Shown here one piece after another: positions 1-64,000 of a DNA stretch of 64,000 nucleotides. The first letter of the stretch is position 1, and each line of letters begins with the position of its first letter. The position numbers and the translations under genes are program-made. The notes beneath the pieces are model-generated. The model was not told where the DNA came from and made no database searches. It worked only from the letters and a program-made list of their open reading frames with translations. This DNA is from Alphaproteobacteria bacterium (GTDB taxonomy: Bacteria; Pseudomonadota; Alphaproteobacteria; SMXP01), in the NCBI GenBank assembly GCA_028285305.1, contig JANQPV010000067.1, forward strand, positions 1 through 64,000, read 5' to 3'.

Positions 1-590
1 CCAACCGATCAGGTGTCACAATCCACCCGATCCTTACGCAGGCTGACGAGCAAACCAATCAGGTGTTTCTAGATGATGTGTTCGTAGAAGACGAGTTGCG
101 GGTCGGTGAAGAGAATGAAGGATGGAAGTTCATTATGGCCCAGCTCAACTTTGAGCGGTTATTCTGCATTTCCGAGATGTTGAGAGAATTCTATTCCCTC
201 CTTCGATGGTGGAGCCAAAACCAACCCAATGACAATTCTGAATTTCAGTACCAACGACGCTCACTTGCCAAAGTCGCCGCGGATATCGAGGTCTGCCGAC
301 TAATGGCTCAACGAGCTGCTTGGATGATGGATACGGGGCGCGTGCCTGAAGCCGAGGCGAGTATCTCCAAAGTGTTTTACTCAACAACTCATCTGCGGGC
401 ATCGATTGAAGGACTAAAGCTCATGGGGCCGGCCGGACAGCTCAAATTCGGTGAAGAAGGGGCGCCTGCCTTTGGCCGGATCGAACGCGGTTATCGAACT
501 ACGCCCGTCTATAACTTTGGTGCTGGAGCAAACGAAATTCAACGCGACATTATTGCCAATCGCGGCCTCGACCTTCCTAAAGTCAGATGA
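1..590 (+). CDS. acyl-CoA dehydrogenase, C-terminal part (gene enters from the left edge)
   Basis: The reading frame is open from base 3, so the gene starts outside the window and only about its last 195 codons are seen. They cover the C-terminal helical domain of an FAD acyl-CoA dehydrogenase, which alpha,beta-desaturates acyl-CoA thioesters in the cytoplasm. The end has the family's closing motif, NEIQRDIIANRGL, before the stop. Its stop overlaps the next gene's start (ATGA), and that gene is also an acyl-CoA dehydrogenase of different sequence. Such adjacent unlike pairs are known from steroid side-chain degradation, where they form mixed alpha2beta2 enzymes. That quaternary structure is inferred here. 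Family assignment is secure; the substrate is not. Confidence 0.9.
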   Translation, partial: NRSGVTIHPILTQADEQTNQVFLDDVFVEDELRVGEENEGWKFIMAQLNFERLFCISEMLREFYSLLRWWSQNQPNDNSEFQYQRRSLAKVAADIEVCRLMAQRAAWMMDTGRVPEAEASISKVFYSTTHLRASIEGLKLMGPAGQLKFGEEGAPAFGRIERGYRTTPVYNFGAGANEIQRDIIANRGLDLPKVR

Positions 591-1708
591 GCGGCGAAGC
601 AATGGATATGCAATTTTCTGAATCAGACATTTTGCTTAGGAATTCAGTACAAAAATTGTTAGAAAAGCGCGTGCCGCTAAAAGCCAAAATTGAATTGGAC
701 GCTGAAGCAAGCACATTCGACTACGAACTTTGGAAAGAATTTGCGGAGCTGGGGTGGCTGAGCGCTGCATGTGCTGAAGAACTGGACACGGTCATTGCTC
801 TGGGGATAGTCGCCGAAGAAGTTGGACGCAAGGCTTGCGCAACACCATTTTTGAGGGCGGCGGCCGCCTCTCTCATTCTTGCGCGGCACGGTGAGGGCGA
901 CCGAAAAAAGGACCTGCTCGAAAAAGCGTCCGATGGGTCGCAAATCCTCATACCCTTGGGAATCGAGGACGAGCAGGAAGCAGTGCACATAGAACCAATT
1001 AGAGAAACCTATCGGATTTCTTTCCGTCAGCGTTTGGTTGAGTGGGCTCACCACGCTACCGGCTACGTTATCCTCGCTTGGCAATCGGACGGCCTGCCAG
1101 TACTCGTTCACTTAGATAAAAACGCACCCGGACTAATCGTCGAACAAAGACAAACTTTCGATAACGCCTCCTTAGCTACTGTTTCGCTCCAAGACGCAGA
1201 GGTAACGGGAAATGACATCGTCGGGCTACCGGGCGACGTCAAAGCCCTGCAAGAAACGCTTGCGATCACTAGACTCATGGGTGCCGCCGAAGCGGTTGGA
1301 GGAGCGGAAGGCGCCCTAAACTTGGTCGTTGGTCATGTGCGCGAACGCGAGCAATTTGGCCGTAAGATCGGCGCGTTTCAATCAGTTCAACATGGTCTGG
1401 CGGACGCCAAGATCCTTGTTGAAGGTGCTTCGCTCGCCGTGTGGTCTGGCTTGTCCGATGCCTCGCTTGGCCGATCCAGCATTGGATCTGCTGCCCTTGC
1501 GAGCTGGTTGGCGCAACGCGCATTTCAAGAGACAGTTGTGAAGGCCGCGCTTTATCATGGAGGAATGGGGCACACTCGAGAGTCAGAATTGCAGTTTCTC
1601 TATAGGCGCGCCGGAACTAGCCACGCCAGACTTGGCAGCCAATGGGATTTGCTTGGCAGTATCGCTGACTATTACGTCGACCCCAATTTCGATAGAGTGA
1701 CAGACTGA
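587..1708 (+). CDS. acyl-CoA dehydrogenase, probable partner subunit of the preceding gene
   Basis: This 373-aa protein has the acyl-CoA dehydrogenase layout: N-terminal helical domain, a degenerate middle beta domain and a C-terminal helical domain with the REREQFGRKIGAFQSVQHGLAD signature near residues 250-270. The C-terminus ends in the LYRRAGTSHARLG pattern typical of the divergent second subunit of heteromeric enzymes, not the EIQR ending of the first gene. Start and upstream stop overlap by four bases, implying translational coupling. A further in-frame ATG lies at 602. Neighbour order (two dehydrogenases, then a racemase-like CaiB protein) fits oxidation of a branched side chain. Function beyond acyl-CoA oxidation is inference. 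Confidence 0.88.
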   Translation: MSGEAMDMQFSESDILLRNSVQKLLEKRVPLKAKIELDAEASTFDYELWKEFAELGWLSAACAEELDTVIALGIVAEEVGRKACATPFLRAAAASLILARHGEGDRKKDLLEKASDGSQILIPLGIEDEQEAVHIEPIRETYRISFRQRLVEWAHHATGYVILAWQSDGLPVLVHLDKNAPGLIVEQRQTFDNASLATVSLQDAEVTGNDIVGLPGDVKALQETLAITRLMGAAEAVGGAEGALNLVVGHVREREQFGRKIGAFQSVQHGLADAKILVEGASLAVWSGLSDASLGRSSIGSAALASWLAQRAFQETVVKAALYHGGMGHTRESELQFLYRRAGTSHARLGSQWDLLGSIADYYVDPNFDRVTD

Positions 1709-1709
1709 A

Positions 1710-2876
1710 GTGAAAGAAGAGGAGGCAATCGCGGCGCCGCGACCACTTGAGGGCATCCGAGTCCTCGATTTTTCTACTCTGGCGGCTCCATGGGCTTCAA
1801 TGCTTCTCGCCGCGTACGGAGCAGACGTCATCGCGGTCGAGGCTCCTCAATCGGCCTTTGAGGACACACTTAGGAGTGCGGGATTTGGGCGTGGCAAGCG
1901 CTCAATCGTTATCGATTTGAAGACGCCTAACGCAGTCGAACTCATCTTACAAATTGTACCGAATTGCGATGTTGTGATCGAAGCGATGCGTCCAGGCAAA
2001 ATGGAGAGTTTGGGATTGGGGCCCGAAGCAATCCGACATGTGTCCCCGCACACAATTTATGCTCGGTTCTCCAATTTTGGACATAGCGGACCTTTGCACC
2101 AAAAGGGAGGTCATGACATCAACGCGATTGCACTGGGGGGCGCGTTGTCTCTGGTCGGATTAGATCAGCCGTTGCCACCTGCGTCAATGCTCGGAGATTG
2201 GGCGTCTGGAGGGCTACCGCTCATCATTGGAATATTGCTGGCAATCATCGAACGTCAACGAACCGGGCGCGGCCAGGTTGTCGATGCAACTATGAGCGAT
2301 GGCGCAGCTATGTTGGCAGGCCCCGCCCTTGAAATGAAGAAACTCGGTGTTGGGGGCCCTCGCGGTACGAATCTTCTGGATGGTTCTCGTCCCTATTACA
2401 CGACTTATCTTTGTGCTGACGGCAAATGGCTTGCTGTTGGCTCCATTGAGCCCAAGTTCTTTTCTTCCTTACTCCGTACACTGGAACTGGACCAATCTAT
2501 CAATGTTGCCGACCAATATAGATGGTCCGAAACAGAATCAGAACGTGTAAAGGGTATCATCGCAAATCGAGTCTTGGAAAAATCACGAGACGAATGGTTG
2601 AGGATTTTCGAGGACGTCGATGCTTGCGTCACACCGGTTCTCGAGCTCGAAGAAATCGGTGGTCACGAACACAACCTGCATCGATGCAGTGTAATCCAGG
2701 CAAAAGATGGTCCAACGTCCGGAGTTGCGCCGAGATTGTCAAACCGGCCGTTTGTACTTGGCCAAGAGATTCCCACAAAGGGCCAAAACAGTGTGGAAGT
2801 CCTGAGGGAATTCGGCTTGTGTGAGACGGATATTGAGAAAATGATCCGGCAGAAAACCATTCACGTCCATCCTTAG
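1710..2876 (+). CDS. CaiB/BaiF family protein, alpha-methylacyl-CoA racemase-like
   Basis: The 388-aa protein belongs to the class III CoA-transferase (CaiB/BaiF) fold. Its middle part resembles alpha-methylacyl-CoA racemases: a GHDIN motif puts a catalytic-type His at residue 135 beside Asp136, and an LGDW motif places Asp at 163, followed by SGG and RTGRGQVVDA. In characterised racemases the equivalent His and Asp are the two acid/base residues that invert the alpha-methyl centre so that (2S)-acyl-CoA dehydrogenases can act. A CoA transferase activity is the alternative. It starts with GTG one base after the preceding stop, with only weak ribosome-binding sequence, so it is likely co-translated with the dehydrogenase pair. 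Confidence 0.82.
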   Translation: MKEEEAIAAPRPLEGIRVLDFSTLAAPWASMLLAAYGADVIAVEAPQSAFEDTLRSAGFGRGKRSIVIDLKTPNAVELILQIVPNCDVVIEAMRPGKMESLGLGPEAIRHVSPHTIYARFSNFGHSGPLHQKGGHDINAIALGGALSLVGLDQPLPPASMLGDWASGGLPLIIGILLAIIERQRTGRGQVVDATMSDGAAMLAGPALEMKKLGVGGPRGTNLLDGSRPYYTTYLCADGKWLAVGSIEPKFFSSLLRTLELDQSINVADQYRWSETESERVKGIIANRVLEKSRDEWLRIFEDVDACVTPVLELEEIGGHEHNLHRCSVIQAKDGPTSGVAPRLSNRPFVLGQEIPTKGQNSVEVLREFGLCETDIEKMIRQKTIHVHP

Positions 2877-2968
2877 AGGCCGTCGTTCGATCTCATTTCT
2901 CTACAATGGAAAATGAGCATTGCTTCCGCAACTGACTAGAATTGGCTTACTCAGCCTACAAATTTTTT

Positions 2969-4123
2969 CTACAAACGGTAGTTGAGTTTGTCCGATATCG
3001 TTTTAACCATGTGCTGAACGCCAATTTCATTTCTTCCAACGACAACATGATCTTGCGAAGAGTTGCGCACCGCGTTCCCAATAAGCGAAAGAACCGGCCT
3101 GTCTTCATCGAAAACAGCTTCCCATATAATGTCGATCGCCATCTTGAACATCTGGGTGTGCTCTTCATTCTCAGCTTTATTATAACCAACAAAAGAAGAT
3201 CGAATAAGCGTTTGATCTTGATCCCCATCAAATAGCGGAAGCACTTCTATAATCTGCGCTACTCCTGGGGGATTGACCAGTATCGTAGTCGGATAAATCC
3301 AGTAGACGGTAGTCAATCCTACGTCGTGGTCCCAATTTGTTTCCGGTACATCAGCAAGCTCTGTGATGGATTTCTTTGGAAATGTCATGAAATGATGCGG
3401 TCCGAAAACGGCGTGCGTCGATGTATTGGGTACTTGTATTTGACCTGGAATACTTTGCCCATGCACTGTCTGAAAGTGGTAGGTCTCTGCAAAATTCTCA
3501 ACCGCCGCTTTCCAATTCACGTCCGCAACAAATTCCCGTGATTCAACAAAGTCTCCTTTCTGATAGTTCCAAGCGGAGAGGTCCGCATCAATTTGCGGAC
3601 CCAAGAAACGAGCGACATCAATCTCCAAATCGGGCGTAAGAACTGCCCATACGAAACCACCACGTTCCTCGCTCGGCAGCTCAACCAGCCCATAAGAACC
3701 TGGATCGACACTTTCAAACCCGTCTCGCCCAGGAATATTCGCCAGCCGACCACTGGAGTCATAAGACCAAGAGTGATAAGGACATACAAATAGCTGCTTA
3801 TTGCCGCATCCTTCTGCGGGACTTGCGCCTCTGTGTCGGCAATAGTTCTCAAAAACTCTAGCTTTACCATCCTCACCGCGCACAATCAGTACAGATTTAC
3901 CAAACATTCTGCGTACGATATAATCGTTTGGCTTTCGTATTTGTGCAGAGTATACAAGTGGAAGCGGCGTGGTCATCATGAGCTCACGCTCTCGCGAGCG
4001 AAGTTCAGTGTTGCGATAGTAATCGAGAGGGACTGTCAAAACGCTTTCCGCCATATCCGTCGTTTTGTTCTGAACCAATTGTAATGCGTGTCTTAAAGTC
4101 TCGTTGTAGTATGTTGGTTCCAT
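2969..4123 (-). CDS. Rieske non-heme iron oxygenase, large subunit
   Basis: The protein is 384 aa from the ATG at 4123; an upstream GTG at 4138 is possible. A Rieske [2Fe-2S] motif C-x-H-x16-C-x2-H occupies residues 95-117. The mononuclear iron site is E-x2-H-x4-H at about 213-221, preceded by NWK and ENF, as in quaternary-ammonium and related ring or side-chain oxygenases. Glu in place of the usual Asp is a recognised subgroup feature. The enzyme should insert O2 using electrons from a reductase, and no reductase or ferredoxin gene is seen nearby. It converges on the CaiB gene with a 92-base gap. A weak half-match to the island's palindromic operator lies at 4224. Substrate unknown. Confidence 0.88.
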   Translation of the reverse strand: MEPTYYNETLRHALQLVQNKTTDMAESVLTVPLDYYRNTELRSRERELMMTTPLPLVYSAQIRKPNDYIVRRMFGKSVLIVRGEDGKARVFENYCRHRGASPAEGCGNKQLFVCPYHSWSYDSSGRLANIPGRDGFESVDPGSYGLVELPSEERGGFVWAVLTPDLEIDVARFLGPQIDADLSAWNYQKGDFVESREFVADVNWKAAVENFAETYHFQTVHGQSIPGQIQVPNTSTHAVFGPHHFMTFPKKSITELADVPETNWDHDVGLTTVYWIYPTTILVNPPGVAQIIEVLPLFDGDQDQTLIRSSFVGYNKAENEEHTQMFKMAIDIIWEAVFDEDRPVLSLIGNAVRNSSQDHVVVGRNEIGVQHMVKTISDKLNYRL

Positions 4124-4739
4124 TCTAGTCGCTCTCACTTTTCATTTCACGATTAGATCTCTGGCTAAACTTCGCACCACCTGAAAGAAGACAACTCACT
4201 CTAGCTTAGACCCCACCAAAAGTTCAACCGTTTAGTCGGACTTTGGGTGCGGCGTTCCAGGATTTCGGAGATCCAGGCCGCTGAATGGTCTATCTGTTTA
4301 TTGCTCAAGGCAGGTAGCAGCGCATTCATTTTGGGTGCGCTCATCACCTGAATTGTCAATGATTGAATACAAGGCACGTTTCAACCCTCTGGCAAGACCT
4401 ACTAATTTGTTTAGACTGACCTCGAAAATCCTTTGGGAGCGAGAGGGTTCGCAAGCAGCTTGAAGTAGATGACCCCTTGTTGGTTTTGCCGTCGTTCGCT
4501 GGCAGCAAGACCCCCACCATCAAGACTTTCCGAATCTTCGAATTTCATGGGCCTAACCCAAACAAAGCCAAGAGGTTGAAATTAGCCAACTCCCGCCCGG
4601 CTCTCTTCAGTGTCTCGAATAATGCATAGTGTGCCGCTCCCATGAAACTATGCCTGGTGCTGTTGTCGGACACCACACGGAACAAAGTCCTTCGCGAGAA
4701 GCGTCCCAGACTGTGAGAGCGACATTGTGAGCGAACTGA
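4124..4739. other. intergenic region, no supported gene
   Basis: About 615 bases between the start of the Rieske gene and the end of the acyl-CoA ligase gene. Only short open frames occur, with no family resemblance and no ribosome-binding sites. The left end must hold the Rieske promoter; a degenerate copy of the island palindrome (TCAACC-GTTT-AGTCGG) is at 4224-4239. The rest may be gene remnant, but I could not assign it. Confidence 0.5.
4224..4239. promoter_or_regulatory. weak candidate operator (degenerate island palindrome)
   Basis: TCAACC-GTTT-AGTCGG matches the left half of the island consensus TCAACT-N4-AGTTGA well but the right half at only four of six bases. It lies about 100 bases upstream of the Rieske gene on the minus strand. 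It is the weakest of the copies listed. Confidence 0.3.
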
Positions 4740-6374
4740 CTAGCGACGCTCTTCGCGCTCGACCCTAAAGCCCAGTTTTTCAAAATCGATAACATCTACA
4801 TTCGAGCGCTGTCGCAAGACATGTTTCATGACCCTACCTGTGGCGGTCAGAGGCAGAGCGTCCAAAAACTCAACATAACGAGGCATTGCGAAGTAGGGGA
4901 GCACACCCTTAAAATACTCAAACAGTTCTTCTGCTGAGAGTTGTTCATCGGGTTCCAGTACGATACAAACTTTTATGTCGTCTTCGCTCATTTCTGATGC
5001 GACGGCGTGAGCTGCAACGCCAGCGATTTTGGGATGGCGTGAAATAGCCCCCTCCAACTCAATTGCCGCGACGTTCTCTCCTCGACGACGCATAGAATCG
5101 GACTTTCTGCCTTTGAAAGTAATGTATCGATCTTCATCCATGATTCCCAAGTCACCTGAGTGAAACCATCCTCCGCGATGCGCCTCCTCTGTTTCTTTCG
5201 GTTTGTCCCAATACCCCTGGAACATCACCTCACGCTCTTTAGGTCGCACACAGATCTCTCCCAACTGCCCCGAGGCAACCTCATTGTTGACCTCATCCCG
5301 AATTGTGACGTCCAAAAACCTTGATGGATAGCCGAGCGAGTCCGGTTTCTTTTGTTGCATTTCAGGTGTGCCGAATGTGGTGGGGCTTACTTCGGTCTGT
5401 CCGTAGCCTAGTGAAAACACCTCGACCCCAAACCGCTCACGAAAGCGGGCTTGGTCTTCGGCCGACATAGGCATAATCATCATACGGCGCAGACTGTGGC
5501 TTTTGTCGCGATCGCTGGGAGGTGTTGCGAGTATCGCATTGCCCATCGCCCCTACGCCGTGAGCGATTGTTGCACCTTCTTCTGCAGCTCTTCCTATAAA
5601 AGTACTTGCACTGAATACAGGATCAAAAACTATGGGAATTCCTCCCTGCAACGCCTCCATCATATAAATTCCACCCGATCCTAGATGGAACAAAGGCATG
5701 GTAGTGAATGCACTATCTTCCTGGGTGACAAATCCATTCTCGTAAAACAACCACGGAATCGCTGTATAATAGCCATGGCTCAGCATACATCCTTTTGGCA
5801 AGCCCGTCGTTCCAGACGTATACATGATGGCGATCAAATCGTCCATTTTGAGATCAACGGACATCAAGGAATTTGCAGACAACGCCAAGTCCTCGAATGA
5901 AAAAACATCAACGCCATTTGGCCAGTCGAGTAGATTGTCGAGTTCACTCTGAGAGGCTCCTACACCGACTACCTTCGTCATGTGCGGCAAGCTCGGCAAC
6001 AAACGAGCCAGTTCCTTGAGGGCCGGTGTGTCCCCTACTACTATCTCGGCAGAGCAATCATGCAGCTGATATTGTAAGAACTCTCCTTTGAGATATGTGT
6101 TGAGCGGAACTTGAATGGCACCGATCTTCGCCAGCGCGAACATGGTGAGGATCATTTCTATGCGGTTGGGGAGAATAATGGCGACACGATCTCTCTTGCG
6201 AACCCCCAATTCTTGAAACCCCGCCGCCAATCGATCGGTTCGCTGTTCCAATTCTGAGAAGGAGAGCCACGATGAATCGCACTTGACAAATCGACCATCG
6301 GGCGTTTTCTCGGCCCAGAATTGAAGACGATGCGAGACAACACGCCACTCCCGCATTTCTTGTAAGATATCCAT
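4740..6374 (-). CDS. AMP-forming acyl-CoA ligase
   Basis: This 544-aa member of the ANL superfamily activates a carboxylic acid with ATP and CoA. The P-loop-like signature YTSGTTGLPKG lies at about residue 190, followed by the family motifs YGQTE, GWFHSGDLG and the KGRKSD hinge region. A C-terminal Lys in TATGRVMKH is placed as the adenylation lysine. Length is normal. The ATG at 6374 has an excellent Shine-Dalgarno (GGGAGGA, five bases away), preferred over the GTG at 6389. It is divergent from the flavin-barrel gene, with a clear island operator between them. It probably supplies the CoA thioester for the surrounding beta-oxidation genes; the acid itself is unknown. Confidence 0.92.
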   Translation of the reverse strand: MDILQEMREWRVVSHRLQFWAEKTPDGRFVKCDSSWLSFSELEQRTDRLAAGFQELGVRKRDRVAIILPNRIEMILTMFALAKIGAIQVPLNTYLKGEFLQYQLHDCSAEIVVGDTPALKELARLLPSLPHMTKVVGVGASQSELDNLLDWPNGVDVFSFEDLALSANSLMSVDLKMDDLIAIMYTSGTTGLPKGCMLSHGYYTAIPWLFYENGFVTQEDSAFTTMPLFHLGSGGIYMMEALQGGIPIVFDPVFSASTFIGRAAEEGATIAHGVGAMGNAILATPPSDRDKSHSLRRMMIMPMSAEDQARFRERFGVEVFSLGYGQTEVSPTTFGTPEMQQKKPDSLGYPSRFLDVTIRDEVNNEVASGQLGEICVRPKEREVMFQGYWDKPKETEEAHRGGWFHSGDLGIMDEDRYITFKGRKSDSMRRRGENVAAIELEGAISRHPKIAGVAAHAVASEMSEDDIKVCIVLEPDEQLSAEELFEYFKGVLPYFAMPRYVEFLDALPLTATGRVMKHVLRQRSNVDVIDFEKLGFRVEREERR

Positions 6375-6460
6375 TTTATCCTCCCACACTCAAATCTAAC
6401 GCCTTCCTACAGGGGGGCTGCAGAGCTGGTCGAGACATTTTACAGCACATCATATATTTT

Positions 6461-6476
6461 TCAAACACTTAGTTGA
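6461..6476. promoter_or_regulatory. candidate operator, TCAAAC-ACTT-AGTTGA
   Basis: One copy of the island-wide palindrome, centred between the divergent acyl-CoA ligase and flavin split-barrel genes, 60-90 bases from each start. The right half is a perfect AGTTGA. Confidence 0.6.
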
Positions 6477-6536
6477 TTTTTGGCAAGTCCGGATTTAGTC
6501 AAAGCAATCCGATAGATCAGAAACGAGGCGAAGACT

Positions 6537-6989
6537 ATGGCGTACAGCAGGAGTCCAGTACAAATGGGCGATGAACAAGCATGGGAGTTCATCGGCAATC
6601 AGCGCGATATGCAAGTCGCCACCATTGGAAAAGACGGACGACCCCACCTTACAACAAATTGGTTTGCGATTGTAGACAACACTATCGTTTTCAATTCCTA
6701 TGAAAAATCGCAGAAAATAGTTAATCTCCACAAGGACAATCGAATCTCCGTATTGTTTTCTTCCGGCAAATACTACAACGAGTTGGTGGGCGTATCTTTG
6801 ACCGGCGAAGCTGAAATCATCGGAGAGCACAACCGTAAACTGCTTCTCCTGCGTGAAATCACGAAGCGGAACTCGGAGTACTCTGGGCAACCTGTCACCG
6901 ACGAACTCATAAGTGCTTTAGCTATCAAGCGAACATGCGTGGAGATTCACGTACAATCGATGTTTAGCTGGGACCATTCCTTACAATAG
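6537..6989 (+). CDS. pyridoxamine 5'-phosphate oxidase-like flavin split-barrel protein
   Basis: The 150-aa protein has the single-domain FMN-binding split-barrel pattern: MQVATIGKDGRPHLTTNWFA at residues 22-41, then a beta-rich core with SQKIVNLHKDNRISVLF. This superfamily binds FMN, F420 or haem and includes small reductases and PNP oxidases. Which cofactor applies cannot be read here, and genuine vitamin B6 synthesis is unlikely given the catabolic context. GAGGCGA upstream of the ATG is an acceptable ribosome site. Its 3' end overlaps the convergent tetR gene by 26 bases. The divergent promoter shared with the acyl-CoA ligase carries an island operator, so it is probably induced with the pathway. 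Confidence 0.8.
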   Translation: MAYSRSPVQMGDEQAWEFIGNQRDMQVATIGKDGRPHLTTNWFAIVDNTIVFNSYEKSQKIVNLHKDNRISVLFSSGKYYNELVGVSLTGEAEIIGEHNRKLLLLREITKRNSEYSGQPVTDELISALAIKRTCVEIHVQSMFSWDHSLQ

Positions 6990-7599
6990 CCAGACCATTG
7001 GACGAGATCATCCCATTGGCTATCAATTCGCGCATATCTTTCGCGGCGGCTAAGATGTCAGCATCTGACTCTGTCCAACGCAGTGGCGCCAATATCAGCG
7101 TGTTGATAAGACGAGTACAGATCGTAACATTCATTGTCTTGAACTGACCGCACGAAACTCCGCGCTCTATCACCGCTTGCAAATGCTCCGCAAACTCTAT
7201 TCTTTGTTGTTTGATCGTTTGGAACTGCGTTCTAGAGAAGATCTGTGAGAAATAGTCTTCTTCCTGATAGTAAACTCTGCATATCTCGCGATTCGTCGCC
7301 ACATGACGGACCGTTGTGTCGATCATGAAATGGAGCGCTTGCGTGGGGTCCTTAATTTGGGACGCCTTCTTTACCACAGCCAAGTGTTCGGCCACGGTCG
7401 ATACGCAGATTTCAAACAATATGTCACGCTTTGTCGAGAAATAGTAATATATGGTGGCTTTGTTCACTCCCGTCTCGTGCGAAAGTGCATCCATTGTAGT
7501 GCCGTGATAACTGAGCTCGGCGAAAAGGCTCACGGCGGTATCGACAATCAAACGGCGCCTGCTTTGCCTATGTGGATTCACAGGAATGCTCCGCTTCAC
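6964..7599 (-). CDS. TetR/AcrR family transcriptional regulator
   Basis: The protein is 211 aa. The N-terminal helix-turn-helix spans about residues 15-60, with TTMDALSHETGVNKATIYYYF as recognition region, followed by a helical ligand-binding domain. It is a clear sister of the TetR protein at 24477-25118: the two align across the whole length, including TR/SR-TQ-x(5)-Q, SxGQF and ILAPxRW near the C-terminus. It is divergent from the SDR gene at 7898 with a near-perfect palindrome (7768-7783) between them. It is therefore a good candidate repressor of the island regulon, relieved by a pathway intermediate, probably an acyl-CoA. That ligand is an inference. Confidence 0.9.
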   Translation of the reverse strand: MKRSIPVNPHRQSRRRLIVDTAVSLFAELSYHGTTMDALSHETGVNKATIYYYFSTKRDILFEICVSTVAEHLAVVKKASQIKDPTQALHFMIDTTVRHVATNREICRVYYQEEDYFSQIFSRTQFQTIKQQRIEFAEHLQAVIERGVSCGQFKTMNVTICTRLINTLILAPLRWTESDADILAAAKDMRELIANGMISSNGLAIVRNGPS

Positions 7600-7767
7600 T
7601 ATTTGTCTAACGATGGTATGTGTTCTGTTTAGGCTTCGAAAGCGTCATTTCGCCATCACCTAGTCGCCTCGGCGATTGACCACAATCCGTCAAGTACAAT
7701 TTGTCAACACGGATTAACTCTCATTCGTTTTCGTACATAAATGACAGGTTTGACGCACTTCTTAATA

Positions 7768-7783
7768 TCAACTATCCAGTTGA
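7768..7783. promoter_or_regulatory. candidate operator, TCAACT-ATCC-AGTTGA
   Basis: A perfect six-base inverted repeat with a four-base spacer, between the divergent tetR (starts 7599) and SDR (starts 7898) genes. Together with the copy at 18405 it defines the consensus. Confidence 0.68.
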
Positions 7784-7897
7784 ACTAATGTAAAGCTCAC
7801 AGGATGTCAAATCGACGAACAAATTCATCGATCGCGGAGTTCGATATACGCTGTTGCGATTAAGTCTTTGCACTGACTTGAATAAGGAGCTGTTGAC

Positions 7898-8704
7898 ATG
7901 GAAAACAAAGCGATCATCGTCACTGGTGCGGCCTCCGGAATCGGCAAGGCAACTGCATTGATGCTTGCAAACCGGGGCGCGAACGTGCTCGTGGCCGATA
8001 TCGATAATAATGGGGCACAGGAAGTAGCGTCCGCCGTCGCCAAAACAAAGGGCAGTGCAGAAGCTTTGGCGGTCGACGTTTCAAAAGAATCTGATATACG
8101 AACTATGGCGGAGTTCGTCTTCGACCGCTATGGCCGTTTGGACGGACTGGTGAACAATGCCGCGGATATTGCGTTGAGTTTTCATGATGCTGACATCGCA
8201 CGTACTCATATGTCAGTATGGGATCAAACCTACCAGACAAACCTAAGAGGTGCAGTTGTAGCATGCCAGCTGACCATTCCGCTTATGTTGAAATCACCCA
8301 CCAGCGCAATAGTCAATGTGTCCTCTATTCAAAGTTTGCTCGGCGATATGGAGCGCGCTGCTTATAGCGCCATGAAATCAGCATTGAATTCTTTATCGCG
8401 CTCGATCGCGACAGCATATGGCAAGAAAGGACTAAGGTGTAATACGGTCTGTCCAGGGCCGGTCATGTCGAGGGAACCTGAAAAGAGGTGGCCTGAGAAG
8501 ATAATTGCAGGGTTTCAGGAGCATATTCTAACGCCGGACATTGCGTGTCCTGAGGATACGGCTGAGATCATCTGCTTTCTTCTGTCAGATGGCGCTCGCT
8601 CGATTACCGGGCAGACAATTTCTGCAGACTGCGGCTTCTCATCTCACATGCACTTTCATCAGAGGGCGGTTCCTAGGAAGAACTTGTCCATTCAGGACTT
8701 GTAA
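7898..8704 (+). CDS. short-chain dehydrogenase/reductase
   Basis: This 268-aa classical SDR has the Rossmann motif TGAASGIG at residues 9-16, an acidic residue after beta-2 (VADID) that favours NAD over NADP, NNAAD near 86, and catalytic Ser...Tyr-x3-Lys (SSIQ, then YSAMK). The C-terminus runs past the usual GG-near-end pattern by about 25 residues. AAGGAG lies eight bases before the ATG. It likely oxidises a hydroxyl group of a pathway intermediate, perhaps a ring or side-chain hydroxyl made by one of the Rieske enzymes. The divergent operator at 7768 indicates control by the adjacent TetR. Confidence 0.88.
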   Translation: MENKAIIVTGAASGIGKATALMLANRGANVLVADIDNNGAQEVASAVAKTKGSAEALAVDVSKESDIRTMAEFVFDRYGRLDGLVNNAADIALSFHDADIARTHMSVWDQTYQTNLRGAVVACQLTIPLMLKSPTSAIVNVSSIQSLLGDMERAAYSAMKSALNSLSRSIATAYGKKGLRCNTVCPGPVMSREPEKRWPEKIIAGFQEHILTPDIACPEDTAEIICFLLSDGARSITGQTISADCGFSSHMHFHQRAVPRKNLSIQDL

Positions 8705-8732
8705 ACTCGACATCCCAGAATTTACTCGACAT

Positions 8733-9500
8733 CTAGTTTTGATCTCCCTTTTGTCTCTTCATTAGCATGTCCATCACGGCCATGCCTTCCATTGTAATCG
8801 ACGACGTCAATTGCTGATCCATCAATCGCTTCAAGTCCTGCACCAACGCTGCTTTGGACATTCGCAACGTCATCGTTCCAACCTTCGCCAATTGCTGCGC
8901 TAGTTCATTGGCACGTGGAATTAACGCTTCTGGCTCAAGCACTTCGGAGACCACGCCCAATTCCAATGCCTCTCGAGCACATAGCTCCTGACCCGTCAGG
9001 AGGAAGTACCGCCCGCGGTTTATTCCGAGCAATAACTGCCATATGACCTGAATACCGTCTCCCGGTGGTACACGATTTGGAAAATGCGGCGCATCGGAAA
9101 AAGTGGCGGTCGTTGCGGCCAAAACGATATCGGCGAGCACCGCCAACTCATTGTGAATTGAAGCCGGACCGTTGACGGCCGCAATAATCGGAACCTCGAT
9201 ATCTAGGTAGTTTCTAATCATCCGACGCCCTTCAAACGCTTTATCGTCCCAATCCGCAGCACGAGAATAGGTTCCCGTCCAGCCGTACTTGTCGATAAAC
9301 GCATCACCCGTTCCGGTGATAATCACAATGCGATTATCACGATCTGCACCGACCTCATAAAAGGCACCGCACCAATCCGCATGGTGCTGTTCAGAATAGA
9401 TGACCGGACCATGATCCGAGTGCAGACGCATCGTCAATACACCTCGTTCGGTACGCTCGAACTCTATCGTTGGGTAATGATCGAAATAGTCGGGACGCAT
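8733..9500 (-). CDS. crotonase-superfamily C-C hydrolase, 6-oxocamphor hydrolase-like
   Basis: This 255-aa crotonase has lost the usual hydratase second Glu (PHFPN in place of a PE motif). It matches the pattern I recall for 6-oxocamphor hydrolase: VNGP, DIVLAA, PHFP, a PGDG turn, and NRGRYFLLTGQEL. The catalytic residues of that enzyme, His45, His122 and Asp154, correspond by alignment to His40, His116 and Asp148 here, the last two at a constant offset of six. That enzyme hydrolyses a C-C bond of a cyclic beta-diketone by a retro-Claisen reaction. A ring-opening role for an alicyclic intermediate is therefore plausible. GGAGG precedes the ATG. It is divergent from the KshA-like gene, with an operator between. 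Confidence 0.78.
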   Translation of the reverse strand: MRPDYFDHYPTIEFERTERGVLTMRLHSDHGPVIYSEQHHADWCGAFYEVGADRDNRIVIITGTGDAFIDKYGWTGTYSRAADWDDKAFEGRRMIRNYLDIEVPIIAAVNGPASIHNELAVLADIVLAATTATFSDAPHFPNRVPPGDGIQVIWQLLLGINRGRYFLLTGQELCAREALELGVVSEVLEPEALIPRANELAQQLAKVGTMTLRMSKAALVQDLKRLMDQQLTSSITMEGMAVMDMLMKRQKGDQN

Positions 9501-9584
9501 TCTTCAACCTCCATAGAATTTTATGCCCATGCTGGTGGTGCGCGCTCAGGTCGCCCCCTCACAAGCAATAGTCTTCCACATTTG

Positions 9585-9600
9585 TTGACTAAATAGTTGA
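9585..9600. promoter_or_regulatory. candidate operator, TTGACT-AAAT-AGTTGA
   Basis: Island palindrome with a perfect right half and a four-of-six left half, between the divergent crotonase (9500) and KshA-like oxygenase (9697) genes. Confidence 0.55.
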
Positions 9601-9696
9601 ATTTTGCAATAAGTATGATCTACGATGAGCCGAAACAAGTCGTGACGGCTTGTAACCGATGACCGCCAGTACGGTCGAATGTGCAGGAATGATGAC

Positions 9697-10710
9697 ATGG
9701 GACTCATGAAGGGCTGGCCTTATACCGATTTTGCCACGGGATGGTACCAAATCGGGTATTCAAAAGAATTTGAAAACGGAACGATCCAGCCCGCAAAATG
9801 GTTTAATCAGGATTTGGTTATCTTTCGCACGGAATCTGGGGTGCTTGCGGCAATGGACGCTTATTGTCCGCATATGGGAGCTCACCTCGGTCACCGGGGA
9901 CAATTTGGTGGAAAGATCTGTGGGGAGAATATCCAGTGCCCTTGGCACGGATGGGAATGGAAGACTGACGGTACAAACGCACGCATCCCCTACAAAGACG
10001 ATGCCACTGTTAATGCACAGATCGAAACCAAACATATTCGCGAAGTCGACGGCATTGTATTGATGTGGTTTGACCACGAGGGCAAACCACCTTCCTATGA
10101 ATGGCCCGGCTTCCCTTACATCGGCGACAAGAGTGACTACTATCCTATCGATTGGACAGTAGACGGACCTCATCGAGTCAAACCGCAATTTCCAATGGAG
10201 AACAGTGCCGACCCCCATCATTTTCCGTATGTGCATGGGTCCGGAGTGGATGCTGAATTCACGGATTATGTTGTGAACGGACCTGAATGTGGAAACAAAA
10301 TGTATATGACTTTCGGCGCAGGAAAAGAGAGAACCTGGATGACGCCTGAGGGCCCAGTGGATGGAGAAATCGATAACTTCTTTTGGGGGGCCTCCCTGGG
10401 AATTGCACGCTTCAACATCAATGGTCGTGTCTGTATCCACCTCACTGTGCTAACGCCCATTGATGATGACTACTGTACTTTCTTCAGTACCGTAACACAC
10501 AACAGAGAACCTGGAGCAACAGGCGATGTGCCAGAAGGAATAGCGAAAAAGATGATGGAAGCGCAACACGTTCAGATACGAAACGACTTCCACATTTGGG
10601 CCAACATGATGTACAAAGTGCGGCCCATTTTCACCGGCGAAGCGGAGCAAACGCGTTACGCGTTCATCCGTAAACACTTTGATCAATTCTACCCCAATCC
10701 GGTTTACTAG
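9697..10710 (+). CDS. Rieske oxygenase, KshA-like (3-ketosteroid 9-alpha-hydroxylase type)
   Basis: The protein is 337 aa from the ATG at 9697, chosen because AGGAA lies about eight bases before it; an ATG at 9679 lacks a site. The Rieske cluster ligands are C57-x-H59 and C81-x2-H84, with an unusually long 21-residue spacer (15-17 is common). The iron site N169-x2-D172-x2-H175-x4-H180 is the arrangement of KshA and the sterol-modifying Rieske enzymes. Such enzymes hydroxylate a steroid nucleus, which in 3-ketosteroids opens ring B. Steroid is the best guess for the substrate, not proven. No reductase (KshB) is seen in the window, so electrons must come from elsewhere. Confidence 0.85.
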   Translation: MGLMKGWPYTDFATGWYQIGYSKEFENGTIQPAKWFNQDLVIFRTESGVLAAMDAYCPHMGAHLGHRGQFGGKICGENIQCPWHGWEWKTDGTNARIPYKDDATVNAQIETKHIREVDGIVLMWFDHEGKPPSYEWPGFPYIGDKSDYYPIDWTVDGPHRVKPQFPMENSADPHHFPYVHGSGVDAEFTDYVVNGPECGNKMYMTFGAGKERTWMTPEGPVDGEIDNFFWGASLGIARFNINGRVCIHLTVLTPIDDDYCTFFSTVTHNREPGATGDVPEGIAKKMMEAQHVQIRNDFHIWANMMYKVRPIFTGEAEQTRYAFIRKHFDQFYPNPVY

Positions 10711-11026
10711 TGAGGCAATGGCTGACTAAGTTGTTCGCCCAATAGTGATCGACCGTTTCTATCGGTATCGTAGCTCAAAGAATAGGATTGCCTTTTCCCC
10801 ACTGCAAGAGAGCAGGGTTGCGCAGGATGTAAGGTCTATATTGGCAGCCCTCTCCCACCCATTAACCAAAAAACACTGTGCAGCCAGAACTCAAATAGAC
10901 GGTTGAAGTTTCGGCACATTGTCGGGCGTCAAGGCATTTTGTCACCCAGTGCCAGACGAATCGATCGGTCAAAGTAGACGGCATACATGTAGTGTTGGTG
11001 GAAGAATTAGTCGAGGAGCATCACGT
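10711..11026. other. intergenic region holding the SDR promoter
   Basis: About 315 bases between two same-strand genes. It contains one operator copy (10891-10906), and GAGGAG at 11013-11018 serves the next gene. No small gene or clear terminator is visible. Confidence 0.5.
10891..10906. promoter_or_regulatory. candidate operator, TCAAAT-AGAC-GGTTGA
   Basis: Moderate match to the island palindrome, with the outer TCAA/TTGA conserved, about 120 bases before the SDR start. Confidence 0.45.
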
Positions 11027-11839
11027 ATGCTGAAAGAGTTCAGTGGAAAGACGGCCGTGATTACGGGAGCCGCTAGCGGCATAGGCTTAGCGCTGTGCGA
11101 TGCTGCTATTGAACGCGGTATGAACGTTGTCGCAGCAGATGTGAACGCCGAAGGGCTCCAGGCGTTGGAAAAGGTGTACTCGAACAAAGGAAGTCTTTCG
11201 ACCGCGTTGACCGATGTTTCTTATCTTCCTAGCGTCGCAGCCCTTTGTGAATTTGCTTATAAGGCACATGGTCAGGTACATTTGCTGTGCAACAATGCCG
11301 GCGTTGCTAGTTCAGGCCTTATCTGGCAGCACGGAGTCGATTTTTGGAAGTGGATCTTTGACGTGAATGTCATGGGCGTTATCCATGGGCTCAAGCAGTT
11401 CATTCCCGAGATGATCGCCCAGAACCAAGGAAGTGCGATCGTCAACACCGCCTCTATGGGGTGCCTGTTCTCTGCCGAAAGTATGGGTGCTTATGGAGCC
11501 AGCAAACACGCCGTTCTCGCGATCTCTGACTCCTTGAGAAAAGATCTTGAAGCGGAGAATGCGCCAATCAGCGTTTCACTTTTATGTCCGGGACCGGTCT
11601 GCACACCAATCTTTGATATGGACCGCAGCCCCAAAGACGTTGAAGCCAATACGGATCGCGAAGTTTGGGAGACATATCGTAATTTGATTGGTACGGGCAT
11701 CGATCCGGCCATTGTCGCGTCAAAGACGTTCGACGCTATAGCAAAGGGAGAATTCTGGGTACTGCCCAACCCGGAAATGATTGATCTCGCGATCGAGCGT
11801 CACAACCAAGTAATGCGCGCGGCTGGCCGCCTCGGATGA
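11027..11839 (+). CDS. short-chain dehydrogenase/reductase
   Basis: The protein is 270 aa from the ATG at 11027, which has GAGGAG eight bases upstream. The open frame extends to a TTG at 10919, but that leader is not SDR-like. Motifs are TGAASGIG near residue 13, NNAG near 91, Ser in TASMG, and YGASK as the active-site Tyr-x3-Lys. The segment after PGPV is long, as in SDRs acting on bulky alcohols. An operator copy lies in its upstream region, placing it in the island regulon. The exact substrate is unknown; with three SDRs in the island, several hydroxyl oxidations or ketone reductions are expected. Confidence 0.87.
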   Translation: MLKEFSGKTAVITGAASGIGLALCDAAIERGMNVVAADVNAEGLQALEKVYSNKGSLSTALTDVSYLPSVAALCEFAYKAHGQVHLLCNNAGVASSGLIWQHGVDFWKWIFDVNVMGVIHGLKQFIPEMIAQNQGSAIVNTASMGCLFSAESMGAYGASKHAVLAISDSLRKDLEAENAPISVSLLCPGPVCTPIFDMDRSPKDVEANTDREVWETYRNLIGTGIDPAIVASKTFDAIAKGEFWVLPNPEMIDLAIERHNQVMRAAGRLG

Positions 11840-11905
11840 ACGTGCAGAGCCCCGCAACTGATAGCCTAATCGCAGTCTTGTTTTTATAAGGTCAAGCTAA
11901 TGGCT

Positions 11906-14059
11906 TCATTTCCTTAGGCAAAATACTGCCTTCGAATATGCCTTAGCCCGAATATCGACGGGAGTCCCATTCAGGCGCGGCACTCCTGTCAACGGATCGA
12001 GATCGTCGCGAGACACCAATAAGTTCCTCGCCACTCCCCGGGCCTCTTGAAACTCTTCACCGCTGATCGGATCGAACAGCCTCGCCCCCCAGCCATGCTC
12101 CATGATCACCACTCCAGATCTGATTTTCTCCGAGACAACGACGGTGGCTTCTAGTTCACCGGCTGCCGATCTAACGGAAACGCGATCGCCATCAGTCAAA
12201 TTGCAATTTGCTGCATCCTCCGCGTTCATTTCGACTTGATCTCCGACTTCACCGGAGATCTTGGCCCCCGACGTCTCGGTCAGCCAGGAATTCATCATCT
12301 GCAACCGGCGTCGACTGATCAATTGGTAGGGAAACTGAGGATCACCCCGGTTGGCGCTTTCATCATGCAGGAGCCGTTCGAGCTCTTCCTTGAATTCCCG
12401 AGGACACGCCTCGATAGTCCGACCTCGTTTAGCGAGAGCCGCCTTTAAGTGGCCATAGCTCTTTTCTCCATAGATCAATCCGTGCGGATGGGAGACAATT
12501 TCGTCATACGTAAGAATGCCTTTGCGAGCCAAAACTCCCTGCGCGATCAATTTCGGGTCCGGTTCCAGGGCGCCGCCAAAGAGCGGTCTTCCGATTTCTT
12601 CTGCCAAATCCCGGAAGAACTCCCATTCATGACGGACACCAACCGGCGGTTCGACACACTGCGCGCTCGCTTGGACAAATGGTTCGTCAGAAACGCCGGC
12701 CGCTGAGACGTGCAATTCCTCCCGTTCTAGAAAGTGTACGCCTGGTATGATCCAGTGCGCGTGCCGATGGCTTTCTCGCTGCATAAGATCGATCGCCACA
12801 AGCAGTTCCAAGGATGCCAGCGCTTCGTCCAGTTGTTGACCTTGCGCTCCACTTGCCACAGGATTGCCGCCATTGATAAAGAGCGCGCGAATCTGCCCCT
12901 CTCCAGGCACTGTGATCTCGTCAGGCAGCTCGGCAAGGCTGTAGAAGCCCGCCACCGGAGGTCGGCCTTTCACTCTGCTCGGCTGGGTGTTCGGAAAGTT
13001 CGGCCCTTCGTCTAAGGTAAACAAATCAACCAAACTGCCGGGCAAAAACCTACCTCCAGGACGATCTGTACGTCCCGTAATAAGATTTAGTACGTGAGAT
13101 AACCATTCGGTTATCGCACCGTGACGCCCAATCGCCGGTCCAGTGCGAGCAACACACATAGCCGTGGACGCATGTGCGAATCGCTGAGCCACATCTCTTA
13201 TCGTTTCCGCTTCAACGCCGCAAACTCGGGACAAGTAATCGAGATCTGCTAATCCCGCTATGCGCCTTAGTTCGCGTACTCCGTTTGCTTGTTCGCAAGC
13301 CTCCGGTTTATCCCAGCCATGATCGAATATTGTTTGAACCATCCCCAGCAATAAGGCCCAGTCTTGTTCGGGTCGAACGGCGATGTGAAGCGTGGCCTTT
13401 TGAGCGCTTTCGCTCAGCCTCGGATCAACTATCATCAGTTCTGCACCTTGATCGACTGCTTTTAGAACTCGGCGCCAACCATCGGGAACCTTGCCGACCC
13501 AATTCATCCCGCTGATAGCGGGGTTGGTCCCAATGAAGAGGAAACATTTGCAAAGGTCGATATCTGGTTGAAGAGATGCCCAATTCGAACCGTACATTCG
13601 ATTAGCAACCAAATGAAGTGCGTTTTGATCGACAGACCCCACCCAAAAGCGCTGTCTCGAGCCGATCGCGTCGAAGAATGCCGATTGAAAAGTTGAGTTG
13701 GCAAAACCAAAACCTGCGGGATTTCCACTGTACACGCCGACTGAGTCCGGCCCTTGAGCGTCGATCAGCCTTTTAAGCTTTTTCCCTATCTCTTCAATCG
13801 CTTCTTCATACGAGGCTTTCACATATTTGCTGCCGTCACGCTTTAGAGGCGTACGAATGCGCACGGGATGGGACCTTACGTCATCGGCCATCTTTGCCTT
13901 GATACAAAAGTCTTTCCACGTGTACGGATTGCCCTTGTCTGGTTCAATATCCAAAATCTCATCCTCCGACACCGTCACTTTCAGCCCGCAGGCCTGTTCG
14001 CAGATGGAACAATATGTATATTTGGCTTGCGTCTTACGCTCCTTCGATACGGTATTCAT
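11906..14059 (-). CDS. molybdopterin-dependent oxidoreductase (formate dehydrogenase/DMSO reductase superfamily)
   Basis: The 717-aa protein begins with an iron-sulfur ligand set C-x2-C-x3-C followed about 30 residues later by a fourth Cys (DFCIKAK), binding one [4Fe-4S]. Molybdopterin domains follow (GTNPAISGMNWVG, RTGPAIGRHGAITEW, NGGNPVASGAQG) and then a C-terminal guanylate-binding beta barrel. No twin-arginine leader is seen, so it should act in the cytoplasm. No electron-transfer subunit gene lies next to it. The family covers formate dehydrogenases, hydroxylating and hydrating enzymes; the reaction cannot be named from sequence. Lying inside the island suggests an oxidation or hydroxylation of a pathway intermediate. 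Start is ATG at 14059; a GTG lies just before. Confidence 0.87.
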   Translation of the reverse strand: MNTVSKERKTQAKYTYCSICEQACGLKVTVSEDEILDIEPDKGNPYTWKDFCIKAKMADDVRSHPVRIRTPLKRDGSKYVKASYEEAIEEIGKKLKRLIDAQGPDSVGVYSGNPAGFGFANSTFQSAFFDAIGSRQRFWVGSVDQNALHLVANRMYGSNWASLQPDIDLCKCFLFIGTNPAISGMNWVGKVPDGWRRVLKAVDQGAELMIVDPRLSESAQKATLHIAVRPEQDWALLLGMVQTIFDHGWDKPEACEQANGVRELRRIAGLADLDYLSRVCGVEAETIRDVAQRFAHASTAMCVARTGPAIGRHGAITEWLSHVLNLITGRTDRPGGRFLPGSLVDLFTLDEGPNFPNTQPSRVKGRPPVAGFYSLAELPDEITVPGEGQIRALFINGGNPVASGAQGQQLDEALASLELLVAIDLMQRESHRHAHWIIPGVHFLEREELHVSAAGVSDEPFVQASAQCVEPPVGVRHEWEFFRDLAEEIGRPLFGGALEPDPKLIAQGVLARKGILTYDEIVSHPHGLIYGEKSYGHLKAALAKRGRTIEACPREFKEELERLLHDESANRGDPQFPYQLISRRRLQMMNSWLTETSGAKISGEVGDQVEMNAEDAANCNLTDGDRVSVRSAAGELEATVVVSEKIRSGVVIMEHGWGARLFDPISGEEFQEARGVARNLLVSRDDLDPLTGVPRLNGTPVDIRAKAYSKAVFCLRK

Positions 14060-14366
14060 CACCTTCCCTTAATTGTTCATTTGGCGCCTTTGGTCGGTTC
14101 TGGCTAGCGCCACAGAGCCATCTCGCTTTGACCTTCCACAACTCACATAGCAATGAACTTTTTCACCCAATCGATTGACCCGAAGCACGCCCTAATTGCC
14201 AGAGCCTGCAAGAGCATTCCTGTCATTACTCGGAGTTAATCCGAGTTAGAAATGCAAGAACACTAAGTCCCGAATTCACGATGCCCAGATGCTGACTTCA
14301 ACAGTGACTACAAACGACGAGTCAGGCTACCGCGCGATGGTCGAGTGCAGATCGTGGTAACTAGAA

Positions 14367-14448
14367 AGCCGCCTGGCCCAGAAAACCAAGCGGCTATCCC
14401 TTGCCCCGATAGCTTGCTCGGAGCATCCGATTGGATGCTCCGTTTTTT
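14367..14448 (+). ncRNA. candidate small RNA 3' portion (two hairpins ending in a U-tract)
   Basis: Two consecutive stem-loops, AGCCGC...GCGGCT (17-base loop) and CGGAGCATCC/GGATGCTCCG (four-base loop) ending in six T, read on the plus strand. No plus-strand gene lies upstream for 2.6 kb, so the terminator has nothing obvious to terminate except an untranslated RNA. The 5' end and promoter could not be placed, and the hairpin could instead end the receptor mRNA arriving from the other strand. Confidence 0.3.
14419..14448 (+). terminator. rho-independent terminator
   Basis: Perfect ten-base stem CGGAGCATCC / GGATGCTCCG with loop GATT, followed by TTTTTT. It is oriented to stop plus-strand transcription. 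On the minus strand the hairpin sits immediately after the TonB-receptor stop, preceded by an A-tract but lacking a following T-tract. Confidence 0.8.
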
Positions 14449-14450
14449 GC

Positions 14451-16712
14451 TCAATTGGAGAACATGTCTGTGGGACGAACCGTCAACTGCAATATGATTG
14501 CTCTAGGCCTGTTCGTCGCCGACGTTATCTCAGTTCCGAGTGTGCTATTGTTAGACACGGTTGGAAATATTTCATTGTTTAGATTGCGACCGATCACGGC
14601 CAACTCCCAACCATTGGTATCGTCGTATAAGGCGCCACCGGCGTTCACCATGAAGTACCCATCTTCCCACAGATTGGGCGGGCCTGCGGACAACTGAGTG
14701 AAGTACTCGCTCGAATAGGCCGCATCTGTCGAGACTCTAAACCGCAAATCGGTGTTCGGCATTGATCGATCCAAAGAAACTCCGAAATTTGCAGTCCAGT
14801 CAGGAGCCTGCACAATTTGTTCTCCCGTGAGATCCTGGAAGTTGCCTCCAACGCAGCCGGTAGCAGGAGTTTGTCCAAGATAGCACGGCGCTTGACGGAA
14901 ATCCGTATACCGAGCTCTATTGTAATTGAGCGCTGCGTTGAAGGTTAGACCTTCGACCTGCGGCGGTGTCCATAGCGTTTCAAGTTCGATGCCTTGAACA
15001 CGGGCAGCGCCAGCGTTCGATGTCGAGATGGCATTTATCGTAGGGTCAAACGAACTAACCTGCAATCCTGAGTAATTATATCGGTAGACCGTTGCATTTG
15101 CTCTAACGGTCCGATCAAACCAAGTGGACTTCAGGCCAATCTCGCCACCTTCAGCAAGCTCCTGATCAAAGTTCTGATCACCAGAGCCGCCGGTAGCAGT
15201 GTTGAAGCTACCAGATTTAAAGCCTTCTTTATACGCACCATACAGTGTTAGATCGCTAGTAGGACGCCACGTTATTGTGAATTCAGGGGATACATTGTCA
15301 AAGGTGCGCTCGTCGGGCGTAAAAGGAATGGGGCCAACAACCGGGCCAAACGCAAACGCATCGACTTCCTTCTTTTCCTTGGTATATCGAAGACCGCCCG
15401 CTATCTCCACGGTATCCGAAACGTCCGCTATTAGCTGTCCAAACGTCGAGTAGGCAACTCCATTAACGTTGTATCCGGAGCATATGAATGTGCCAAAAAA
15501 TACCGGGCAGGGCCGATCAACGGCGAAGTTGTCTTCGAAATACACGCCACCCACGAAGTTGAGAGGTCCATCAAAACCAGTTGCAAAACGAATTTCTTGA
15601 GAAACCGAGCGGTAGCTTGGTTGATTGGAAGCTGTCACGGAGTTGGCAGGAATGTGAGGACCGGCAGTTCGGACAAACTCCTGAAAATATTCTTGATCAG
15701 TTTGGTAATAACCAGTGATTGACGTGATGTTTAACTTTTCAATGGGGTTGAAATCTAATCCCAATGTGGAAAGGAAAGTTGATTGCTCCCAGAAGAATTC
15801 ACCATCTCTAAAGGAAGGATCAATACCCTCAAACGAAGAAGCCACCGGCGGCCCAGACACAAACGTCTCATTCGGTTCACAGTCGTCTAATGGTTCTTCC
15901 AAAGACCCCGGACCGCCAGTTGTCACATCGCAGTTTATCCTCTGAGCAGCAACTGTTGCGTCAGAATCCACGTCTGAGTATGACACTTTGAGGTTTGCAT
16001 TGAATGCTTCCGAAGGATCGAATTGCAAAGTCAGGCGACCGAACAACTCCCTTGATGCTTCTGCGTTGTCGTCACCCGTGGCGACATTCTCAAAAGGCCC
16101 TTCTTGATCGGTGATGAAGAAAACGCCCCGGTATCCAAATGAGTCGCTCAGCGGACCAGAGACGATGATTTCGCCAAATTTTTCCTTGGCATTGAACTCA
16201 TACCCCCCGCGCCCTTGAACGAAAAACTCATCCGTCGGCTGCTTAGTCTTCAAAGAGATGATTCCCCCCGGACTGTTTTTGCCAAAAAAGAGAGCCTGTG
16301 GCCCCTTCAACACCTCAACCTGCTCTAGATCATATTGACCCACTCGCAATACGTTTCCGTTGCTGACTGCCATGCCATCAACGTTGATCGAAACGGCTTG
16401 GTCCAAGGTTTGGTTCAGTGCAGAACTCCCAACTCCGCGCAAACTGATTAAGCCAGACTGACCAGCAGCTTGATCATCGATAAACAAACCAACAACGGCG
16501 GTCGATAGATCCTCCAGACCATCAATACCCCGTCGTTCAATTTCCTCATCGGAAAGCGCGGTTACAGTGACCGGCACCTGTTGCAATCCCTCATCACGCT
16601 TACGCGCCGTTACCACAATTTCGTCGATCTGAGCGAAAGCGTCGACAGCAATAAGAGTTGATACCCCCAATGCAATCACCGACCATCTTGAAAAACTGCG
16701 AGATGAATTCAT
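14451..16712 (-). CDS. TonB-dependent outer-membrane receptor
   Basis: The 753-aa protein has a cleavable signal peptide (residues 1 to about 27, ending DAFA), then a TonB box (DEIVVTARK). A plug domain with VPVTVTALSDEEI and LRGVG follows, and then a long beta barrel ending in an aromatic-rich region. Sequence style matches the large sphingomonad/caulobacter receptor family often placed beside catabolic genes for hydrophobic compounds. It probably imports the island's substrate across the outer membrane, energised by TonB-ExbBD. An iron siderophore is the alternative, but no siderophore genes are near. An operator copy lies about 115 bases upstream, consistent with co-induction with the pathway. 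Confidence 0.93.
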   Translation of the reverse strand: MNSSRSFSRWSVIALGVSTLIAVDAFAQIDEIVVTARKRDEGLQQVPVTVTALSDEEIERRGIDGLEDLSTAVVGLFIDDQAAGQSGLISLRGVGSSALNQTLDQAVSINVDGMAVSNGNVLRVGQYDLEQVEVLKGPQALFFGKNSPGGIISLKTKQPTDEFFVQGRGGYEFNAKEKFGEIIVSGPLSDSFGYRGVFFITDQEGPFENVATGDDNAEASRELFGRLTLQFDPSEAFNANLKVSYSDVDSDATVAAQRINCDVTTGGPGSLEEPLDDCEPNETFVSGPPVASSFEGIDPSFRDGEFFWEQSTFLSTLGLDFNPIEKLNITSITGYYQTDQEYFQEFVRTAGPHIPANSVTASNQPSYRSVSQEIRFATGFDGPLNFVGGVYFEDNFAVDRPCPVFFGTFICSGYNVNGVAYSTFGQLIADVSDTVEIAGGLRYTKEKKEVDAFAFGPVVGPIPFTPDERTFDNVSPEFTITWRPTSDLTLYGAYKEGFKSGSFNTATGGSGDQNFDQELAEGGEIGLKSTWFDRTVRANATVYRYNYSGLQVSSFDPTINAISTSNAGAARVQGIELETLWTPPQVEGLTFNAALNYNRARYTDFRQAPCYLGQTPATGCVGGNFQDLTGEQIVQAPDWTANFGVSLDRSMPNTDLRFRVSTDAAYSSEYFTQLSAGPPNLWEDGYFMVNAGGALYDDTNGWELAVIGRNLNNEIFPTVSNNSTLGTEITSATNRPRAIILQLTVRPTDMFSN

Positions 16713-16825
16713 CAGCCCTCTCCCTGAATGTAGTTTTTTTTCTGTCTTTAGTCATAGGTTCCCTCCCGACAAGATTACTGACGCACCTATCGGAGGCCCT
16801 ACTCTATGTAACCGATTTCATTTTC

Positions 16826-16841
16826 TCAACTAGTAGTTTGA
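16826..16841. promoter_or_regulatory. candidate operator, TCAACT-AGTA-GTTTGA
   Basis: Perfect left half of the island palindrome and four of six in the right half, about 115 bases before the TonB receptor start. Confidence 0.5.
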
Positions 16842-16980
16842 ATTTTTAAGGCGTACGAAAAACAGGGAAGGTATTTCTAAGTCTTAGATAATATCCATAT
16901 TTTTCAAATGCTTAATCTTCTTCACAAATCGATCTCTCGATTGCCGGAACAAATGATTAGAAAAAGTGCTCTTTTTGTCA

Positions 16981-17007
16981 CATGCTCAGTTGATATTTAT
17001 GAGCATG
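16981..17007. promoter_or_regulatory. inverted repeat CATGCTCA-N11-TGAGCATG
   Basis: Perfect eight-base arms 11 bases apart, between the acyl-CoA dehydrogenase stop and the TonB receptor start. The spacing suits a dimeric regulator binding one face of the helix. A similar spacing (N11) occurs in the repeat at 49602. Confidence 0.4.
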
Positions 17008-17139
17008 ACCGAGGCACCGTCTTGCGCTACATGACCTTGTTGCGCGCGCGATGCTGAGCACGCGCACTGCACCGCGATACCTGGAATCTATCGGCAGACT
17101 GGTCGATTATTCGAATTCGTTGAACAAGACTAATGGTGC

Positions 17140-18303
17140 TCACATGCTGCGCGCGATAATCAGCTTCATGATTTCGTTCGTGCCACCGTAAATTCGAGAC
17201 ACGCGTGCGTCCCGATACATTCCCGAAATCGGGTACTCATTAATGTATCCGTACCCCCCAAAAAGCTGCAGACATTTATCAATGATTTCTCCTTGGAGCT
17301 CTGAAAGCCAGTATTTGGCTTTCGCAGCGGTGACGGCATCCAGATCATCCGAGAGATGACGCTTCACGCAGGCGTCCACGAATGCTCGAGCTGCAGTCGC
17401 TTTGGCAGCGCAATCGGCCAACACGAATTGCGTATTCTGAAAATCAAAAATCGGCTGACCGAATGCCTTGCGTTCTTTCACGTAGTTGGTTGTTTCACGA
17501 ATGGCACGATCGATCATCGCCATCGCCTCCAAAGCAACAATCAATCTCTCTTGGTTCAGATTAGTCATCAAGTGCGCAAAACCCTGACCCTCCGCCCCTC
17601 CCAACAGATGATCGGTAGGCACACGTACATCTTCAAAAAAAAGTTCAGCTGTTGAATGAGCTTCCAAACCCATCTTATCCAGCTTGCGACCGCGAGAAAA
17701 ACCAGGCGAGTCGGCCTCAACAAAGAATAGAGATACGGAAGATTTATCTATTTCTGTTCTTCCTTCGACCCGACAGGCGACCATGAGGATGTCGGCCACG
17801 TAGCCCAACGTCGTGAATGTCTTCTGACCGTTGATAATATAGTTGTTCCCATCGCGGACCGCGGTCGTTTTTATTCCACGAAGGTCAGACCCCGTGTTCG
17901 GTTCGGACATGGCGATCGCGCCAATCCATTCCCCGGCCGCTAATTTAGGAATCCACTCCCGCTTCTGCGCTTCGGTCCCGAGACTGAACAAGTAAGGACC
18001 GAAGACGGCGTTCGGAACGCATAAGACAAATTGGTGGACGCCACACAGGCCGAAACTCTCGATAATCGCAGCTTCGTAGGCAAAACTGGCACCACCGCCT
18101 CCATACTCCTCCGGAGCGCTTGCCATTAGAAGACCTGCTTCACCGGCCTTCCGCCAAATGCTCCGTGGAATTTCTCCCTCTCTCCGCCATTCCTCTGTAT
18201 GCGGTGCACATTCCTTTTCGGCAAACCTGTCTACAGCGGATCGGAATATGCGCAAATTCTCGTCGTAGTAGTCCGGGATCACATAAGTGTTTGATTCCGA
18301 CAT
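17140..18303 (-). CDS. acyl-CoA dehydrogenase, long-chain (LCAD) type
   Basis: The 387-aa, full-length FAD acyl-CoA dehydrogenase contains AIAMSEPNTGSDLRGIKT at the flavin/substrate region, ERKAFGQPIFDFQNTQF, LFGGYGYINEYP, and a C-terminal IYGGTNEIMK. The last motif has Gly where medium-chain enzymes carry the catalytic Glu. This is the pattern of long-chain and isovaleryl-type enzymes, whose base sits in an earlier helix; here an Arg-Glu-Thr-Thr-Asn-Tyr stretch occupies that place. LCADs favour long or branched chains, fitting the racemase-like neighbour. It is divergent from the crotonase at 18534 with a perfect operator between. Confidence 0.92.
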   Translation of the reverse strand: MSESNTYVIPDYYDENLRIFRSAVDRFAEKECAPHTEEWRREGEIPRSIWRKAGEAGLLMASAPEEYGGGGASFAYEAAIIESFGLCGVHQFVLCVPNAVFGPYLFSLGTEAQKREWIPKLAAGEWIGAIAMSEPNTGSDLRGIKTTAVRDGNNYIINGQKTFTTLGYVADILMVACRVEGRTEIDKSSVSLFFVEADSPGFSRGRKLDKMGLEAHSTAELFFEDVRVPTDHLLGGAEGQGFAHLMTNLNQERLIVALEAMAMIDRAIRETTNYVKERKAFGQPIFDFQNTQFVLADCAAKATAARAFVDACVKRHLSDDLDAVTAAKAKYWLSELQGEIIDKCLQLFGGYGYINEYPISGMYRDARVSRIYGGTNEIMKLIIARSM

Positions 18304-18404
18304 CCGGAGGCCCTCATCGCTATCGGTTTTGGCGAAATCGTCCCTACTTTGGCGACATCCGCTCTCCTACTCGCCTTTGATACTGCGCCTTACCGACAAA
18401 AATA

Positions 18405-18420
18405 TCAACTATCTAGTTGA
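18405..18420. promoter_or_regulatory. candidate operator, TCAACT-ATCT-AGTTGA
   Basis: Perfect six-base inverted repeat, between divergent acyl-CoA dehydrogenase (18303) and crotonase (18534) genes, nearly identical to the copy beside the first tetR gene. Confidence 0.68.
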
Positions 18421-18533
18421 ACTGAGAGCTTGCTTCGGATTAATCTATCGTGAGATCAATGACGTGGCGCTCGTATGTTCTAAAAGCGCAATAGTCGCCG
18501 TTCCGAGTGGTCGGCTCACTGTAGACAGAGCCC

Positions 18534-19370
18534 ATGGCAGTATCGAGGAGACCGATGGTAGAAGTCGTAGTTGAGAGAAAGGGTCCAGTGCTGATTTGTA
18601 CACTGAACCGGCCCGAAAACAATAACAGCATCACTGCGGGGATATTCAAGGACTTGTACGAAAACTGGGTTGAAGCAGACAATGATCCAACTTGCCGTGC
18701 AATCCTCACAAACAACACTGGCGCGAACTTCTGCGTAGGCGCCGAAAGCGGAAATTTCGAAGCATGGACCCAGAAATCGATGCAAGCTGTCTTCGAGTCA
18801 GAGTATGAAGGCAAACAAGGGCTGCCAAAACTGGAGGATGTCGATGCTCAACTAGATTCATTAGGAATGAACCGTTGGGCTTGGTTGGTCAGCCAAATAC
18901 GAACGCCAATGATTGCTGCTATCACCGGAATTGCGGCGGGAGGCGGGCTTGCTTTGGCTTTGCTCCATCATTTTCGGATAGCGGACAGTACGTGCAAATT
19001 GACAACTGCGTTTGTCCGTCTGGGACTGAGTTTTGAACTTGGAATGTCCCAGCTCTTGCCGCGGTTGGTGGGAAGCCAAAGGGCCCTGGACATTTCGTTG
19101 ACCGGCCGCGTCGTTGAAGCCGAGGAAGCTCTCGACATTGGCCTGATTGACCGAATGACGAATCCGGACGATCTAGCGCAGTCGGCCTATTCCTTCGCTG
19201 AACTTATTGCTGGCCATTCCCCTCTCGCAGTTCGCGCTACCATGGACGCAATTCTCTCTACACGTAACGAAGACTTGAGACTCGCCATGGAATCGGAATA
19301 TCGCCGCCAGCAAGTATTGTGGGACTCTGAGGAGTTTAAGAGCCGTGCGAGAAAGCTCATGCAACGCTGA
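18534..19370 (+). CDS. enoyl-CoA hydratase/isomerase family protein
   Basis: The 278-aa crotonase has the oxyanion-hole segments GANFCVGA (near 62) and ITGIAAGGGLALALL (near 130), then AFVRLGLSFELGMSQLLPRLVG. Both positions that hold catalytic Glu in hydratases are replaced, so an isomerase or other crotonase reaction is as likely as hydration. ATG at 18534 opens the longest frame. A second ATG at 18555 has GAGGAG four bases away and could be the true start. It leads a probable operon with the crotonase at 19554 and the hot-dog protein at 20418 (gaps of 183 and 15 bases). Transcribed from the operator-bearing divergent region. Confidence 0.85.
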   Translation: MAVSRRPMVEVVVERKGPVLICTLNRPENNNSITAGIFKDLYENWVEADNDPTCRAILTNNTGANFCVGAESGNFEAWTQKSMQAVFESEYEGKQGLPKLEDVDAQLDSLGMNRWAWLVSQIRTPMIAAITGIAAGGGLALALLHHFRIADSTCKLTTAFVRLGLSFELGMSQLLPRLVGSQRALDISLTGRVVEAEEALDIGLIDRMTNPDDLAQSAYSFAELIAGHSPLAVRATMDAILSTRNEDLRLAMESEYRRQQVLWDSEEFKSRARKLMQR

Positions 19371-19553
19371 ACCGGAGCCCAATCTCATGCAGATTCTGGT
19401 TCCATTGAACAATGAGCGTTGCCGTTCGACTAATGATCTGTCCCGGGGATCCGCCCACAGATATAAACGACAGCCAAACTCAATCCACCAAAATTGCCGC
19501 TCAAGGCCGTATTAGATCGCCAGAACATCCAGCCCGTCGACACGGAGAAAACA

Positions 19554-20402
19554 ATGCCCGATACCATCTTATATCAGCAACCCGCTCCCCACGTCACTCG
19601 TCTCGTTCTCAATCGACCGAACAAGGGCAATGCTCAGACCAATGACCTCCTATATGAGCTCGACGAGGCGTTTATGAAGGCATCTCGAGACCCGGAAACT
19701 CGAACCATCATACTGGCTGGTAACGGCAAGCACTTTTCGACGGGCCATGATCTGGCTGAATTCGACCCGATGCTTTCCACGGTGAGTCCACGCGGCCCGT
19801 GGGGCGGATATGATCAACCTGCACAAGAAGGCTATATGGCATTCGAGGAGGAGGCTTACTTTGGATTATGCTGGCGCTGGCGAAACATACCCAAACCAAT
19901 AATTGCTGAAGTTAAAGGGCGCGTTATAGCGGGCGGATTAATGCTGATGTGGGTTTGCGATCTGATCGTAGCCGATGAGGAAACAACTTTCAGCGATCCG
20001 GTGGTTGCAAATGGGGTGAATGGCGTTGAGTACTTCGCGCACCCTTGGGAGCTCGGTCCCAGGAAGGCAAAAGAAGTGCTATTCACCGGCCGTGCTGTTA
20101 CCGCCAAGGCGGCTGCCCAACTCGGGATGGTCAACCGTGTGGTTCCCGGACAAGACCTCGAAAGGGAAACTCTCTCACTCGCAATCGAGATCGCAGATCA
20201 ACCCGCAATGGGCTTAAAGCTCGCCAAGATGGCGGTCAACCAATCTCAAGACGCCCAAGGGTTTTGGGTCGCCCTTCGCTCCGCCATGGGCTTGCAACAC
20301 CTCGCCCATGCCCAACATTGGGCGAACCACGCTTCTTCCGCGCCGCCCGACGCACTCGAGACCATGGCGCCGATACTTAGGCGCCCTCCTCTGCCCGAAT
20401 AG
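19554..20402 (+). CDS. enoyl-CoA hydratase family protein
   Basis: The protein is 282 aa from the ATG at 19554, with GGAG upstream; the frame continues back to a TTG at 19494. Crotonase motifs are GKHFSTGHDLAEF near 60 and KGRVIAGGLMLMWVCDLI near 120. The following FSDPVVANGVNGVEYFAHPWELGPRKA block belongs to a subgroup common in actinobacterial and sphingomonad catabolic clusters. The hydratase Glu pair is not present (Leu and Val/Asn at those places), so hydration is uncertain. It lies 15 bases before the hot-dog gene and is probably cotranscribed with it. Confidence 0.85.
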   Translation: MPDTILYQQPAPHVTRLVLNRPNKGNAQTNDLLYELDEAFMKASRDPETRTIILAGNGKHFSTGHDLAEFDPMLSTVSPRGPWGGYDQPAQEGYMAFEEEAYFGLCWRWRNIPKPIIAEVKGRVIAGGLMLMWVCDLIVADEETTFSDPVVANGVNGVEYFAHPWELGPRKAKEVLFTGRAVTAKAAAQLGMVNRVVPGQDLERETLSLAIEIADQPAMGLKLAKMAVNQSQDAQGFWVALRSAMGLQHLAHAQHWANHASSAPPDALETMAPILRRPPLPE

Positions 20403-20417
20403 CGCAGGCGAGAACCG

Positions 20418-21314
20418 ATGGAAACGAGCGTGATGCAAGTGATTGGAAACGAAGAGCGAATACTTAGAGAATTGCGTGAAGCCATTCCCATCATGATGTC
20501 CTCTTGGGAACCTGTGGATCCCTATTCAGTACACCAATGGTGCCAAGTCTTCGACATACGAAACGACCGATATGTGCGCCGCAGAGAAATACCTGGAGCC
20601 ATGCTGCATAGTTGGACCATGCCGGGCTACCGTGAAACATATCCGGAGGGTGACGTAGTGGACCCTCTCCGCGCTTCAGCTCGCGCCTTATCCTCGCGCG
20701 GCTATGTGGGGACAATGGCCGTGAGGTTACAACAATCGTACCGTGCTGTGATCAACTACGGCGACCGATTGCGTCGGCGGGCAAGAATTGAAAGCATCAG
20801 TCCGCTCAAGGATACGACCGTCGGAAAAGGATATTTTGTAACTGAAGCATCCGATACATTATCTGAACACGGAGTAGTTGGTTCAACGAAACTCACCCTT
20901 TTTGTGTTCAAACCAAACGCTCAACAGAAACAGACTAGTGGAAGCTTGTCCGCTGAAGCGCATTGCGCTCCAACACTGACTCAAGACCTGACAACACGCT
21001 TTATCGTCGCGGCATCCATGGCCACTCGAGACTTCGAAGATGTGCATCTAGATCCCGACAGCGCGCGTTCAAAGGGCGGAGAAAACGTTTACGTGAATAT
21101 CATGACAACCTTGAGCTTGATTCAAAAAGCGACAGAAGCTGCCGTGGGCGAAGGCAATAGAATTCAATCGGTCGATGTGAGCTTACTCTCTCCTGCCTAT
21201 CCCGGCGACATGATTGAGTTCTACGTTACGGCCGAGGCGCCCAACCGCGCGTTAATTCAAGCACAGCTTTCCAACCACATGCACGCAAAAGCAACTGTTC
21301 AGTTTTCCAATTAA
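20418..21314 (+). CDS. double hot-dog fold (MaoC/FAS1-dehydratase-like) protein
   Basis: This 298-aa protein is best explained as two hot-dog domains. The C-terminal half carries the diagnostic DVSLLSPAYPGDMIEFYVTAE strand-turn-strand; the N-terminal half carries REIPGAMLHSWTMPGY and a QSYRAVINYGDRL strand. MaoC-type enzymes hydrate enoyl-CoA to 3-hydroxyacyl-CoA. A plain D-x4-H catalytic pair was not found, so activity may be altered or may need a partner. Since the two crotonases upstream lack the hydratase Glu pair, this protein may be the pathway's real hydratase; that is inference. No signal peptide or membrane segment. Confidence 0.7.
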   Translation: METSVMQVIGNEERILRELREAIPIMMSSWEPVDPYSVHQWCQVFDIRNDRYVRRREIPGAMLHSWTMPGYRETYPEGDVVDPLRASARALSSRGYVGTMAVRLQQSYRAVINYGDRLRRRARIESISPLKDTTVGKGYFVTEASDTLSEHGVVGSTKLTLFVFKPNAQQKQTSGSLSAEAHCAPTLTQDLTTRFIVAASMATRDFEDVHLDPDSARSKGGENVYVNIMTTLSLIQKATEAAVGEGNRIQSVDVSLLSPAYPGDMIEFYVTAEAPNRALIQAQLSNHMHAKATVQFSN

Positions 21315-21377
21315 AGAAAATTGGAAAGTGCTTACCATTACGGCGCCGCACCCATCTCTCAACAGATTTACACCCTG

Positions 21378-22181
21378 CTAAACAATCGTAAGTCCGCCAT
21401 CAACCGTTACTTCCGAGCCCGTCATAAACTTGGACGCGCCCGATGCTAGGAATGTGATCACGCCGCTGATGTCGTCAACTTCCCCCCATCTGGCCAGGGG
21501 TGTTGATGCGACCACCATCTCGCTCGCGGCCTCCTCTTCTGCCAAAACTCCGTTTTCCACCATCCGACTCTGAAAACTCCGTGCAAGATCGGTGTTCACG
21601 GCGCCAGGATGCACAGTGTTCACTCGAATATTGGTCCCTCCGCGCGCTAAATCCAGCGCGGCCGCCTTCGTCAGTAGGCGAACCGCCCCTTTCGAAGCAC
21701 AGTAGGCGGCGCTGAAATCTCCCGCCACCTGACCGTATATCGAGCAAATGTTGATGATAGATCCGCCATCCTTGCTATCGTTCGACGTCTTGGTCATAAG
21801 AGGGACGGCCGTCTGCATCCCGATGACCACGCTCTCGAAGTTGACATTCATTGATCTGCGAAAGTCATCCAATGATGTTTCCAAAAAATGTCCGCAGTGC
21901 ATGAAGCCCGCATTGTTTACGAGTACGTCAAGACGATTGTACTCCTTTTCAATCTCTGAAATTGCGAACGACCAATCCTTGCTCGAAGTCACGTCAAGCT
22001 CCAGGCCAATCACACTCCCACTTTCGGTATCAAGCGACTCGATTTCCTTAAAGAGGGTATCTGCATCTAAGTCGGCAGCAATCACTTTTGCTCCGCTATT
22101 TGCGAGCGCAGATGTTGCCGCAAGGCCAATGCCCCTTGCACTACCGGTGACCAAAGCTACTTTTCCCGTTAGATCAAACAT
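21378..22181 (-). CDS. short-chain dehydrogenase/reductase
   Basis: The protein is 267 aa from the ATG at 22181, which has GAGGAA six bases upstream; the frame reaches back to 22202. It is a classical SDR: TGSARGIG near 12, AADLD after beta-2 favouring NAD, NNAG near 90, catalytic Ser in ICSIYG and YCASK. The C-terminus ends VDGG, typical of beta-ketoacyl-reductase-like family members. It stands alone on the minus strand between the plus-strand crotonase operon and the aldehyde dehydrogenase. No island operator was found in its 130-base upstream gap, so it may be read through from the aldehyde dehydrogenase gene, which points the same way. Confidence 0.87.
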   Translation of the reverse strand: MFDLTGKVALVTGSARGIGLAATSALANSGAKVIAADLDADTLFKEIESLDTESGSVIGLELDVTSSKDWSFAISEIEKEYNRLDVLVNNAGFMHCGHFLETSLDDFRRSMNVNFESVVIGMQTAVPLMTKTSNDSKDGGSIINICSIYGQVAGDFSAAYCASKGAVRLLTKAAALDLARGGTNIRVNTVHPGAVNTDLARSFQSRMVENGVLAEEEAASEMVVASTPLARWGEVDDISGVITFLASGASKFMTGSEVTVDGGLTIV

Positions 22182-22311
22182 CTGTTCCTCTTTGCAAAGC
22201 ACTCTTTAAGGTGCGGCAAATCAATTCCAAACCTTGCCCTGGCACGCGACGCAATTGGCCACAGAAAATCGCAGTATGCCGACTAACACTGGTCATGATT
22301 TTTCCAGTCTT

Positions 22312-23793
22312 TTAAGACACAGCGATTTGAACAGCCTTCGAATGGGTCATATCGAAAATACCATCAAATCCGCCTTCGCGACCAAAGCCGCTGGACTTCA
22401 TTCCTCCGAACGGCAAATTCGCCGGGAATGTATGAGGTGAATTCACACAAACACATCCTGCCTCTATCGCGCGAGCCGTCCGATGCGCTCTACGCAAATC
22501 CTTCGTAAAGATATATGCGGACAAACCATACCTTGAGTTATTCGCTATGTTGACCGCTTGCTCATCCGACTTGAATGGAATGACTGAGAGCACGGGGCCA
22601 AATATTTCGTTTTGCGCCAACCAACCGTTCTCATCCACATCGACAAAAATGGCCGGCTCCACGAAATAGCCACTGGCAAAATCCCCATTCATACGTTGAC
22701 CGCCTCCCAGTAGCCTTCCATCTTTTCGCTTTTTGGCATCTTCGATTACATTCAGTATACGGTTACAATGAAACTCACTGATAATCGGCCCCATGAACGT
22801 GGACTCCTCCAGCGGATCCCCGACACTGAGTGTAGCCAAAGCGCCCCTCAACAACTCGCACACGGAATCATAGATGGTCTCCTGAACCAATAGTCTCGTT
22901 CCTGCAATACATGCCTGCCCACTTAGCGTAATGAGACTAATCTGCAGCGCGGTGGTCAGAGCTTGTTCAATATCCGCATCGTCGAAGATGATGCTTGCCG
23001 ATTTTCCTCCCAGCTCGAACGACAACGGCGTTAAGTTCCTTGACGCCGCGGACATGATAGAGCGCGCCGTTGCATCACCCCCTGTGAACGATATTTTATC
23101 AACCATCGGGTTAGAGACCAGAGCTTTCCCTGTCTCTCCGTCTCCCGGAATGATGTTCACCACACCGTCCGGCATACCCGCCTCAACACATATCTCACCA
23201 AATTTTAACACCGCCCAGGGCGCAAGATCGGAGGGTTTGACGACCACGGTGTTGCCAGCAGACAGCGCAGCTGCGAGCTTGAGGCCCATGAACGACATGG
23301 GTGCGTTAAACGCGACGAGAGCTGCCACCACCCCATACGGCTCTCGCGAGGCAAAGCCAAAAGTTTCGGTCCCAGAGGGTGGAACGCTGCCATCGAATTT
23401 GTCCGCCCAGCCCGCATAGTACCTAAACCACTCTGCTGGCGCATCCGAAGCGATCGACGGCCCAACGACAACCGGCGTACCATTATCTATGGCAGCCAAG
23501 TTTCCGAGGTCGTCGCGTCCCTGTTCCATCAGATCTCCGATCTTTAGCAGGATATTGCGGCGCTGCGAGCCTGGCATATCTCGCCAACCTGGAAATGCCT
23601 TCCTGGCTGCGATGAGAGCCTCTTCAACCTCTTTGGCGCCGGCAATACTAAATTCTTTTTGCACCGTTCCGGTTGAGGGATTTATGTGTTCACCGATTAG
23701 ATCAGTTACACGGCGCCGACCATTTATGAGCAACCCTCCATCCGGAAGAATAGTTTCGGCCAGCTGTTTATGTGCTTCCGTCTGTATCATCAT
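22312..23793 (-). CDS. NAD(P)-dependent aldehyde dehydrogenase
   Basis: The 493-aa, normal-length member of the ALDH superfamily has the cofactor-binding VVKPSDLAPWA and FTGGDATA, catalytic Glu in LELGGKSA, catalytic Cys in SGQACIAGTR, and a C-terminal NLPFGGMKSSGFGREGG. It oxidises an aldehyde, possibly CoA-independent, to the acid that the acyl-CoA ligase could then activate. AGAGGA lies ten bases before the ATG. An operator copy 54 bases upstream of the start places it in the regulon. Confidence 0.93.
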   Translation of the reverse strand: MMIQTEAHKQLAETILPDGGLLINGRRRVTDLIGEHINPSTGTVQKEFSIAGAKEVEEALIAARKAFPGWRDMPGSQRRNILLKIGDLMEQGRDDLGNLAAIDNGTPVVVGPSIASDAPAEWFRYYAGWADKFDGSVPPSGTETFGFASREPYGVVAALVAFNAPMSFMGLKLAAALSAGNTVVVKPSDLAPWAVLKFGEICVEAGMPDGVVNIIPGDGETGKALVSNPMVDKISFTGGDATARSIMSAASRNLTPLSFELGGKSASIIFDDADIEQALTTALQISLITLSGQACIAGTRLLVQETIYDSVCELLRGALATLSVGDPLEESTFMGPIISEFHCNRILNVIEDAKKRKDGRLLGGGQRMNGDFASGYFVEPAIFVDVDENGWLAQNEIFGPVLSVIPFKSDEQAVNIANNSRYGLSAYIFTKDLRRAHRTARAIEAGCVCVNSPHTFPANLPFGGMKSSGFGREGGFDGIFDMTHSKAVQIAVS

Positions 23794-23846
23794 GAATTAC
23801 ACATCCTCTTCGGGCCAAGAGAAATTGAACGCCCATTGCGTTATTG

Positions 23847-23862
23847 TCAAACAAATAGTTGA
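23847..23862. promoter_or_regulatory. candidate operator, TCAAAC-AAAT-AGTTGA
   Basis: Island palindrome with a perfect right half, 54 bases upstream of the aldehyde dehydrogenase start on the minus strand. Confidence 0.6.
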
Positions 23863-24357
23863 ATTTTTTTGGAGTTTCGTGTGATCGAGAAGCATAGAAC
23901 TCATCGCAATTACGAGGCAGGCATCGCACCGCAAAGACGAATTACGCTGCATGATTTCACCAAAGTTTCCACGCGAACAACCGCACAAGGGCTTCAAGAA
24001 AGAATCTCTAGACCAGCTCTAGCGAAGTGACCCCATTCTCAGCACACAGAGTCTCCTCACGGCACAGGATCGAATGCTTCGCGCGTCTAACGGTTCAAAT
24101 TCATCGAAAAAAACAGCCCGAAATCTGGCCAACGGAGCGATAAAGTACTTTCTCAATTCCGTCGCATCTTACCTGATCTTCTGACCAGTTTATGGGCTAG
24201 ACACCCCCTCGAAAGTTAGGTGTGCGAGAGATTGTGCACTCCGACCGCAAAATGCCCGCCTCGGTGCAGATCGGAGGCGGGCCAGGGAGGAAGGCAAAGC
24301 GAAAAAATGGAAAATTGCTCTACCCCGCAATCTCTCTAGTATCTTCGCGCAAAAAAT

Positions 24358-24373
24358 TCAACCAAATATTTGA
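24358..24373. promoter_or_regulatory. candidate operator, TCAACC-AAAT-ATTTGA
   Basis: Island palindrome about 105 bases before the second tetR gene. The downstream flank TTTTTGGCAA also follows the copy at 6461, extending the similarity. Confidence 0.55.
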
Positions 24374-24476
24374 TTTTTGGCAACACTGGTTTCTTGATAA
24401 CCTTACTTGAACGTCTTGTAACTACACGCAATAGTATGTGAAATGTCCATCTTAGTCTCAAAATGAGGATGTAGCT

Positions 24477-25118
24477 TTGTCGAACTCGACTTCACAACGC
24501 ACCAGCAAGCTCACAGCAACAAAAAGCCCCCTCGTTGAGCAGAAAAGAAAGAACAAGCGCGAGTTCATACTACGAACAGCAGCACACCTGTTCGCTACCC
24601 ATGGCTACCATAGTACTACGATGGACATGCTTTCAGATTCTACCAAACTCAATAAAGGGACATTGTACTATTACTATACCTCCAAACAGGAACTCCTTTA
24701 CGATATCTGTGTAGAGGCAACATCCAAACATTTCCGCGTGGTCTCGGTTGCCTCCAAAATGGCCGACGCGGAAGAAGCGCTGAACTTTATTATCGAAGAA
24801 TCAATTCACTACATCATCGAGAACCGGGACTTGACCCGGGTGTATTTCCAGGAGAGCCAGTTCTTTGAATCCATATTTGACGGCACTCAGTACAAACAAG
24901 TCCGTCGGCAAGAATCTGAATTTATGAAAAATATCTATGCCGTTTTGAAGAATGGTATGTCCAATGGTCAGTTTAGGTCCGCCGACCTTCGGAACTGCGG
25001 TCGGCTCATCTACGCAACTATACTGGCCCCCTACCGTTGGCGAGATCAGTTCCTAGATGGGGAGCTCATCGTTGCAGAAGCGCAAGCCCTAATTATCCAG
25101 GGCCTAAAGAAAAACTAG
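24477..25118 (+). CDS. TetR/AcrR family transcriptional regulator (sister of 6964-7599)
   Basis: The protein is 213 aa with a TTG start, supported by GAGGA about ten bases before. The N-terminus is basic and disordered (about 25 residues), followed by the helix-turn-helix TTMDMLSDSTKLNKGTLYYYY and a helical ligand domain. It aligns along its length with the first TetR protein of this island, including NGMSNGQF and TILAPYRW. The recognition helices differ at a few positions (VNKATIYYYF against LNKGTLYYYY), so they may share operators or divide them. It is preceded by an operator copy, consistent with autoregulation, and marks the right end of the catabolic island. Confidence 0.9.
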   Translation: MSNSTSQRTSKLTATKSPLVEQKRKNKREFILRTAAHLFATHGYHSTTMDMLSDSTKLNKGTLYYYYTSKQELLYDICVEATSKHFRVVSVASKMADAEEALNFIIEESIHYIIENRDLTRVYFQESQFFESIFDGTQYKQVRRQESEFMKNIYAVLKNGMSNGQFRSADLRNCGRLIYATILAPYRWRDQFLDGELIVAEAQALIIQGLKKN

Positions 25119-25732
25119 CTTAACACAACAAGCACTGGCTTTCGTATCCCAAACAGTCTCTGAGTATACTCTGTCTATTGAGCATCTCGACGCGGAGCCA
25201 GAATGAACTTTGCATTTCCTTTGATCCGGACGAAACGGTGATTGGCAATAGAACTAGGTTATGCTCAACCCGTCTGTCCGGCCTCCTTACAATGTTGGCG
25301 ACCTGTCAGCTGCAAAACGGATCGATCACTGCGATGGGAACACCTGCCGCGCGGGGCCTTTCATAAGCTTGACGGTAGTATGTGACTCTCGTCCGAAGCG
25401 CCAAGATGAACCTGATGCTCGAGACACAGACGGATGAGTAGTTGAACGCCTGATGTGTCGTTTGATATTGAACGGATGGATAAAAATGTCCAAATGCTTC
25501 TTGCCCCGACATCGATACCGCCAAAGACGGGTGGTCGGGAGGACCTTAGCTCTTCCTGCATTCGGGGCATAAAGCCGTTCCCTTTTGTCTGTTCAGAAAA
25601 AACACCTTGAATGACCCGATCCCGTTTGCGCACGGTCTTCAAAGACCGAAGGTGTGCCCGATCCAAATCATCCTCTGAAGGCCTCTTCAACTGCCGAAGT
25701 TTTGCAATGAATTAGGCATGGTAAGAACCATG

Positions 25733-25761
25733 CAAGGTGTGCGTGTAGTCACGCAACCTTG
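25733..25761. repeat. hairpin-forming repeat, left copy
   Basis: Stem CAAGGT...ACCTTG enclosing GCGTG-TAGT-CACGC, followed by a G-run and GGGCCT. A second copy in the same orientation is at 43448-43476. Over the first 28 bases 24 are identical, and differences in the stem largely keep pairing. Confidence 0.6.
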
Positions 25762-26060
25762 GCAAGGGGGCCTGCGGCCCCCGTTGCATCCCCCTGCCGC
25801 TGCATGATTCCGTTTGAAATTTTGTTAGACAAAAGTTGTAGGATCGTTCACCTGTCTTGAAAACGTCTTGGTTTGGATTGAGAACTGCGAAACCTAAGTT
25901 GAGCAGTGTTGAAGTCAAATTGGATCAAGTACTTCTTGGTTGCGAGTTTCGAAATGAACGCTTGCTTTAGGGCAACTCAACTTCGGACGTTCCTGTCAGC
26001 TAATCTCAAATACCAAGATCGGCCCAAAACGGCCCTTCTGATTCTCCAAACGAAGGTCCG

Positions 26061-26105
26061 GTTTGCGCAGCCTATTGTGCCATCAGAATTTGATCACCTT
26101 GATCC
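26061..26105. repeat. 45-base imperfect direct repeat, left of the nuclease-helicase pair
   Basis: It matches 30521-30565 at 36 of 45 bases, same orientation, with the right 25 bases nearly identical (core CAGAATTTG-x-TC-x-CCTTGATCC). It lies 58 bases beyond the helicase stop codon. Confidence 0.7.
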
Positions 26106-26163
26106 TCATACCGGACATAAAGCTCGCGTACACCGGTTCCTTCAATAATGCGAAATGAAATCG

Positions 26164-29100
26164 CTACTCGAAGTCTTGCCACATCCGACCATTGATTTCT
26201 GCCTCAATCGCATGCTCAACACGGCGCGAAAGCTGTTCGATGGTCTCGTCTTCCGGTCTGCCGTCTAAATGATCTTTGATCTCGTCAAAGCGGCGATGCA
26301 CCTCGCGCCGTGCCAATCTTGATCCGCCCGATTGGATATAGGCGGCAAAAGCCGCCATCTCGGCGCTCGGATAGCCGCGACGTATACTGATATTGAGTAG
26401 TTCTGCAACTGGCGGAGGTTTGACTTCCGGCGTGTCCCCGTCAGCGGCGCGTTGCAGCAAATCGGCGACAGCACCAAAAATATGGGCTAGATCAGGAACG
26501 ACCCGGATCACGAATTTCCGCGCACTGGTGCTTCGCTTTTTGTCTTGCGTTCTTCCGGGTAAGAGCTTTTGGATCTCTTTAAAAGTCGCACCCGACGTCC
26601 ACGCCAGAAGCGCATCCCGCAAGAGCGGAACCGCGAATACCGCCCGCGCGGTATTGTCGTCTAATTTCTTAAACGCAGACCCAAAAAGATATTCTAACGT
26701 GTCCTGACGGATCAATCGAAACATGTTGTCGGGATGGGCCGCAAGCCAGCCGAACAGCCAGTCACACCAATCCGACAGCGCCGCGTCGTCCCCCGGTCCA
26801 TCTCCTTCCAGCGCGCCGCGCAAATCGCGAAGAACGCCTTCTGGCAGGCCTAGTTTGGCGGCAATTTTCCGAAGCGTCCCAGCGTCATCACCAGGTTCAG
26901 CCGCATCGGCCAGCAGCGCCCGCGCCGAGGCCAAACGCGTTTGCACCCACTCAGCATCACCAGCCTGACGCTTGCGATAGGCGGCGAAACTTCTTGAAAG
27001 GTCCGAACGCCTATCATCCTCAGCTTCCATCCCTTCCTCAGCGACAAGGCGTGTGACCACATAGCGTTCCAGATCACCGGTCTCATCACGGCGGTCGTGA
27101 ATTCTGTCCATGACTTCCGTGAGTGGATCGTCGAGATCCAGGCACTGATCGGACTGCGAGAAAATGGAGCGGAGCTTATTCCACTGACGACCAATTTTAT
27201 TGGTACCAAGATTGATGCCGGTGACTTTGCTCGGGATCACCACCACCATGCCCGTGGCGTTTTCGCCTGCCCGCCCTGCGCGCCCGGCCGCATTCAACAA
27301 ATCCTCCGCCTTGAGAATACTCCGCCCGCCAGTCTCGGCATTGTATTCACTGTCGGTGGATAAGATCACGAGCTCGGCAGGCAAATTCATGCCCTGCGCC
27401 AATGTCGATGTTGCCGCGAGGACACTGACGGCACCGTCACGCCGATAAAGCGATTCAGCAACCTGGCGCTCTTCAGGCAGCAGCTGTCCGTGGTGGCACG
27501 TTGCCGGAGCGGCAAGGCGGCCTTCTTCCATGCCGACGTAAAGTTGATCAGCTCCGCCCAACTCATCGATCGCGGTCTGCAGCGCAGCATTTTCGGCCTC
27601 CGTCAGTTCGACGTCGACCCCGCCCATGAGACCTGCCGCGCGTTCCGCGATCGATGCCGCAATAGGGATTGTCGGCGCAAAAACCAAAGTGCGAACGCCA
27701 GCTTTAGCCGCCGCCGCCGCGAGCGATCCTGCGAGAACGCCGGCATTCGCGGTGAAGCCCCAACGTTCGTTGAGGCCGAGCAGAAGCTTGTCGGGATAAA
27801 AGGGCAGCAACGCGTAATCAGCGCGCGCCTGAGACGCCCATGTTTGCTTCACGCTGAAAAAACCGAGCGGCTGTGCAGTCATCCTTCGCGCCACCGCCGC
27901 TGGCGCTCTCCCCTTCGGCTTTTCCTTTCGCGCGGCAACCAGCTTGGCACTTAAATTTTGGATCGCGTTAAGATCGTATACGATACACCCGCGTAGCTGC
28001 CGCGTCGGCTTCCACGGGTGGTCGAGCGAAAGTGCAGGACGTGCTGTAAGTTCACTGATCCAACCCGCCAATTCGTCGGTGTTTCGCATCATCGCGGAAA
28101 GAAGAACAAAGTCCGCCCCCTGCGCCACACGTGCAAGAGCGAGGATGCAAAGCATCGCGTCAAGCGCGCGGCGACTTCCATCGGTCTTTGGATGGACGAG
28201 ATGGCACTCATCGAAAATGACGAGGCCCAAATCTTCAAAAGCTTCTGGGTCCACATGAGAAAGCAGCAGACAGGCCTCCGGCGTCAGCACGCGGATGTCC
28301 GGCAACTCCTCCGCGCCGTCAGCGCCGAATTCATCTTCTCGCTGACCCCGAACTCGCGCTCTCGGAAACGCCTTGCTCAAATCCCGTGCGGTCTGGTCCA
28401 CCAACGCATGGGTCGGCGCGAGAAAAACAGCTGTGCGTCCTGCCAGAAGGACAGCCTGAATTTTGAGCTGGGACACCGTCGACTTACCGGCACCGGTCGG
28501 AAATCCGATGACGGATGAGACGCCTGGTTCCAGACAGCCTTTTTCGATCGCGTCTTGGTGGTTGCGCCAAAGATAAGGACGGCTCGCCGCGATCGTCTGC
28601 TTCGCTTTGCGCCATGGTTCTCCAGGCACGTCAGTAGGCGGCGGAATATTGACTAATGCTCCTTCAAGCAGCGTGTCGCCAAGCGCGATCAACAGCCCGG
28701 CAAGTTGATAAGGGCCTGGGAACACTGCGATTGGGCCATGCTCAATCTCACCCACCTCTGTAGTTGTGAGCGGCGCTGCGAGGTCTTGTACGTTCCGGAA
28801 CACCGAGACCGGATTGTGCATGCCTTTTTTACGGCGGCCTTGCAGCCGAAAGGCGAGCGCGCGAACCCCTTGGAGAAGCTCAAAGTACAACGCCTCAATG
28901 GCGCGTTCAGCCCCTTCAGCGCGAACAAGCCGGCCCGCTGATGGCGGCGCCCGGTCGGTCAGACGTCCGACCTGACCTTGCGCGAGCATGATCAGAGCCA
29001 AGATCAATTCAGACTGCAAAGGTACGCCTCGCGGCACTTTCATCTTACGCGCTATTTCTGTGGCGTCCGCTGATGCTTCCGCGACCAAAAAAAGCAGCAT

Positions 29101-29460
29101 CGCTGAGAGGTCGGGACTGATCCCGTCGGCTTCGACGAACGCGCGATCCTCATTGACGCGAGTTAGCGCATCGACCTGACGAATCAACTGATATGCCGTA
29201 GCGGCAACGAAAGCCGCAGCGGCTTTGTCTTCGCGATCTGGCGCGATCGCCACCAGAGCTTCGTTTGTGTGCGCGAGCCGCCGCGCAAATGAATGCGTGT
29301 TTCGCAAGGACTCAGGCTCCGCATCGCCGTCGCGCAAGGCGACTCGCGCGGATGCGATTTCGGCAAAAGCGCGCGATAAGGTGTCCGGCAATCCTTCGCG
29401 ATCAAGCTCCGGGAGTTCCGGCGTCAGGCGAATGAGCGAGGCTGTTGAGGGATCATACAT
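26164..29460 (-). CDS. Ski2-like superfamily 2 helicase, HamB/AbpB-like
   Basis: The protein is 1098 aa from the ATG at 29460, which has AGGA eight bases before it; ATG at 29469 and TTG at 29478 are alternatives. Superfamily 2 motifs are in order: Walker A GFPTGAGKST (about 319), DECH (about 417), SAM (about 455), motif V STLAQGMNLPA (about 685) and motif VI GRAGRAG (about 727). The last two are hallmarks of the Ski2/Hel308/Brr2 group. An N-terminal 300 residues and a C-terminal 350 residues are helical with no recognised domain. It overlaps the upstream nuclease gene, matching the HamA-HamB layout in Hachiman, where the helicase restrains and then releases the nuclease on damaged DNA. Confidence 0.82.
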   Translation of the reverse strand: MYDPSTASLIRLTPELPELDREGLPDTLSRAFAEIASARVALRDGDAEPESLRNTHSFARRLAHTNEALVAIAPDREDKAAAAFVAATAYQLIRQVDALTRVNEDRAFVEADGISPDLSAMLLFLVAEASADATEIARKMKVPRGVPLQSELILALIMLAQGQVGRLTDRAPPSAGRLVRAEGAERAIEALYFELLQGVRALAFRLQGRRKKGMHNPVSVFRNVQDLAAPLTTTEVGEIEHGPIAVFPGPYQLAGLLIALGDTLLEGALVNIPPPTDVPGEPWRKAKQTIAASRPYLWRNHQDAIEKGCLEPGVSSVIGFPTGAGKSTVSQLKIQAVLLAGRTAVFLAPTHALVDQTARDLSKAFPRARVRGQREDEFGADGAEELPDIRVLTPEACLLLSHVDPEAFEDLGLVIFDECHLVHPKTDGSRRALDAMLCILALARVAQGADFVLLSAMMRNTDELAGWISELTARPALSLDHPWKPTRQLRGCIVYDLNAIQNLSAKLVAARKEKPKGRAPAAVARRMTAQPLGFFSVKQTWASQARADYALLPFYPDKLLLGLNERWGFTANAGVLAGSLAAAAAKAGVRTLVFAPTIPIAASIAERAAGLMGGVDVELTEAENAALQTAIDELGGADQLYVGMEEGRLAAPATCHHGQLLPEERQVAESLYRRDGAVSVLAATSTLAQGMNLPAELVILSTDSEYNAETGGRSILKAEDLLNAAGRAGRAGENATGMVVVIPSKVTGINLGTNKIGRQWNKLRSIFSQSDQCLDLDDPLTEVMDRIHDRRDETGDLERYVVTRLVAEEGMEAEDDRRSDLSRSFAAYRKRQAGDAEWVQTRLASARALLADAAEPGDDAGTLRKIAAKLGLPEGVLRDLRGALEGDGPGDDAALSDWCDWLFGWLAAHPDNMFRLIRQDTLEYLFGSAFKKLDDNTARAVFAVPLLRDALLAWTSGATFKEIQKLLPGRTQDKKRSTSARKFVIRVVPDLAHIFGAVADLLQRAADGDTPEVKPPPVAELLNISIRRGYPSAEMAAFAAYIQSGGSRLARREVHRRFDEIKDHLDGRPEDETIEQLSRRVEHAIEAEINGRMWQDFE

Positions 29461-30259
29461 ACGCGCCATCCTGCTCAAAAGCTGCCTCTGCGGCGTCGAT
29501 TACGGCCACAGCTTTGGCTGCAAGGGCACCAATCCACTCGCGAACGTCCTCAAGATAGAGAGTTTCGGCCTGACGCCGCTCCACATCTCCATCAACCGTC
29601 TCTTCATAGCCCTTGAACAGCCGCTTGCGGCCAGCCGTCGTGGCGTGGCTAACACTGACCGTCACAGCAACCCGATAAGCCCGAACATCTTCCCACAGAA
29701 TATCAGCAACCACCGCGTCAGGATCGTCTTCAGCCGATGTCGCCAGCAGCGAGGTGGCGCCTGCGACAAGTTCATGGTCCCGGGCGCCGGTCTCGAAATC
29801 TTCGAACTCCGGCCAGACCTGTGAGTATACTTTCTGACGGGGATGCTCCGTCGCTTTTTCTTCGCAAATCACGACGTGCGCGACGTCATCGTCATCACGC
29901 CGGATCAGGAGACCATCAAGACCCTTGTCGGCCTTACGGATTTGAGGCGCCCGTATCAGCGCGTTCTCTTCCTGAATGTTCAATGCAATCCATGAGATCG
30001 CCTGAAACACCCAGCCATCGCGATGGTAAGGATCGTCGTCCTCGTCTTTGAGCGTCAGCAATGCTCTGGCGCCAGCAAAGCCGCCTTTCGGAAAACCCGG
30101 CGGTTCGGCGTTGAGCTTCTTGAGAACCCCTCCGACCACGCGCGATTGGCCGATCGCGATGCGCGCGATCATCTCAGCGAGCGTGTCTTCATCATCGACG
30201 CTCCAAGTAGCGCCGTGCCAGTCATTCCCTGACGAAATGGGCGTGAATGAAAGCGGCAT
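29453..30259 (-). CDS. DUF1837-type PD-(D/E)xK nuclease, HamA/AbpA-like
   Basis: The protein is 268 aa from the ATG at 30259; the frame is open to 30316 and in-frame ATGs lie at 30268 and 30259. A PD-(D/E)xK arrangement is visible: GLDG places Asp at 115, and CEEK places Glu133 and Lys135, D-x17-E-x-K. HamA of Hachiman has E-x-K at nearly the same position (138 and 140). The 3' end overlaps the Ski2-like helicase gene by eight bases, so the two are translated together. Together they look like a Hachiman or AbpAB-type anti-phage module. The family name was assigned from motif and partner, not from a search, so another nuclease-helicase type remains possible. Confidence 0.7.
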   Translation of the reverse strand: MPLSFTPISSGNDWHGATWSVDDEDTLAEMIARIAIGQSRVVGGVLKKLNAEPPGFPKGGFAGARALLTLKDEDDDPYHRDGWVFQAISWIALNIQEENALIRAPQIRKADKGLDGLLIRRDDDDVAHVVICEEKATEHPRQKVYSQVWPEFEDFETGARDHELVAGATSLLATSAEDDPDAVVADILWEDVRAYRVAVTVSVSHATTAGRKRLFKGYEETVDGDVERRQAETLYLEDVREWIGALAAKAVAVIDAAEAAFEQDGAYV

Positions 30260-30369
30260 CTTTCCCATCTTTCTTGCAGGTTTTACAGCCACGAAATTTA
30301 AGGAACTCAGACCCAACTATGGCCGTATTTGGAAAGAAGTGCCAACTGGCGCTGAAAATTAGAATGTCG

Positions 30370-30388
30370 GCTTTTGCGCGCATAGCTG
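30370..30388. repeat. 19-base direct repeat, left of the two-gene operon
   Basis: GCTTTTGCGCGCATAGCTG; the other copy at 34286-34304 differs at one base. The pair brackets the operon at 30696-34189. Confidence 0.6.
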
Positions 30389-30520
30389 CCGTAGGGTTTT
30401 CAAACTCCAACGGCAGATCCTGGAGATGACCTGAAGAGGCTCCCTTAATCCCCGCGAATAGAATGGTTTCGACAGTGTTCGGCGCGTTAGCGACATTGCG
30501 CCACTGAAAGTGAATAACCG

Positions 30521-30565
30521 GTTTGCGGAGCACAATGCACCTTCAGAATTTGGTCGCCTTGATCC
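30521..30565. repeat. 45-base imperfect direct repeat, right of the nuclease-helicase pair
   Basis: Partner of 26061-26105, 36 of 45 bases identical, same orientation. It lies about 260 bases upstream of the nuclease start. Confidence 0.7.
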
Positions 30566-30695
30566 CATTAGCAGACGTTCCGTGCAGGTTTTCACACGGC
30601 AACTCTCACAAGCGCTCAAAAAAACACCCTGGAACCAAGTGATTTTTGTGAAAAACAAGAAAAAGTCTCGGTCACCACCTCATGGGGCTACATGA

Positions 30696-32420
30696 TTAGG
30701 ATTCGGGGGTATCAACTTCTTCCCCAACTAAAGGATCGAAATGGCGCCAAAAGGTCAACGGAATTGGTATGCGATGGTGACGGCAGGCCGCCAATATTAC
30801 TGGCCAATGGCCCATCCCGATAGCCGTCAGCGAACCTAAGCGTTCTTCGTTATTTTTGCACTCAGAGAAAACGATCTCCATCAACTCGTCACAGGTTTCC
30901 GTGATTGGTAACCCTAAAACAGCCAGACCATGATTTTGCGAGTGAATATATAGGTGCTCCTCCGAAATCTCATTCGGCACCCAGAGCTGCATCGTGCAAT
31001 GACTAAGATGTTCCTGAATCACATCTGGAACCCCAGCAAAGCTTGCGCTCGGATTGGCGAGCTTTTGCCAAACGCAAAGCGTCGGTATCAGGGTACTGCC
31101 CGCTGTGGCACTTTCGAAGTACTCCTTGTCCGATCGACTTTTTGGGTGCTCGGCTAACTCATGATACTCGGTCAAAGCGCATGGATAAGCACCATTTGTT
31201 TGCAGGGCGAAAAGGCTCGCTGAAAGTAACTGGCTGGTCCAATCGCGGACAACATCCATTCTTTCTCTCTGTGCGAGTAGAATGCACGCTAATCCAACTT
31301 CGATCGAATGATCATCGCGGATCGGCGAGCAAAGAGCTCCGTTGTTGTTCACAATCTGTATGAAGCCATCAGTATATTCGTTCAGATCGCGGTTAATTTT
31401 TGCGACGTCGTCATCCGTAAGGCCTTCGTTGCGCTCCACAAAAAACTGCACCCAAATACCAGTTAGGCTTAGGCGTCCGATCGACTCAAATAGGCTCAAG
31501 TTCACGTCTAGTGCAAAACTACTGTTTACGGCAGTAGCGAGACCGTCTCGCACAGTAGCGTGTGGCAGTAGCCTTTTGACGACAAACTCATTCGCGATAG
31601 TCAGGTGAAGTTGAATTAAGTTTGTCATCGCTCCAGCCATCGCCTTACCGGGAGCTGTCCTTCTAAGAAGGTAGGGAGCGCATATATCCCAACCGTACAA
31701 CATCGCTAATTCGCTACAACGATACGGTGCTTCTAGATTCTCTGCTTCTCTCGACCAAGCGTACAGTACCCAGCAACAGAGGTTCAGTTGGCGTACTAGT
31801 GTAACCCGATCTTTCTGTCGTTTGCCCAAATTCGAACGTAGTTTCCGCAGCATTTCTGAGAAGTATAGATATGCCGCATCGGGCTCATCAAGCATTGCAA
31901 CGGACTTACGAAATGACGTGCGGGCCTCGCCCGATAAAACGTTCTCTCCCAGAACAGCGCTCAGCATGAGGTTTGCAAGGCGGTCACCATCCCACCGCTG
32001 GAATACAATGCTATCGGTGGTGTGCCGACGTTCATAGTCACTGAGATCTGTATCAACGTTTTGATCCACATCCCCACCAATGACGATGCAGATAGCCACG
32101 GGCAGATCTGCATATTGTTTCGGGATACGACGTGGAACGTAGCTATCGAGCATTTCATCTAATGACGGTCGGACCGCTTGGGTGGTCGAGTTCCAGTCTT
32201 GCCTTTTAAGGTCCCCAGATTTTACAGTGAATAGGAAGACCTTTTTTATGCCGTCTTCGTCCACACCAACGGCGGCTAAATCTACACCATTTTGACGGAC
32301 TCCAACCGCAGGCCTTGAGAAGACATGGAGCCCCATCTCGCTCAAGAGTTCAGGAAGGATTACATCTAACTCTCCCCGTTCTTTCAAAGCCGACAGATAT
32401 TCTTTGATTAGTAGCTTCAT
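30696..32420 (-). CDS. unrecognised protein with N-terminal PD-(D/E)xK-like nuclease domain
   Basis: I do not recognise the family of this 574-aa protein. The N-terminal 140 residues look like a restriction-endonuclease fold. A helix is followed by NGVDLAAVGV (Asp47), a strand FLFTVKSGDL with Lys67 two residues after Thr65, then a helix and a further strand PVAICIVIGG. The canonical Glu/Gln before x-Lys is Thr, so activity may be weak, altered or lost. The remaining 430 residues are mainly helical with Trp, Cys and His scattered (for example GHWPVILAACRHHRIP near 545). The start overlaps the upstream gene's stop by four bases. With its partner it forms an isolated two-gene operon beside a nuclease-helicase defence module, so a defence role is plausible but unproven. 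Confidence 0.72.
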   Translation of the reverse strand: MKLLIKEYLSALKERGELDVILPELLSEMGLHVFSRPAVGVRQNGVDLAAVGVDEDGIKKVFLFTVKSGDLKRQDWNSTTQAVRPSLDEMLDSYVPRRIPKQYADLPVAICIVIGGDVDQNVDTDLSDYERRHTTDSIVFQRWDGDRLANLMLSAVLGENVLSGEARTSFRKSVAMLDEPDAAYLYFSEMLRKLRSNLGKRQKDRVTLVRQLNLCCWVLYAWSREAENLEAPYRCSELAMLYGWDICAPYLLRRTAPGKAMAGAMTNLIQLHLTIANEFVVKRLLPHATVRDGLATAVNSSFALDVNLSLFESIGRLSLTGIWVQFFVERNEGLTDDDVAKINRDLNEYTDGFIQIVNNNGALCSPIRDDHSIEVGLACILLAQRERMDVVRDWTSQLLSASLFALQTNGAYPCALTEYHELAEHPKSRSDKEYFESATAGSTLIPTLCVWQKLANPSASFAGVPDVIQEHLSHCTMQLWVPNEISEEHLYIHSQNHGLAVLGLPITETCDELMEIVFSECKNNEERLGSLTAIGMGHWPVILAACRHHRIPIPLTFWRHFDPLVGEEVDTPES

Positions 32421-34189
32421 GAATCAAAGGTCTCATTACGAAATCCAAGAACGAGGTGCTGGAAATGAAGCGGATCTATCGACTCAAAGCGTGGAAACTC
32501 CATTGAGGTACCATGCGAGGAAAGCATGGACTCTATTCTACGAAGTCCACCGTCAAAGTCTCGGACATAAGTTACCGACCCCGCTCCATGAAGCAGTACA
32601 TGCTTCGTTACCAGGTTGATAAAAACAGATTCTGACTGGGCATCTTTGAAAGACTGAGAAAATTTCCTTCGCTGCCGTTCAGCTTGAATTTGCCGCTTCT
32701 TTCCCGAAGGCCATAATTCCGGTATCTTCGGAACAGATCGGAGACCTTCTAGATACTGATCATGTGCCGCTAACGCGGCTTGCAGATGTGGTTGCGCGTT
32801 ATCGTCTATTTGTACAGCCTCTTCGACAACCTCACGTGCCTGACCAGAGAAGTTGATCATTAGGGGATCAACCAACAAACCAGCAATTTCTTTGGCATCG
32901 TCGTCTCCACTCGCGGCACGCAGAAAGGAGATGAGCAAGGACGCAGCGGTAGCCGCTTCAATCAAGAAATAACCAAGCGTTTTCCGGCTGATGAATGTCA
33001 GCTCAGCATCACTGAAATCGAATTCATCAATAGAGACGTTGAGTACATACCCTTCTGGAGCAAACCGACGAAAAAGTATTGGTAATGCAGATCTAGCAGC
33101 GTGATTACCATGACGAAGCCAATACACGACCAACCAACCAAGACTGTCTGGGTGTTTTGCGATCAAGTTTTGAACGAAGCTATCCAGGTCTGACAGCTGC
33201 AAGGGTGTAACTGCGTGGTCCAATAGCTGCTGCAAACAGGTCGCAATGGCTTCACGGTTTTCATCGTTGATGCATTTTGAGAACGCAAAATCGATCTGGT
33301 CCACAACGCCTTTAATGGATGGATCTGCATCACCAAGAGACGATACTATAGCTACCTTCAATGGCGTGCTGAAAGATTGGTGATTACGCGCAAGCATCAA
33401 AGCCAGTTGATAGTGTAAATTTGGTGATGCGTTTTGACCTGCTATTTCGATCAAGTGAATTACTTCAGAGTCTTCTATAAGTTGCGCGCGAGCATAGTTA
33501 TCGAGCAGGGCTCGGACGGCTCCCACCGTTTCGTCCTCGGCATTGGAAGTTTCGATATACTGAGCCAACGTGTCTAATCCGAGCAAATGGAGGTTCTCAT
33601 CGGAACTCGCATCAATTCTCCCGAGCGCTGTAATGGCAGACTGTCTTGCCTGAGATCTTGCATCGGTTAGGAGTTCAATTGCAGCCTTGTGATATCTTCC
33701 CAGATCGAAAGAGGCTCCTGCTTCAAGCACAAAGGTGAGCATTGGTAACAGATGGTCATCGCCCCTTTTTAAACGCTCTAGAAGCTTGGCGGTTTCTTTA
33801 GGTCGGCGCTTCAACCATTCTCTGAGCGCAGAATTTGGTTGATCATCTGCCAAATCTTGACCAGCAGTTGTGACCAGTCTATTCACCGCCGCAATCAAGG
33901 CATCAACGTCGACTTTGAGGTCTGGTGCCAATTTGGTGAAAAGGTGCTGGGTCGACCAGAAATCTCGACGGGAATCTGATTCCAATTTTTCGCTCATGAT
34001 ATGCGAAATGAAATCCATCTGATTTGAGTTGTGGAGTTCTACTAACGACTGGCACATCTGCTCGAAATGTGGATCACCCGAATTGCAGTCGGCTTCGTTC
34101 AGCCAAACAAGGAGGTCATTCACAGCGCTCGCTGCAAGAACATTGGTCTCAAACTGTTGCTTATCAAAGGGGGTGGGCGACTCAGTCAT
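32417..34189 (-). CDS. unrecognised all-helical protein, HEAT/ARM-repeat-like
   Basis: The protein is 590 aa from the ATG at 34189; the frame opens at a TTG 18 bases earlier. No catalytic motif is seen. The sequence is a succession of amphipathic helices of 15-20 residues, for example YHKAAIELLTDARSQARQSA followed by ALGRIDASSDENLHLLGLDTL. This gives the spacing of HEAT or armadillo repeats through about residue 400, then a basic stretch (GKKRQIQAERQRRKFSQ) near 500. Such proteins serve as scaffolds or sensors. The ATGA overlap with the nuclease-domain gene downstream indicates stoichiometric co-production. I infer a sensor/scaffold plus effector pair. No homologue could be named by eye. Confidence 0.7.
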   Translation of the reverse strand: MTESPTPFDKQQFETNVLAASAVNDLLVWLNEADCNSGDPHFEQMCQSLVELHNSNQMDFISHIMSEKLESDSRRDFWSTQHLFTKLAPDLKVDVDALIAAVNRLVTTAGQDLADDQPNSALREWLKRRPKETAKLLERLKRGDDHLLPMLTFVLEAGASFDLGRYHKAAIELLTDARSQARQSAITALGRIDASSDENLHLLGLDTLAQYIETSNAEDETVGAVRALLDNYARAQLIEDSEVIHLIEIAGQNASPNLHYQLALMLARNHQSFSTPLKVAIVSSLGDADPSIKGVVDQIDFAFSKCINDENREAIATCLQQLLDHAVTPLQLSDLDSFVQNLIAKHPDSLGWLVVYWLRHGNHAARSALPILFRRFAPEGYVLNVSIDEFDFSDAELTFISRKTLGYFLIEAATAASLLISFLRAASGDDDAKEIAGLLVDPLMINFSGQAREVVEEAVQIDDNAQPHLQAALAAHDQYLEGLRSVPKIPELWPSGKKRQIQAERQRRKFSQSFKDAQSESVFINLVTKHVLLHGAGSVTYVRDFDGGLRRIESMLSSHGTSMEFPRFESIDPLHFQHLVLGFRNETFDS

Positions 34190-34937
34190 GCCAGAGAAAC
34201 ATATCAAGTGCTGTGGGGGCGAGCTAACGCTTCTTCACTTGTATACACTGATCACGCTTTTTGAAGTCGAGAAGTTGTTGTGTTCGCTTTTGCGCGCATT
34301 GCTGGCATTCAGCTTGAGAAGCCGAACGACAAAGGTTGGCGATTTCCTTCCATAACATCCTCCTAACTCGTATGTCTGGTTTTGCTAAAAACAGGCGAGA
34401 TACTCATCACTTCGTTTCTCTATTTCACGCAACAACACCAAACTAGACTGCCCGTAGTCACATATTCTCAAGTGCCTAGGAACCACTCTCTAAAAGGGAA
34501 TGTAGCAGGTGTTCGTCTGTTTTTTTCTCCGTTCGTGTAGCCGGGCGCATGCCGCCACGGGCGGCACCGGGCTGTCGTAAACCAAGCCCCCGCTTTGCCA
34601 AAGCTTCGCAGGGTCTTGGCCCTCCGGGCATCCATCCCTTGCGCAGATATCGACCGCCGCACACGGCGGACTTCATCATTGCTTTTTTCCGCGAAGGTCG
34701 GGGGCGGCGAGATTCACGCTCGCATAGCCAGAACCGTGCCGGCAACCCGCAAGGGGTCGGGGGCCGTAAACGGTGCCGGCAGAACCATGGCCCTGCATCG
34801 CTCATCTCCTTAGAGCCGCCCCCTCCCAGCGGAAAAAACGCGGGCGGGCGGGCTCAGGGTCAGGCGCAGAGGCTCACCAACACACACCCAGCCTCTTTGC
34901 TGCAAAACCCGGTGGCAGGAAAGAAAGGAGCAAAGCC
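34190..34937. other. leader of the plasmid-like block, GC-rich with palindromes
   Basis: About 750 bases. The left part is AT-rich and holds the 19-base repeat copy (34286-34304). From about 34530 the DNA turns markedly GC-rich and carries inverted repeats GCCGCC-ACG-GGCGGC (34551-34565) and CCGCCG-CACA-CGGCGG (34654-34669). Repeated GTGCCGGCA-like words and a C/G-rich run near 34815-34850 follow. Open frames here are side effects of the composition. This could be a replication, transfer or leader-region control segment upstream of ardC. Confidence 0.5.
34286..34304. repeat. 19-base direct repeat, right of the two-gene operon
   Basis: GCTTTTGCGCGCATTGCTG, 18 of 19 identical to 30370-30388, about 100 bases upstream of the helical-protein gene. 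Confidence 0.6.
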
Positions 34938-35834
34938 ATGGCCAAAAGAGACATTTATCAGGAAGTCACCGACAAGATTGTCCGTGTGCTGGACCGGGTG
35001 AGCCCGAACGACTGGCAACCGCCGTTTGCCGGACTGGCGGCGCAGGGGCTGCCCCTCAACCCCATCACAAACCATCGCTATCAGGGGATCAATATCCCTT
35101 CCCTATGGTTCGACCAACAGGATAAACGCTTTGCCTCAAATCAGTGGGCGAGTTTCAATCAGTGGAAGGACAAAGGCGCAGCCGTGCGCAAGGGCGAAAA
35201 GGGAAGCCCGATCATTTTCTACAAAACTCTGACGCGGGAAGAAGAAAACGACAGCGGCGAACGCCAAGACATCCAAATCCCCATGATGCGGTTTTACACG
35301 GTCTTCAATGCCGATCAAGTGGAGGGCTACGACCACCACGAAAGCGCCCCGGCCAACGAAACCGACCTTGTCACCCGCATCGAAAACGCGGACGTCTTTT
35401 GTAAAGCCACGGGTGCAGACATCCGCCACGGCGGCGCGGGCGCTTACTATGACCGCAGGGGCGATTTCATCAACCTGCCCGAGACGATACATTTCAGGGA
35501 GACAAGCACCGCCAGCGCCACGGAGAACTATTACGCAACCCTGCTCCATGAACTGACCCACTGGACGGGAGCGCCTCACAGGCTCCATCGGGACAAGGCC
35601 AAGACCAAGTCGGAGCGCGACAAATACGCCTTTGAGGAACTCATCGCCGAACTTGGTGCGGCTTTTCTGTGTGCTGAACTCGGCATCACCCAGACCCCGC
35701 GAGAGGACCACGCCCACTATCTCAAGAACTGGCTGCAGGCGCTTAAGGGCGACAAGAAATACATCTTCAAAGCCGCCGCACAAGCCGCGAAAGCCTCCGA
35801 CTATCTCCGCGAGCTTCAAGGAGGCGCGGCATGA
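34938..35834 (+). CDS. ardC: ArdC-like antirestriction protein (ssDNA-binding domain plus zincin)
   Basis: The protein is 298 aa from the ATG at 34938, which has AAAGGAG seven bases upstream; the longer open frame is discounted. The N-terminal half is the ArdC single-strand DNA-binding domain (PFAGLAAQGLPLNPITNHRYQG, WASFNQW, VRKGEKGSPIIFYK). The C-terminal half is a metallopeptidase-like domain with HELTH (residues about 198-202), GAPHRL, and a downstream EELIAELGAAF Glu that completes a zinc site. ArdC proteins of conjugative plasmids protect entering DNA from type I restriction. It heads a plus-strand block with the parB-like gene. Base composition and context indicate plasmid ancestry. 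Confidence 0.9.
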   Translation: MAKRDIYQEVTDKIVRVLDRVSPNDWQPPFAGLAAQGLPLNPITNHRYQGINIPSLWFDQQDKRFASNQWASFNQWKDKGAAVRKGEKGSPIIFYKTLTREEENDSGERQDIQIPMMRFYTVFNADQVEGYDHHESAPANETDLVTRIENADVFCKATGADIRHGGAGAYYDRRGDFINLPETIHFRETSTASATENYYATLLHELTHWTGAPHRLHRDKAKTKSERDKYAFEELIAELGAAFLCAELGITQTPREDHAHYLKNWLQALKGDKKYIFKAAAQAAKASDYLRELQGGAA

Positions 35835-35870
35835 TCCCCGTTCATCACACTGCTGAAGGATTGCAGCACA

Positions 35871-35891
35871 GAAGGGCTTTCCCAGCCCTTC
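35871..35891 (+). promoter_or_regulatory. hairpin between ardC and the parB-like gene
   Basis: GAAGGGCT and AGCCCTTC form an eight-base stem with a five-base loop about 50 bases before the parB-like start. No T-tract follows, so it more likely marks mRNA processing or partial termination than a full stop. Confidence 0.4.
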
Positions 35892-35939
35892 ACAGGTGCA
35901 ATTCCGCATCAAACCCAATCGACACAAAGGAGAAAGACA

Positions 35940-37694
35940 ATGACGATTGAAAACACCATAGAAATGATCCCCATCACGAAACTGCAGCTCTCGAAAGCCA
36001 ATCCGCGCAAGAGCGTCGATGAAAAGGCGATAGCCGGACTGGCCCAGAGCATCAGAACCGATGGTCTGTTGCAAAATCTTGTGGTCGCCAGACCAGAGGG
36101 GCGCAAACGCAAATACCCGATCATCAGCGGGGAGCGCCGCTACCGGGCCTTGCAGCATCTTATCGATACGGGCGACTTGCCCGGCGATGTGAGCGTCCCC
36201 GTAGAAATCCGCGAAGGTCTGTCCGAAGAAGAAACCTTGCGGATCGCCACCGTTGAGAACGTGCAGCGCGTGGACCTAAGCCCCCTCGAGGAAGCCGAAG
36301 CCATCAAAGTTCTCGCCCATGATGGCGAAAAGCTCGGCGATATTGTTGCACAAACCGGACTTTCGGAAAGCACGATCAAGCGCCGCCTTGTGCTGCTTGA
36401 ACTCAGCGAAACCGTGAAAGAGGCGTTATCTTCAGAGCAGATCACACTTTCGCAGGCCGAAGCCCTGAGCCTTGCAAGCCATGAGGAACAGGAAACGCTC
36501 CTGCCCCACATTGTTGGGGGCTGGTATTCCAGCGCCGAAGACATCAGAGAGCAGATTTTAGGAGATGCGCCCAGCGTCGCAATGGCCGTGTTCGACAAGG
36601 CCGAATACAAAGGCACGTATACGGCCGACCTTCTGGCCGATGATGAAACCACTTATTTCGATGACGCGGACCAGTTCTATGATCTGCAAAAGGTGGCTGC
36701 CGAGAAGATGGTGGAGGCATTCGACAAGGACCATGACTGGGCTGAACTCATTGAAGGGTCTTTTTCTTCTGCCGGATACCGCCAAGCCAAAAAGGGAGAA
36801 GCAGGCGGCGTGATCGTGTCGCTCTCGCCTGAAGGCCGGGTGGATGTGCATAAGGGCCTCATCCGGCAGGACATCGATACATCCGTCTCCGATGCTTTAA
36901 AAGCCACGCCCAAAGCGACCTACGCAAAGCCCCTATGCGAGTACTTTGCCATGCACAAGAGCGCAGCGGTACAGGCCGAACTCATCAAAAATCCGCGCAC
37001 AGCGAAAGAAATTGGCGTTGCACAGATGCTCTACCGGGCCAGCGCCCATGGTTGCCTCTCTTATCTGAGAAAAGAGGGCACTGAAAGCGCCGCCCTTGAT
37101 GCCATCAACGCCGAAGCGGTTGAAATCATTGGCATGCTTGGCGAACTGCAGGAAGGCGCAGAGTATTGCAGCCTGGGCTCGCTCGCGCACTCCTTTGAAC
37201 GCGCCTACGATCTGGTTCAGAAACTCAAAGACGACCAGCTTGAGCGGCTCTTCGTGTTCCTGAGCGCGATCTCATTCGGTCAGGGACCGTCGTTCTCCAA
37301 TTACGGCAGTACGCGGCATTACGCGCTCGATACGGACGAAGACAGCGTCTTCAACCGCGTCGCTCTGAGCCTTGGCGTGGACATGCGCCGCTACTGGACA
37401 CCCGATGAGTGGTTCTTAGGCCGCCGCACCATGAGCCAGCTTGGCAATATTCTTTCGCAAAGCGGATTGTCGCGGCTTTACGGCAATGGCAAGGACTTCA
37501 AGAAGACGGAGCTTGTGCCCATGATGGTCCGATACTTCAACAAGGTCCGGACCATGACCAAACCTAAGGGCGATCAGAAACAGGCCCGGGACTGGCTGCC
37601 TGAAGCTATGCAGTTCCCGGCCATCGATCCAGATGAGGTGAAGGAAGAAGACACAACTTTGACACCGGAATCCAGCCTCGCCGAAGCCGCTTAA
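35940..37694 (+). CDS. ParB/RepB/Spo0J-like plasmid partition-type protein
   Basis: The 584-aa protein has an N-terminal ParB CTPase/DNA-clamp domain. Seen are LSKANPRKSVDEKAIAGLAQ, the SGERRYRAL arginine motif near residue 62, and the ENVQRVDLSPLEEAEA box near 105. A helix-turn-helix with TGLSESTIKRRL (about 143) follows. The remaining 400 residues are a long extension not found in chromosomal ParB, rich in acidic helices. Such large ParB-domain proteins occur on alphaproteobacterial plasmids and mobile islands next to ardC and may act in segregation or as transcription regulators. No parA neighbour is present, which argues against a standard partition system. AAGGAGA precedes the ATG. Confidence 0.88.
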   Translation: MTIENTIEMIPITKLQLSKANPRKSVDEKAIAGLAQSIRTDGLLQNLVVARPEGRKRKYPIISGERRYRALQHLIDTGDLPGDVSVPVEIREGLSEEETLRIATVENVQRVDLSPLEEAEAIKVLAHDGEKLGDIVAQTGLSESTIKRRLVLLELSETVKEALSSEQITLSQAEALSLASHEEQETLLPHIVGGWYSSAEDIREQILGDAPSVAMAVFDKAEYKGTYTADLLADDETTYFDDADQFYDLQKVAAEKMVEAFDKDHDWAELIEGSFSSAGYRQAKKGEAGGVIVSLSPEGRVDVHKGLIRQDIDTSVSDALKATPKATYAKPLCEYFAMHKSAAVQAELIKNPRTAKEIGVAQMLYRASAHGCLSYLRKEGTESAALDAINAEAVEIIGMLGELQEGAEYCSLGSLAHSFERAYDLVQKLKDDQLERLFVFLSAISFGQGPSFSNYGSTRHYALDTDEDSVFNRVALSLGVDMRRYWTPDEWFLGRRTMSQLGNILSQSGLSRLYGNGKDFKKTELVPMMVRYFNKVRTMTKPKGDQKQARDWLPEAMQFPAIDPDEVKEEDTTLTPESSLAEAA

Positions 37695-37712
37695 GTCTCC
37701 TCGCGGCGCTAC

Positions 37713-37747
37713 CCGGCCCGCTCGTTTGCTCCCAACGGACGGGCCGG
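37713..37747 (+). terminator. strong hairpin after the parB-like gene
   Basis: CCGGCCCG pairs with CGGGCCGG, with an inner CGTT/AACG stem and a seven-base loop, 18 bases after the stop. It has no T-tract, so it is a possible but non-canonical terminator, and it marks the switch from GC-rich to AT-rich DNA. Confidence 0.5.
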
Positions 37748-37881
37748 ACTGTGCTGGTTGACCGCCCGAACCGTCCGCTTTCTAACTCGGCAATTGCTCT
37801 GTATACCTATTTCCATAATATGGAGAATTGACTTTTCAATAGAAACCAAATCAAAATGCATTATAATTAATATACTGATTA

Positions 37882-37910
37882 TTGCAAAAATGGGCAACTA
37901 AGTGTTACAC
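37882..37910 (+). promoter_or_regulatory. candidate sigma-70-type promoter, possibly giving a leaderless mRNA
   Basis: TTGCAA (37882-37887) and TTACAC (37905-37910) are 17 bases apart. Transcription would start about seven bases later, at or just before the ATG at 37918, and no Shine-Dalgarno is present. Confidence 0.35.
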
Positions 37911-37917
37911 TGAACTC

Positions 37918-38142
37918 ATGGAGGAGAAACCCGAGCCACAAGTGCCGAAAGTCACGCTTGCCACACAGGATTGGGTGCTAAAGGAATTGATGGACACAGA
38001 ACGCCGCATAGAGAAAGCTTTTCACCAACAGACGACATATCTCGATTCAAAGTTCAATGCGCAGAATCGCTGGATACTAGGCGTGATCATCAGCATTGTT
38101 GCCGCCATTCTGGCTATGGTCGCAGCCGTGTTCATCCAATAA
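37918..38142 (+). CDS. small protein with coiled coil and C-terminal membrane anchor
   Basis: The protein is 74 aa from the ATG at 37918; the frame extends to a TTG at 37882 that probably lies in the promoter. Residues 10-45 are charged and heptad-like (TERRIEKAFHQQTTYLD). Residues 52-73 form one hydrophobic segment (WILGVIISIVAAILAMVAAV), so the protein should be a tail-anchored inner-membrane protein facing the cytoplasm. The layout resembles small coiled-coil plus TM proteins of phages and plasmids (holin-accessory or Bdr-like), but no family is claimed. The next small gene follows after 18 bases and is probably cotranscribed. Confidence 0.6.
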   Translation: MEEKPEPQVPKVTLATQDWVLKELMDTERRIEKAFHQQTTYLDSKFNAQNRWILGVIISIVAAILAMVAAVFIQ

Positions 38143-38160
38143 CAGGAATAAACGAGATCA

Positions 38161-38358
38161 ATGGCTAAAATCGAGCGACCGGAACTGGACCAGATTATAG
38201 ATTACGCCATTGACGCAATGGGGGAGCTCGAGAGTATCGAAATCCGGCTTAAAGGTGTCCGCAATGAAATTGAGGAGATGACGGCTAAGCTGTTCTTTCA
38301 TTCAAAGCTGGATACTCTCAATGAGTCCAAAAGGAAGCGCAAGCAGACGAAGAAGTGA
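38161..38358 (+). CDS. small coiled-coil protein of unknown function
   Basis: The 65-aa protein consists of acidic heptad-like helix (residues 8-45, IIDYAIDAMGELESIEIRL and following) and a very basic tail (ESKRKRKQTKK) that may contact DNA. It follows the small membrane protein by 18 bases on the same strand, suggesting a two-gene unit between the parB-like and mobilization genes. No Shine-Dalgarno stronger than AACGAGA is seen. Unknown function; coding status rests on codon pattern and spacing. Confidence 0.55.
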   Translation: MAKIERPELDQIIDYAIDAMGELESIEIRLKGVRNEIEEMTAKLFFHSKLDTLNESKRKRKQTKK

Positions 38359-38379
38359 TAGTTGTCGTTACGACAAACG

Positions 38380-38556
38380 ATGCGCACGTGGCCACCAGAT
38401 CAGCGACGATTTGGGGACACGTCAGCTCGACCAAATGAATCGCGCAATGATATCAAACAACGATTCCGGTTAAGCGAAGGCTGGCTGTTGAAATCAGTTG
38501 TGCTACAGATAATTCTTCTTGTAATCTTCACCACACAATGGTTTCACTCCGAGTGA
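38380..38556 (+). CDS. possible small single-span membrane protein
   Basis: The candidate is 58 aa from the ATG at 38380; a TTG at 38362 is in frame. The first 38 residues are polar and basic; residues 39-54 (LLKSVVLQIILLVIFTTQWF) form a hydrophobic segment. It follows the previous small gene closely but overlaps the convergent HEPN-like gene by 54 bases. Without a ribosome site it may be a chance frame. Confidence 0.3.
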   Translation: MRTWPPDQRRFGDTSARPNESRNDIKQRFRLSEGWLLKSVVLQIILLVIFTTQWFHSE

Positions 38557-39012
38557 GAGAACCGAAGCAGTCTCAAAGAGCAAGCCGTATCTAACTTCAG
38601 CGTAGATCTCCGCACCGATGAAATATTCGTATTTCTTGGCACTATACCTCTCAGAAAACACATCAATTGCTCGGCTCTGATCGTGGGACAATTTCACAAC
38701 GTCATCCAGCTTGTTTCTTGAGGCCACGCTGAGCAATTCCTTTAGATCGTGCCCAATACGTTTCAAGCTCGCGACGTCAATGCCTTTGCACCGCAAAAAT
38801 GCCTTCAAAGACAGTTCAATTGAATGTCCAAGAAGATAGTAGGGAACGCGACTAGACGTCATTCGCAGTTCGTCCAGTTGGGACTTCGGCGGTGGCTGTA
38901 GCGCTTCCGCCGCGTCCAAAAACTCTCGGCCCAGCACCTGAAATGAAACCGCGGAAACTTGTTTCTTCGTGTTGTTCACTGCACTCCTCTTATCCGGTTC
39001 GCATTTGATCAA
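38503..39012 (-). CDS. HEPN-like small protein
   Basis: The 169-aa protein has a helix pattern and a YYLLGHSIELSLKAFLRCKGI ... IGHDLKELL core that matches the HEPN superfamily seen in abortive-infection and toxin proteins. The RNase motif R-x4-6-H of active HEPN toxins is not obvious, so this may be a non-catalytic HEPN or a regulator. No nucleotidyltransferase (MNT) partner gene lies adjacent. It is on the same strand as the mobilization operon, 157 bases beyond its last gene. Stand-alone HEPN genes are common accessory cargo. Start ATG at 39012; upstream context weak. Confidence 0.62.
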   Translation of the reverse strand: MIKCEPDKRSAVNNTKKQVSAVSFQVLGREFLDAAEALQPPPKSQLDELRMTSSRVPYYLLGHSIELSLKAFLRCKGIDVASLKRIGHDLKELLSVASRNKLDDVVKLSHDQSRAIDVFSERYSAKKYEYFIGAEIYAEVRYGLLFETASVLSLGVKPLCGEDYKKNYL

Positions 39013-39169
39013 TGCACAAACGAAATTGGGTTACGAAACGCTCCTCAGTGGTGTTGTTCGCACCGAATTCGCGCTAGATCGTTCGGATCGATATTTCTTC
39101 AACTGAATTGGTGGGTTGGCGCGAGAATTACAACCGATCGTTCAATTGGATGCGAATGCTTCCTGAGGG

Positions 39170-39496
39170 TTATGGCAATGGGTGAGGCCCCTTTCTAGAT
39201 TGGCGCATACTCAATTCCTCTTTCGCGAGCCTCTCGCGTTCGACGGACTGTCTCTGAGCTTCTCGGCCCGGTCTAATCCGGCCAAACTCATCGTAGGCAG
39301 GCAGGTCGCCCCTCTTGACCGCTTCCCAATAAGCCGCTTGCTCGGCCGCCCTGACTTCACCCGCCCAATGGGCTCGCCTGGCGGCTTCTGCTTTCACTGC
39401 CCTAACCGCTTCGTCCCGCTGACGGTAATCAGGACCGCGAATGGCTGCCGCGATATCCGCTTCCCGCTGCAATCGCTTTATGTCTTCCGGTAACAT
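39170..39496 (-). CDS. small charged protein at the end of the mobilization operon
   Basis: The 108-aa protein is almost entirely charged helix (Arg, Glu, Ala rich, such as EAVRAVKAEAARRAHWAGEVRAAE) with a Pro-containing tail. No family is recognised. It begins 21 bases after the relaxase stop on the same strand with an AAAGGAAG site, so it is the last gene of the mobC-relaxase operon and may be a relaxosome accessory protein. High GC and Ala/Arg content agree with its operon partners and differ from the flanking AT-rich genes. Confidence 0.65.
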   Translation of the reverse strand: MLPEDIKRLQREADIAAAIRGPDYRQRDEAVRAVKAEAARRAHWAGEVRAAEQAAYWEAVKRGDLPAYDEFGRIRPGREAQRQSVERERLAKEELSMRQSRKGPHPLP

Positions 39497-39517
39497 GTCT
39501 GAACTTCCTTTCTTGGT

Positions 39518-40795
39518 TTATCGCTCCGGTGTGGGCCCCCGAGGTCGCCCGCGACCTTCAATGGATGCGGGACTAGTTTCGGATTTGACCTTCATGCCTC
39601 TGAATATCTCCGCGTCTTGTCTCAGCTCACGGCCCAAAGCGGCATTACGCTCGCGCGCCTTGAGTTTGAAGACGTTCAAGTTCTGGCGCTCGGACAGTTG
39701 CTTGAAGATGAGAGAGTCCATCTCTTTGCGATCTCGGGCGACAGACTTCTGTGCTTCCTGTTCGTGGCGCTTCCTGAGTTTCTTGTTGTGTCCTCGGAGA
39801 AAATCCCAGAGACCACGGAATCCTTTTCGAAACTCACCTTGGCGGGCCTTCGCTTCTTGGACCAGCCGTTTCTCATGTTTGTCTTTGAGCGAGCGGCGTT
39901 CGGTTCTCTGACGTTGCACAAAGTCCCTGCGTCGTTTCTGGAAATCGGCACGCAGTTTCTGGTTCTGCGCCTCAAGCTCTTCTTGCCAATTTTCGACTTT
40001 GGTCAGCATCTCCTCGGCGAACTCACGTTTGGCTTGCGCAACGCTCCGGAGCGTATCCTCATTGCCTAACCGTTTGCGAACGTCCTTTGTTTTGATGCCG
40101 GTCATCCGCGGGATCGAATACACCTCGCCCTTTAGATCAACACCAACAAAGCCGCGGCGGTCCCCACGCGCGACTTTGAAGCCTCGCTCCTCAAGCGCAT
40201 TGATGAAGGCGGACTTTGAATCGGAGATCACCCAGGCATCCTGGAACGCTGCCTTGATGGCTTTGGGATCTTTTTCGGAACGCTTCGCCTGCTGCCATGT
40301 GGCCAGATCGAAGTTTCTTGGGCTGCGGTCATGGGCGTTGACCAGGCCGGGCGGCATCTTCCAGCCATGTTCCAAGAAGAGTTCTCGCGAGATCGATTTG
40401 AGCTTGGTGCGATCAAAGGACAGTTGAACCGCCTTCATTTCGTCCACCTTGATCCGTGACCAGACCGCATGGGCATGCCGCCGGCCTTCCTTCTCGTGAA
40501 AGACGATGGCGCGCGGCTGCCCCGTAAGACCTAAATCTCTTTCAACCCGGTCGATAGCGCTTTCGAAGGCGTCCACTCCAACCCGTTCGTTTTGAGGAGG
40601 ATTGAGCGAAAGCGAATAGAGAAACTGCTTGCAGCGCGTCCCGCAACTCAGCGCATAGGCTTCGTTGAAGGCGCCTTCCAGGTTTTGAGAGGTGAAGCCA
40701 CGAAGTTCATGAACCTCAATATGTTCGTTTTCGCCTTTCATCAGATGCCGAGCCAGATCCCCGGCACCGCCGCGGGCATTGCCGTTGAGGATCAT
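39518..40795 (-). CDS. MobA/VirD2-family relaxase
   Basis: The protein is 425 aa from the ATG at 40795, which overlaps the mobC stop (ATGA); an upstream extension to 40867 would run inside mobC. The relaxase domain is in the first 200 residues: MILNGNARGGAGDLARHLMKG, the histidine-triad segment GRRHAHAVWSRI near 100, and FDRTKLKSISRELFLEHGW. The C-terminal half is a long, strongly charged coiled coil (KRRRDFVQRQRTERRSLKDKHEKR). This relaxase would nick oriT and lead the strand into a host conjugation pore. No type IV secretion genes are seen, so the element is mobilizable, not self-transmissible. Confidence 0.88.
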   Translation of the reverse strand: MILNGNARGGAGDLARHLMKGENEHIEVHELRGFTSQNLEGAFNEAYALSCGTRCKQFLYSLSLNPPQNERVGVDAFESAIDRVERDLGLTGQPRAIVFHEKEGRRHAHAVWSRIKVDEMKAVQLSFDRTKLKSISRELFLEHGWKMPPGLVNAHDRSPRNFDLATWQQAKRSEKDPKAIKAAFQDAWVISDSKSAFINALEERGFKVARGDRRGFVGVDLKGEVYSIPRMTGIKTKDVRKRLGNEDTLRSVAQAKREFAEEMLTKVENWQEELEAQNQKLRADFQKRRRDFVQRQRTERRSLKDKHEKRLVQEAKARQGEFRKGFRGLWDFLRGHNKKLRKRHEQEAQKSVARDRKEMDSLIFKQLSERQNLNVFKLKARERNAALGRELRQDAEIFRGMKVKSETSPASIEGRGRPRGPTPER

Positions 40796-41235
40796 CCATC
40801 GTCCCCTTTCGGTTTGAGGCCTAAGGCAGCGATCAAAGCGTTGCGCATGGCCCGCACATCGGCGCACGCGGCGTGAAGTTCTTCGGCAAGTTCGGGTGTC
40901 GCTGGAAGGATCCCAAGGTTCGCCGCTTTGGCAATCTGATTGAGGTTGGAAGAAAGGCGGGATTGACCAAGCTGACCCAAGGCTTGCGCCAACGCTGTTC
41001 GATCAACAGAGGGCTCACGTCGCTTTCGAGACTTGGTGCGGTTTGGGTCGACGGCCTCGCCAAACAATTTCAATCTGATGTAGGCAGCCCAAGAGAGCTT
41101 TCCCGCCGACCGGCTAAGCTCCGCCCGTTCGGCTTCGTTGAAACGAATGGAGAAGGGCTTTTGCTGCCGCCGCGGAGTGTTATCGTTGGCTCCAACCGCG
41201 GACTCGAAGGACTTTTGGAGGTTGGGTGCGCTCAT
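40792..41235 (-). CDS. mobC: MobC-like relaxosome accessory protein
   Basis: The 147-aa protein has a central KPFSIRFNEAERAELSRSAGKLSWAAYIRLKLFG with the ribbon-helix-helix look of MobC proteins. A C-terminal LNQIAKAANLGILPATPELAEEL, the conserved MobC helix, follows. MobC proteins bind oriT and help the relaxase open the strand. Both ends overlap neighbours by four bases (a 40-aa ORF upstream, relaxase downstream), so all three are translationally coupled. Confidence 0.85.
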   Translation of the reverse strand: MSAPNLQKSFESAVGANDNTPRRQQKPFSIRFNEAERAELSRSAGKLSWAAYIRLKLFGEAVDPNRTKSRKRREPSVDRTALAQALGQLGQSRLSSNLNQIAKAANLGILPATPELAEELHAACADVRAMRNALIAALGLKPKGDDG

Positions 41236-41354
41236 AGTCCCAATTCCTCAAAGTCAATATCCGCATGTTTGAGCTGGTGTTCCCAGTCTTCCAGTTCGTT
41301 GAAAATGTCGGCAAAAGAGTTCGAACTTTCTCCTGCCGGGTGCGCCATTTGCAT
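41232..41354 (-). CDS. 40-aa acidic protein ahead of mobC
   Basis: An ATG-to-TGA frame of 40 codons whose stop overlaps the mobC start (ATGA). The product is acidic and helical: MQMAHPAG, SFADIFNELEDWEHQLKHAD, IDFEELGL. Coupling identical to that of mobC and relaxase suggests a real first gene of the operon. A second in-frame ATG lies at 41348. No known family. Confidence 0.5.
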   Translation of the reverse strand: MQMAHPAGESSNSFADIFNELEDWEHQLKHADIDFEELGL

Positions 41355-41445
41355 TCGTCGTTTAGGCCGTATGGCTCATATAAGCTCATACGAAACAGGA
41401 ACGCGGGCCCACCTTGCAGCAGCTCTGATGAACGCCGCCAAAAAA

Positions 41446-41455
41446 AGTGCGCACT
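41446..41455. promoter_or_regulatory. palindrome AGTGCGCACT, candidate oriT nic region
   Basis: A perfect ten-base palindrome preceded by seven A, 92 bases upstream of the mobilization operon. It contains AAGTGCGC, the core of the RSF1010-type nic region (TAAGTGCGC). No adjacent inverted repeat of the kind found in RSF1010 was identified, so the match is suggestive only. Confidence 0.3.
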
Positions 41456-41550
41456 ATTGACGCTTTCCAACGGTAGGCAAAAGGAAGAACGATCTAAGTC
41501 AAACCTCTCGCCTTGTGGATCAAAAAGGTCGACAAGTCTTTCAGGGCTTT

Positions 41551-41684
41551 CTATGCGCCTTCGAGATACCGCTCACCTTCCAGTGTTAAGCTGATGTCGC
41601 GAGTTGTCCGCTGTAGAAGTTTCATGCCCTGATGTTCCTCCAAACGGACAGCAGCTTTCAAAGCAGCCGAAGATGAAAAATTGA
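41551..41684 (-). pseudogene. LysR-family regulator remnant (helix-turn-helix segment)
   Basis: On the minus strand one frame reads FSSSAALKAAVRLEEHQG, then MKLLQRTTRDISLTLEGERY, ending LEGA and TAG. This is the second half of the LysR DNA-binding domain (normally SAVSRxIxxLEExLGVxLLxRTTR). There is a stop in frame just upstream and another directly after GERYLEGA, so only about 40 codons survive. The overlapping 108-codon frame on the same strand at 41573-41899 is then partly spurious. Decayed DNA next to the mobilization operon. Confidence 0.65.
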
Positions 41685-41899
41685 GAGCTTAAGCTTTCAA
41701 TCTGAGTGCGGATGGACTCCGCCTCGAATATGTCTCCATCCAATGCGCCTCGACTTTTGTCGCTGTCGATATGAGGGAAGCGGATCTGAAGGCCAACAGA
41801 TCTGCCATTGACTTTCTTTGAACGGTTGAAAACGCCATTCACGTCCGAAATCTTTAGCCGCAAACTTCCATTTTTGGCGAGAAAAGACGATTGGATCAT

Positions 41900-42275
41900 A
41901 ATTCGCGAATGCCTCCCGATGGCGGGCGCCCGCCCAGGCTCAAGAGAATCCTAACGTGTATGAATTAGACGGCGTTTTCCACAAACAATCAGGGCCTGTA
42001 CAATAACCTTTTGTTCAAAAGGTCTTACCCGGAGAATACCACTACGATCCAACGTGCATTGCTCCGTTCCAAACGTCTGCCATAAGATCAAATACCTACC
42101 GCTCAAACACGAAATTGTGATGAGCGTGATTGTTTATCGGATTTGCAACTTAAGGTAAGGATCCCCAACTATTGTAACCTGGGTACTTGTTCTAAGTGAT
42201 CGAACCTTCCTGGTAGGAAGCAGTCGCTAGTGCCAGCTTCCGCCGTAACCGTAAACTGCATGAGGAGAGTTATAA
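41900..42275. other. promoter region of the first Crp/Fnr gene
   Basis: It contains TTGCAACTTAAGGT (42143-42156) and AACTATT (42167-42173), both also found upstream of the paralogous gene at 49832, and GAGGAGA as ribosome site at 42262. No gene seen. Confidence 0.55.
42143..42156. promoter_or_regulatory. shared crp-promoter motif TTGCAACTTAAGGT
   Basis: The same 14-mer with one change (TTGCAACTTGAGGT) occurs at 49693-49706. Each is 120-126 bases before its Crp/Fnr gene, and each is followed by AACTATT 10-13 bases later. Confidence 0.5.
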
Positions 42276-43001
42276 TTGAGTGTGATGGACTTCAAGACAT
42301 TGCTCAAAACTGAGCCGGAACGTCTTGATTTGAATTATGAACAATTGCAGTCAATCTTATCCGAAACCAACGCGAAGATGATCCATGACCCCGCCCGCCA
42401 CTTTCTTTATCGAAAAGGGCAATCCGCAGGCGAACTGAATATCATACTGGAGGGCTGGGTCATGAAGTACGATCTGTTGTCGGAAGGTACAAGACAAATC
42501 CTTCAGTTTTGCTTGCCGGGCGAGTTGTTGATCGCATCTCATATCGATCAGCCTACACGCGCTCATTTCGCAAAGACCATCACACCTGTAAGAAGGTTGG
42601 TGATCGACAAAACTCCATTTCTCGAGTTAACAAATTCGTCCATGAACCTTGGAACGACACTCATGAGAATACTGCTGAAGACACAAGCAAGATTAGAGCA
42701 CACCGTAACAGATCTGGGACGTCGCCCGGCAGTAGAGAGGATCAGTAGACTAATGCTTTACCTGTTTGCGCGCTTGGGCGAACGGGATTTGGGTTCGGAC
42801 GATAGCATGTGCTTTCCTCTAACGCAGAACCAAATGGCCGATGCCACAGGACTCACGCCTGTTCACGTCAATCGGACTTTAAGGCACTTACGCAAATGTA
42901 GGATTGTCGATGTCAATCACGGATCCCTGAAGGTAAAAGACTGGGATCTACTACTTGAGGCGGCAGGCATGACCGAGGCTGATTTCAAGTCCTTGAGCTG
43001 A
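42276..43001 (+). CDS. Crp/Fnr family transcriptional regulator
   Basis: The protein is 241 aa, TTG start with AGGAG eight bases before. An N-terminal cyclic-nucleotide-binding-like beta roll (ARHFLYRKGQSAGELNIILEGWVMKYDLLSEG, residues 37-70) precedes a dimerization helix and a C-terminal winged helix (LTQNQMADATGLTPVHVNRTLRHLRK, about 187-212). The recognition helix has HVNRT where FNR has ETVSR, so its target differs from the FNR box. No N-terminal cysteine cluster is present, so it is not an oxygen-labile iron-sulfur sensor. It is a close paralogue, equal in length, of the regulator at 49832, with a related promoter. Confidence 0.92.
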   Translation: MSVMDFKTLLKTEPERLDLNYEQLQSILSETNAKMIHDPARHFLYRKGQSAGELNIILEGWVMKYDLLSEGTRQILQFCLPGELLIASHIDQPTRAHFAKTITPVRRLVIDKTPFLELTNSSMNLGTTLMRILLKTQARLEHTVTDLGRRPAVERISRLMLYLFARLGERDLGSDDSMCFPLTQNQMADATGLTPVHVNRTLRHLRKCRIVDVNHGSLKVKDWDLLLEAAGMTEADFKSLS

Positions 43002-43824
43002 TGCCAAGGCTCGAAGTGTTCTTTGCTAAGAGCACAATACGTGGGCGGTGCTCAATCCGCAGGCGGCGGTAAGAAGGACCTTGTGTTTCCCTGGTTCAAG
43101 TTGAGGTGCCGCCTGGGTGCGTCATGGCTGTGTGTCATAGCGAGGTATTTCTGTGTCGTTTAAAAGATGTCTTTCGTCTTTTGATGACTCGCTTTCCACA
43201 GTGCTCAAATGGGTAGGCCCCATATCACCGAAGCGCACTTAGACTGCGCAGTGTTGAACCGTGAACACCACAGGTACTCCTAGAGAGATTGCTTGTTCTG
43301 CCTTTCCAGCAATCCAATCAATGAAATCTCATTCTGGACGCGCACACCAACATTGCTCTACAAATTTTAGGTCTATCCATGATCGTGGCTCGCACATTTT
43401 TGGACTGGCCAATGCTGGAAGTTCGATCGTGATCTCCGCATTCCGTACAAGGTGCGCGTGCAGTCACGAGACCTTGTCGAGGGGGGCCTTGTCGAATGGG
43501 CCTAGCAGTCCCCGCTTACATCCCCTCGCTCAAATTGAAAGGCTTTTTTGCTCCGCATCGCGGAAGATCAGGCTGAGCCCAAATTAGTTCCAATTGGTTG
43601 AATGTGATGCGCCTAATACGTGCATTTGCATCGTGAGTGTTACCTTCTACAGACGACCACACCGTCTTCAGGTTCGTCCGCAGCCAACATGTGCTGTAAC
43701 GTTTGCAAAGGCTTGAACGCCCCCTTCCAAAATCATCTCCCAAAACTCTCATCACCGTTATGTCAACCGTGCGTGGACCCTTTATCAAGGCTCCACTTTC
43801 AGGCCCGACCCGCTCGGGCCGGTT
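43002..43824. other. non-coding or decayed DNA with a hairpin repeat
   Basis: About 820 bases without a supported gene. It carries the right copy of the hairpin element (43448-43476), followed as in the left copy by a G-run and GGGCCT. Several 70-110-codon frames overlap on both strands without family resemblance. Confidence 0.5.
43448..43476. repeat. hairpin-forming repeat, right copy
   Basis: CAAGGT...ACCTTG outer stem and CGTG-CAGT-CACG inner stem. Same orientation as 25733-25761, 17.7 kb away. Confidence 0.6.
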
Positions 43825-44289
43825 TCAAGTCCGGCATCTCGGTCTGATCAACGCACGCAAATTCACGGCAACGGCACCAACATAGTCCTCACTTTCATAA
43901 TCGTGCGCATCATCGGCCGACTCGTGAAAGCTCCATGTGGGGGCCAATGCTCCATCACTGTCTTTATAGACCGCAATCCATTTCACTTCTTTATCCGTAT
44001 TCTGTTTAGATGCGGCCAGACCCCGCCCACCTTGCGCTATCGGATTTGAGGCTGAAGCAATGGGTTCCGAGACAATCGAAGCCGCAATCCTTTCAAGAAA
44101 TGAGGCAACAGCGCCCGCTTCTTCGAAGTCGGGAATAGCGATGAGTTTGGACCGCTCTACGAGTGGCAAACTCGCGCTATTCTGTAATCGTATCTGATTC
44201 TGGTAGATCGTATGCGTCCGTTGCTCTAAGCGATCCAAGCGTTCGACCAGCATCAAGACTTCTTTTTCTAGAGATTCGTTCTGCGACAA
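43825..44289 (-). CDS. hypothetical protein with N-terminal coiled coil
   Basis: The protein is 154 aa with a TTG start that has AGAGGA eight bases before; a later ATG (residue 13) is possible. Residues 5-38 form a leucine-heptad coiled coil (LEKEVLMLVERLDRLEQRTH). A central linker follows, then a C-terminal globular-looking segment (VKWIAVYKDSDGALAPTWSFHESADDAHDYESEDYVGAVAVNLRAL). No family is recognised and there is no membrane segment. It stands alone between the accessory DNA and the chemotaxis genes, 542 bases from cheR. Confidence 0.5.
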   Translation of the reverse strand: MSQNESLEKEVLMLVERLDRLEQRTHTIYQNQIRLQNSASLPLVERSKLIAIPDFEEAGAVASFLERIAASIVSEPIASASNPIAQGGRGLAASKQNTDKEVKWIAVYKDSDGALAPTWSFHESADDAHDYESEDYVGAVAVNLRALIRPRCRT

Positions 44290-44831
44290 TTTGCCAATCC
44301 TCTCTCGTTTTAGAATACTCCACCACCAGTATTGTACTCACTTGATTAGCTCAGCATTTTGGACTGCAAATGACCAAGAAGTCGGCTGAAGACACGCTGG
44401 TGTTTTTAGGCTTGTCCAATCAAAGAGATCCTACACAGATCATCCAAAACAGTGCGCTACTGTATTTCCAATACTCTTACGCAACATGACACCTTACGGA
44501 TCTACCCAAAGTAGAACAACAAGCATCTTGCCCTTTGATTTGTGACGAAAATGTGGAAACAAGCGCAGGCAGGGTGTCGATCAGAACACCAGGTTTGATG
44601 CGCAGTGTGCGTCGTGCGGGAAGTATGAACCTGAGTTTCCCGGGATTAATGTCTGTTCAAAGAATTCTGCTAGACACAATGAGCTCAGGCCGTTTCGTTA
44701 ACCAGCTCATCATTTTTTGAAGGTGTTACGAAGCGAGCCAATTGGAGCATAAATCTCCATTCGCCGTTTCCAGATCTTAAGCAAACGATGAAGTTCTCAC
44801 GATTGGTTCCCAGCCGGCAGGTCCCTACGTC
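44290..44831. other. intergenic region, nothing recognised
   Basis: About 540 bases between the hypothetical gene and the cheR stop. No hairpin terminator, repeat or coding frame with support was found. Confidence 0.45.
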
Positions 44832-45662
44832 TCATCCCGCCATCCGAACTTTTTGATTAGGTCGGTAGAGCCCTTTACCCACCGGCGACAACAGGAAAGA
44901 CTCCGAAATCCCGACAACTGTTTCCGCAGCACCAAGCGTCAAGAAACCGTCGTCCGGCATGAGTTTTACAATCCTATCCAAAACGGCCGCTTTGGTGTCC
45001 GGCTCAAAATAGATAAGGACATTCCGGCAAAAAACAACGTCAAACAACCCAAGCTCCTTTGGGTCGTCCAACAGATTAAATGCTCGAAAGTCGATCTTCC
45101 GACGGATTTCTTGCTTTATTGTCCAGTGCGCATTGTTCCGTTCAAAGTACTTTTGCAGGAAGGACTCTGGCAATCCTCGATTCACCTCAAAGTCTGTGTA
45201 TTCACCTCTCTTGGCCTTTGCAAGCATCTCCTCAGATATGTCCGTCGCTACAATATCTATGTGCCATCCATCAAACTGCGTACCCAGATCATCAATGATC
45301 ATAGCCAAAGAATACGGCTCTTGACCACTTGAACAGGCAGCACACCAAATACGCATACGCCGCGAGGCCGCACGAGTCTTCATCATATGAGGAACAATCA
45401 CGTCCCTGAAGTTTTCAAAAGGCGCTCCGTCACGAAAAAAGAAAGACTCATTCGTTGTCATCGCTTCGGTGATTTGCGAAACAAGTTCCTTTTTTGGAAA
45501 CACGCCTAAAGACGCAACAAGATCGTCGGCATCTTCGAACCCATTCTGTTTTGCAACTGGATTCAGCCTAACATCAGCCAAGTAGGTTTTGTCGGGCGTT
45601 AAATAGAGTCCTGAGCTTTTTAATAGCAACTCACTTAAGAGGTTGAATTGATCCGGACTCAT
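44832..45662 (-). CDS. cheR: chemotaxis protein methyltransferase CheR
   Basis: The 276-aa SAM-dependent methyltransferase methylates Glu residues on chemoreceptors. An N-terminal helical domain (LLSELLLKSSGLYLTPDKTYL) precedes the catalytic domain. TNESFFFRDGAPFENF near 90, AACSSGQEPYSLAMI near 124 (SAM loop), VATDISEEMLAKA and FCRNVLIYFEPDTKAAVLDRI near 223 are standard CheR motifs. No C-terminal receptor-binding pentapeptide region is needed for a soluble receptor. It begins 15 bases after cheB in the order DUF454-cheB-cheR, all minus strand. Confidence 0.96.
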   Translation of the reverse strand: MSPDQFNLLSELLLKSSGLYLTPDKTYLADVRLNPVAKQNGFEDADDLVASLGVFPKKELVSQITEAMTTNESFFFRDGAPFENFRDVIVPHMMKTRAASRRMRIWCAACSSGQEPYSLAMIIDDLGTQFDGWHIDIVATDISEEMLAKAKRGEYTDFEVNRGLPESFLQKYFERNNAHWTIKQEIRRKIDFRAFNLLDDPKELGLFDVVFCRNVLIYFEPDTKAAVLDRIVKLMPDDGFLTLGAAETVVGISESFLLSPVGKGLYRPNQKVRMAG

Positions 45663-45677
45663 TACTCATTCTCCTAT

Positions 45678-46829
45678 CTACGCGATAACTTTAGTGACTG
45701 CTGCCCCGATTTCATCGACGGGCAGGACCGCATTGCACAGTCCCTCTGTGGCCACTGCCCCGGGCATGCCCCAAACAATGCTCGATGACTCATCCTGCGC
45801 GAATACGGGGGCTCCCAGTTCTGCCAATCGTTGACAGCCTGCCAAACCGTCGCTTCCCATTCCTGTAAGGATGATTGTCAAGGCATACTTTCCAAACACA
45901 TCAGCTAGACTACGAAGCATGGGATCAACTGCAGGCCGACAAAAATTTTCAGCAGGCGTTTGGGTGAGAACAATCTTTGGCGATGTGACGGAACCCTCCA
46001 CGGACATATGGAAGTCGCCCGGAGCTACATATACATGACCAGCTAGAACAGGCTCACCATGCTCCCCTTCCTTGCAGGGACGGCCACAATCCTTGGAGAG
46101 CCTTTGCGCCAATATCGTTGTAAACGTGGGCGGCATGTGTTGCGCAATCAGAATGGGTTGATCCACGTGGGGCGGCAAGTCCGATAGCACACGGCTCAAT
46201 GCCGCTGGACCGCCTGTCGAACTGCCTATCGCAATGATTTTGGGAGCGACTAGGACTTCTGTCCGCAGATTTACCGTCTTGCCTTGATATATCCCTGGAA
46301 CAGCGCGTCCGTCTGTGACGCCTTTTTTATCCGCATCACGATCTTTGATTGGGCGAGAACGGGACGGGACCGGCTTTCGGCGCGAGCCGAGTCCCAACGT
46401 TTCTACCTTGCGAATGAGCTCGGTTGCGAACCTGCCTTCTCGAAGTTCCTCTGAGGCGGACGGTTTTGCAATATAATCTTGCGCCCCTAATTCCAACGCC
46501 TGCAGACCAATCTTCGCGTTAGTCAGCGATAAGGTTGACGCCATTACAATTTGTATGCCCGGCTTCGCCGACAACAATAATGGCAGAGCCTCTAAACCAT
46601 CCATCACCGGCATCTCGATATCGAGAACCACGACCTCAACATCATGACGCTTCAATGTATTTATCGCAGTCTTCCCATTAGAAGCAGAGGCAACGACACG
46701 GCACCGGCCATCCTTCTCCAATATTCGGGTAATCAATCCCCGTACGACCGCCGAGTCGTCGACAAGCATTACACGGACGGGATCGAGACGGGATCTCTCC
46801 TGTTTGGAGGTCGATGTTGCTAACGCCAC
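45678..46829 (-). CDS. cheB: chemotaxis response regulator methylesterase CheB
   Basis: The protein is 383 aa. The receiver domain (residues 18-140, VMLVDDSAVVRG, phospho-Asp in VVLDIEMPVMDGLEAL, Lys in YIAKPSA) is followed by a linker. The methylesterase domain has the catalytic triad regions IGSSTGGPAAL (Ser near 203), AQHMPPTFTTILA (His) and GMGSDGLAGC (Asp). It demethylates or deamidates chemoreceptors and antagonises the adjacent cheR product. Its first ten bases overlap the end of the DUF454 gene, suggesting coupling. Phosphorylation would come from the CheA encoded at 54211. Confidence 0.96.
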   Translation of the reverse strand: MALATSTSKQERSRLDPVRVMLVDDSAVVRGLITRILEKDGRCRVVASASNGKTAINTLKRHDVEVVVLDIEMPVMDGLEALPLLLSAKPGIQIVMASTLSLTNAKIGLQALELGAQDYIAKPSASEELREGRFATELIRKVETLGLGSRRKPVPSRSRPIKDRDADKKGVTDGRAVPGIYQGKTVNLRTEVLVAPKIIAIGSSTGGPAALSRVLSDLPPHVDQPILIAQHMPPTFTTILAQRLSKDCGRPCKEGEHGEPVLAGHVYVAPGDFHMSVEGSVTSPKIVLTQTPAENFCRPAVDPMLRSLADVFGKYALTIILTGMGSDGLAGCQRLAELGAPVFAQDESSSIVWGMPGAVATEGLCNAVLPVDEIGAAVTKVIA

Positions 46830-47299
46830 GAAAGGGGGCCCTTTGAAACGAGAGGAAGGCGGCGATGCGGACGGCTGAAGATGTAGGTCAGCAAAGCGGC
46901 GAAAAGTACACCGAGCCCGATCAGCAGAAAATTGGAGACCTTAGCGAAAAAGCATAAGTAACCCAAACTACTCAGCATCATGATCGCTGAGATGATTTTC
47001 GCGCGCAAGGGTATCACCCTATCGAGATGCCAAGCTCGCAGGGACTTTCCAAACCAACTGTGACTGAAGAGCCAATTTGCAATTCTGGGAGACCCCCGGG
47101 AAAAGCACCATAGGGCCATGAGCATGAAGACCGTCGTTGGCATCACCGGAAGCACTATTCCCACCACGCCTGCGGCAAAGCTCGTCCATCCAGCACCAAG
47201 ATAGATCCATCGATACAAATGCGCTTTCGGTGAAGGCAACACCTCGTTTTGCGCCGTTTGAACCCCAACATGCGCATGCGTGATCGTGGCTCTATTCAT
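46820..47299 (-). CDS. DUF454 (YbaN-like) inner-membrane protein
   Basis: The protein is 159 aa from the ATG at 47299; a GTG at 47314 is alternative. The DUF454 signature is seen: YLGAGWTSFAAGVVGIVLPVMPTTVFMLMALWCFSRGSPRIANWLFSH, then a basic stretch and two more hydrophobic helices (IISAIMMLSSLGYLCFF, FLLIGLGVLFAALLTYIF). About three to four transmembrane segments are expected. Its biochemical role is unknown in any organism I can cite. Its location as first gene before cheB, with overlap, is unusual and may simply share a promoter. Confidence 0.85.
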   Translation of the reverse strand: MNRATITHAHVGVQTAQNEVLPSPKAHLYRWIYLGAGWTSFAAGVVGIVLPVMPTTVFMLMALWCFSRGSPRIANWLFSHSWFGKSLRAWHLDRVIPLRAKIISAIMMLSSLGYLCFFAKVSNFLLIGLGVLFAALLTYIFSRPHRRLPLVSKGPLSWR

Positions 47300-47347
47300 A
47301 TTCAACTCTTGCACCCAAGCGTCCGAACTCTACTCTAGAGGGCCCAA

Positions 47348-49339
47348 CTAAGAGTTCGCACCCGTCAGATTCGCGATGAACTGGTCGATCTCTACACTGA
47401 GTTCATTAGCCTGTGTGGAAAGTTCGGTCGCAGATTGAAGCATCTCCGTTGAAGCGGCTCCAGATTGAGAAGCCGCTTCCGTGACACCAGCGATATTGCT
47501 GGAGACTTCTTGCGTACCCATTGAAGCTTCTTGCGCATTCCGAGAAATCTCTTGCGTCGCGGCCCCTTGCTGCTCAACAGCAGAAGCGATCGCACTGGAA
47601 CTCTCGTCTATCTTAGAGATGGTCTCACCGATTCCTCCGATAGACGTGACGGCTCCTTTGGTTGCAGATTGCATACCCGTGATCTGATCACCAATTTCCT
47701 TGGTGGCTTTCGCCGTCTGATCAGCTAGGTTTTTAACTTCCGACGCGACAACGGCAAACCCTTTGCCCGCATCCCCGGCTCGTGCGGCTTCGATCGTTGC
47801 GTTCAATGCAAGCAGCTTGGTTTGGCTGGCAATATCATCAATCAGTCCAACAACCTCACCGATCGCTTCGGCGGCTTCTGCGAGATTCTTGATCCCCTCG
47901 TTGGTGCGCTCTGCTTCTTCAACCGCCGATCGGGCGATCTCAGCAGACTGAGTAACTTGTCTACCAATTTCCTGTGTCGAACCGGACAGTTGCTCTGCCG
48001 CCGACGCAACCGCTTGAACGTTCGCGGAAGCTTGTTCAGCCGCTGAAGACACGGCGGCCGCTTGGCCGTTCGTTTCCTCTGCTGACGCAGAGAGCGCCTC
48101 TGCCGTTGACTTCAATTGATCCGACGCGGAAGCGACAACTCCCACAACCTCTTTCACGCGATCTGTTACGCGCATTTGCTCCGTAACAATACTCCAGGTC
48201 AGAAGCGGCCCAATATACTCACCGGACTTGTCGCGAATGGCGGCAACGTTGAGATCGAGAGTCTCATCCCCAACTTTGATCGTCGTGCGGTGAGGTAGAT
48301 TGGAGGGATCGGCGAGCAACTTGCGTTGATGGGTTGGATTCTTATGAAAGATGTCGATGGATTGACCAACCAGATCATCGGCCTTGATCGGCAAGAGATG
48401 TTCGAGCTTCCGCAACGTATTGATGCTCGTTTGATTGGCGAATGTGATTTTGAAGTCTTCCAGTTCACACATCATTGCGTTGATGGGCATGTTCTGCACC
48501 ATCTCGACCAATTTTGCATTCTCCTCATCAGCCTTCACTTTGTCCGTCACGATGCTCCAGGTGAGCATTGGACCAAGATAGTTTCCGTCGCTATCTTTAA
48601 TCGCCGAAACGTTCAAATCGAGGATTTCATCCCCAAGCTGAATATTAGCGCGATGAGGGAGATTTCTGGGATCCGCAAGGAGTTTTCGCTGATAAGAAGG
48701 GCTCTTGTGGAAAATATCGATAGTCTGACCGATCAATTCGTCGGCGCGAACAGGCAGCAAGTGTTCGAGTTGACGTAAGGTTTCGATGCTCGTGTTGTTT
48801 GCAAAAGTAATCGTGAACTCTTCGGGATCACACATCATGACATTGACCGGCATGTTCTGAACCATTTCCGTCAGACGCGCGGCTTCTTCTTCGGCACGAA
48901 CAGACTCGGTTACAATATTCCAGGTCACCATCGCACCGATATACTTACCGGCAGTATCACGGACCGCCGAGATCACCATGTCGAGAATCTCATCCCCAAG
49001 TCGAATTCTTGCTTCATGCGGAAGATTGCGCTCGTCCCGCAATATTTTCCGTTGATACTCCGGATTCGTATGGAAGATATCTATGCTTTGCCCAACCAAT
49101 TCACCCACTCTCACCGGCAACAAATGCTCGATTCTCTGTAGAGTATCGATCGTTGACGCATTCGCGTAGTTGATGGTGAAGTTGTCCAAATCGCAAGTGA
49201 TGATGTTGATGGGCATGTCATCAACCATGCGCTCCAACGACGCTAATCTGCTCTCAAGCTGTGGTTTTGTGGGGGATTCGCTCGATGCGGCCGAGTCCTG
49301 TTCTACTTTTGATTCGTCGATGGCCAACGCAGATTGCAT
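47348..49339 (-). CDS. soluble methyl-accepting chemotaxis protein with three tandem PAS-like domains
   Basis: The protein is 663 aa without signal peptide or transmembrane segments, so it is cytoplasmic. Residues about 30-390 hold three copies of a PAS-like unit of about 118 residues. Each contains a ...[26 protein letters not shown] strand-helix, a Q/DIFHxxP turn, R[18 protein letters not shown] and TWNIVT. The C-terminal signalling domain (about 400-655) has the invariant tip region [41 protein letters not shown]. It probably senses an internal cue, such as redox or a small ligand. The DNA repeats are also similar, implying recent amplification. Confidence 0.93.
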
Positions 49340-49589
49340 AGTCTGACTCCATAAATTCGTTTCTAGTTACCCAACTAGATCTGTTCGGTCCGAAAGCTCG
49401 GGGCCGTCGACATGGATTATCGCTGTATGGACGTCCCCAAAAATTCCGCCTCAGTTACTTCGTATACTTAGTAAAAGTGCAACTCGGCATCTTCGAGTTT
49501 TGGTTGACAAATGCTAAAAGAGATTTAATCGCCCGGTCCGGGGGCGAGTTTGTTTCACCCAGGACCAACAAACGCCGTATACTGGATTT

Positions 49590-49603
49590 CTAACATAGAT
49601 CAA
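49590..49603. promoter_or_regulatory. FixK/FNR-like half-conserved box CTAACATAGATCAA
   Basis: The 13 bases TAACATAGATCAA are exactly repeated at 54083-54095 in front of the che genes. The right half TCAA fits the TTGA-N6-TCAA consensus of FixK/Dnr regulators; the left half is degenerate. Confidence 0.4.
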
Positions 49604-49628
49604 TCATGCATTGCACATACGCATGATT
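49602..49628. promoter_or_regulatory. inverted repeat AATCATGC-N11-GCATGATT
   Basis: Perfect eight-base arms, with a further GCATGAT word at 49660-49666. It is a likely binding site for a dimeric regulator controlling the second Crp/Fnr gene or the chemoreceptor. Confidence 0.45.
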
Positions 49629-49692
49629 ACTATAGAGATAAATAGTGTATTTTATAAATGCATGATCGTTACTGAAGTGCTGATCATGTGGC

Positions 49693-49706
49693 TTGCAACT
49701 TGAGGT
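49693..49706. promoter_or_regulatory. shared crp-promoter motif TTGCAACTTGAGGT
   Basis: Counterpart of 42143-42156, 126 bases before the second Crp/Fnr gene. Confidence 0.5.
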
Positions 49707-49831
49707 GCTAATCCTGAGTAACTATTTTCACGTATCACATCCCCGAGGGCGATTGATCCACCCAATTTGGGTGGCACATTCCACTAATACGTACCTAGCG
49801 TGCATAAGAACAACCATTGGGAGCGATCCAC

Positions 49832-50557
49832 ATGAATCTGATCGAGTCCGGGGCACTGGCAGAAATTGAGCCAAAGCGACTTGATATAAGTATTGACCAG
49901 TTACAGTCAATCTTTGCCGAGACCAACGCCCAGATAATAGATGATCCGGCTCGCCATTTCTTGTATCGAAAGGGGCAATCCGTTAACGAACTGAATATCT
50001 TGTTGGAGGGCTGGGTGATTAAGTATGACCTGCTTTCGGATGGCACGAGGCAAATATTCCAGGTATGTGTTCCCGGTGATATGGTCGGGGCATCAAACCT
50101 TTACCGGTCCACACGCAATGATTTCGCCAGAACGATCACACCAGTCAAAAGGCTGGCAATCGACAGAGCCAAATTCCTAGAACTCGCGAGGTCCTCAATC
50201 AAACTGGGCGCCGAACTGGTAAGGACTCTAATAAAAGCCACTGCGCGACTGGAGAACACCGTAACAGATCTTGGGCGGCGCTCGGCGATGGAGCGAATTA
50301 GTCGGCTTCTGTTGTATTTAGCTGCGCGTACCGGCTACACGGACAAGGAAGCCCTTGGCCAAATGCCCTTTCCGCTCACGCAGAACCAAATTGCCGACGC
50401 CACAGGATTAACCCCTGTTCACGTCAACCGTACACTGAGACAGTTGCGAAAGAGCGAAATCGTCTATGTCAATCATGGCCACCTTGAAGTGCGAAACTGG
50501 GAGCTGCTGTTGGAAGCAGCTGGTATGACGGAAATGGAATTCAAATCCCTAAGCTGA
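49832..50557 (+). CDS. Crp/Fnr family transcriptional regulator (paralogue of 42276-43001)
   Basis: The protein is 241 aa from the ATG at 49832, with GGGAG nine bases before. It has the same architecture and length as the first Crp/Fnr gene. Both share RHFLYRKGQS, ELNI-x-LEGW, HTVTDLGRR/NTVTDLGRR, FPLTQNQxADATGLTPVHVNRTLRxLRK and the C-terminal AAGMTE-x-x-FKSLS, so they are recent duplicates. No iron-sulfur cysteines are present. The position between the chemoreceptor and the hybrid kinase suggests it governs motility or redox genes. The two regulators probably read related DNA sites, because their recognition helices are almost the same. Confidence 0.93.
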   Translation: MNLIESGALAEIEPKRLDISIDQLQSIFAETNAQIIDDPARHFLYRKGQSVNELNILLEGWVIKYDLLSDGTRQIFQVCVPGDMVGASNLYRSTRNDFARTITPVKRLAIDRAKFLELARSSIKLGAELVRTLIKATARLENTVTDLGRRSAMERISRLLLYLAARTGYTDKEALGQMPFPLTQNQIADATGLTPVHVNRTLRQLRKSEIVYVNHGHLEVRNWELLLEAAGMTEMEFKSLS

Positions 50558-50669
50558 TCAAATGCAAAGACATATTCGCGTTAACGTTCAGCACCCCCAC
50601 CGAACCTTTGTGACGAGGTGCAATTCAATACATCTTCCAAAAAAAAAAACCGTTTAAATCCGCCCTCGC

Positions 50670-52868
50670 CTAGCCAAACACACTCTCGATTTCCCGAATC
50701 AAATCAGACGGTTTGATGGGCTTCTCAACGAAGCCGTCGATTCCAGCTTCTAAACACTTTTTTCGAGTACTCGCGGATGTGTTCGCAGTCACGGCCACGA
50801 TCGGCACCTTGCTGAACGCCTCGTCAGAGTCTCTGATCTCACGAGTTGCCATGATGCCATCTTTGACCGGCATCTGGATATCCATTAAGACCAGATCATA
50901 CGAATTGGCTTCGAGTGCTGAAATTGCTTCTTGACCATTTGCCACGCAATCGGCCTTCATCCCCATCGTTTCCAACATCATCATAATGATTTTCTGGTTG
51001 ATCGCGTTGTCCTCAGCAACCAGAACGGTTGGATGGGCCCCCGGGGAGTGAACATCGGTCGGTCCGCGGCACTCCGCATCGATGTCCCTCAATTCGTTAC
51101 CCTCGACATCTTTCGGCAGAGCACACATGACCGTGAAGGTGAATTTGCTGCCCTGTCCTTCCCGGGTGGATACGCTGATATCTCCTCCTAGCAGCTCGCA
51201 CAAATTCTTACAGATCGATAGCCCCAGCCCTGAGCCGCCCTGTACGCGGCAGTTTGAATTGTCTCCCTGGTGAAATCGCTGAAATAGGTTATCGAGCACT
51301 TCGGGAGGGATTCCCGGCCCATCGTCTTCCACCGAAACGCTGAGTTGGATTGCCTCCCCGCCCATTTCACGAGATTGGACACTGACACTCGCACCTCCGC
51401 CTTCAGAAAACTTGATGGCATTCCCCAAGAGATTAAAGATTATCTGTGAGAGCTTGCCGGAGTCACCGTTGAGTATTGGGGGGACACGCGCGTCTATGTC
51501 GTATGTCAAGAGGACGCCGTTCTCTGAACCATAGTCCCGCAGTAATGCAATCGTATTGCTCAGTACATCGCTCACGGAAAAATCTTCACGGTCAATCGTC
51601 TGCTTGCCAGACTCAAGACTCGCGAGATCTAGGACATTGTTGATCATGGAAAGAAGCGTCTCACCAGATCGCACGATGAGATCTATTTTTTCCACATCGG
51701 TAGAAGAATAGCCCTGTGCGCGGATCATCCGTGCCGTTGCGAGTATCCCATTGAGCGGAGTACGGATTTCATGGCTCATGTTCGCCAGAAACTCAGATTT
51801 GCTCTTGATCCCAGCTTGTGCATCTTCCAAAGCCGAAGCCAGTTGTTGGCGCTCAAGCACCCGATCAGTCACGTCCCTTTCCACAGCAATAAAACCCTCT
51901 AAACCCCCGTTATTATCGAATATCGGGTCAATTCGAATATCCAACCAGTATTCTCTGCCAGATTTCGAATAGTTTAGAAGCTCCATTCTGACTGTCTCAT
52001 GCTTCGATAATGCGGAGGTGAGTTTTTGTTTATCCGCTTCCGCTGTGCCAGGGCCCTGAAGAAACGAACCCGGCTTCTGGCCTCTGACTTCTTCCAACGT
52101 AAACTCGGTGAGGCGTTCAAAGGACGCGTTCACCCACACTATTCTGCCTTCTGGGTCTGCGATAATGATGACGTCATCGGCGTGTTCAGCAACCAATGCC
52201 AGCCTGTTCAATTTGATTGCGTTGTTGTGAACCCAGCGATGCGCCTGCGCCAGTACCTTTTCGGATTGACGGCGGTCTTCGTTTCCAAGCGCCAAGCCAA
52301 TGAAATCGGCTATCGAAGCGACAAAGGACACCTCATCCGGAGTCCATTGCCGCATCTCTACAACTTTCTCGCAACACACGACGCCGCGCAATTTGTTCGA
52401 TGTGCGAACCTGAGCGTCCAACATGGATCGGATATCGTTTGGTTGAAGATATTCTGTACGGAATTCACGTGTTCGCACATCTGTATGGGCATCACTTGCA
52501 TCGATGACCCGGTTGATCGATAAGGCATAAAAGTATGCTGGATAACTCTGGGCCAGAAGCACATCGCCACTGGCGTGCGTTCCAAGTGCCGAGTTGTACA
52601 TGTCGAAGCATGTTATCGAATCGCTGTCATCGCTGTAGATCCAGAAACTGACGCGTTCGACGTCCAACGAGTGCGAGGCCGAGCGTGTACACTCCCGAAC
52701 GAAGTCGATGAGATCTGGCTCGGACTCTCTCTGGTAATTGAGTAATCGGTCGAGCTCAGCGTTAAAGTTTCGCACCCGGATGAGCGCGTGATCGCTTTGA
52801 CTTCGAAGGCTGCTAACAGGATTTCCCGCGCTTGAGCCGTAGCCGCGCTTCAAGCTGTGAGTCGCCAT
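50670..52868 (-). CDS. cytoplasmic hybrid histidine kinase (GAF-PAS-HisKA-HATPase-REC)
   Basis: The protein is 732 aa, no transmembrane segment. A GAF domain spans about residues 35-195 (LDVERVSFWIYSDDSDSITCFD, GVVCCEKV). A PAS/PAC domain follows at about 215-345 (VIIADPEGRIVWVNASFERLTEF), then HisKA with the phospho-His in NMSHEIRTPLNGI, ATPase boxes (NLLGNAIKFSEGG, VEDDGPGIPPE, GSGLGLSIC). A C-terminal receiver has phospho-Asp in LVLMDIQMPVKDG. The partner output is unknown; no phosphotransfer protein gene adjoins it other than the che genes. It is upstream of, or divergent with, no known regulator except the convergent crp gene. Confidence 0.93.
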   Translation of the reverse strand: MATHSLKRGYGSSAGNPVSSLRSQSDHALIRVRNFNAELDRLLNYQRESEPDLIDFVRECTRSASHSLDVERVSFWIYSDDSDSITCFDMYNSALGTHASGDVLLAQSYPAYFYALSINRVIDASDAHTDVRTREFRTEYLQPNDIRSMLDAQVRTSNKLRGVVCCEKVVEMRQWTPDEVSFVASIADFIGLALGNEDRRQSEKVLAQAHRWVHNNAIKLNRLALVAEHADDVIIIADPEGRIVWVNASFERLTEFTLEEVRGQKPGSFLQGPGTAEADKQKLTSALSKHETVRMELLNYSKSGREYWLDIRIDPIFDNNGGLEGFIAVERDVTDRVLERQQLASALEDAQAGIKSKSEFLANMSHEIRTPLNGILATARMIRAQGYSSTDVEKIDLIVRSGETLLSMINNVLDLASLESGKQTIDREDFSVSDVLSNTIALLRDYGSENGVLLTYDIDARVPPILNGDSGKLSQIIFNLLGNAIKFSEGGGASVSVQSREMGGEAIQLSVSVEDDGPGIPPEVLDNLFQRFHQGDNSNCRVQGGSGLGLSICKNLCELLGGDISVSTREGQGSKFTFTVMCALPKDVEGNELRDIDAECRGPTDVHSPGAHPTVLVAEDNAINQKIIMMMLETMGMKADCVANGQEAISALEANSYDLVLMDIQMPVKDGIMATREIRDSDEAFSKVPIVAVTANTSASTRKKCLEAGIDGFVEKPIKPSDLIREIESVFG

Positions 52869-52958
52869 TCCTCAAACCACTCTAATTCTCCGCGCGGAAC
52901 TCATCTGTAGATCAATCGCCAAACCAAGGAGGCTTTCCCGTTTTCTTCCGCACATCAA

Positions 52959-53507
52959 TCAATTGAATTCTTCGAAACTCTTGAGCAGCTCATCCACGTC
53001 CTCTTGGCTCAGACCCTCTCCCGTCATGGCCGGACCGTTCAAAAGCGAACCACCGCCTTGTACGTCTTGCGTCGCGGACCGGGTCTCGGATTCGCCAACG
53101 CTCGCCAATATGCTCGCTTCTTCTCGCGTACCATTAGACCCATCTGTAAGCTCATCACCGAACTCCTCCAGTGATTTCAATACGATATTCAAACGTTGAC
53201 TACACAGATCATGAAAGCAGCAAGCAAACGTGATTTCTCGACAAGCATCTAGAACGGGGTTCTCGGCAAGTCCTTCTCGTTCATACTTGGAGTGAAGCTC
53301 TTCGACCTTGCCCAAAATGGTGTCAACCGCCGTATCGAGCGTCTGCAGAGTCTCTTGTATTTGGCTCATCATATAGGGAACGCGGCCATCCGGAGAACAA
53401 TCCGCATCTCCAGGCCCGGCGTCTACAGATCTTCCCTCGGTTTCAGATGAGGCATGTCCCGGCGTCACGAGTTTGAGACTGTTTGTTTCCTCTACCTCGT
53501 TGGACAT
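52959..53507 (-). CDS. cheZ: CheZ-like CheY-P phosphatase
   Basis: The 182-aa, mostly helical protein has ACCFHDLCSQRLNIVLKSLE (residues 95-114) in place of the CheZ catalytic helix. Asp100 and Gln104 correspond to Asp143 and Gln147 of E. coli CheZ, which dephosphorylate CheY. The C-terminus LSQEDVDELLKSFEEF resembles the short CheY-binding tail SQxxVDDLLxSLGF. The acidic N-terminal 40 residues are likely disordered. It begins at the last base of the cheY stop (TGATG overlap), so it is coupled to cheY. It will terminate CheY-P signalling. Confidence 0.82.
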   Translation of the reverse strand: MSNEVEETNSLKLVTPGHASSETEGRSVDAGPGDADCSPDGRVPYMMSQIQETLQTLDTAVDTILGKVEELHSKYEREGLAENPVLDACREITFACCFHDLCSQRLNIVLKSLEEFGDELTDGSNGTREEASILASVGESETRSATQDVQGGGSLLNGPAMTGEGLSQEDVDELLKSFEEFN

Positions 53508-53893
53508 CAGAAATCTCCAATCACGCGCTTCATCTTTTGCTTTAGAGTCGCGCCATTAAAGGGCTTAATAATGTAATTATCGACGCCGGCTTCACGGGCC
53601 GCGACCACGTTCTCGACCTTACTCTCGGCGGTGACCATAATGAACGGGGTCTTTTTCATCTGTTCGTCTTTTCTCACAGCAACCAGAAGATCGTAGCCGC
53701 TCATCGGCTCCATATTCCAGTCGGATATTATAAGTCCGTAAGCATCCCTATTTAGTTTCTTGAGAGCTTCGCGTCCGTCCGTTGCTTCGGTGATATTCTT
53801 AAACCCGAGCTCAAACAACAAGTTGCGGATGATTCGAAGCATGGATGAATAATCATCTACGATCAGTACGGGCATGTTTTTATCAACAGCCAT
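53507..53893 (-). CDS. cheY: chemotaxis response regulator CheY
   Basis: The 128-aa single receiver domain has VDDYSSMLRIIRNLL at the N-terminus, phospho-Asp in IISDWNMEPMSGYDLL (near 57), Thr in VTAESK (near 88) and Lys in IIKPFNG (near 109), all CheY features. It binds flagellar switch FliM when phosphorylated by CheA. It is divergent from the cheA gene across a 317-base control region and overlaps cheZ at its end. Confidence 0.96.
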   Translation of the reverse strand: MAVDKNMPVLIVDDYSSMLRIIRNLLFELGFKNITEATDGREALKKLNRDAYGLIISDWNMEPMSGYDLLVAVRKDEQMKKTPFIMVTAESKVENVVAAREAGVDNYIIKPFNGATLKQKMKRVIGDF

Positions 53894-54210
53894 TCTAACT
53901 CTCCCTGACTGAGTTTTCTGATCTACAAACCATCACGCAGCGATCAGCACTCTTATCGAATAAGACATTCGTAATGAAAATTCGGTTAAAGGACTTAACT
54001 CTGTACAGGGATTACCTACACATCATAGTGTAGATTGTGTTATTTATCGGGAACCAAAACATAGTTGATTTGCTTACATCATTAACATAGATCAATTCAA
54101 TTTGGGCGCTGTGATCTCTTCCTTCAAAACGCATTAACCATTTCCCCCCAACCTGCTGCGACCCCGGTGCGTGTGGACCGGTGTGCGAATCGAGAAAGGG
54201 TGTGGAAAGA
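53894..54210. other. divergent cheY/cheA control region
   Basis: It contains the FixK/FNR-like box TTAACATAGATCAA (54082-54095) shared with 49591, and a CTTAT-CGA-ATAAG palindrome near 53950. No gene. Confidence 0.6.
54082..54095. promoter_or_regulatory. FixK/FNR-like box TTAACATAGATCAA
   Basis: It matches TTGA-N6-TCAA at seven of eight key bases, 116 bases before the cheA start. It shares 13 bases exactly with the box in the 49.6 kb control region. Confidence 0.45.
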
Positions 54211-57156
54211 ATGGACGATATTCTGGGAGAGTTCATTGCAGAAACGAATGAAGGCATCGAACTCCTGGATGGCGAGTTGGTCCGATTGGAGCAGAACCCG
54301 GATGATCCAGAACTAATTTCGCACATTTTTCGAGTCTTACATACAATAAAGGGAACGTGTGGGTTCTTGGGCCTTCCCCGCTTAGCCGCTTTGGCTCATG
54401 CTGGTGAGAACGTGCTCGGTCAGTTTAGGGACGGCTCGATAACCGTTACACCTACCGCTATGAATCCGGTTCTTGAAGCCCTAGACCGCATACGGTCTTT
54501 CGTAGCAACCCTTGAAGAAACAGGTGAAGAGCCGAGCGGGAATGACAGCGACCTGATTGAAGAGCTCAACAGAGTTGCGAAAGGTGAAGACGCCGGCGTC
54601 AAATTGGCATCCGATGAAGAAACCGAACGCAACGGTCAACACACGCAAGAGGACCTCTACACTCGGATTGGCGGACTATCGTCGATCGATATGGCGGTCG
54701 AGATCTTTTATGAGCGGCTGCTCGACGACGATCGAGTCAAAGAGTATTTCACCGACGTAAATATGGATCGACTTCAAGGGATGCAACGCGCTTTCTTGTC
54801 GATGGTCCTAGGAGGTCCAGACGAATACGAGGGCCGGGATTTGAGAGCCGCCCATGAGCATTTGGTTGAAAAGGGATTGAACGATGAGCACTTCGATGTT
54901 GTAGCCGCTCACCTTTTAGGCTCGCTTGTTGAATTGGATGTGCCGGAAGACGTTGTTAAGGCGATGGCTACAAAGTTGGAGAGCACCCGTTCTGACGTAT
55001 TGAACAAGCCCAGCGATCCCATCGAGGTTACCGAAGAGGTGCACGCCAATCAGGAATCGCAGAACGTAGACGAACCCTCAAAACCCCAAACGCCGTCTGG
55101 CGGTGAGTCAAAAAAGGCGTCCGCCCGTACGATTCGCGTGAATGTCGATGTGCTCGAATCTTTGATGACTGTGGTGAGCGAACTCGTACTGACGAGAAAT
55201 CAGCTCATGCAAATCCTCCGTGCACAAAAAGAAAGTGAATTTGCAAGCCCTCTCCAAAGGCTTAATCAGGTAACTTCAGAATTACAAGAAAGTGTCATGC
55301 AGACCCGCATGCAACCCATTGGAAATGCATGGTCTAAGCTGCCACGGATTGTCCGCGATCTAGCCCAGGAACTTGACAAAAAGATTGACCTTGTGATGAA
55401 GGGCGCCGAGACGGAACTAGATCGCCAAGTTTTGGATGAAATCAAAGACCCATTGACCCACATGGTTCGCAATGCGGCCGACCATGGTTTGGAAACAACT
55501 GAAGAAAGAAGAACTGCCGGTAAATCCGAAACTGGCAACATAATACTCAATGCACGCCATGAAGGTGGACACATTATACTGGAAGTATCTGACGACGGTC
55601 ATGGCCTCGACACAGACCGTATTCGTGACAAGATACTCAAGAATGGGCTTGCGACCGAATCTGAGATTGAGAATTTGAGCGAACAACAAATCCAACAGTT
55701 TATTTTCAAGCCGGGGTTCTCGACCGCAACGAATGTGACCAACGTTTCCGGCCGGGGTGTTGGGATGGACGTTGTCCGAAGCAATATTGGCAAGATCGGG
55801 GGAACTGTCGAATTGAGCTCCTCTGCCGGCAAGGGAACCAAATTTACCATCAAGATCCCTCTCACTCTTGCGATAATCTCTGCGCTCATTGTTGAAAGTG
55901 GCGGACAAAGATTCGCGCTACCCCAAAACAGCGTCATTGAACTTGTTCGCATCACGAGTAATTCGACCCACAAAATTGAAATGGTGAAAGGGACGCCAGT
56001 CCTAAGACTTCGGGACAGACTGCTTTCGCTTGTAAACTTGAAATCGCTGTTGGAAATCGAAAATCAAGGAAGCCAAAACGAAACCTATGTGATCGTCACA
56101 CAAGTCGGAACGCAGATGTTCGGAATTGTCGTGGACCGGGTGTTTGATACCGAAGAAATTGTGGTCAAGCCGGTCGCGGAAGCACTGAGGAATCTCCCGA
56201 TCTACAGCGGCAATACAATTCTGGGAGACGGGAGCGTCATTATGATACTCGACCCCATCGGGATTGCGAATGTGAACGGTGTTTCGACCAGCGGCGAAGA
56301 CAGCTACGAAGAGTCTACGGAAGATATGGCGCATCTGCGGGAAAAAACGTCCATGTTGATTTTCAAAGCCGGCCAAGGTGCCCCGAAGGCAGTACCTTTA
56401 GCGCTCGTCTCTCGGATCGAAGACATCAGCCTGGACGACGTTGAAAACGCGGGCGGCCAACCTGCGGTCCAGTACCGGGATCAGTTGATGCCGCTTGTGA
56501 CGCTTACAAAAGATCAGCAACCCTTCAAAGAATCCAAGCAACCTGTCTTGGCGTTCTCCGATCGCGGAAGATCCGTTGGTCTTGTAACTGACGAGATAAT
56601 TGACATTGTCGAAACAGATGTTTCGGTAGAAATGAAGACCGAGAGTAATGGTTTGATTGGTACAGCAATCATAGGGGGGACTGCCACGGACCTCATCGAC
56701 ACGACTCACTTTCTAGGGCAGGCCTGCGACGACTGGTTTGATGTTCAGCGCGAGTCCTCATTCGGCGACACCGGAGAAAAACACATTCTCCTGGTGGATG
56801 ACAGTTCATTCTTTAGAAATCTGCTCACGCCGATTCTCGAAAGTGCCGGTTACAAAGTAACGCAGGCGGACAACGGAGCCAACGGCCTTGAGATTTGTCA
56901 ATCCGGAGAAAGCTTTGATCTCATCATATCCGATCTGGAGATGCCCATAATGGACGGATTCGGATTCGTCTCTCATGTCCGAAAGGAAACTCAGTTTGAA
57001 GAAACTCCGATAATCGCTTTGTCGTCCCATGCAAGTCCGGAAGACATCGCGCGTTGTATGGAAGCAGGATTTACATCGCACGTCGAAAAGCTGAACAGAG
57101 AGACGTTTCTCAGTCGACTAAAGGAATGTTTCGCTGAACGGAGAAAAGCGGCATGA
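54211..57156 (+). CDS. cheA: CheA-type histidine kinase with inserted truncated-haemoglobin domain and C-terminal receiver
   Basis: The protein is 981 aa from the ATG at 54211, with GGAAAGA before it. Domains in order: Hpt (1-105, phospho-His44 in HTIKGTCGFLG); a group I truncated-haemoglobin domain (about 147-264); dimerization helices (303-375); ATPase (390-550, NAADHGLE, DDGHGLDTD, GRGVGMD); a CheW domain (555-690); a second, degenerate CheW-like domain (711-845); receiver (858-975, phospho-Asp908). In the globin the proximal His215, B10 Tyr167 and E11 Gln192 line up with His81, Tyr33 and Gln58 of M. tuberculosis trHbN. The globin replaces the CheY-binding P2 domain. It could let O2, NO or haem state gate kinase activity directly; that is inference. 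Confidence 0.92.
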   Translation: MDDILGEFIAETNEGIELLDGELVRLEQNPDDPELISHIFRVLHTIKGTCGFLGLPRLAALAHAGENVLGQFRDGSITVTPTAMNPVLEALDRIRSFVATLEETGEEPSGNDSDLIEELNRVAKGEDAGVKLASDEETERNGQHTQEDLYTRIGGLSSIDMAVEIFYERLLDDDRVKEYFTDVNMDRLQGMQRAFLSMVLGGPDEYEGRDLRAAHEHLVEKGLNDEHFDVVAAHLLGSLVELDVPEDVVKAMATKLESTRSDVLNKPSDPIEVTEEVHANQESQNVDEPSKPQTPSGGESKKASARTIRVNVDVLESLMTVVSELVLTRNQLMQILRAQKESEFASPLQRLNQVTSELQESVMQTRMQPIGNAWSKLPRIVRDLAQELDKKIDLVMKGAETELDRQVLDEIKDPLTHMVRNAADHGLETTEERRTAGKSETGNIILNARHEGGHIILEVSDDGHGLDTDRIRDKILKNGLATESEIENLSEQQIQQFIFKPGFSTATNVTNVSGRGVGMDVVRSNIGKIGGTVELSSSAGKGTKFTIKIPLTLAIISALIVESGGQRFALPQNSVIELVRITSNSTHKIEMVKGTPVLRLRDRLLSLVNLKSLLEIENQGSQNETYVIVTQVGTQMFGIVVDRVFDTEEIVVKPVAEALRNLPIYSGNTILGDGSVIMILDPIGIANVNGVSTSGEDSYEESTEDMAHLREKTSMLIFKAGQGAPKAVPLALVSRIEDISLDDVENAGGQPAVQYRDQLMPLVTLTKDQQPFKESKQPVLAFSDRGRSVGLVTDEIIDIVETDVSVEMKTESNGLIGTAIIGGTATDLIDTTHFLGQACDDWFDVQRESSFGDTGEKHILLVDDSSFFRNLLTPILESAGYKVTQADNGANGLEICQSGESFDLIISDLEMPIMDGFGFVSHVRKETQFEETPIIALSSHASPEDIARCMEAGFTSHVEKLNRETFLSRLKECFAERRKAA

Positions 57157-57635
57157 GCACGTTAGCTCCTATACAATCTACGAGTACAATAGAGTCCACA
57201 TCAAATATTGAAGAGTATTTGTCAATTTTTGTTGGTGGTCAAACATTTGGGATTCCCGTACTCAAAGTCCAAGACGTATTGTCCTATCAAAGAGTAGCCT
57301 CAATACCTCTGTCCCCGCCACAGATACGCGGCTCAATCAACCTTCGCGGCCGCATCGTGACCGTCATTGATATGCGTATTCTGCTCGAACTCGATCCCTT
57401 TACGGACGAACAAAAGCCAATGAATATTGTAGTCGAGCATGGCAGTGAGGCCTATAGTCTGCTCGTCGATGAAGTCGGCGAAGTCATCGAACTTAATGTG
57501 AACGATTGTGAACCCAACCCTGCCACGATTGATCCCAAATGGCGTGAGCTTTCCAACGGCCTCTTCCGTCTAGACAAGGAACTCATGATGGTTTTGGACA
57601 TCGCGCTCATCGCAAACTGGTCGGAAGAAGCCTGA
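57153..57635 (+). CDS. cheW: chemotaxis coupling protein CheW
   Basis: The 160-aa single CheW beta-barrel domain has EYLSIFVGGQTFGIPVLKVQDVL, SIPLSPPQIRGSINLRGRIVTVIDMR and the YSLLVDEVGEVIELN strand. It links the soluble chemoreceptor to CheA. The start overlaps the CheA stop by four bases (ATGA), so the two are made together. No other CheW gene is in the window; CheA also carries a CheW-like domain, allowing mixed arrays. No terminator with a T-tract follows. Confidence 0.95.
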   Translation: MSTLAPIQSTSTIESTSNIEEYLSIFVGGQTFGIPVLKVQDVLSYQRVASIPLSPPQIRGSINLRGRIVTVIDMRILLELDPFTDEQKPMNIVVEHGSEAYSLLVDEVGEVIELNVNDCEPNPATIDPKWRELSNGLFRLDKELMMVLDIALIANWSEEA

Positions 57636-57755
57636 ATAGACCAAATCCGGACTCCAACGACATTCGGCAATTTGAACCAGTCTCAAAGCAGGAGCGGTGT
57701 GAACCTCTGCGTGACGGCTCTGGAAGTCACCACGTTCGAACGAGAGTTACGGGGT

Positions 57756-58718
57756 TTAGCCTCCGGTGTTCGGGGCTGATGTCACTGGAACGCCACCCGG
57801 AGTTTCCAAGATTTCCGTGAGACAGTCCGCCATTTCATTCTTCAATTCGTCGTACGCCGGTTGTTCAAGGGGCAAATGCGCACCGTTGCTCAACTCCACG
57901 AGCCGTTTGCGGGATTCGATCTTGTCAAACGTCTCCAGACTGAGTTCCAGAGGAGTCCATTCATCCCGACCAGGATGAATGAGCACCAACGGGCAATTTA
58001 GTGTGTAAGAAGAGACGGGATATTGATGGAGAGTGCGCAGGAAGCGAACGGGCTTCCAACTCGCTCCAATCAGGTGGTCTTTCGCGAAGTACCTTTGCAT
58101 ACGTCGGTTGCTACTCATGGCCTTAAACGGCGCCACAAGTGACAGTGGCAGCACAAGTCGATCAAAGATCCACGGGACTGTGTTCATCGCGAGCACGCTG
58201 ATGTGTCCAAGCCACGTCCACCTGGCGGCACTTGCGAATGCTTTTGGGTCCGATGCATCAAGAAGCGTTGTCGCGATAACGCCGCGAACGGTGCGCGCGA
58301 TCTGGGCAGCAAGGACAGCGGTCATACCACCCATGGAAAGCCCCATAAGCGCTGTCGGGTCGTCTTCAGATCTCACAATCTCGGCAACGACGGCGGGCCA
58401 CTCCGCGTAATCCCACTTGAAGGAACGCGCCGTTTTGGTCAGGCCATATCCAGGCAGATCCGGCGCGACTACTTTCCAACCGAGAGCGGCTGCAGGCTCG
58501 GCAAACGGTGCAAGAATACGTCCATTGCCGCCTCCTCCGTGCACAAGCACAAGCGTGCCCTTTGATGGCGTCTGAGGATGCCACTCATCGACCCGAAGGT
58601 GATGCCCCCGAACGTCTATCCAACGCTCAGTCGGCTCCATTGATAAATCAATACCGAACTCCTCTTTGAGGAGGCGGCGGTACTGAGACCAAGATTTGCT
58701 ATTGTCGAACGTATCCAT
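57756..58718 (-). CDS. alpha/beta hydrolase
   Basis: The 320-aa alpha/beta-hydrolase fold has an oxyanion HGGGGNGRI near residue 60, the nucleophile elbow GLSMGGMT near 128 (Ser), an acid residue in a GRDEWTPLELS loop near 260, and His in SNGAHLPLEQPA near 290. Hydrolysis of an ester or thioester, or of a carbon-carbon bond, cannot be decided. It is divergent from tetR at 58769 with an operator-like repeat between, so it is probably the regulator's main target. Confidence 0.88.
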   Translation of the reverse strand: MDTFDNSKSWSQYRRLLKEEFGIDLSMEPTERWIDVRGHHLRVDEWHPQTPSKGTLVLVHGGGGNGRILAPFAEPAAALGWKVVAPDLPGYGLTKTARSFKWDYAEWPAVVAEIVRSEDDPTALMGLSMGGMTAVLAAQIARTVRGVIATTLLDASDPKAFASAARWTWLGHISVLAMNTVPWIFDRLVLPLSLVAPFKAMSSNRRMQRYFAKDHLIGASWKPVRFLRTLHQYPVSSYTLNCPLVLIHPGRDEWTPLELSLETFDKIESRKRLVELSNGAHLPLEQPAYDELKNEMADCLTEILETPGGVPVTSAPNTGG

Positions 58719-58729
58719 TCTGCTAATAT

Positions 58730-58743
58730 TGAGTGATTGCTCA
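58730..58743. promoter_or_regulatory. candidate TetR operator TGAG-TGATTG-CTCA
   Basis: A four-base palindrome arm pair with six-base spacer, extended by ATT and GAT flanks, exactly in the 50-base gap between the divergent hydrolase and tetR starts. Confidence 0.55.
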
Positions 58744-58768
58744 GATTTTTAAACTCGGATTTTGACCG

Positions 58769-59389
58769 GTGGCCGGCGTCGCACGAAAACCCGCCAAACG
58801 TCGCTTAAGAGCGGCAAAACAAGCACGGTCCAAAGCGACCGTGGACTCGATCATTGAGGCCGCTGCTCAGATTTTGGCGAAACAAGGGTGGCGTGGATTG
58901 AACACCAATGCGATCGCCGCACTGGCCGGCGTCTCTATCGGCTCGGTCTACGAGTACTTTGCAAACAAGAAATCAATTGTGGACCGGATCATTGCGGAGC
59001 ACTTGGATCGAGGTGAGGCGGTGCTAGAGGCAGGCGCTTCGGCACTAAAGGGAAACGAGGAACCGAATGAGATAGTGCATTTGCTCGTGTCCGGATTTGT
59101 CGGTGTGCATCAGGATAATCCGCAGCTGCATAAGGCGCTCTCAACAGAAGTGCCTCTCGACGCGAAACAACGGAACCGCATTCAGGCGTTTCGCCAACGC
59201 GCAATAGACATCGTGTCATCGGCCCTAAGGGCCCACGTCGATGAACATGACTTAAAAGCTGCACTTCTTGTCGATGCGGCCGACGCCCTCGCTCATCGCT
59301 GGATCATTGACGAATTGGGCGCCCCGGTATCTGCAGATAAAATGGCAAAGGAGCTGGAGAAGATGTTGACCCTCTACGTTTCGTCTTGA
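58769..59389 (+). CDS. TetR family transcriptional regulator
   Basis: The protein is 206 aa, GTG start. A basic N-terminus leads into the HTH (AAQILAKQGWRGLNTNAIAALAGVSIGSVYEYFANKKSI, residues 30-68), then helices for ligand binding. It is not a close relative of the two island TetR proteins: its recognition helix is GVSIGSVYEYF. It regulates, by position, the divergent hydrolase and perhaps the downstream plus-strand genes at 59534 and 60097. Confidence 0.9.
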   Translation: MAGVARKPAKRRLRAAKQARSKATVDSIIEAAAQILAKQGWRGLNTNAIAALAGVSIGSVYEYFANKKSIVDRIIAEHLDRGEAVLEAGASALKGNEEPNEIVHLLVSGFVGVHQDNPQLHKALSTEVPLDAKQRNRIQAFRQRAIDIVSSALRAHVDEHDLKAALLVDAADALAHRWIIDELGAPVSADKMAKELEKMLTLYVSS

Positions 59390-59533
59390 CCGTACCCTGG
59401 GAGCAAAGAGCGTTCGGCGAAGATCATGTGTTATGAGGCCCAGGGCGCGCTGAATCAGTTCGTTTTTCGTTTGCGCAGATCTCCGCAAAACGCTCTACTC
59501 CTTCACTACATTCAAAAAAACAAAGAGGAAACC

Positions 59534-60082
59534 ATGACCCTGCCCCATCCGCGCATTCCCCCGGTAACCGATGCCGAGATGACCGAAGCTCAAAAGGAAG
59601 TTCTGGGCCCCATTCTCAAGCGGGACAATGTCGACAATGTGTTCCGCACCATGGTCCAGCATCCAGACCTCTGCCGCCGGTGGATGGTCTTTGCCAATCA
59701 TATTCTCGGCAAGTCAACGCTTCCTGCGAGAGAGCGGGAAGTCCTCATCCTACGGATTGGTTGGCTTTGCCAAGCCGAGTACGAATGGGCACAACATGTT
59801 GTGATCGGAAAAAATGCCGGTCTTACCGACGGCGAAATCTCCGACATCAAGGAAGGTCCAGCGGCGCCCGCGTGGAGCGAACAGGACCGTCTTTTATTGC
59901 AAGCGACCGACGAACTCCACAAAGATGCGATTATCTCTGACAAAACATGGAACGCGCTGAGCAAAACCTATGACCGTCATCAAATGATGGACATTGTGTT
60001 CACCGTGGGCCAGTACAATCTCGTCTCCATGGCGCTCAAATCGTTCGGCGTGCAGTTGGATGACAGGCTCGAAGGATTCTAA
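59534..60082 (+). CDS. carboxymuconolactone decarboxylase/AhpD-like protein
   Basis: The protein is 182 aa from the ATG at 59534, chosen for AGAGGAA; the frame opens further upstream. It has the CMD fold: WMVFANHILGKSTLPAREREVLILRIGWLCQAEYEWAQHVVIGKNAGLTDGEI. It lacks the CxxC of true AhpD peroxidases (only CQAEYEW remains), as in carboxymuconolactone decarboxylase relatives. Such proteins in this kind of cluster are poorly understood and may act on ring-cleavage products or peroxides. It sits 15 bases before the SDR gene on the same strand. Confidence 0.85.
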   Translation: MTLPHPRIPPVTDAEMTEAQKEVLGPILKRDNVDNVFRTMVQHPDLCRRWMVFANHILGKSTLPAREREVLILRIGWLCQAEYEWAQHVVIGKNAGLTDGEISDIKEGPAAPAWSEQDRLLLQATDELHKDAIISDKTWNALSKTYDRHQMMDIVFTVGQYNLVSMALKSFGVQLDDRLEGF

Positions 60083-60096
60083 ACGGAGCAAATCGC

Positions 60097-60891
60097 ATGC
60101 GTCTTGAAGACAAAGTGGCCATCATCGTCGGCGCCGGTCAGACGCCGGGCGAAACCTTGGGGAACGGCCGGGCGACGTCCCTTTTGTTTGCCCGCGAAGG
60201 GGCCAAGTTGCTCTTGGTAGACAAAGATAAGACCTCGGCGGAAGAAACGGCGTCCCTCGTGCAATCCGAAGGCGGAACGGCCGAAGCCGTCCAAGCGGAC
60301 GTGCAGTCGATGGACGACTGCGAGAGATTCGCCGCCCGTTGCAAAGAGCGCTTTGGACGCATCGATATCCTCCACAACAATGTCGGCATCGGCGCGGGCG
60401 ACGCGCCCGTCCACAAAGTGAATGAAGAAACCTGGTTGCGGATCCTCGACGTGAATCTGACTGGCGCGTACCGAAGCTGTCACGCAGACCTTCCAATCAT
60501 GCGCGAACAAGGTTACGGGTGCATCACAAACATTTCGTCCGTCGCCGCTATATGCGCCACACGGACAGCCGCCTACAGAGCGTCCAAAGCCGGCATGAAC
60601 GCCATGTCCCAAGACATAGCCATGTCAAATGCCAAGTACGGCATTCGGGTGAACGTGATTATGCCCGGGTTGATGGACACGCCCATGGCAATTGAAGGAT
60701 ACGCCAAAGCAAGGGGCGTCTCTCGCGAAGAAGTTCGTGAAGGGCGAAACAAGTTGGTGCCGTTACAAAAACAAATGGGCACGGCTTGGGATGTTGCCTA
60801 CGCCGCCCTTTATTTGTCATCTGACGAAGCCAAATTCGTAACGGGCGCATTGCTCCCCGTGGACGGCGGCCAAAGCGCAAAGGTCGGCTAG
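60097..60891 (+). CDS. short-chain dehydrogenase/reductase
   Basis: The 264-aa SDR has an altered nucleotide-binding loop (GAGQTPGETLGNG, residues 12-24, in place of TGxxxGIG), LLVDKDK after beta-2 that suggests NAD, NNVG near 94, catalytic Ser in ISSVAA and YRASKAG, and a C-terminal VDGGQ. The extended loop is a feature of a subfamily of SDRs linked to catabolic clusters. Coupled to the CMD-like gene. Substrate unknown. Confidence 0.87.
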   Translation: MRLEDKVAIIVGAGQTPGETLGNGRATSLLFAREGAKLLLVDKDKTSAEETASLVQSEGGTAEAVQADVQSMDDCERFAARCKERFGRIDILHNNVGIGAGDAPVHKVNEETWLRILDVNLTGAYRSCHADLPIMREQGYGCITNISSVAAICATRTAAYRASKAGMNAMSQDIAMSNAKYGIRVNVIMPGLMDTPMAIEGYAKARGVSREEVREGRNKLVPLQKQMGTAWDVAYAALYLSSDEAKFVTGALLPVDGGQSAKVG

Positions 60892-60946
60892 CCGCAAAAT
60901 GCCGATGTACACTCTCGGCGTCTTATGTCGCTCAAACACTTACGGT

Positions 60947-61879
60947 CTAGACAAAGTGCAACCACTCTGTAGACAGTGGATCTTCCCCATTTAGAATGGC
61001 GTTGTAACGGCGAAGAAGGCGATGCGTCACCTCGCCGATTTCACCGTTTCTTATCGTTTGTTTGTCCACGGACTGGACCGGGACAATGCCTACCCGCGTG
61101 TTGGAAACAAACGCTTCGCGGGCACTCAAGACCTTCTCCCGGGTAAAAGGGACCTGAGTAACGGCAATCCCTTCGGCGGCCGCCAAATCGAGCGTCGCCT
61201 GGCGGGTAATCCCATGCAAGATGATGTCGTCGGGCGCCGTTAAGATCGCACTACTCTCATCAACGATGAAGAAATTGGATGTAGGCGCTTCGGTCACCTG
61301 GTCAAATTCGTCGAGAAGGATGACCTCGTCATAGCCTTCCTGTTTCGCGTGCCATTGGGCTAAGAGAGGCGAGGCATAGTTGGCGGCGACTTTCGCTTGC
61401 GGCGGTATGATATCCGGGCGCCGGTTCCGCCGCTCGGTCTCGATCTTTATCTTCAACGACGCCGGCACAAAGTCCGGTCCTTGCTCGTTGGCAAGCTCTA
61501 ATCCGGGAATTTTGTAGGCGGAGACGGCCAGCGAAACGGGCCTGCCGGGAGGCGTCCCTTCAGCTTCATTGTATGCAAGATAGGCGCACGTCTTTGCAAA
61601 ATCCGCATCAGGATTAAGCGCCACGACTTGAGACACGGTATCCACGAGCGCTTGATGATCTAAGCCCACAGGCAAATCCATCAAGGCGCACGACGCCAGG
61701 AATCGATGCATATGGTCGGACAATCGAAACACGGCTGCCCCTCGAGGTGGATGCGTCACCCGCATAAAGTCGAAAATCAGAGTACCCCGTTGCATGCTCT
61801 GGGAGAGGAGGTGCACCTGGGCGTCGTCCCACGCCACCAACCCGCCGTCGATCCAGATTTGTCGTTCGCAGTTTAGCAT
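60947..61879 (-). CDS. class IV (branched-chain/D-amino-acid type) aminotransferase
   Basis: The protein is 310 aa from the ATG at 61879; the frame reaches a start at 61927. It is a fold type IV PLP enzyme: QIWIDGGLVAWDDAQVHLLSQSMQRG at the N-terminus, active-site Lys in AKVAANYASPLLA, and the phosphate/cofactor region DQVTEAPTSNFFIV followed by GITR and ISAREAFVSNT. It could transaminate branched-chain amino acids, or act as a D-amino-acid or amine aminotransferase. The downstream class III enzyme on the same strand suggests a paired amine or amino-acid catabolic function. Confidence 0.9.
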   Translation of the reverse strand: MLNCERQIWIDGGLVAWDDAQVHLLSQSMQRGTLIFDFMRVTHPPRGAAVFRLSDHMHRFLASCALMDLPVGLDHQALVDTVSQVVALNPDADFAKTCAYLAYNEAEGTPPGRPVSLAVSAYKIPGLELANEQGPDFVPASLKIKIETERRNRRPDIIPPQAKVAANYASPLLAQWHAKQEGYDEVILLDEFDQVTEAPTSNFFIVDESSAILTAPDDIILHGITRQATLDLAAAEGIAVTQVPFTREKVLSAREAFVSNTRVGIVPVQSVDKQTIRNGEIGEVTHRLLRRYNAILNGEDPLSTEWLHFV

Positions 61880-61980
61880 TATTCTATTGTCCTTAAACAG
61901 GAGGCCGCTCACGCTCCTTGTGAACATCGAAACATGGACTGTAATCGCGGCAACCCTTGGACCTGTGAAAAACTCACGTC

Positions 61981-63348
61981 CTAGTTAAACAGTCCCTCAG
62001 CTTTCGCCCACACCGCAGTCTCATCGAGCGCTGTTTCCAACCGATCGAACACGGCATCGATCTCATCTGAAGTAATGATGAGCGGCGGGCACAAAGCAAC
62101 AGAGTCGCCAAGCGCCCGCACGATAAGACCCTCGGACAGACAGGCCTTAACGCAGTGTGCCCCGACGGCACCCACCTTGGCGCTCGCCTTCAATTCGAGG
62201 GCGCCGATCAGCCCCACCCCGCGCACTTCGAGGACAAGGGGATGGTCACCCAGTGACTGCAAGCGCTGTTGAAACAATGGCGCTACGTCCGCCACATGGG
62301 CCATAACCCGGCGCTCTTCCATCAGCTCGATGTTTTTGAGGGCCACGGCACAACTGACCGGGTGCCCCGTATACGTGAACCCGTGTCCAAAAACGCCCAG
62401 CTTGTTGCCGGCCGCTTCAATCACTTCATAGATATCCTCAGTAAGAAGAACAGCACTGATGGGTATATAGGCCGATGACAGCCCCTTCGCGAGGCTCATC
62501 GTATCGGGATTCAATTGATAGGTGTCCGCTCCAAAAGGCTTTCCGGTGCGTCCAAAACCGGTAATCACTTCATCGTCGATGAAGAGCACATCATGCGCTT
62601 GGAGCACCTCCTGCACTTTATCGAAATAGGTCCGCGGCGGCGGCACAACGCCGCCGGCCCCCAGCACCGGCTCGGCTATGAAGGCGCCCACCGTTTCGGG
62701 CCCAAGCTCTCTGATCTTCTGATCCAACTCTTCCGCAAGCCGCGTAGCGAAGTCCTCCTCCGTCTCTCCACCGGCCGCGAACTTTGCGAAATGAGGACAA
62801 CTCACATGATGAAACCTATCGATGGGTAAATCGAAAGCCGTGTGCATTGCGGGAAGAGCTGTCATGCTCCCACTGGCCACCGTCACCCCGTGATAGCCAC
62901 CCTTCCGGGCAATGATGTTCTTCTTCTCAGGTCTGCCGCGCGCGTTGTTATAGTACCAAACCAGTTTGACCTGGGTGTCGTTGGCATCCGATCCGGACGT
63001 TCCAAAAAAGACGCGCGACGCGGGAAAAGGCGCAATATCGACGAGCCTTTCTGCGAGAGCGATCGCGGCCTCGTGACTACGTCCCCCAAAGAGATGCCCA
63101 TAGGCAAGCTTGCGCATTTGCTCAGCTGCCGTCTCGGCCAGCTCCTCCACACCGTAACCGAGGGCGGTGCACCAAAGGCCTGCCATGGCTTCGATATATT
63201 CCTTGCCCTCCGTATCGCGAACAAAGACACCCTTGCCCTCAGTAACAACAATCGGGCCCACGTTTCGGTGCTGCGGGAGGTGCGTGGTCGGATGAAGAAG
63301 ATAGCGCCTGTCTCTTTCGGACAGAGATAGTTCGTTAGGAAGGGGCAT
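61981..63348 (-). CDS. class III aminotransferase (omega-amino acid:pyruvate type)
   Basis: The protein is 455 aa from the ATG at 63348; the frame opens 69 bases earlier. It is a fold type I PLP class III enzyme: VFFGTSGSDANDTQVKL, YHGVTVASGSMT, the cofactor Asp in LFIDDEVITGFGRTG near 255, and PLP Lys in SLAKGLSSAYIP near 285. Typical substrates are beta-alanine, taurine or amines with pyruvate as acceptor. It is upstream of the class IV gene on the same strand with a 101-base gap. Confidence 0.94.
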   Translation of the reverse strand: MPLPNELSLSERDRRYLLHPTTHLPQHRNVGPIVVTEGKGVFVRDTEGKEYIEAMAGLWCTALGYGVEELAETAAEQMRKLAYGHLFGGRSHEAAIALAERLVDIAPFPASRVFFGTSGSDANDTQVKLVWYYNNARGRPEKKNIIARKGGYHGVTVASGSMTALPAMHTAFDLPIDRFHHVSCPHFAKFAAGGETEEDFATRLAEELDQKIRELGPETVGAFIAEPVLGAGGVVPPPRTYFDKVQEVLQAHDVLFIDDEVITGFGRTGKPFGADTYQLNPDTMSLAKGLSSAYIPISAVLLTEDIYEVIEAAGNKLGVFGHGFTYTGHPVSCAVALKNIELMEERRVMAHVADVAPLFQQRLQSLGDHPLVLEVRGVGLIGALELKASAKVGAVGAHCVKACLSEGLIVRALGDSVALCPPLIITSDEIDAVFDRLETALDETAVWAKAEGLFN

Positions 63349-63473
63349 ACTGCATATTGAGTAAGAGCATGTTGGTTTGAGCAATACCGATGAAAGAGAT
63401 TGGATACGATAATCCAATAACCCGTCGCCTACAACAAGTTAGGCGAGATCTCCAAACATTGATACTCGAAAAG

Positions 63474-63986
63474 TTAGACAGGCAGATGAATTTCAGCGAG
63501 CAACTTCTTTGCCTGGTCCAGGCGACCGCCTTTGACCTTCCATCCCTTTCTAATTTCCAACTCAGACTTCCAGTTGGTTAAGCCTTCATGAACTTTGAGC
63601 CAATGAATTGTTGCGGCGAGCTCAAGTACAGTAGAACCATAGCGGTTCATACGAGAAATCAACTTTTCTGTTCCTCTTCGCCCTAATCTACCGTAAGCGG
63701 GATCGTCAACTTCAGCATCTTTATTCATCGTGAAGACACTATATCGAGCTCCGTCAGATACTCTGTGTTCGAATTTTTCATCCACGACATCAAATGCCCA
63801 GGCGTCAGCAATCGCATTATCAAGATCCCTGGAATATGGACCGTAGTGGTGATACTCAAATTCGAACGAGCTATCGAGCCCGAGCTGTTCAAGCAAATAC
63901 ACAAGCTTCTGCAAGCGAACTCTCCCAACGACTTGACCTCCCGCCGCTGACACAACCGCAGCGACCACTTCCTCTCGCTCAGTCAT
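63474..63986 (-). CDS. YwgA/Panacea-like protein
   Basis: The protein is 170 aa. The N-terminal half, GRVRLQKLVYLLEQLGLDSSFEFEYHHYGPYSRDLDNAIADA, has the LQKLxYLL ... YGPYS pattern of the YwgA/Panacea (DUF4065-like) fold. That fold is found in antitoxins, phage and housekeeping regulators. The C-terminal half is basic and helical (LELAATIHWLK, IRKGWKVKGGRLDQAKKLL). No toxin gene is visible before the window ends 14 bases later, so pairing cannot be tested. Function unknown. Confidence 0.65.
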   Translation of the reverse strand: MTEREEVVAAVVSAAGGQVVGRVRLQKLVYLLEQLGLDSSFEFEYHHYGPYSRDLDNAIADAWAFDVVDEKFEHRVSDGARYSVFTMNKDAEVDDPAYGRLGRRGTEKLISRMNRYGSTVLELAATIHWLKVHEGLTNWKSELEIRKGWKVKGGRLDQAKKLLAEIHLPV

Positions 63987-64000
63987 AAGTCACCCTATTT

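Follow-up and report, generated by a model that had tools for sequence, protein, structure and literature searches.

Does a single palindrome, repeated between the genes of a catabolic island, tie these genes into one regulon, and if so, which protein reads it? We addressed this question on a contig of an alphaproteobacterium, analysing a stretch of 64,000 nucleotides (GCA_028285305.1 JANQPV010000067.1:1-64000) that we refer to as the window. A search of the assembly found no 16S gene; the solved structure most similar to its RpoB, by a wide margin, is 7ye1 from Caulobacter, which makes an alphaproteobacterial origin probable. We consider it probable that a TetR-family repressor, in all likelihood the protein termed TetR2 here, uses the palindrome as its operator and would thereby control a horizontally spread steroid regulon.

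The original prediction listed eight main copies of TCAACT-N4-AGTTGA, and by pattern count in the window each is found exactly where it was placed, with 0–2 mismatches, in intergenic DNA upstream of an island gene (8/8). Their placement in mostly divergent promoters was likewise confirmed: six of the eight (6461, 7768, 9585, 18405, 23847 and 24358) lie between divergent genes, 23847 and 24358 sharing one intergenic region, and a single gene lies downstream of each of the sites 10891 and 16826. The distance from site to start codon is ~50–220 bp, and a divergent gene pair is often served by one site. Two weaker copies had also been proposed. The copy at 4224 stands, since a strong site is located at a similar distance (113 bp upstream) before the ortholog of its Rieske oxygenase gene in G229, one of two further genomes (G126 and G229, which form a separate order among the genomes compared) that carry island orthologs. 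The copy at 14163 was dropped, its score of 8.8 (rank 12 with the G229 matrix described below) being inside the background range.

Table 1. Operator sites, regulators and regulon genes in the window, with positions counted from its first nucleotide.
Feature	Position	Strand	Context or assignment
Weak operator TCAACCGTTTAGTCGG	4224..4239	.	Upstream of Rieske oxygenase gene 2969-4138(-); rank 9 in window (independent matrix)
Operator TCAAACACTTAGTTGA	6461..6476	.	Between acyl-CoA ligase (-) and PNPOx-like flavoprotein (+)
Operator TCAACTATCCAGTTGA	7768..7783	.	Between TetR1 (-) and SDR (+)
Operator TTGACTAAATAGTTGA	9585..9600	.	Between enoyl-CoA hydratase (-) and KshA-like Rieske oxygenase (+)
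Operator TCAAATAGACGGTTGA	10891..10906	.	Upstream of SDR 11027-11839(+)
Operator TCAACTAGTAGTTTGA	16826..16841	.	Upstream of TonB-dependent receptor (-)
Operator TCAACTATCTAGTTGA	18405..18420	.	Between acyl-CoA dehydrogenase (-) and enoyl-CoA hydratase operon (+)
Operator TCAAACAAATAGTTGA	23847..23862	.	Upstream of aldehyde dehydrogenase-SDR operon (-)
Operator TCAACCAAATATTTGA	24358..24373	.	Upstream of TetR2; autoregulatory position
TetR1	6964..7599	-	Paralog of TetR2 (39% identity) that may also read the palindrome
TetR2	24477..25118	+	TetR_N + TetR_C_24 (Pfam); best candidate operator-binding repressor
Acyl-CoA dehydrogenase pair (first truncated) + CoA-transferase III	1..2876	+	Contig start; operator, if present, beyond contig edge
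Acyl-CoA ligase (AMP-binding)	4740..6389	-	Regulon member (Pfam, ortholog comparison)
Rieske oxygenase with KshA_C domain	9697..10710	+	Regulon member (Pfam)
TonB-dependent receptor	14451..16712	-	Regulon member; 83–84% identical to G126 and G229 orthologs
Acyl-CoA dehydrogenase	17140..18303	-	Regulon member
Two enoyl-CoA hydratases + fused ChsH1/ChsH2-like MaoC hydratase	18534..21314	+	Operon
Aldehyde dehydrogenase + SDR	21378..23793	-	Regulon members

Allowing ≤3 mismatches, the window holds 39 matches to the loose pattern versus 26 ± 5 in shuffled sequence, a weak enrichment, and at ≤2 mismatches the pattern is just as frequent genome-wide as a reversed control. Because loose mismatch counting is a weak test, we built weight matrices, among them one from 11 sites on contig C41 of G229 that contains no data from the window. 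With this G229 matrix the eight main sites take ranks 1–8 in the window and 4224 follows as the ninth; at a score of ≥14 there are 7 window hits, compared to a mean of 0.24 in shuffles. At ≥13 we observed nine hits, all intergenic, within the 21 kb of island (4000–25200). The other 39 kb of the window gave no hit at this score, nor did a 400-kb sample of ten further contigs, whose best score is 11.4; this is the island enrichment that had been expected of a weight-matrix scan. The background sample amounts to ~7% of the genome, and scoring beyond it covered pattern-based lists only, in which most off-island sequences with high scores fall within coding DNA (8 of the 10 examined are inside ORFs). 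Across the three genomes (G000, the bacterium's own, together with G126 and G229) we collected 42 sites, none of which is inside a called gene, the calls in the other genomes being those of a simple custom caller.

The motif is longer than first described, with the refined form TCAACYA-TA-TRGTTGA in A/T flanks and a 16-bp core TCAAC(T/C)A-N2-T(G/A)GTTGA. Of its fully symmetric version, TCAACTATATAGTTGA, G126 has one exact copy and G229 has three; the fourth base does not vary across the 42 sites, and positions −6 to −1 are A/T-rich. The reported A at the start of the spacer is present in all eight main copies on the plus strand and belongs to this longer palindrome, in which A7 is paired with T10, and T occupies position 10 in five of the eight main window sites. 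Position 5 of the half-site is C in 77 of 84 half-sites. An A at this position is commoner in G000 (5/20) than in G126 and G229 together (1/64, p = 0.0025, a value that is optimistic because the two halves of a palindrome depend on each other).

The sites are conserved in front of orthologs that have been reshuffled in another order of bacteria. Most island enzymes are 60–87% identical to their G126 and G229 orthologs, some 42–48%, and gene order and orientation differ. In G229 an operator precedes the gene or operon of nearly every window gene with an ortholog, including the divergent acyl-CoA ligase/PNPOx-like flavoprotein pair, the TonB-dependent receptor (site 103 bp upstream) and the operon corresponding to the genes at 1–2876. 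In G126 this holds for a little over half of the window-gene orthologs, with no strong site before the TonB receptor or one enoyl-CoA hydratase; orthologs of the KshA-like oxygenase and of the acyl-CoA dehydrogenase at 17140–18303 have sites in both genomes. RpoB and RpoC are 79–80% identical between G000 and G126, and across genomes the accessory TonB receptor reaches 84% and the KshA-like oxygenase 78–87%; since these two are as conserved as RNA polymerase, horizontal transfer is indicated. Relaxase, ParB-like and ArdC-like mobility genes adjoin the island on the contig, and a search of plasmid records found no close relative. As judged from these comparisons, the data point to the island and its operators having spread horizontally as one unit.

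The genes behind the sites bear out the proposal of one operator spanning uptake by the TonB receptor, activation by the acyl-CoA ligase, oxygenation by two Rieske enzymes, and beta-oxidation. The solved structure most similar to the Rieske oxygenase at 9697–10710 is that of 3-ketosteroid 9alpha-hydroxylase (E 2e-23); for the acyl-CoA dehydrogenase at 587–1708 it is Tcur3481, one component of a heteromeric acyl-CoA dehydrogenase acting on steroids. The two halves of the MaoC protein at 20418–21314 match ChsH1 and ChsH2, the two subunits of cholesterol side-chain hydratase and its only solved relatives below E 1e-6. Judged by best solved relatives, the cluster contains the KshA-like, heteromeric acyl-CoA dehydrogenase (ChsE-like) and ChsH1/ChsH2-like enzymes by which a steroid cluster is recognised. 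Because its enzymes are KshA-like, Tcur3481-like and fused ChsH1/ChsH2-like, steroids are favoured; taken with the acyl-CoA ligase, aldehyde dehydrogenase, SDRs, enoyl-CoA hydratases and TonB receptor, they make a steroid with a side chain the likeliest substrate, other terpenoids being possible. The molybdopterin enzyme at 11906–14062 is formate-dehydrogenase-like, has no credible site and was not retained as a regulon member.

Pfam scans of island genes in the three genomes detected no DNA-binding regulators other than TetR proteins. TetR1 and TetR2 score 53.7 and 53.0 bits for TetR_N (cut-off 24), and both contain a TetR_C_24 domain. The TetR2 model (pLDDT 85.9) is all helices; TetR structures fill its Foldseek list, the closest being PfmR, AibR (with isovaleryl-CoA), KstR2 and FadR, several of which were solved with acyl-CoA. 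This likeness of the model suggests that the effector of TetR2 may be an acyl-CoA. TetR2 orthologs in G126 and G229 are ~60% identical, with an invariant reading helix, NKGTLYYYYTSK, and lack a strong operator immediately upstream of the genes that encode them; in the window, as far as position goes, both regulators have a palindrome near their own gene, at 24358 before TetR2 and a near-perfect copy at 7768 before TetR1. With a TetR profile at E ≤ 1e-40, relatives were found in 3 of 385 genomes of the class, namely G000, G126 and G229; no other genome in either set (385 from the class, 398 from the phylum) gave a match at this threshold. A direct scan of genome contigs with TetR1 recovered distant TetRs only. 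G229 has 22 sites and, in a fragmented assembly, one TetR of this kind. Because this single TetR is the ortholog of TetR2, sequence comparison makes TetR2, rather than both TetRs equally, the best-supported candidate binder.

It is nevertheless possible, if a good deal less so, that the operators are shared by TetR1 and TetR2, each responding to its own pathway intermediate, so that derepression is staged. The two paralogs have similar DNA-reading helices (NKATIYYYF and NKGTLYYYY in the pair), each adjoins a good site, A-containing half-sites are commoner in G000, and G126 also has a second TetR. This second G126 protein is just 32–34% identical to TetR1, which is itself 41–43% identical to the TetR2 orthologs; neither G126 nor G229 has a ~60% identical TetR1 ortholog, and G229, for all its 22 sites, lacks a counterpart of the second TetR. 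The difference in half-sites between genomes carries the optimistic p-value noted above. A more specific version, in which the two proteins compete for the operators in response to different steroid-CoA signals, open the promoters in stages and have A-containing half-sites tuned to TetR1, appears doubtful.

Beyond the island, a strong site on contig C20, off the window, precedes a kinase-like (EcKL/APH) gene whose G229 ortholog has two sites, so that the window does not contain the whole regulon. The high scorer C9:61622 is flanked by an ArsR gene and a GST gene; because these two genes recur with a similar site in G126, we read it as an ArsR operator. Another high scorer, C9:249301, follows a P450 gene and precedes one for a TonB receptor. 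A third site, the PsrA-like TCAAACAAGTGTTTGA, precedes another TetR gene on contig C21 as well as its G126 counterpart. Together with the resemblance of our motif to the operator of Pseudomonas PsrA (C/GAAAC-N2-4-GTTTG/C; PMC11233452), this last site could suggest that the palindromes belong to a regulator encoded elsewhere, for example a global, PsrA-like TetR of fatty-acid metabolism. We consider this unlikely: the C21 site scores a low 10.3 with the G229 matrix, the sampled background DNA holds no sites, and the operators travel together with TetR2 in three genomes of two orders.

Assuming that TetR2 is the binder, we infer repression by it and, probably, a steroid-CoA effector. A TetR2 dimer on each copy would shut the promoters of the steroid (side-chain and ring) regulon and of its own gene; steroid would enter via the regulated TonB receptor and be activated by the regulated acyl-CoA ligase, and a CoA-thioester intermediate would then release TetR2, so that all promoters would open together. 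Promoter prediction around the sites gave no more than chance would, which left −10 and −35 elements without an assigned position, and their overlap with the operators, as expected of repression, is hypothetical. This would be compatible with TetR2 (or TetR1) acting as an activator; a few TetR proteins do activate, and FasR is labelled an activator by NCBIfam. Such a role is rather improbable here, given that the nearest fold and sequence relatives of known function (KstR2, FadR and PfmR) are repressors and that the sites, ~50–220 bp from start codons, often serve two divergent genes. Finally, it is extremely improbable that the palindromes are non-regulatory repeat or mobile-element sequence, as the mobility genes on the contig might suggest, since conservation is limited to the 16-mer, the flanks are dissimilar apart from being A/T-rich, and the sites follow the promoters of orthologs despite different gene orders.

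With its operators kept while gene order is scrambled, the island is a clear case of a regulon held together by its binding site and not by gene order. It provides a defined operator, a candidate repressor and a gene list from two orders, by which steroid-catabolic genes in uncharacterised bacteria may be recognisable from the operator alone, the C20 copy being an example. The repressor/promoter pair could possibly serve as a steroid biosensor.

Among known systems, the KstR2 regulon of mycobacteria and rhodococci is similar in that a TetR protein acts on a palindrome (AnCAAGnnCTTGnT, three sites reported; PMC3068626) repeated in divergent promoters of a steroid cluster, and the TetR2 model resembles KstR2 (4w97, TM ~0.75–0.81). 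It differs in the sequence and length of the operator, in sequence identity (22%) and in setting, the regulon described here being a Gram-negative island with a TonB receptor and at least nine sites, compared to three for KstR2. The KstR2 core CAAGnnCTTG is present in none of the 42 sites, and the two TetRs score 23.4 and 23.2 bits on the KstR model (NF033703, cut-off 280). EdcR of Caenibius tardaugens, a regulator linked to estradiol with the operator TnnCnnTACnAnTnGTAnnGnnA (PMC8700777), is likewise a TetR protein that represses steroid genes in a Gram-negative bacterium; several promoters contain putative operators for it, and a weaker one is present at its own. Unlike the proteins described here, which carry TetR_C_24, EdcR has a TetR_C_11 domain; it acts on oestrogen genes and its operator is unlike ours.

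The closest operator letters are those of PsrA, a fatty-acid type TetR, with TCAAAC half-sites found in 6461, 16826 and 23847. Our consensus TCAAC[T/C]A differs from it at position 5 of the half-site, and the scores on the Vibrio PsrA model (24.4 and 23.7 bits versus 300) reflect weak N-terminal similarity. Among solved proteins, PfmR of Thermus thermophilus (3vpr) comes closest to TetR1 and TetR2 in sequence, with 28% identity, and to TetR2 in fold as well; the literature consulted does not give the PfmR operator. FadR of the same species, with the operator TTRNACYNRGTNYAA (PMC5597230), is an acyl-CoA-binding TetR that shares an AACT/AGTT-like operator core and differs in spacing and outer positions, and the Bacillus-type FadR model (NF053878) gives 56.2 and 47.6 bits versus 200. 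None of the motifs checked (KstR2, EdcR, PsrA and Thermus TetR) matches the operator, and searches of the open-access literature for its letters or for TetRs sharing an operator returned nothing relevant. Since the KstR score is far below its cut-off, the C-terminal domain is unlike that of EdcR and the operators differ, the system described here is one that works like KstR/KstR2 and EdcR while being a member of neither.

Beyond the island, a weaker operator-like site, CCAGCTGTATAGTTGA, is flanked by genes for a P450 and a TonB receptor and marks a possible distant member of the regulon. The regulon neighbourhood includes three genes of the ecdysteroid-kinase-like (EcKL/APH) type (on L066 and L044), two of which are found directly behind predicted operators. 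The same truncated acyl-CoA dehydrogenase remnant adjoins a predicted operator in both G000 and G229; the two copies are 79% identical and have an altered tail in common.

Features in the window and elsewhere (G000, the window's own genome; G126 and G229, genomes of another order with the same island; C, contigs; L, stretches outside the window)
Feature	Location	Coordinates
MaoC protein	window	20418-21314
DEAD-box helicase	window	26164-29478
OloB, OloA homologs	window	30696-34207
ArdC-like, ParB-like, MobA/VirD2 relaxase	window	34938-40867
CheB, MCP, CheA-like kinase	window	45678-57156
EcKL/APH	L066	11107-12180
EcKL/APH	L044	31-1107
EcKL/APH	L044	7310-8386
Acyl-CoA dehydrogenase remnant	G000:C20	18620-18910
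Acyl-CoA dehydrogenase remnant	G229:C458	1667-1930
CCAGCTGTATAGTTGA	L084 (G000:C9)	2301 (249301)
TCAAACAAGTGTTTGA	G000:C21 (L068)	144893
TCAAACAAGTGTTTGA	G126:C1 (L073)	129715

Genes for an ArdC-like antirestriction protein, a ParB-like protein and a MobA/VirD2 relaxase suggest that the window contig is a plasmid, or a mobilizable element, with the catabolic island as cargo. Homologs of OloB and OloA of the Olokun defence system (597 and 288 bits, respectively) adjoin the island, with a DEAD-box helicase gene nearby, and the window also encodes chemotaxis proteins, among them a 991-aa CheA-like kinase with an additional globin domain.

The palindrome TCAAACAAGTGTTTGA is identical in G000 and G126, in each case immediately upstream of a TetR gene, and the two TetR genes are similar. 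This arrangement points to a PsrA-like autoregulated system, separate from the island regulon. Within the island, the MaoC protein looks like a fusion of the two ChsH1/ChsH2-type hydratase subunits, apparently in a single chain, whereas in solved structures such subunits are separate chains.

Follow-up and report, generated by a model that had tools for sequence, protein, structure and literature searches.

CheA is described as a histidine kinase that, unlike others, has no sensor domain and depends on chemoreceptors (PMC10782961). The stretch of alphaproteobacterial DNA analysed here (the window; 64,000 nucleotides of contig JANQPV010000067.1, assembly GCA_028285305.1) encodes a CheA in which a truncated haemoglobin lies between the histidine phosphotransfer (Hpt) and dimerization domains (Table 1). 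A CheA with a haem globin of its own would break the no-sensor rule.

Table 1. Domains and pocket residues of the window CheA and the chemosensory genes around it (window coordinates; residue numbers refer to CheA).
Feature	Positions	Strand	Basis
CheA, 981 aa: Hpt, truncated globin, dimerization, ATPase, CheW, CheW, receiver	54211..57156	+	Translation and Pfam
Hpt (P1), residues 3-96, HTIKG phospho-acceptor motif	54217..54498	+	Pfam PF01627, E 1.1e-15
Linker 1, about residues 124-148; 130-145 predicted disordered	54580..54654	+	pLDDT < 50, full-length model
Group I truncated haemoglobin, residues 149-264	54655..55002	+	PF01152, genome search, PDB cyanoglobins, predicted fold
Tyr167, B10 distal residue	54709..54711	+	Aligned to GlbN Tyr22
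Leu188, E7	54772..54774	+	Alignment
Gln192, E11 distal residue	54784..54786	+	Aligned to GlbN Gln47
His215, F8 proximal haem ligand position	54853..54855	+	Aligned to GlbN His70
Linker 2, residues 265-305, predicted disordered	55003..55125	+	pLDDT < 50 for 270-316
H-kinase_dim (P3), residues 306-365	55126..55305	+	Pfam
HATPase_c (P4), residues 413-552	55447..55866	+	Pfam
First CheW domain (P5), residues 558-686	55882..56268	+	Pfam, best of two CheW stretches
Second CheW-like domain, about residues 713-840	56347..56730	+	Second PF01584 stretch and beta-rich segment in model
Receiver (CheY-like) domain, residues 859-961	56785..57093	+	PF00072, E 1.1e-23
CheW, start codon overlaps CheA stop	57153..57635	+	Pfam, ORF list
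CheY-like response regulator	53507..53893	-	Pfam; conserved beside CheA in L004 and L009
CheZ-like phosphatase, weak match	52959..53507	-	PF04344, E 0.0086, under cut-off; cluster-conserved in L004, L009 and Parvibaculum
Soluble chemoreceptor, three Aer2-type PAS and MCP signal domain	47348..49339	-	Pfam; PAS domains match Aer2 haem-PAS 3vol, 4hi4, 6ceq
CheB methylesterase	45678..46829	-	Pfam
CheR methyltransferase	44832..45662	-	Pfam

The preliminary description of this locus had placed a truncated haemoglobin between the Hpt and dimerization domains, and Pfam, PDB matches and the predicted fold agree in bearing this out. The PF01152 (Bac_globin) profile matches the window CheA at 47.6 bits (E 2.4e-12, score cut-off 21 bits), and the same region matches solved cyanoglobins in the PDB with an E-value of 2.5e-32 and Mycobacterium tuberculosis HbN with 2.9e-19. 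A structure prediction, which that description had named as a check, shows a globin fold closest to group I truncated haemoglobins: the AlphaFold2 model of the domain has a mean pLDDT of 87.7, its helices run in the order A-B-C-E-F-G-H as in a 2/2 globin, and its top solved structural matches belong to group I (Foldseek, 8.1e-08). Comparison of the model with 1dly gives a Z score of 18.9 and 1.8 Å over 121 residues; Z is about 18 for HbN and lower, about 13-15, for group II and III proteins, so that sequence and fold both place the domain nearest group I. PF11563 (Protoglobin) scores 16.3 bits on the window CheA, under its cut-off of 25, and the domain, being internal and of the group I 2/2 type, is not the N-terminal 3/3 sensor globin by which globin-coupled sensors are defined. 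A chance match is ruled out by the E-values together with the fold. An assembly chimera or artefact is likewise ruled out, as independent assemblies share the architecture: the protein of L004 is 72% identical, and in another order 16 of 17 genomes carry the fusion. The ATG start of the window CheA agrees with the MDDLL start of its orthologues.

When the whole protein is modelled, pLDDT is about 76-97 over the globin and below 50 in the linkers on either side of it (residues 130-145 and 270-316). As these linkers are predicted to be disordered, the globin would be tethered near P1 and free to act on it. A genome search gave this domain as the only PF01152 match; a weak match to a 3/3-type globin lies elsewhere in the genome. 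The genome also encodes flagellar FliG and a second CheA, which has no globin match and whose linker has no Pfam match.

Mapped on Synechocystis GlbN, the window globin has Tyr167 at B10, Phe180 at CD1, Leu188 at E7, Met191 at E10, Gln192 at E11 and His215 at F8, and the assignments made earlier for Tyr167, Gln192 and His215 prove exact. The fold, the length, the B10 Tyr, the E11 Gln and the F8 His are shared with the group I proteins GlbN, M. tuberculosis HbN and Chlamydomonas THB1, all of which are single-domain proteins, whereas the window globin is embedded in a kinase. It lacks both the E7 Gln and the E10 His of GlbN and has Leu at E7, as in HbN. With its B10/E11/F8 set complete, the haem pocket is, as far as the alignment tells, apparently intact, and the domain very probably binds haem.

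The globin had also been proposed to replace the CheY-binding P2 domain, and this part of the interpretation is rejected. The window CheA has all four core domains (Hpt, dimerization, ATPase and CheW), a duplicated CheW domain (two PF01584 stretches, the second corresponding to a beta-rich domain in the model), a C-terminal PF00072 receiver and no Pfam match to P2. By this domain make-up it is an F5-type CheA, and in the CheA-core tree it groups with Azospirillum-type CheA. Of the 80 CheAs nearest to it in the genome collection, about 60, including those of Azospirillum, Kiloniella, Thalassospira and Magnetospirillum, have no globin and carry instead a linker of 40-134 amino acids, mostly rich in Pro and Ala; no P2 was found by Pfam in the Azospirillum CheA (L032). 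A survey of thousands of CheAs found P2 absent in over half, mostly absent from CheAs with a receiver, and CheW duplicated in 99% of F5 CheAs (PMC10782961). Since the globin-less F5 relatives and the survey agree, the absence of P2 is a trait of the F5 class and not due to the globin, and the low affinity for CheY that had been deduced from it does not follow. F5-class CheAs such as those of Azospirillum brasilense, Azorhizobium caulinodans and Rhodospirillum centenum share with the window protein the Hpt domain, the lack of P2, the dimerization and ATPase domains, two CheW domains and the C-terminal receiver, but where they have an unstructured linker it has a folded truncated haemoglobin. 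As at most F5-class loci, the cheA, cheW, cheY, cheB and cheR genes lie together (PMC10782961); the window differs in that cheY and the CheZ-like gene are divergent from cheA.

Upstream of cheA the minus-strand genes run in the order CheY, CheZ-like protein, GAF-PAS hybrid kinase, soluble receptor, DUF454 protein, CheB and CheR, interspersed with a plus-strand gene for a Crp-type regulator. The FH...P and TW motifs typical of haem-PAS occur in each of the three PAS domains of the soluble receptor. In Aer2, 49 residues separate the His of the first motif from the Trp of the second, a spacing that fits its published haem ligand, His234, and its distal Trp283. On these motifs, the receptor is probably a multi-haem oxygen receptor. 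An Aer2-type PAS receptor is also linked to CheA in the clusters of two relatives, L004 and L129. The best reading of the pathway is that it is aerotaxis-like, with a haem gas/redox input in the kinase beside an Aer2-type PAS receptor.

The fusion is not confined to the window. When 385 evenly drawn alphaproteobacterial genomes were searched with a hidden Markov model of globins from the same CheA slot, and fusions were identified by reading the open reading frames, at least 20 genomes with 12 family codes carried a globin in CheA. In the order of one genome (G041), which includes Dongia, it is present in 16 of the 17 genomes. Among the loci read from a sample of 398 genomes across the phylum, CheA fusions occurred in alphaproteobacteria only; long frames with truncated haemoglobin hits outside the class (L186-L189) were read and are not CheA fusions. 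The annotated matches in a plasmid collection were group 1 truncated haemoglobins, with no CheA annotation among the matches listed with annotation. On the CheA-core tree the presence and absence of the globin needs about 10 changes, which fit one gain and many losses as well as several gains; the globin tree, having too few columns and long branches, is poorly resolved. In two Dongia-type loci (L158 and L010:5070-5906) the CheA frame ends just past the globin; the resulting Hpt-globin piece of 279 aa may reflect a frameshift, a split gene or an assembly error.

The proximal ligand is often missing from these relatives. Among 47 globins aligned from the CheA linker slot, F8 His is kept in 19 and lost in 28, a count with one row per distinct domain in which some rows are close relatives, the truncated CheA frames L174 and L175 are included, the fragment L010 is left out, and His-less finds are favoured because the search model itself held His-less CheA globins. 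Outside CheA, F8 His is present in 73 of 74 aligned truncated haemoglobin domains, the exception being a CheW fusion with Ser. By this alignment the contrast between the CheA slot and other settings is large, despite the bias of the search model. Retention of proximal His in close orthologues had been set as a check on the haem interpretation, and the outcome is divided. The two closest relatives, L004 and L090, keep F8 His and have a pocket identical to that of the window protein (YFLMQH). It has been lost from the degenerate globin of L129, the next sister, and in many other lineages. The complete set of B10 Tyr, E11 Gln and F8 His occurs in the window protein, L004, L090, L096, L100, L016, L164 and L175. 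At E7, 13 of the 15 CheA globins with the His have Leu, and most stand-alone relatives have Gln. According to tree and alignment, F8 His is found in about seven separate CheA clades, the pattern that an ancestral and useful haem would leave. The EF/F region is deleted in one genus, where the B helix persists along with much of helices G and H (L008 versus L160: B 17/17, G 12/17, F 0/8). The domain was probably haem-binding ancestrally, with several lineages later dropping the ligand and keeping the fold. As the globin is retained after loss of F8 His, haem is not needed for its upkeep in the His-less lineages, and some of what it does, be it spacing, contacts or non-haem sensing, is independent of haem.

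Substitution rates were estimated between relatives, the window CheA being too distant from L004 for an estimate of dS. Between L004 and L090, dN/dS is 0.10 for the globin, 0.19-0.24 for the linkers and 0.02 for the Hpt domain and kinase. Other pairs give 0.03-0.26 for the globin, except for 0.51 in one His-less pair (L011 versus L099); five of six His-less pairs fall at 0.03-0.25. Of the 11 pairs with linker estimates, 10 show a lower dN in the globin than in either linker. By these estimates the globin is under purifying selection both with and without the His, less tightly than the kinase.

Globins also join chemosensory proteins at other sites. Two CheAs (L118:4392-7949, plus strand, and L119:2-2620, minus strand) carry a second truncated haemoglobin inside the first CheW domain, and F8 His is present in both globins of each; the full-length one (L118, 1186 aa) scores 122.7 bits with PF01152 over two stretches. 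A further CheA, on a metagenome-assembled contig (L021:8001-11282, plus strand), holds in the linker slot an F-family 3/3 globin with a proximal His (PF00042, E 1.5e-17), for which Hell's Gate globin I is the best match (E 1.8e-32). A search for this globin in the same 385 genomes gave no match with a CheA-length frame, so the 3/3 variant is a single case. On the receptor side, L126:4470-7328 (plus strand) encodes an N-terminal truncated haemoglobin followed by repeated Aer2-type PAS domains and an MCP signal domain, and L127:6982-8031 (plus strand), with an N-terminal truncated haemoglobin and repeated Aer2-type PAS, is the start of a similar receptor that runs off the contig; a second PAS receptor gene adjoins each. 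The CheW fusion mentioned above (L128:7368-8384, plus strand) has its truncated haemoglobin, with Ser at F8, at the C-terminus.

Several known systems use a globin as a signalling input. Among the globin-coupled sensors HemAT, AfGcHK and DosC, AfGcHK is itself a histidine kinase (PMC8697598), but in these proteins an N-terminal 3/3 sensor globin sits on a receptor, a classical kinase or a cyclase, in contrast to a 2/2 group I globin inside CheA. The PAS-Bac_globin-MCP architecture of the Corallococcus chemosensory system Cc-5, described in 2018, then found in seven proteins and proposed for aerotaxis, combines a PF01152 globin with PAS and is closest to L126 (PMC6194562); a fusion of truncated haemoglobin to a receptor was therefore already known, although the globin of the window is on CheA rather than on the receptor. 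The stressosome protein RsbR offers a family whose globin inputs occur with haem (Vibrio vulnificus) and without it (Bacillus) (PMC9237108), but RsbR, unlike the window CheA, is not a kinase, and its globin is of the N-terminal sensor type.

Combining these observations, we propose that a group I truncated haemoglobin was inserted into the flexible linker between the Hpt and dimerization domains of an F5-type CheA and works there as a haem-based input, a reading to which we assign a probability of roughly 0.55. His215 would bind haem b, and Tyr167 and Gln192 would stabilise the distal ligand, which may be O2, or else NO that reacts with O2 already bound. The ligand or redox state would change the conformation of the globin or the way it touches P1 or the kinase, and thereby the access of P1 to the ATPase domain and phosphotransfer, so that CheA activity would be set by gas or redox state in addition to the signal from the chemoreceptors. 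This reading is favoured by (i) the globin fold with intact B10, E11 and F8 residues, (ii) the recurrence of the fusion and the purifying selection on it, (iii) the linkage to an Aer2-type PAS receptor, and (iv) the joining of haem-type globins to the same machinery elsewhere (L118, L119, L126 and L021). The haem-based input suggested in the preliminary description is thereby supported as the best explanation, in which haem binding, the ligand and control of the kinase are all inferred. For the more general proposition that CheA is a direct haem gas/redox sensor in a broad set of alphaproteobacteria, controlled both internally and by receptors, with an input that repeatedly turned haem-free, we consider the odds to be even.

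The loss of F8 His in 28 of the 47 CheA-slot globins, that of the next sister included, speaks against a haem input, as do two properties of the window protein. The linkers on both sides are predicted to be flexible and offer no evident stiff connection to the kinase, unlike the helical linkers of globin-coupled sensors. The pocket resembles that of M. tuberculosis HbN, which also has Leu at E7 and has NO dioxygenase activity, so that catalysis instead of sensing is possible. The globin might accordingly be a tethered enzyme or O2 buffer, such as an NO dioxygenase guarding the array or the Aer2-type receptors, that takes no part in CheA signalling. A pocket with B10 Tyr, E7 Leu and E11 Gln, in the sole PF01152 protein of the genome, agrees with such a role, but no reductase is fused to the globin or adjoins it among the genes examined, there is no clear reason for a detoxifier to sit within the linker of a kinase, and it is difficult to see why the domain would be retained once F8 His was gone; we consider this quite improbable.

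The frequent absence of that His and the deletion of the EF/F region in one genus would fit a globin with a structural task, as a folded spacer or a dimer or partner contact between P1 and P3, or one that senses some other cue without haem; any haem would then be incidental or secondary. Purifying selection in the His-less lineages agrees with this, and there are precedents in HemAT, whose globin senses ethanol without haem (PMC7542364), and in the non-haem globin of RsbR (PMC9237108). The retention of B10 Tyr, E11 Gln and F8 His in the window protein and in other separate clades would then be unexplained, however, as would the association with haem-PAS receptors and the separate 3/3 globin of haem type that occupies this slot in L021, and we regard this account as rather unlikely. 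The patchy distribution, the ligand losses and the fact that F5 CheAs manage without a globin could even suggest a neutral passenger decaying in a tolerant disordered linker. Against this stand globin dN values below those of both linkers in nearly all pairs, dN/dS well under 1 throughout, the near-universal presence of the globin in one order and the repeated fusions to the same pathway, which make a neutral passenger highly improbable.

If the haem-based input is correct, the window CheA would allow gas binding and kinase output to be measured together in one protein, and the lineages that have repeatedly lost the haem ligand but kept the fold would provide a natural series on the roles of globins in signalling beyond holding haem. 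A literature search, with most subscription journals and supplements outside its reach, found no published CheA globin; the word "globin" is absent from the 2023 CheA survey (PMC10782961) and the word "truncated" from a 2026 aerotaxis review. The globin-bearing CheA is a real, apparently unreported variant of CheA and not a categorically new system. Truncated haemoglobins also occur in pairs within one frame: in proteobacteria beyond the alphaproteobacterial class, two short frames (L146 and G577:C275:7800-8534; 289 and 316 aa) each encode two of them, with further truncated haemoglobin genes adjoining.
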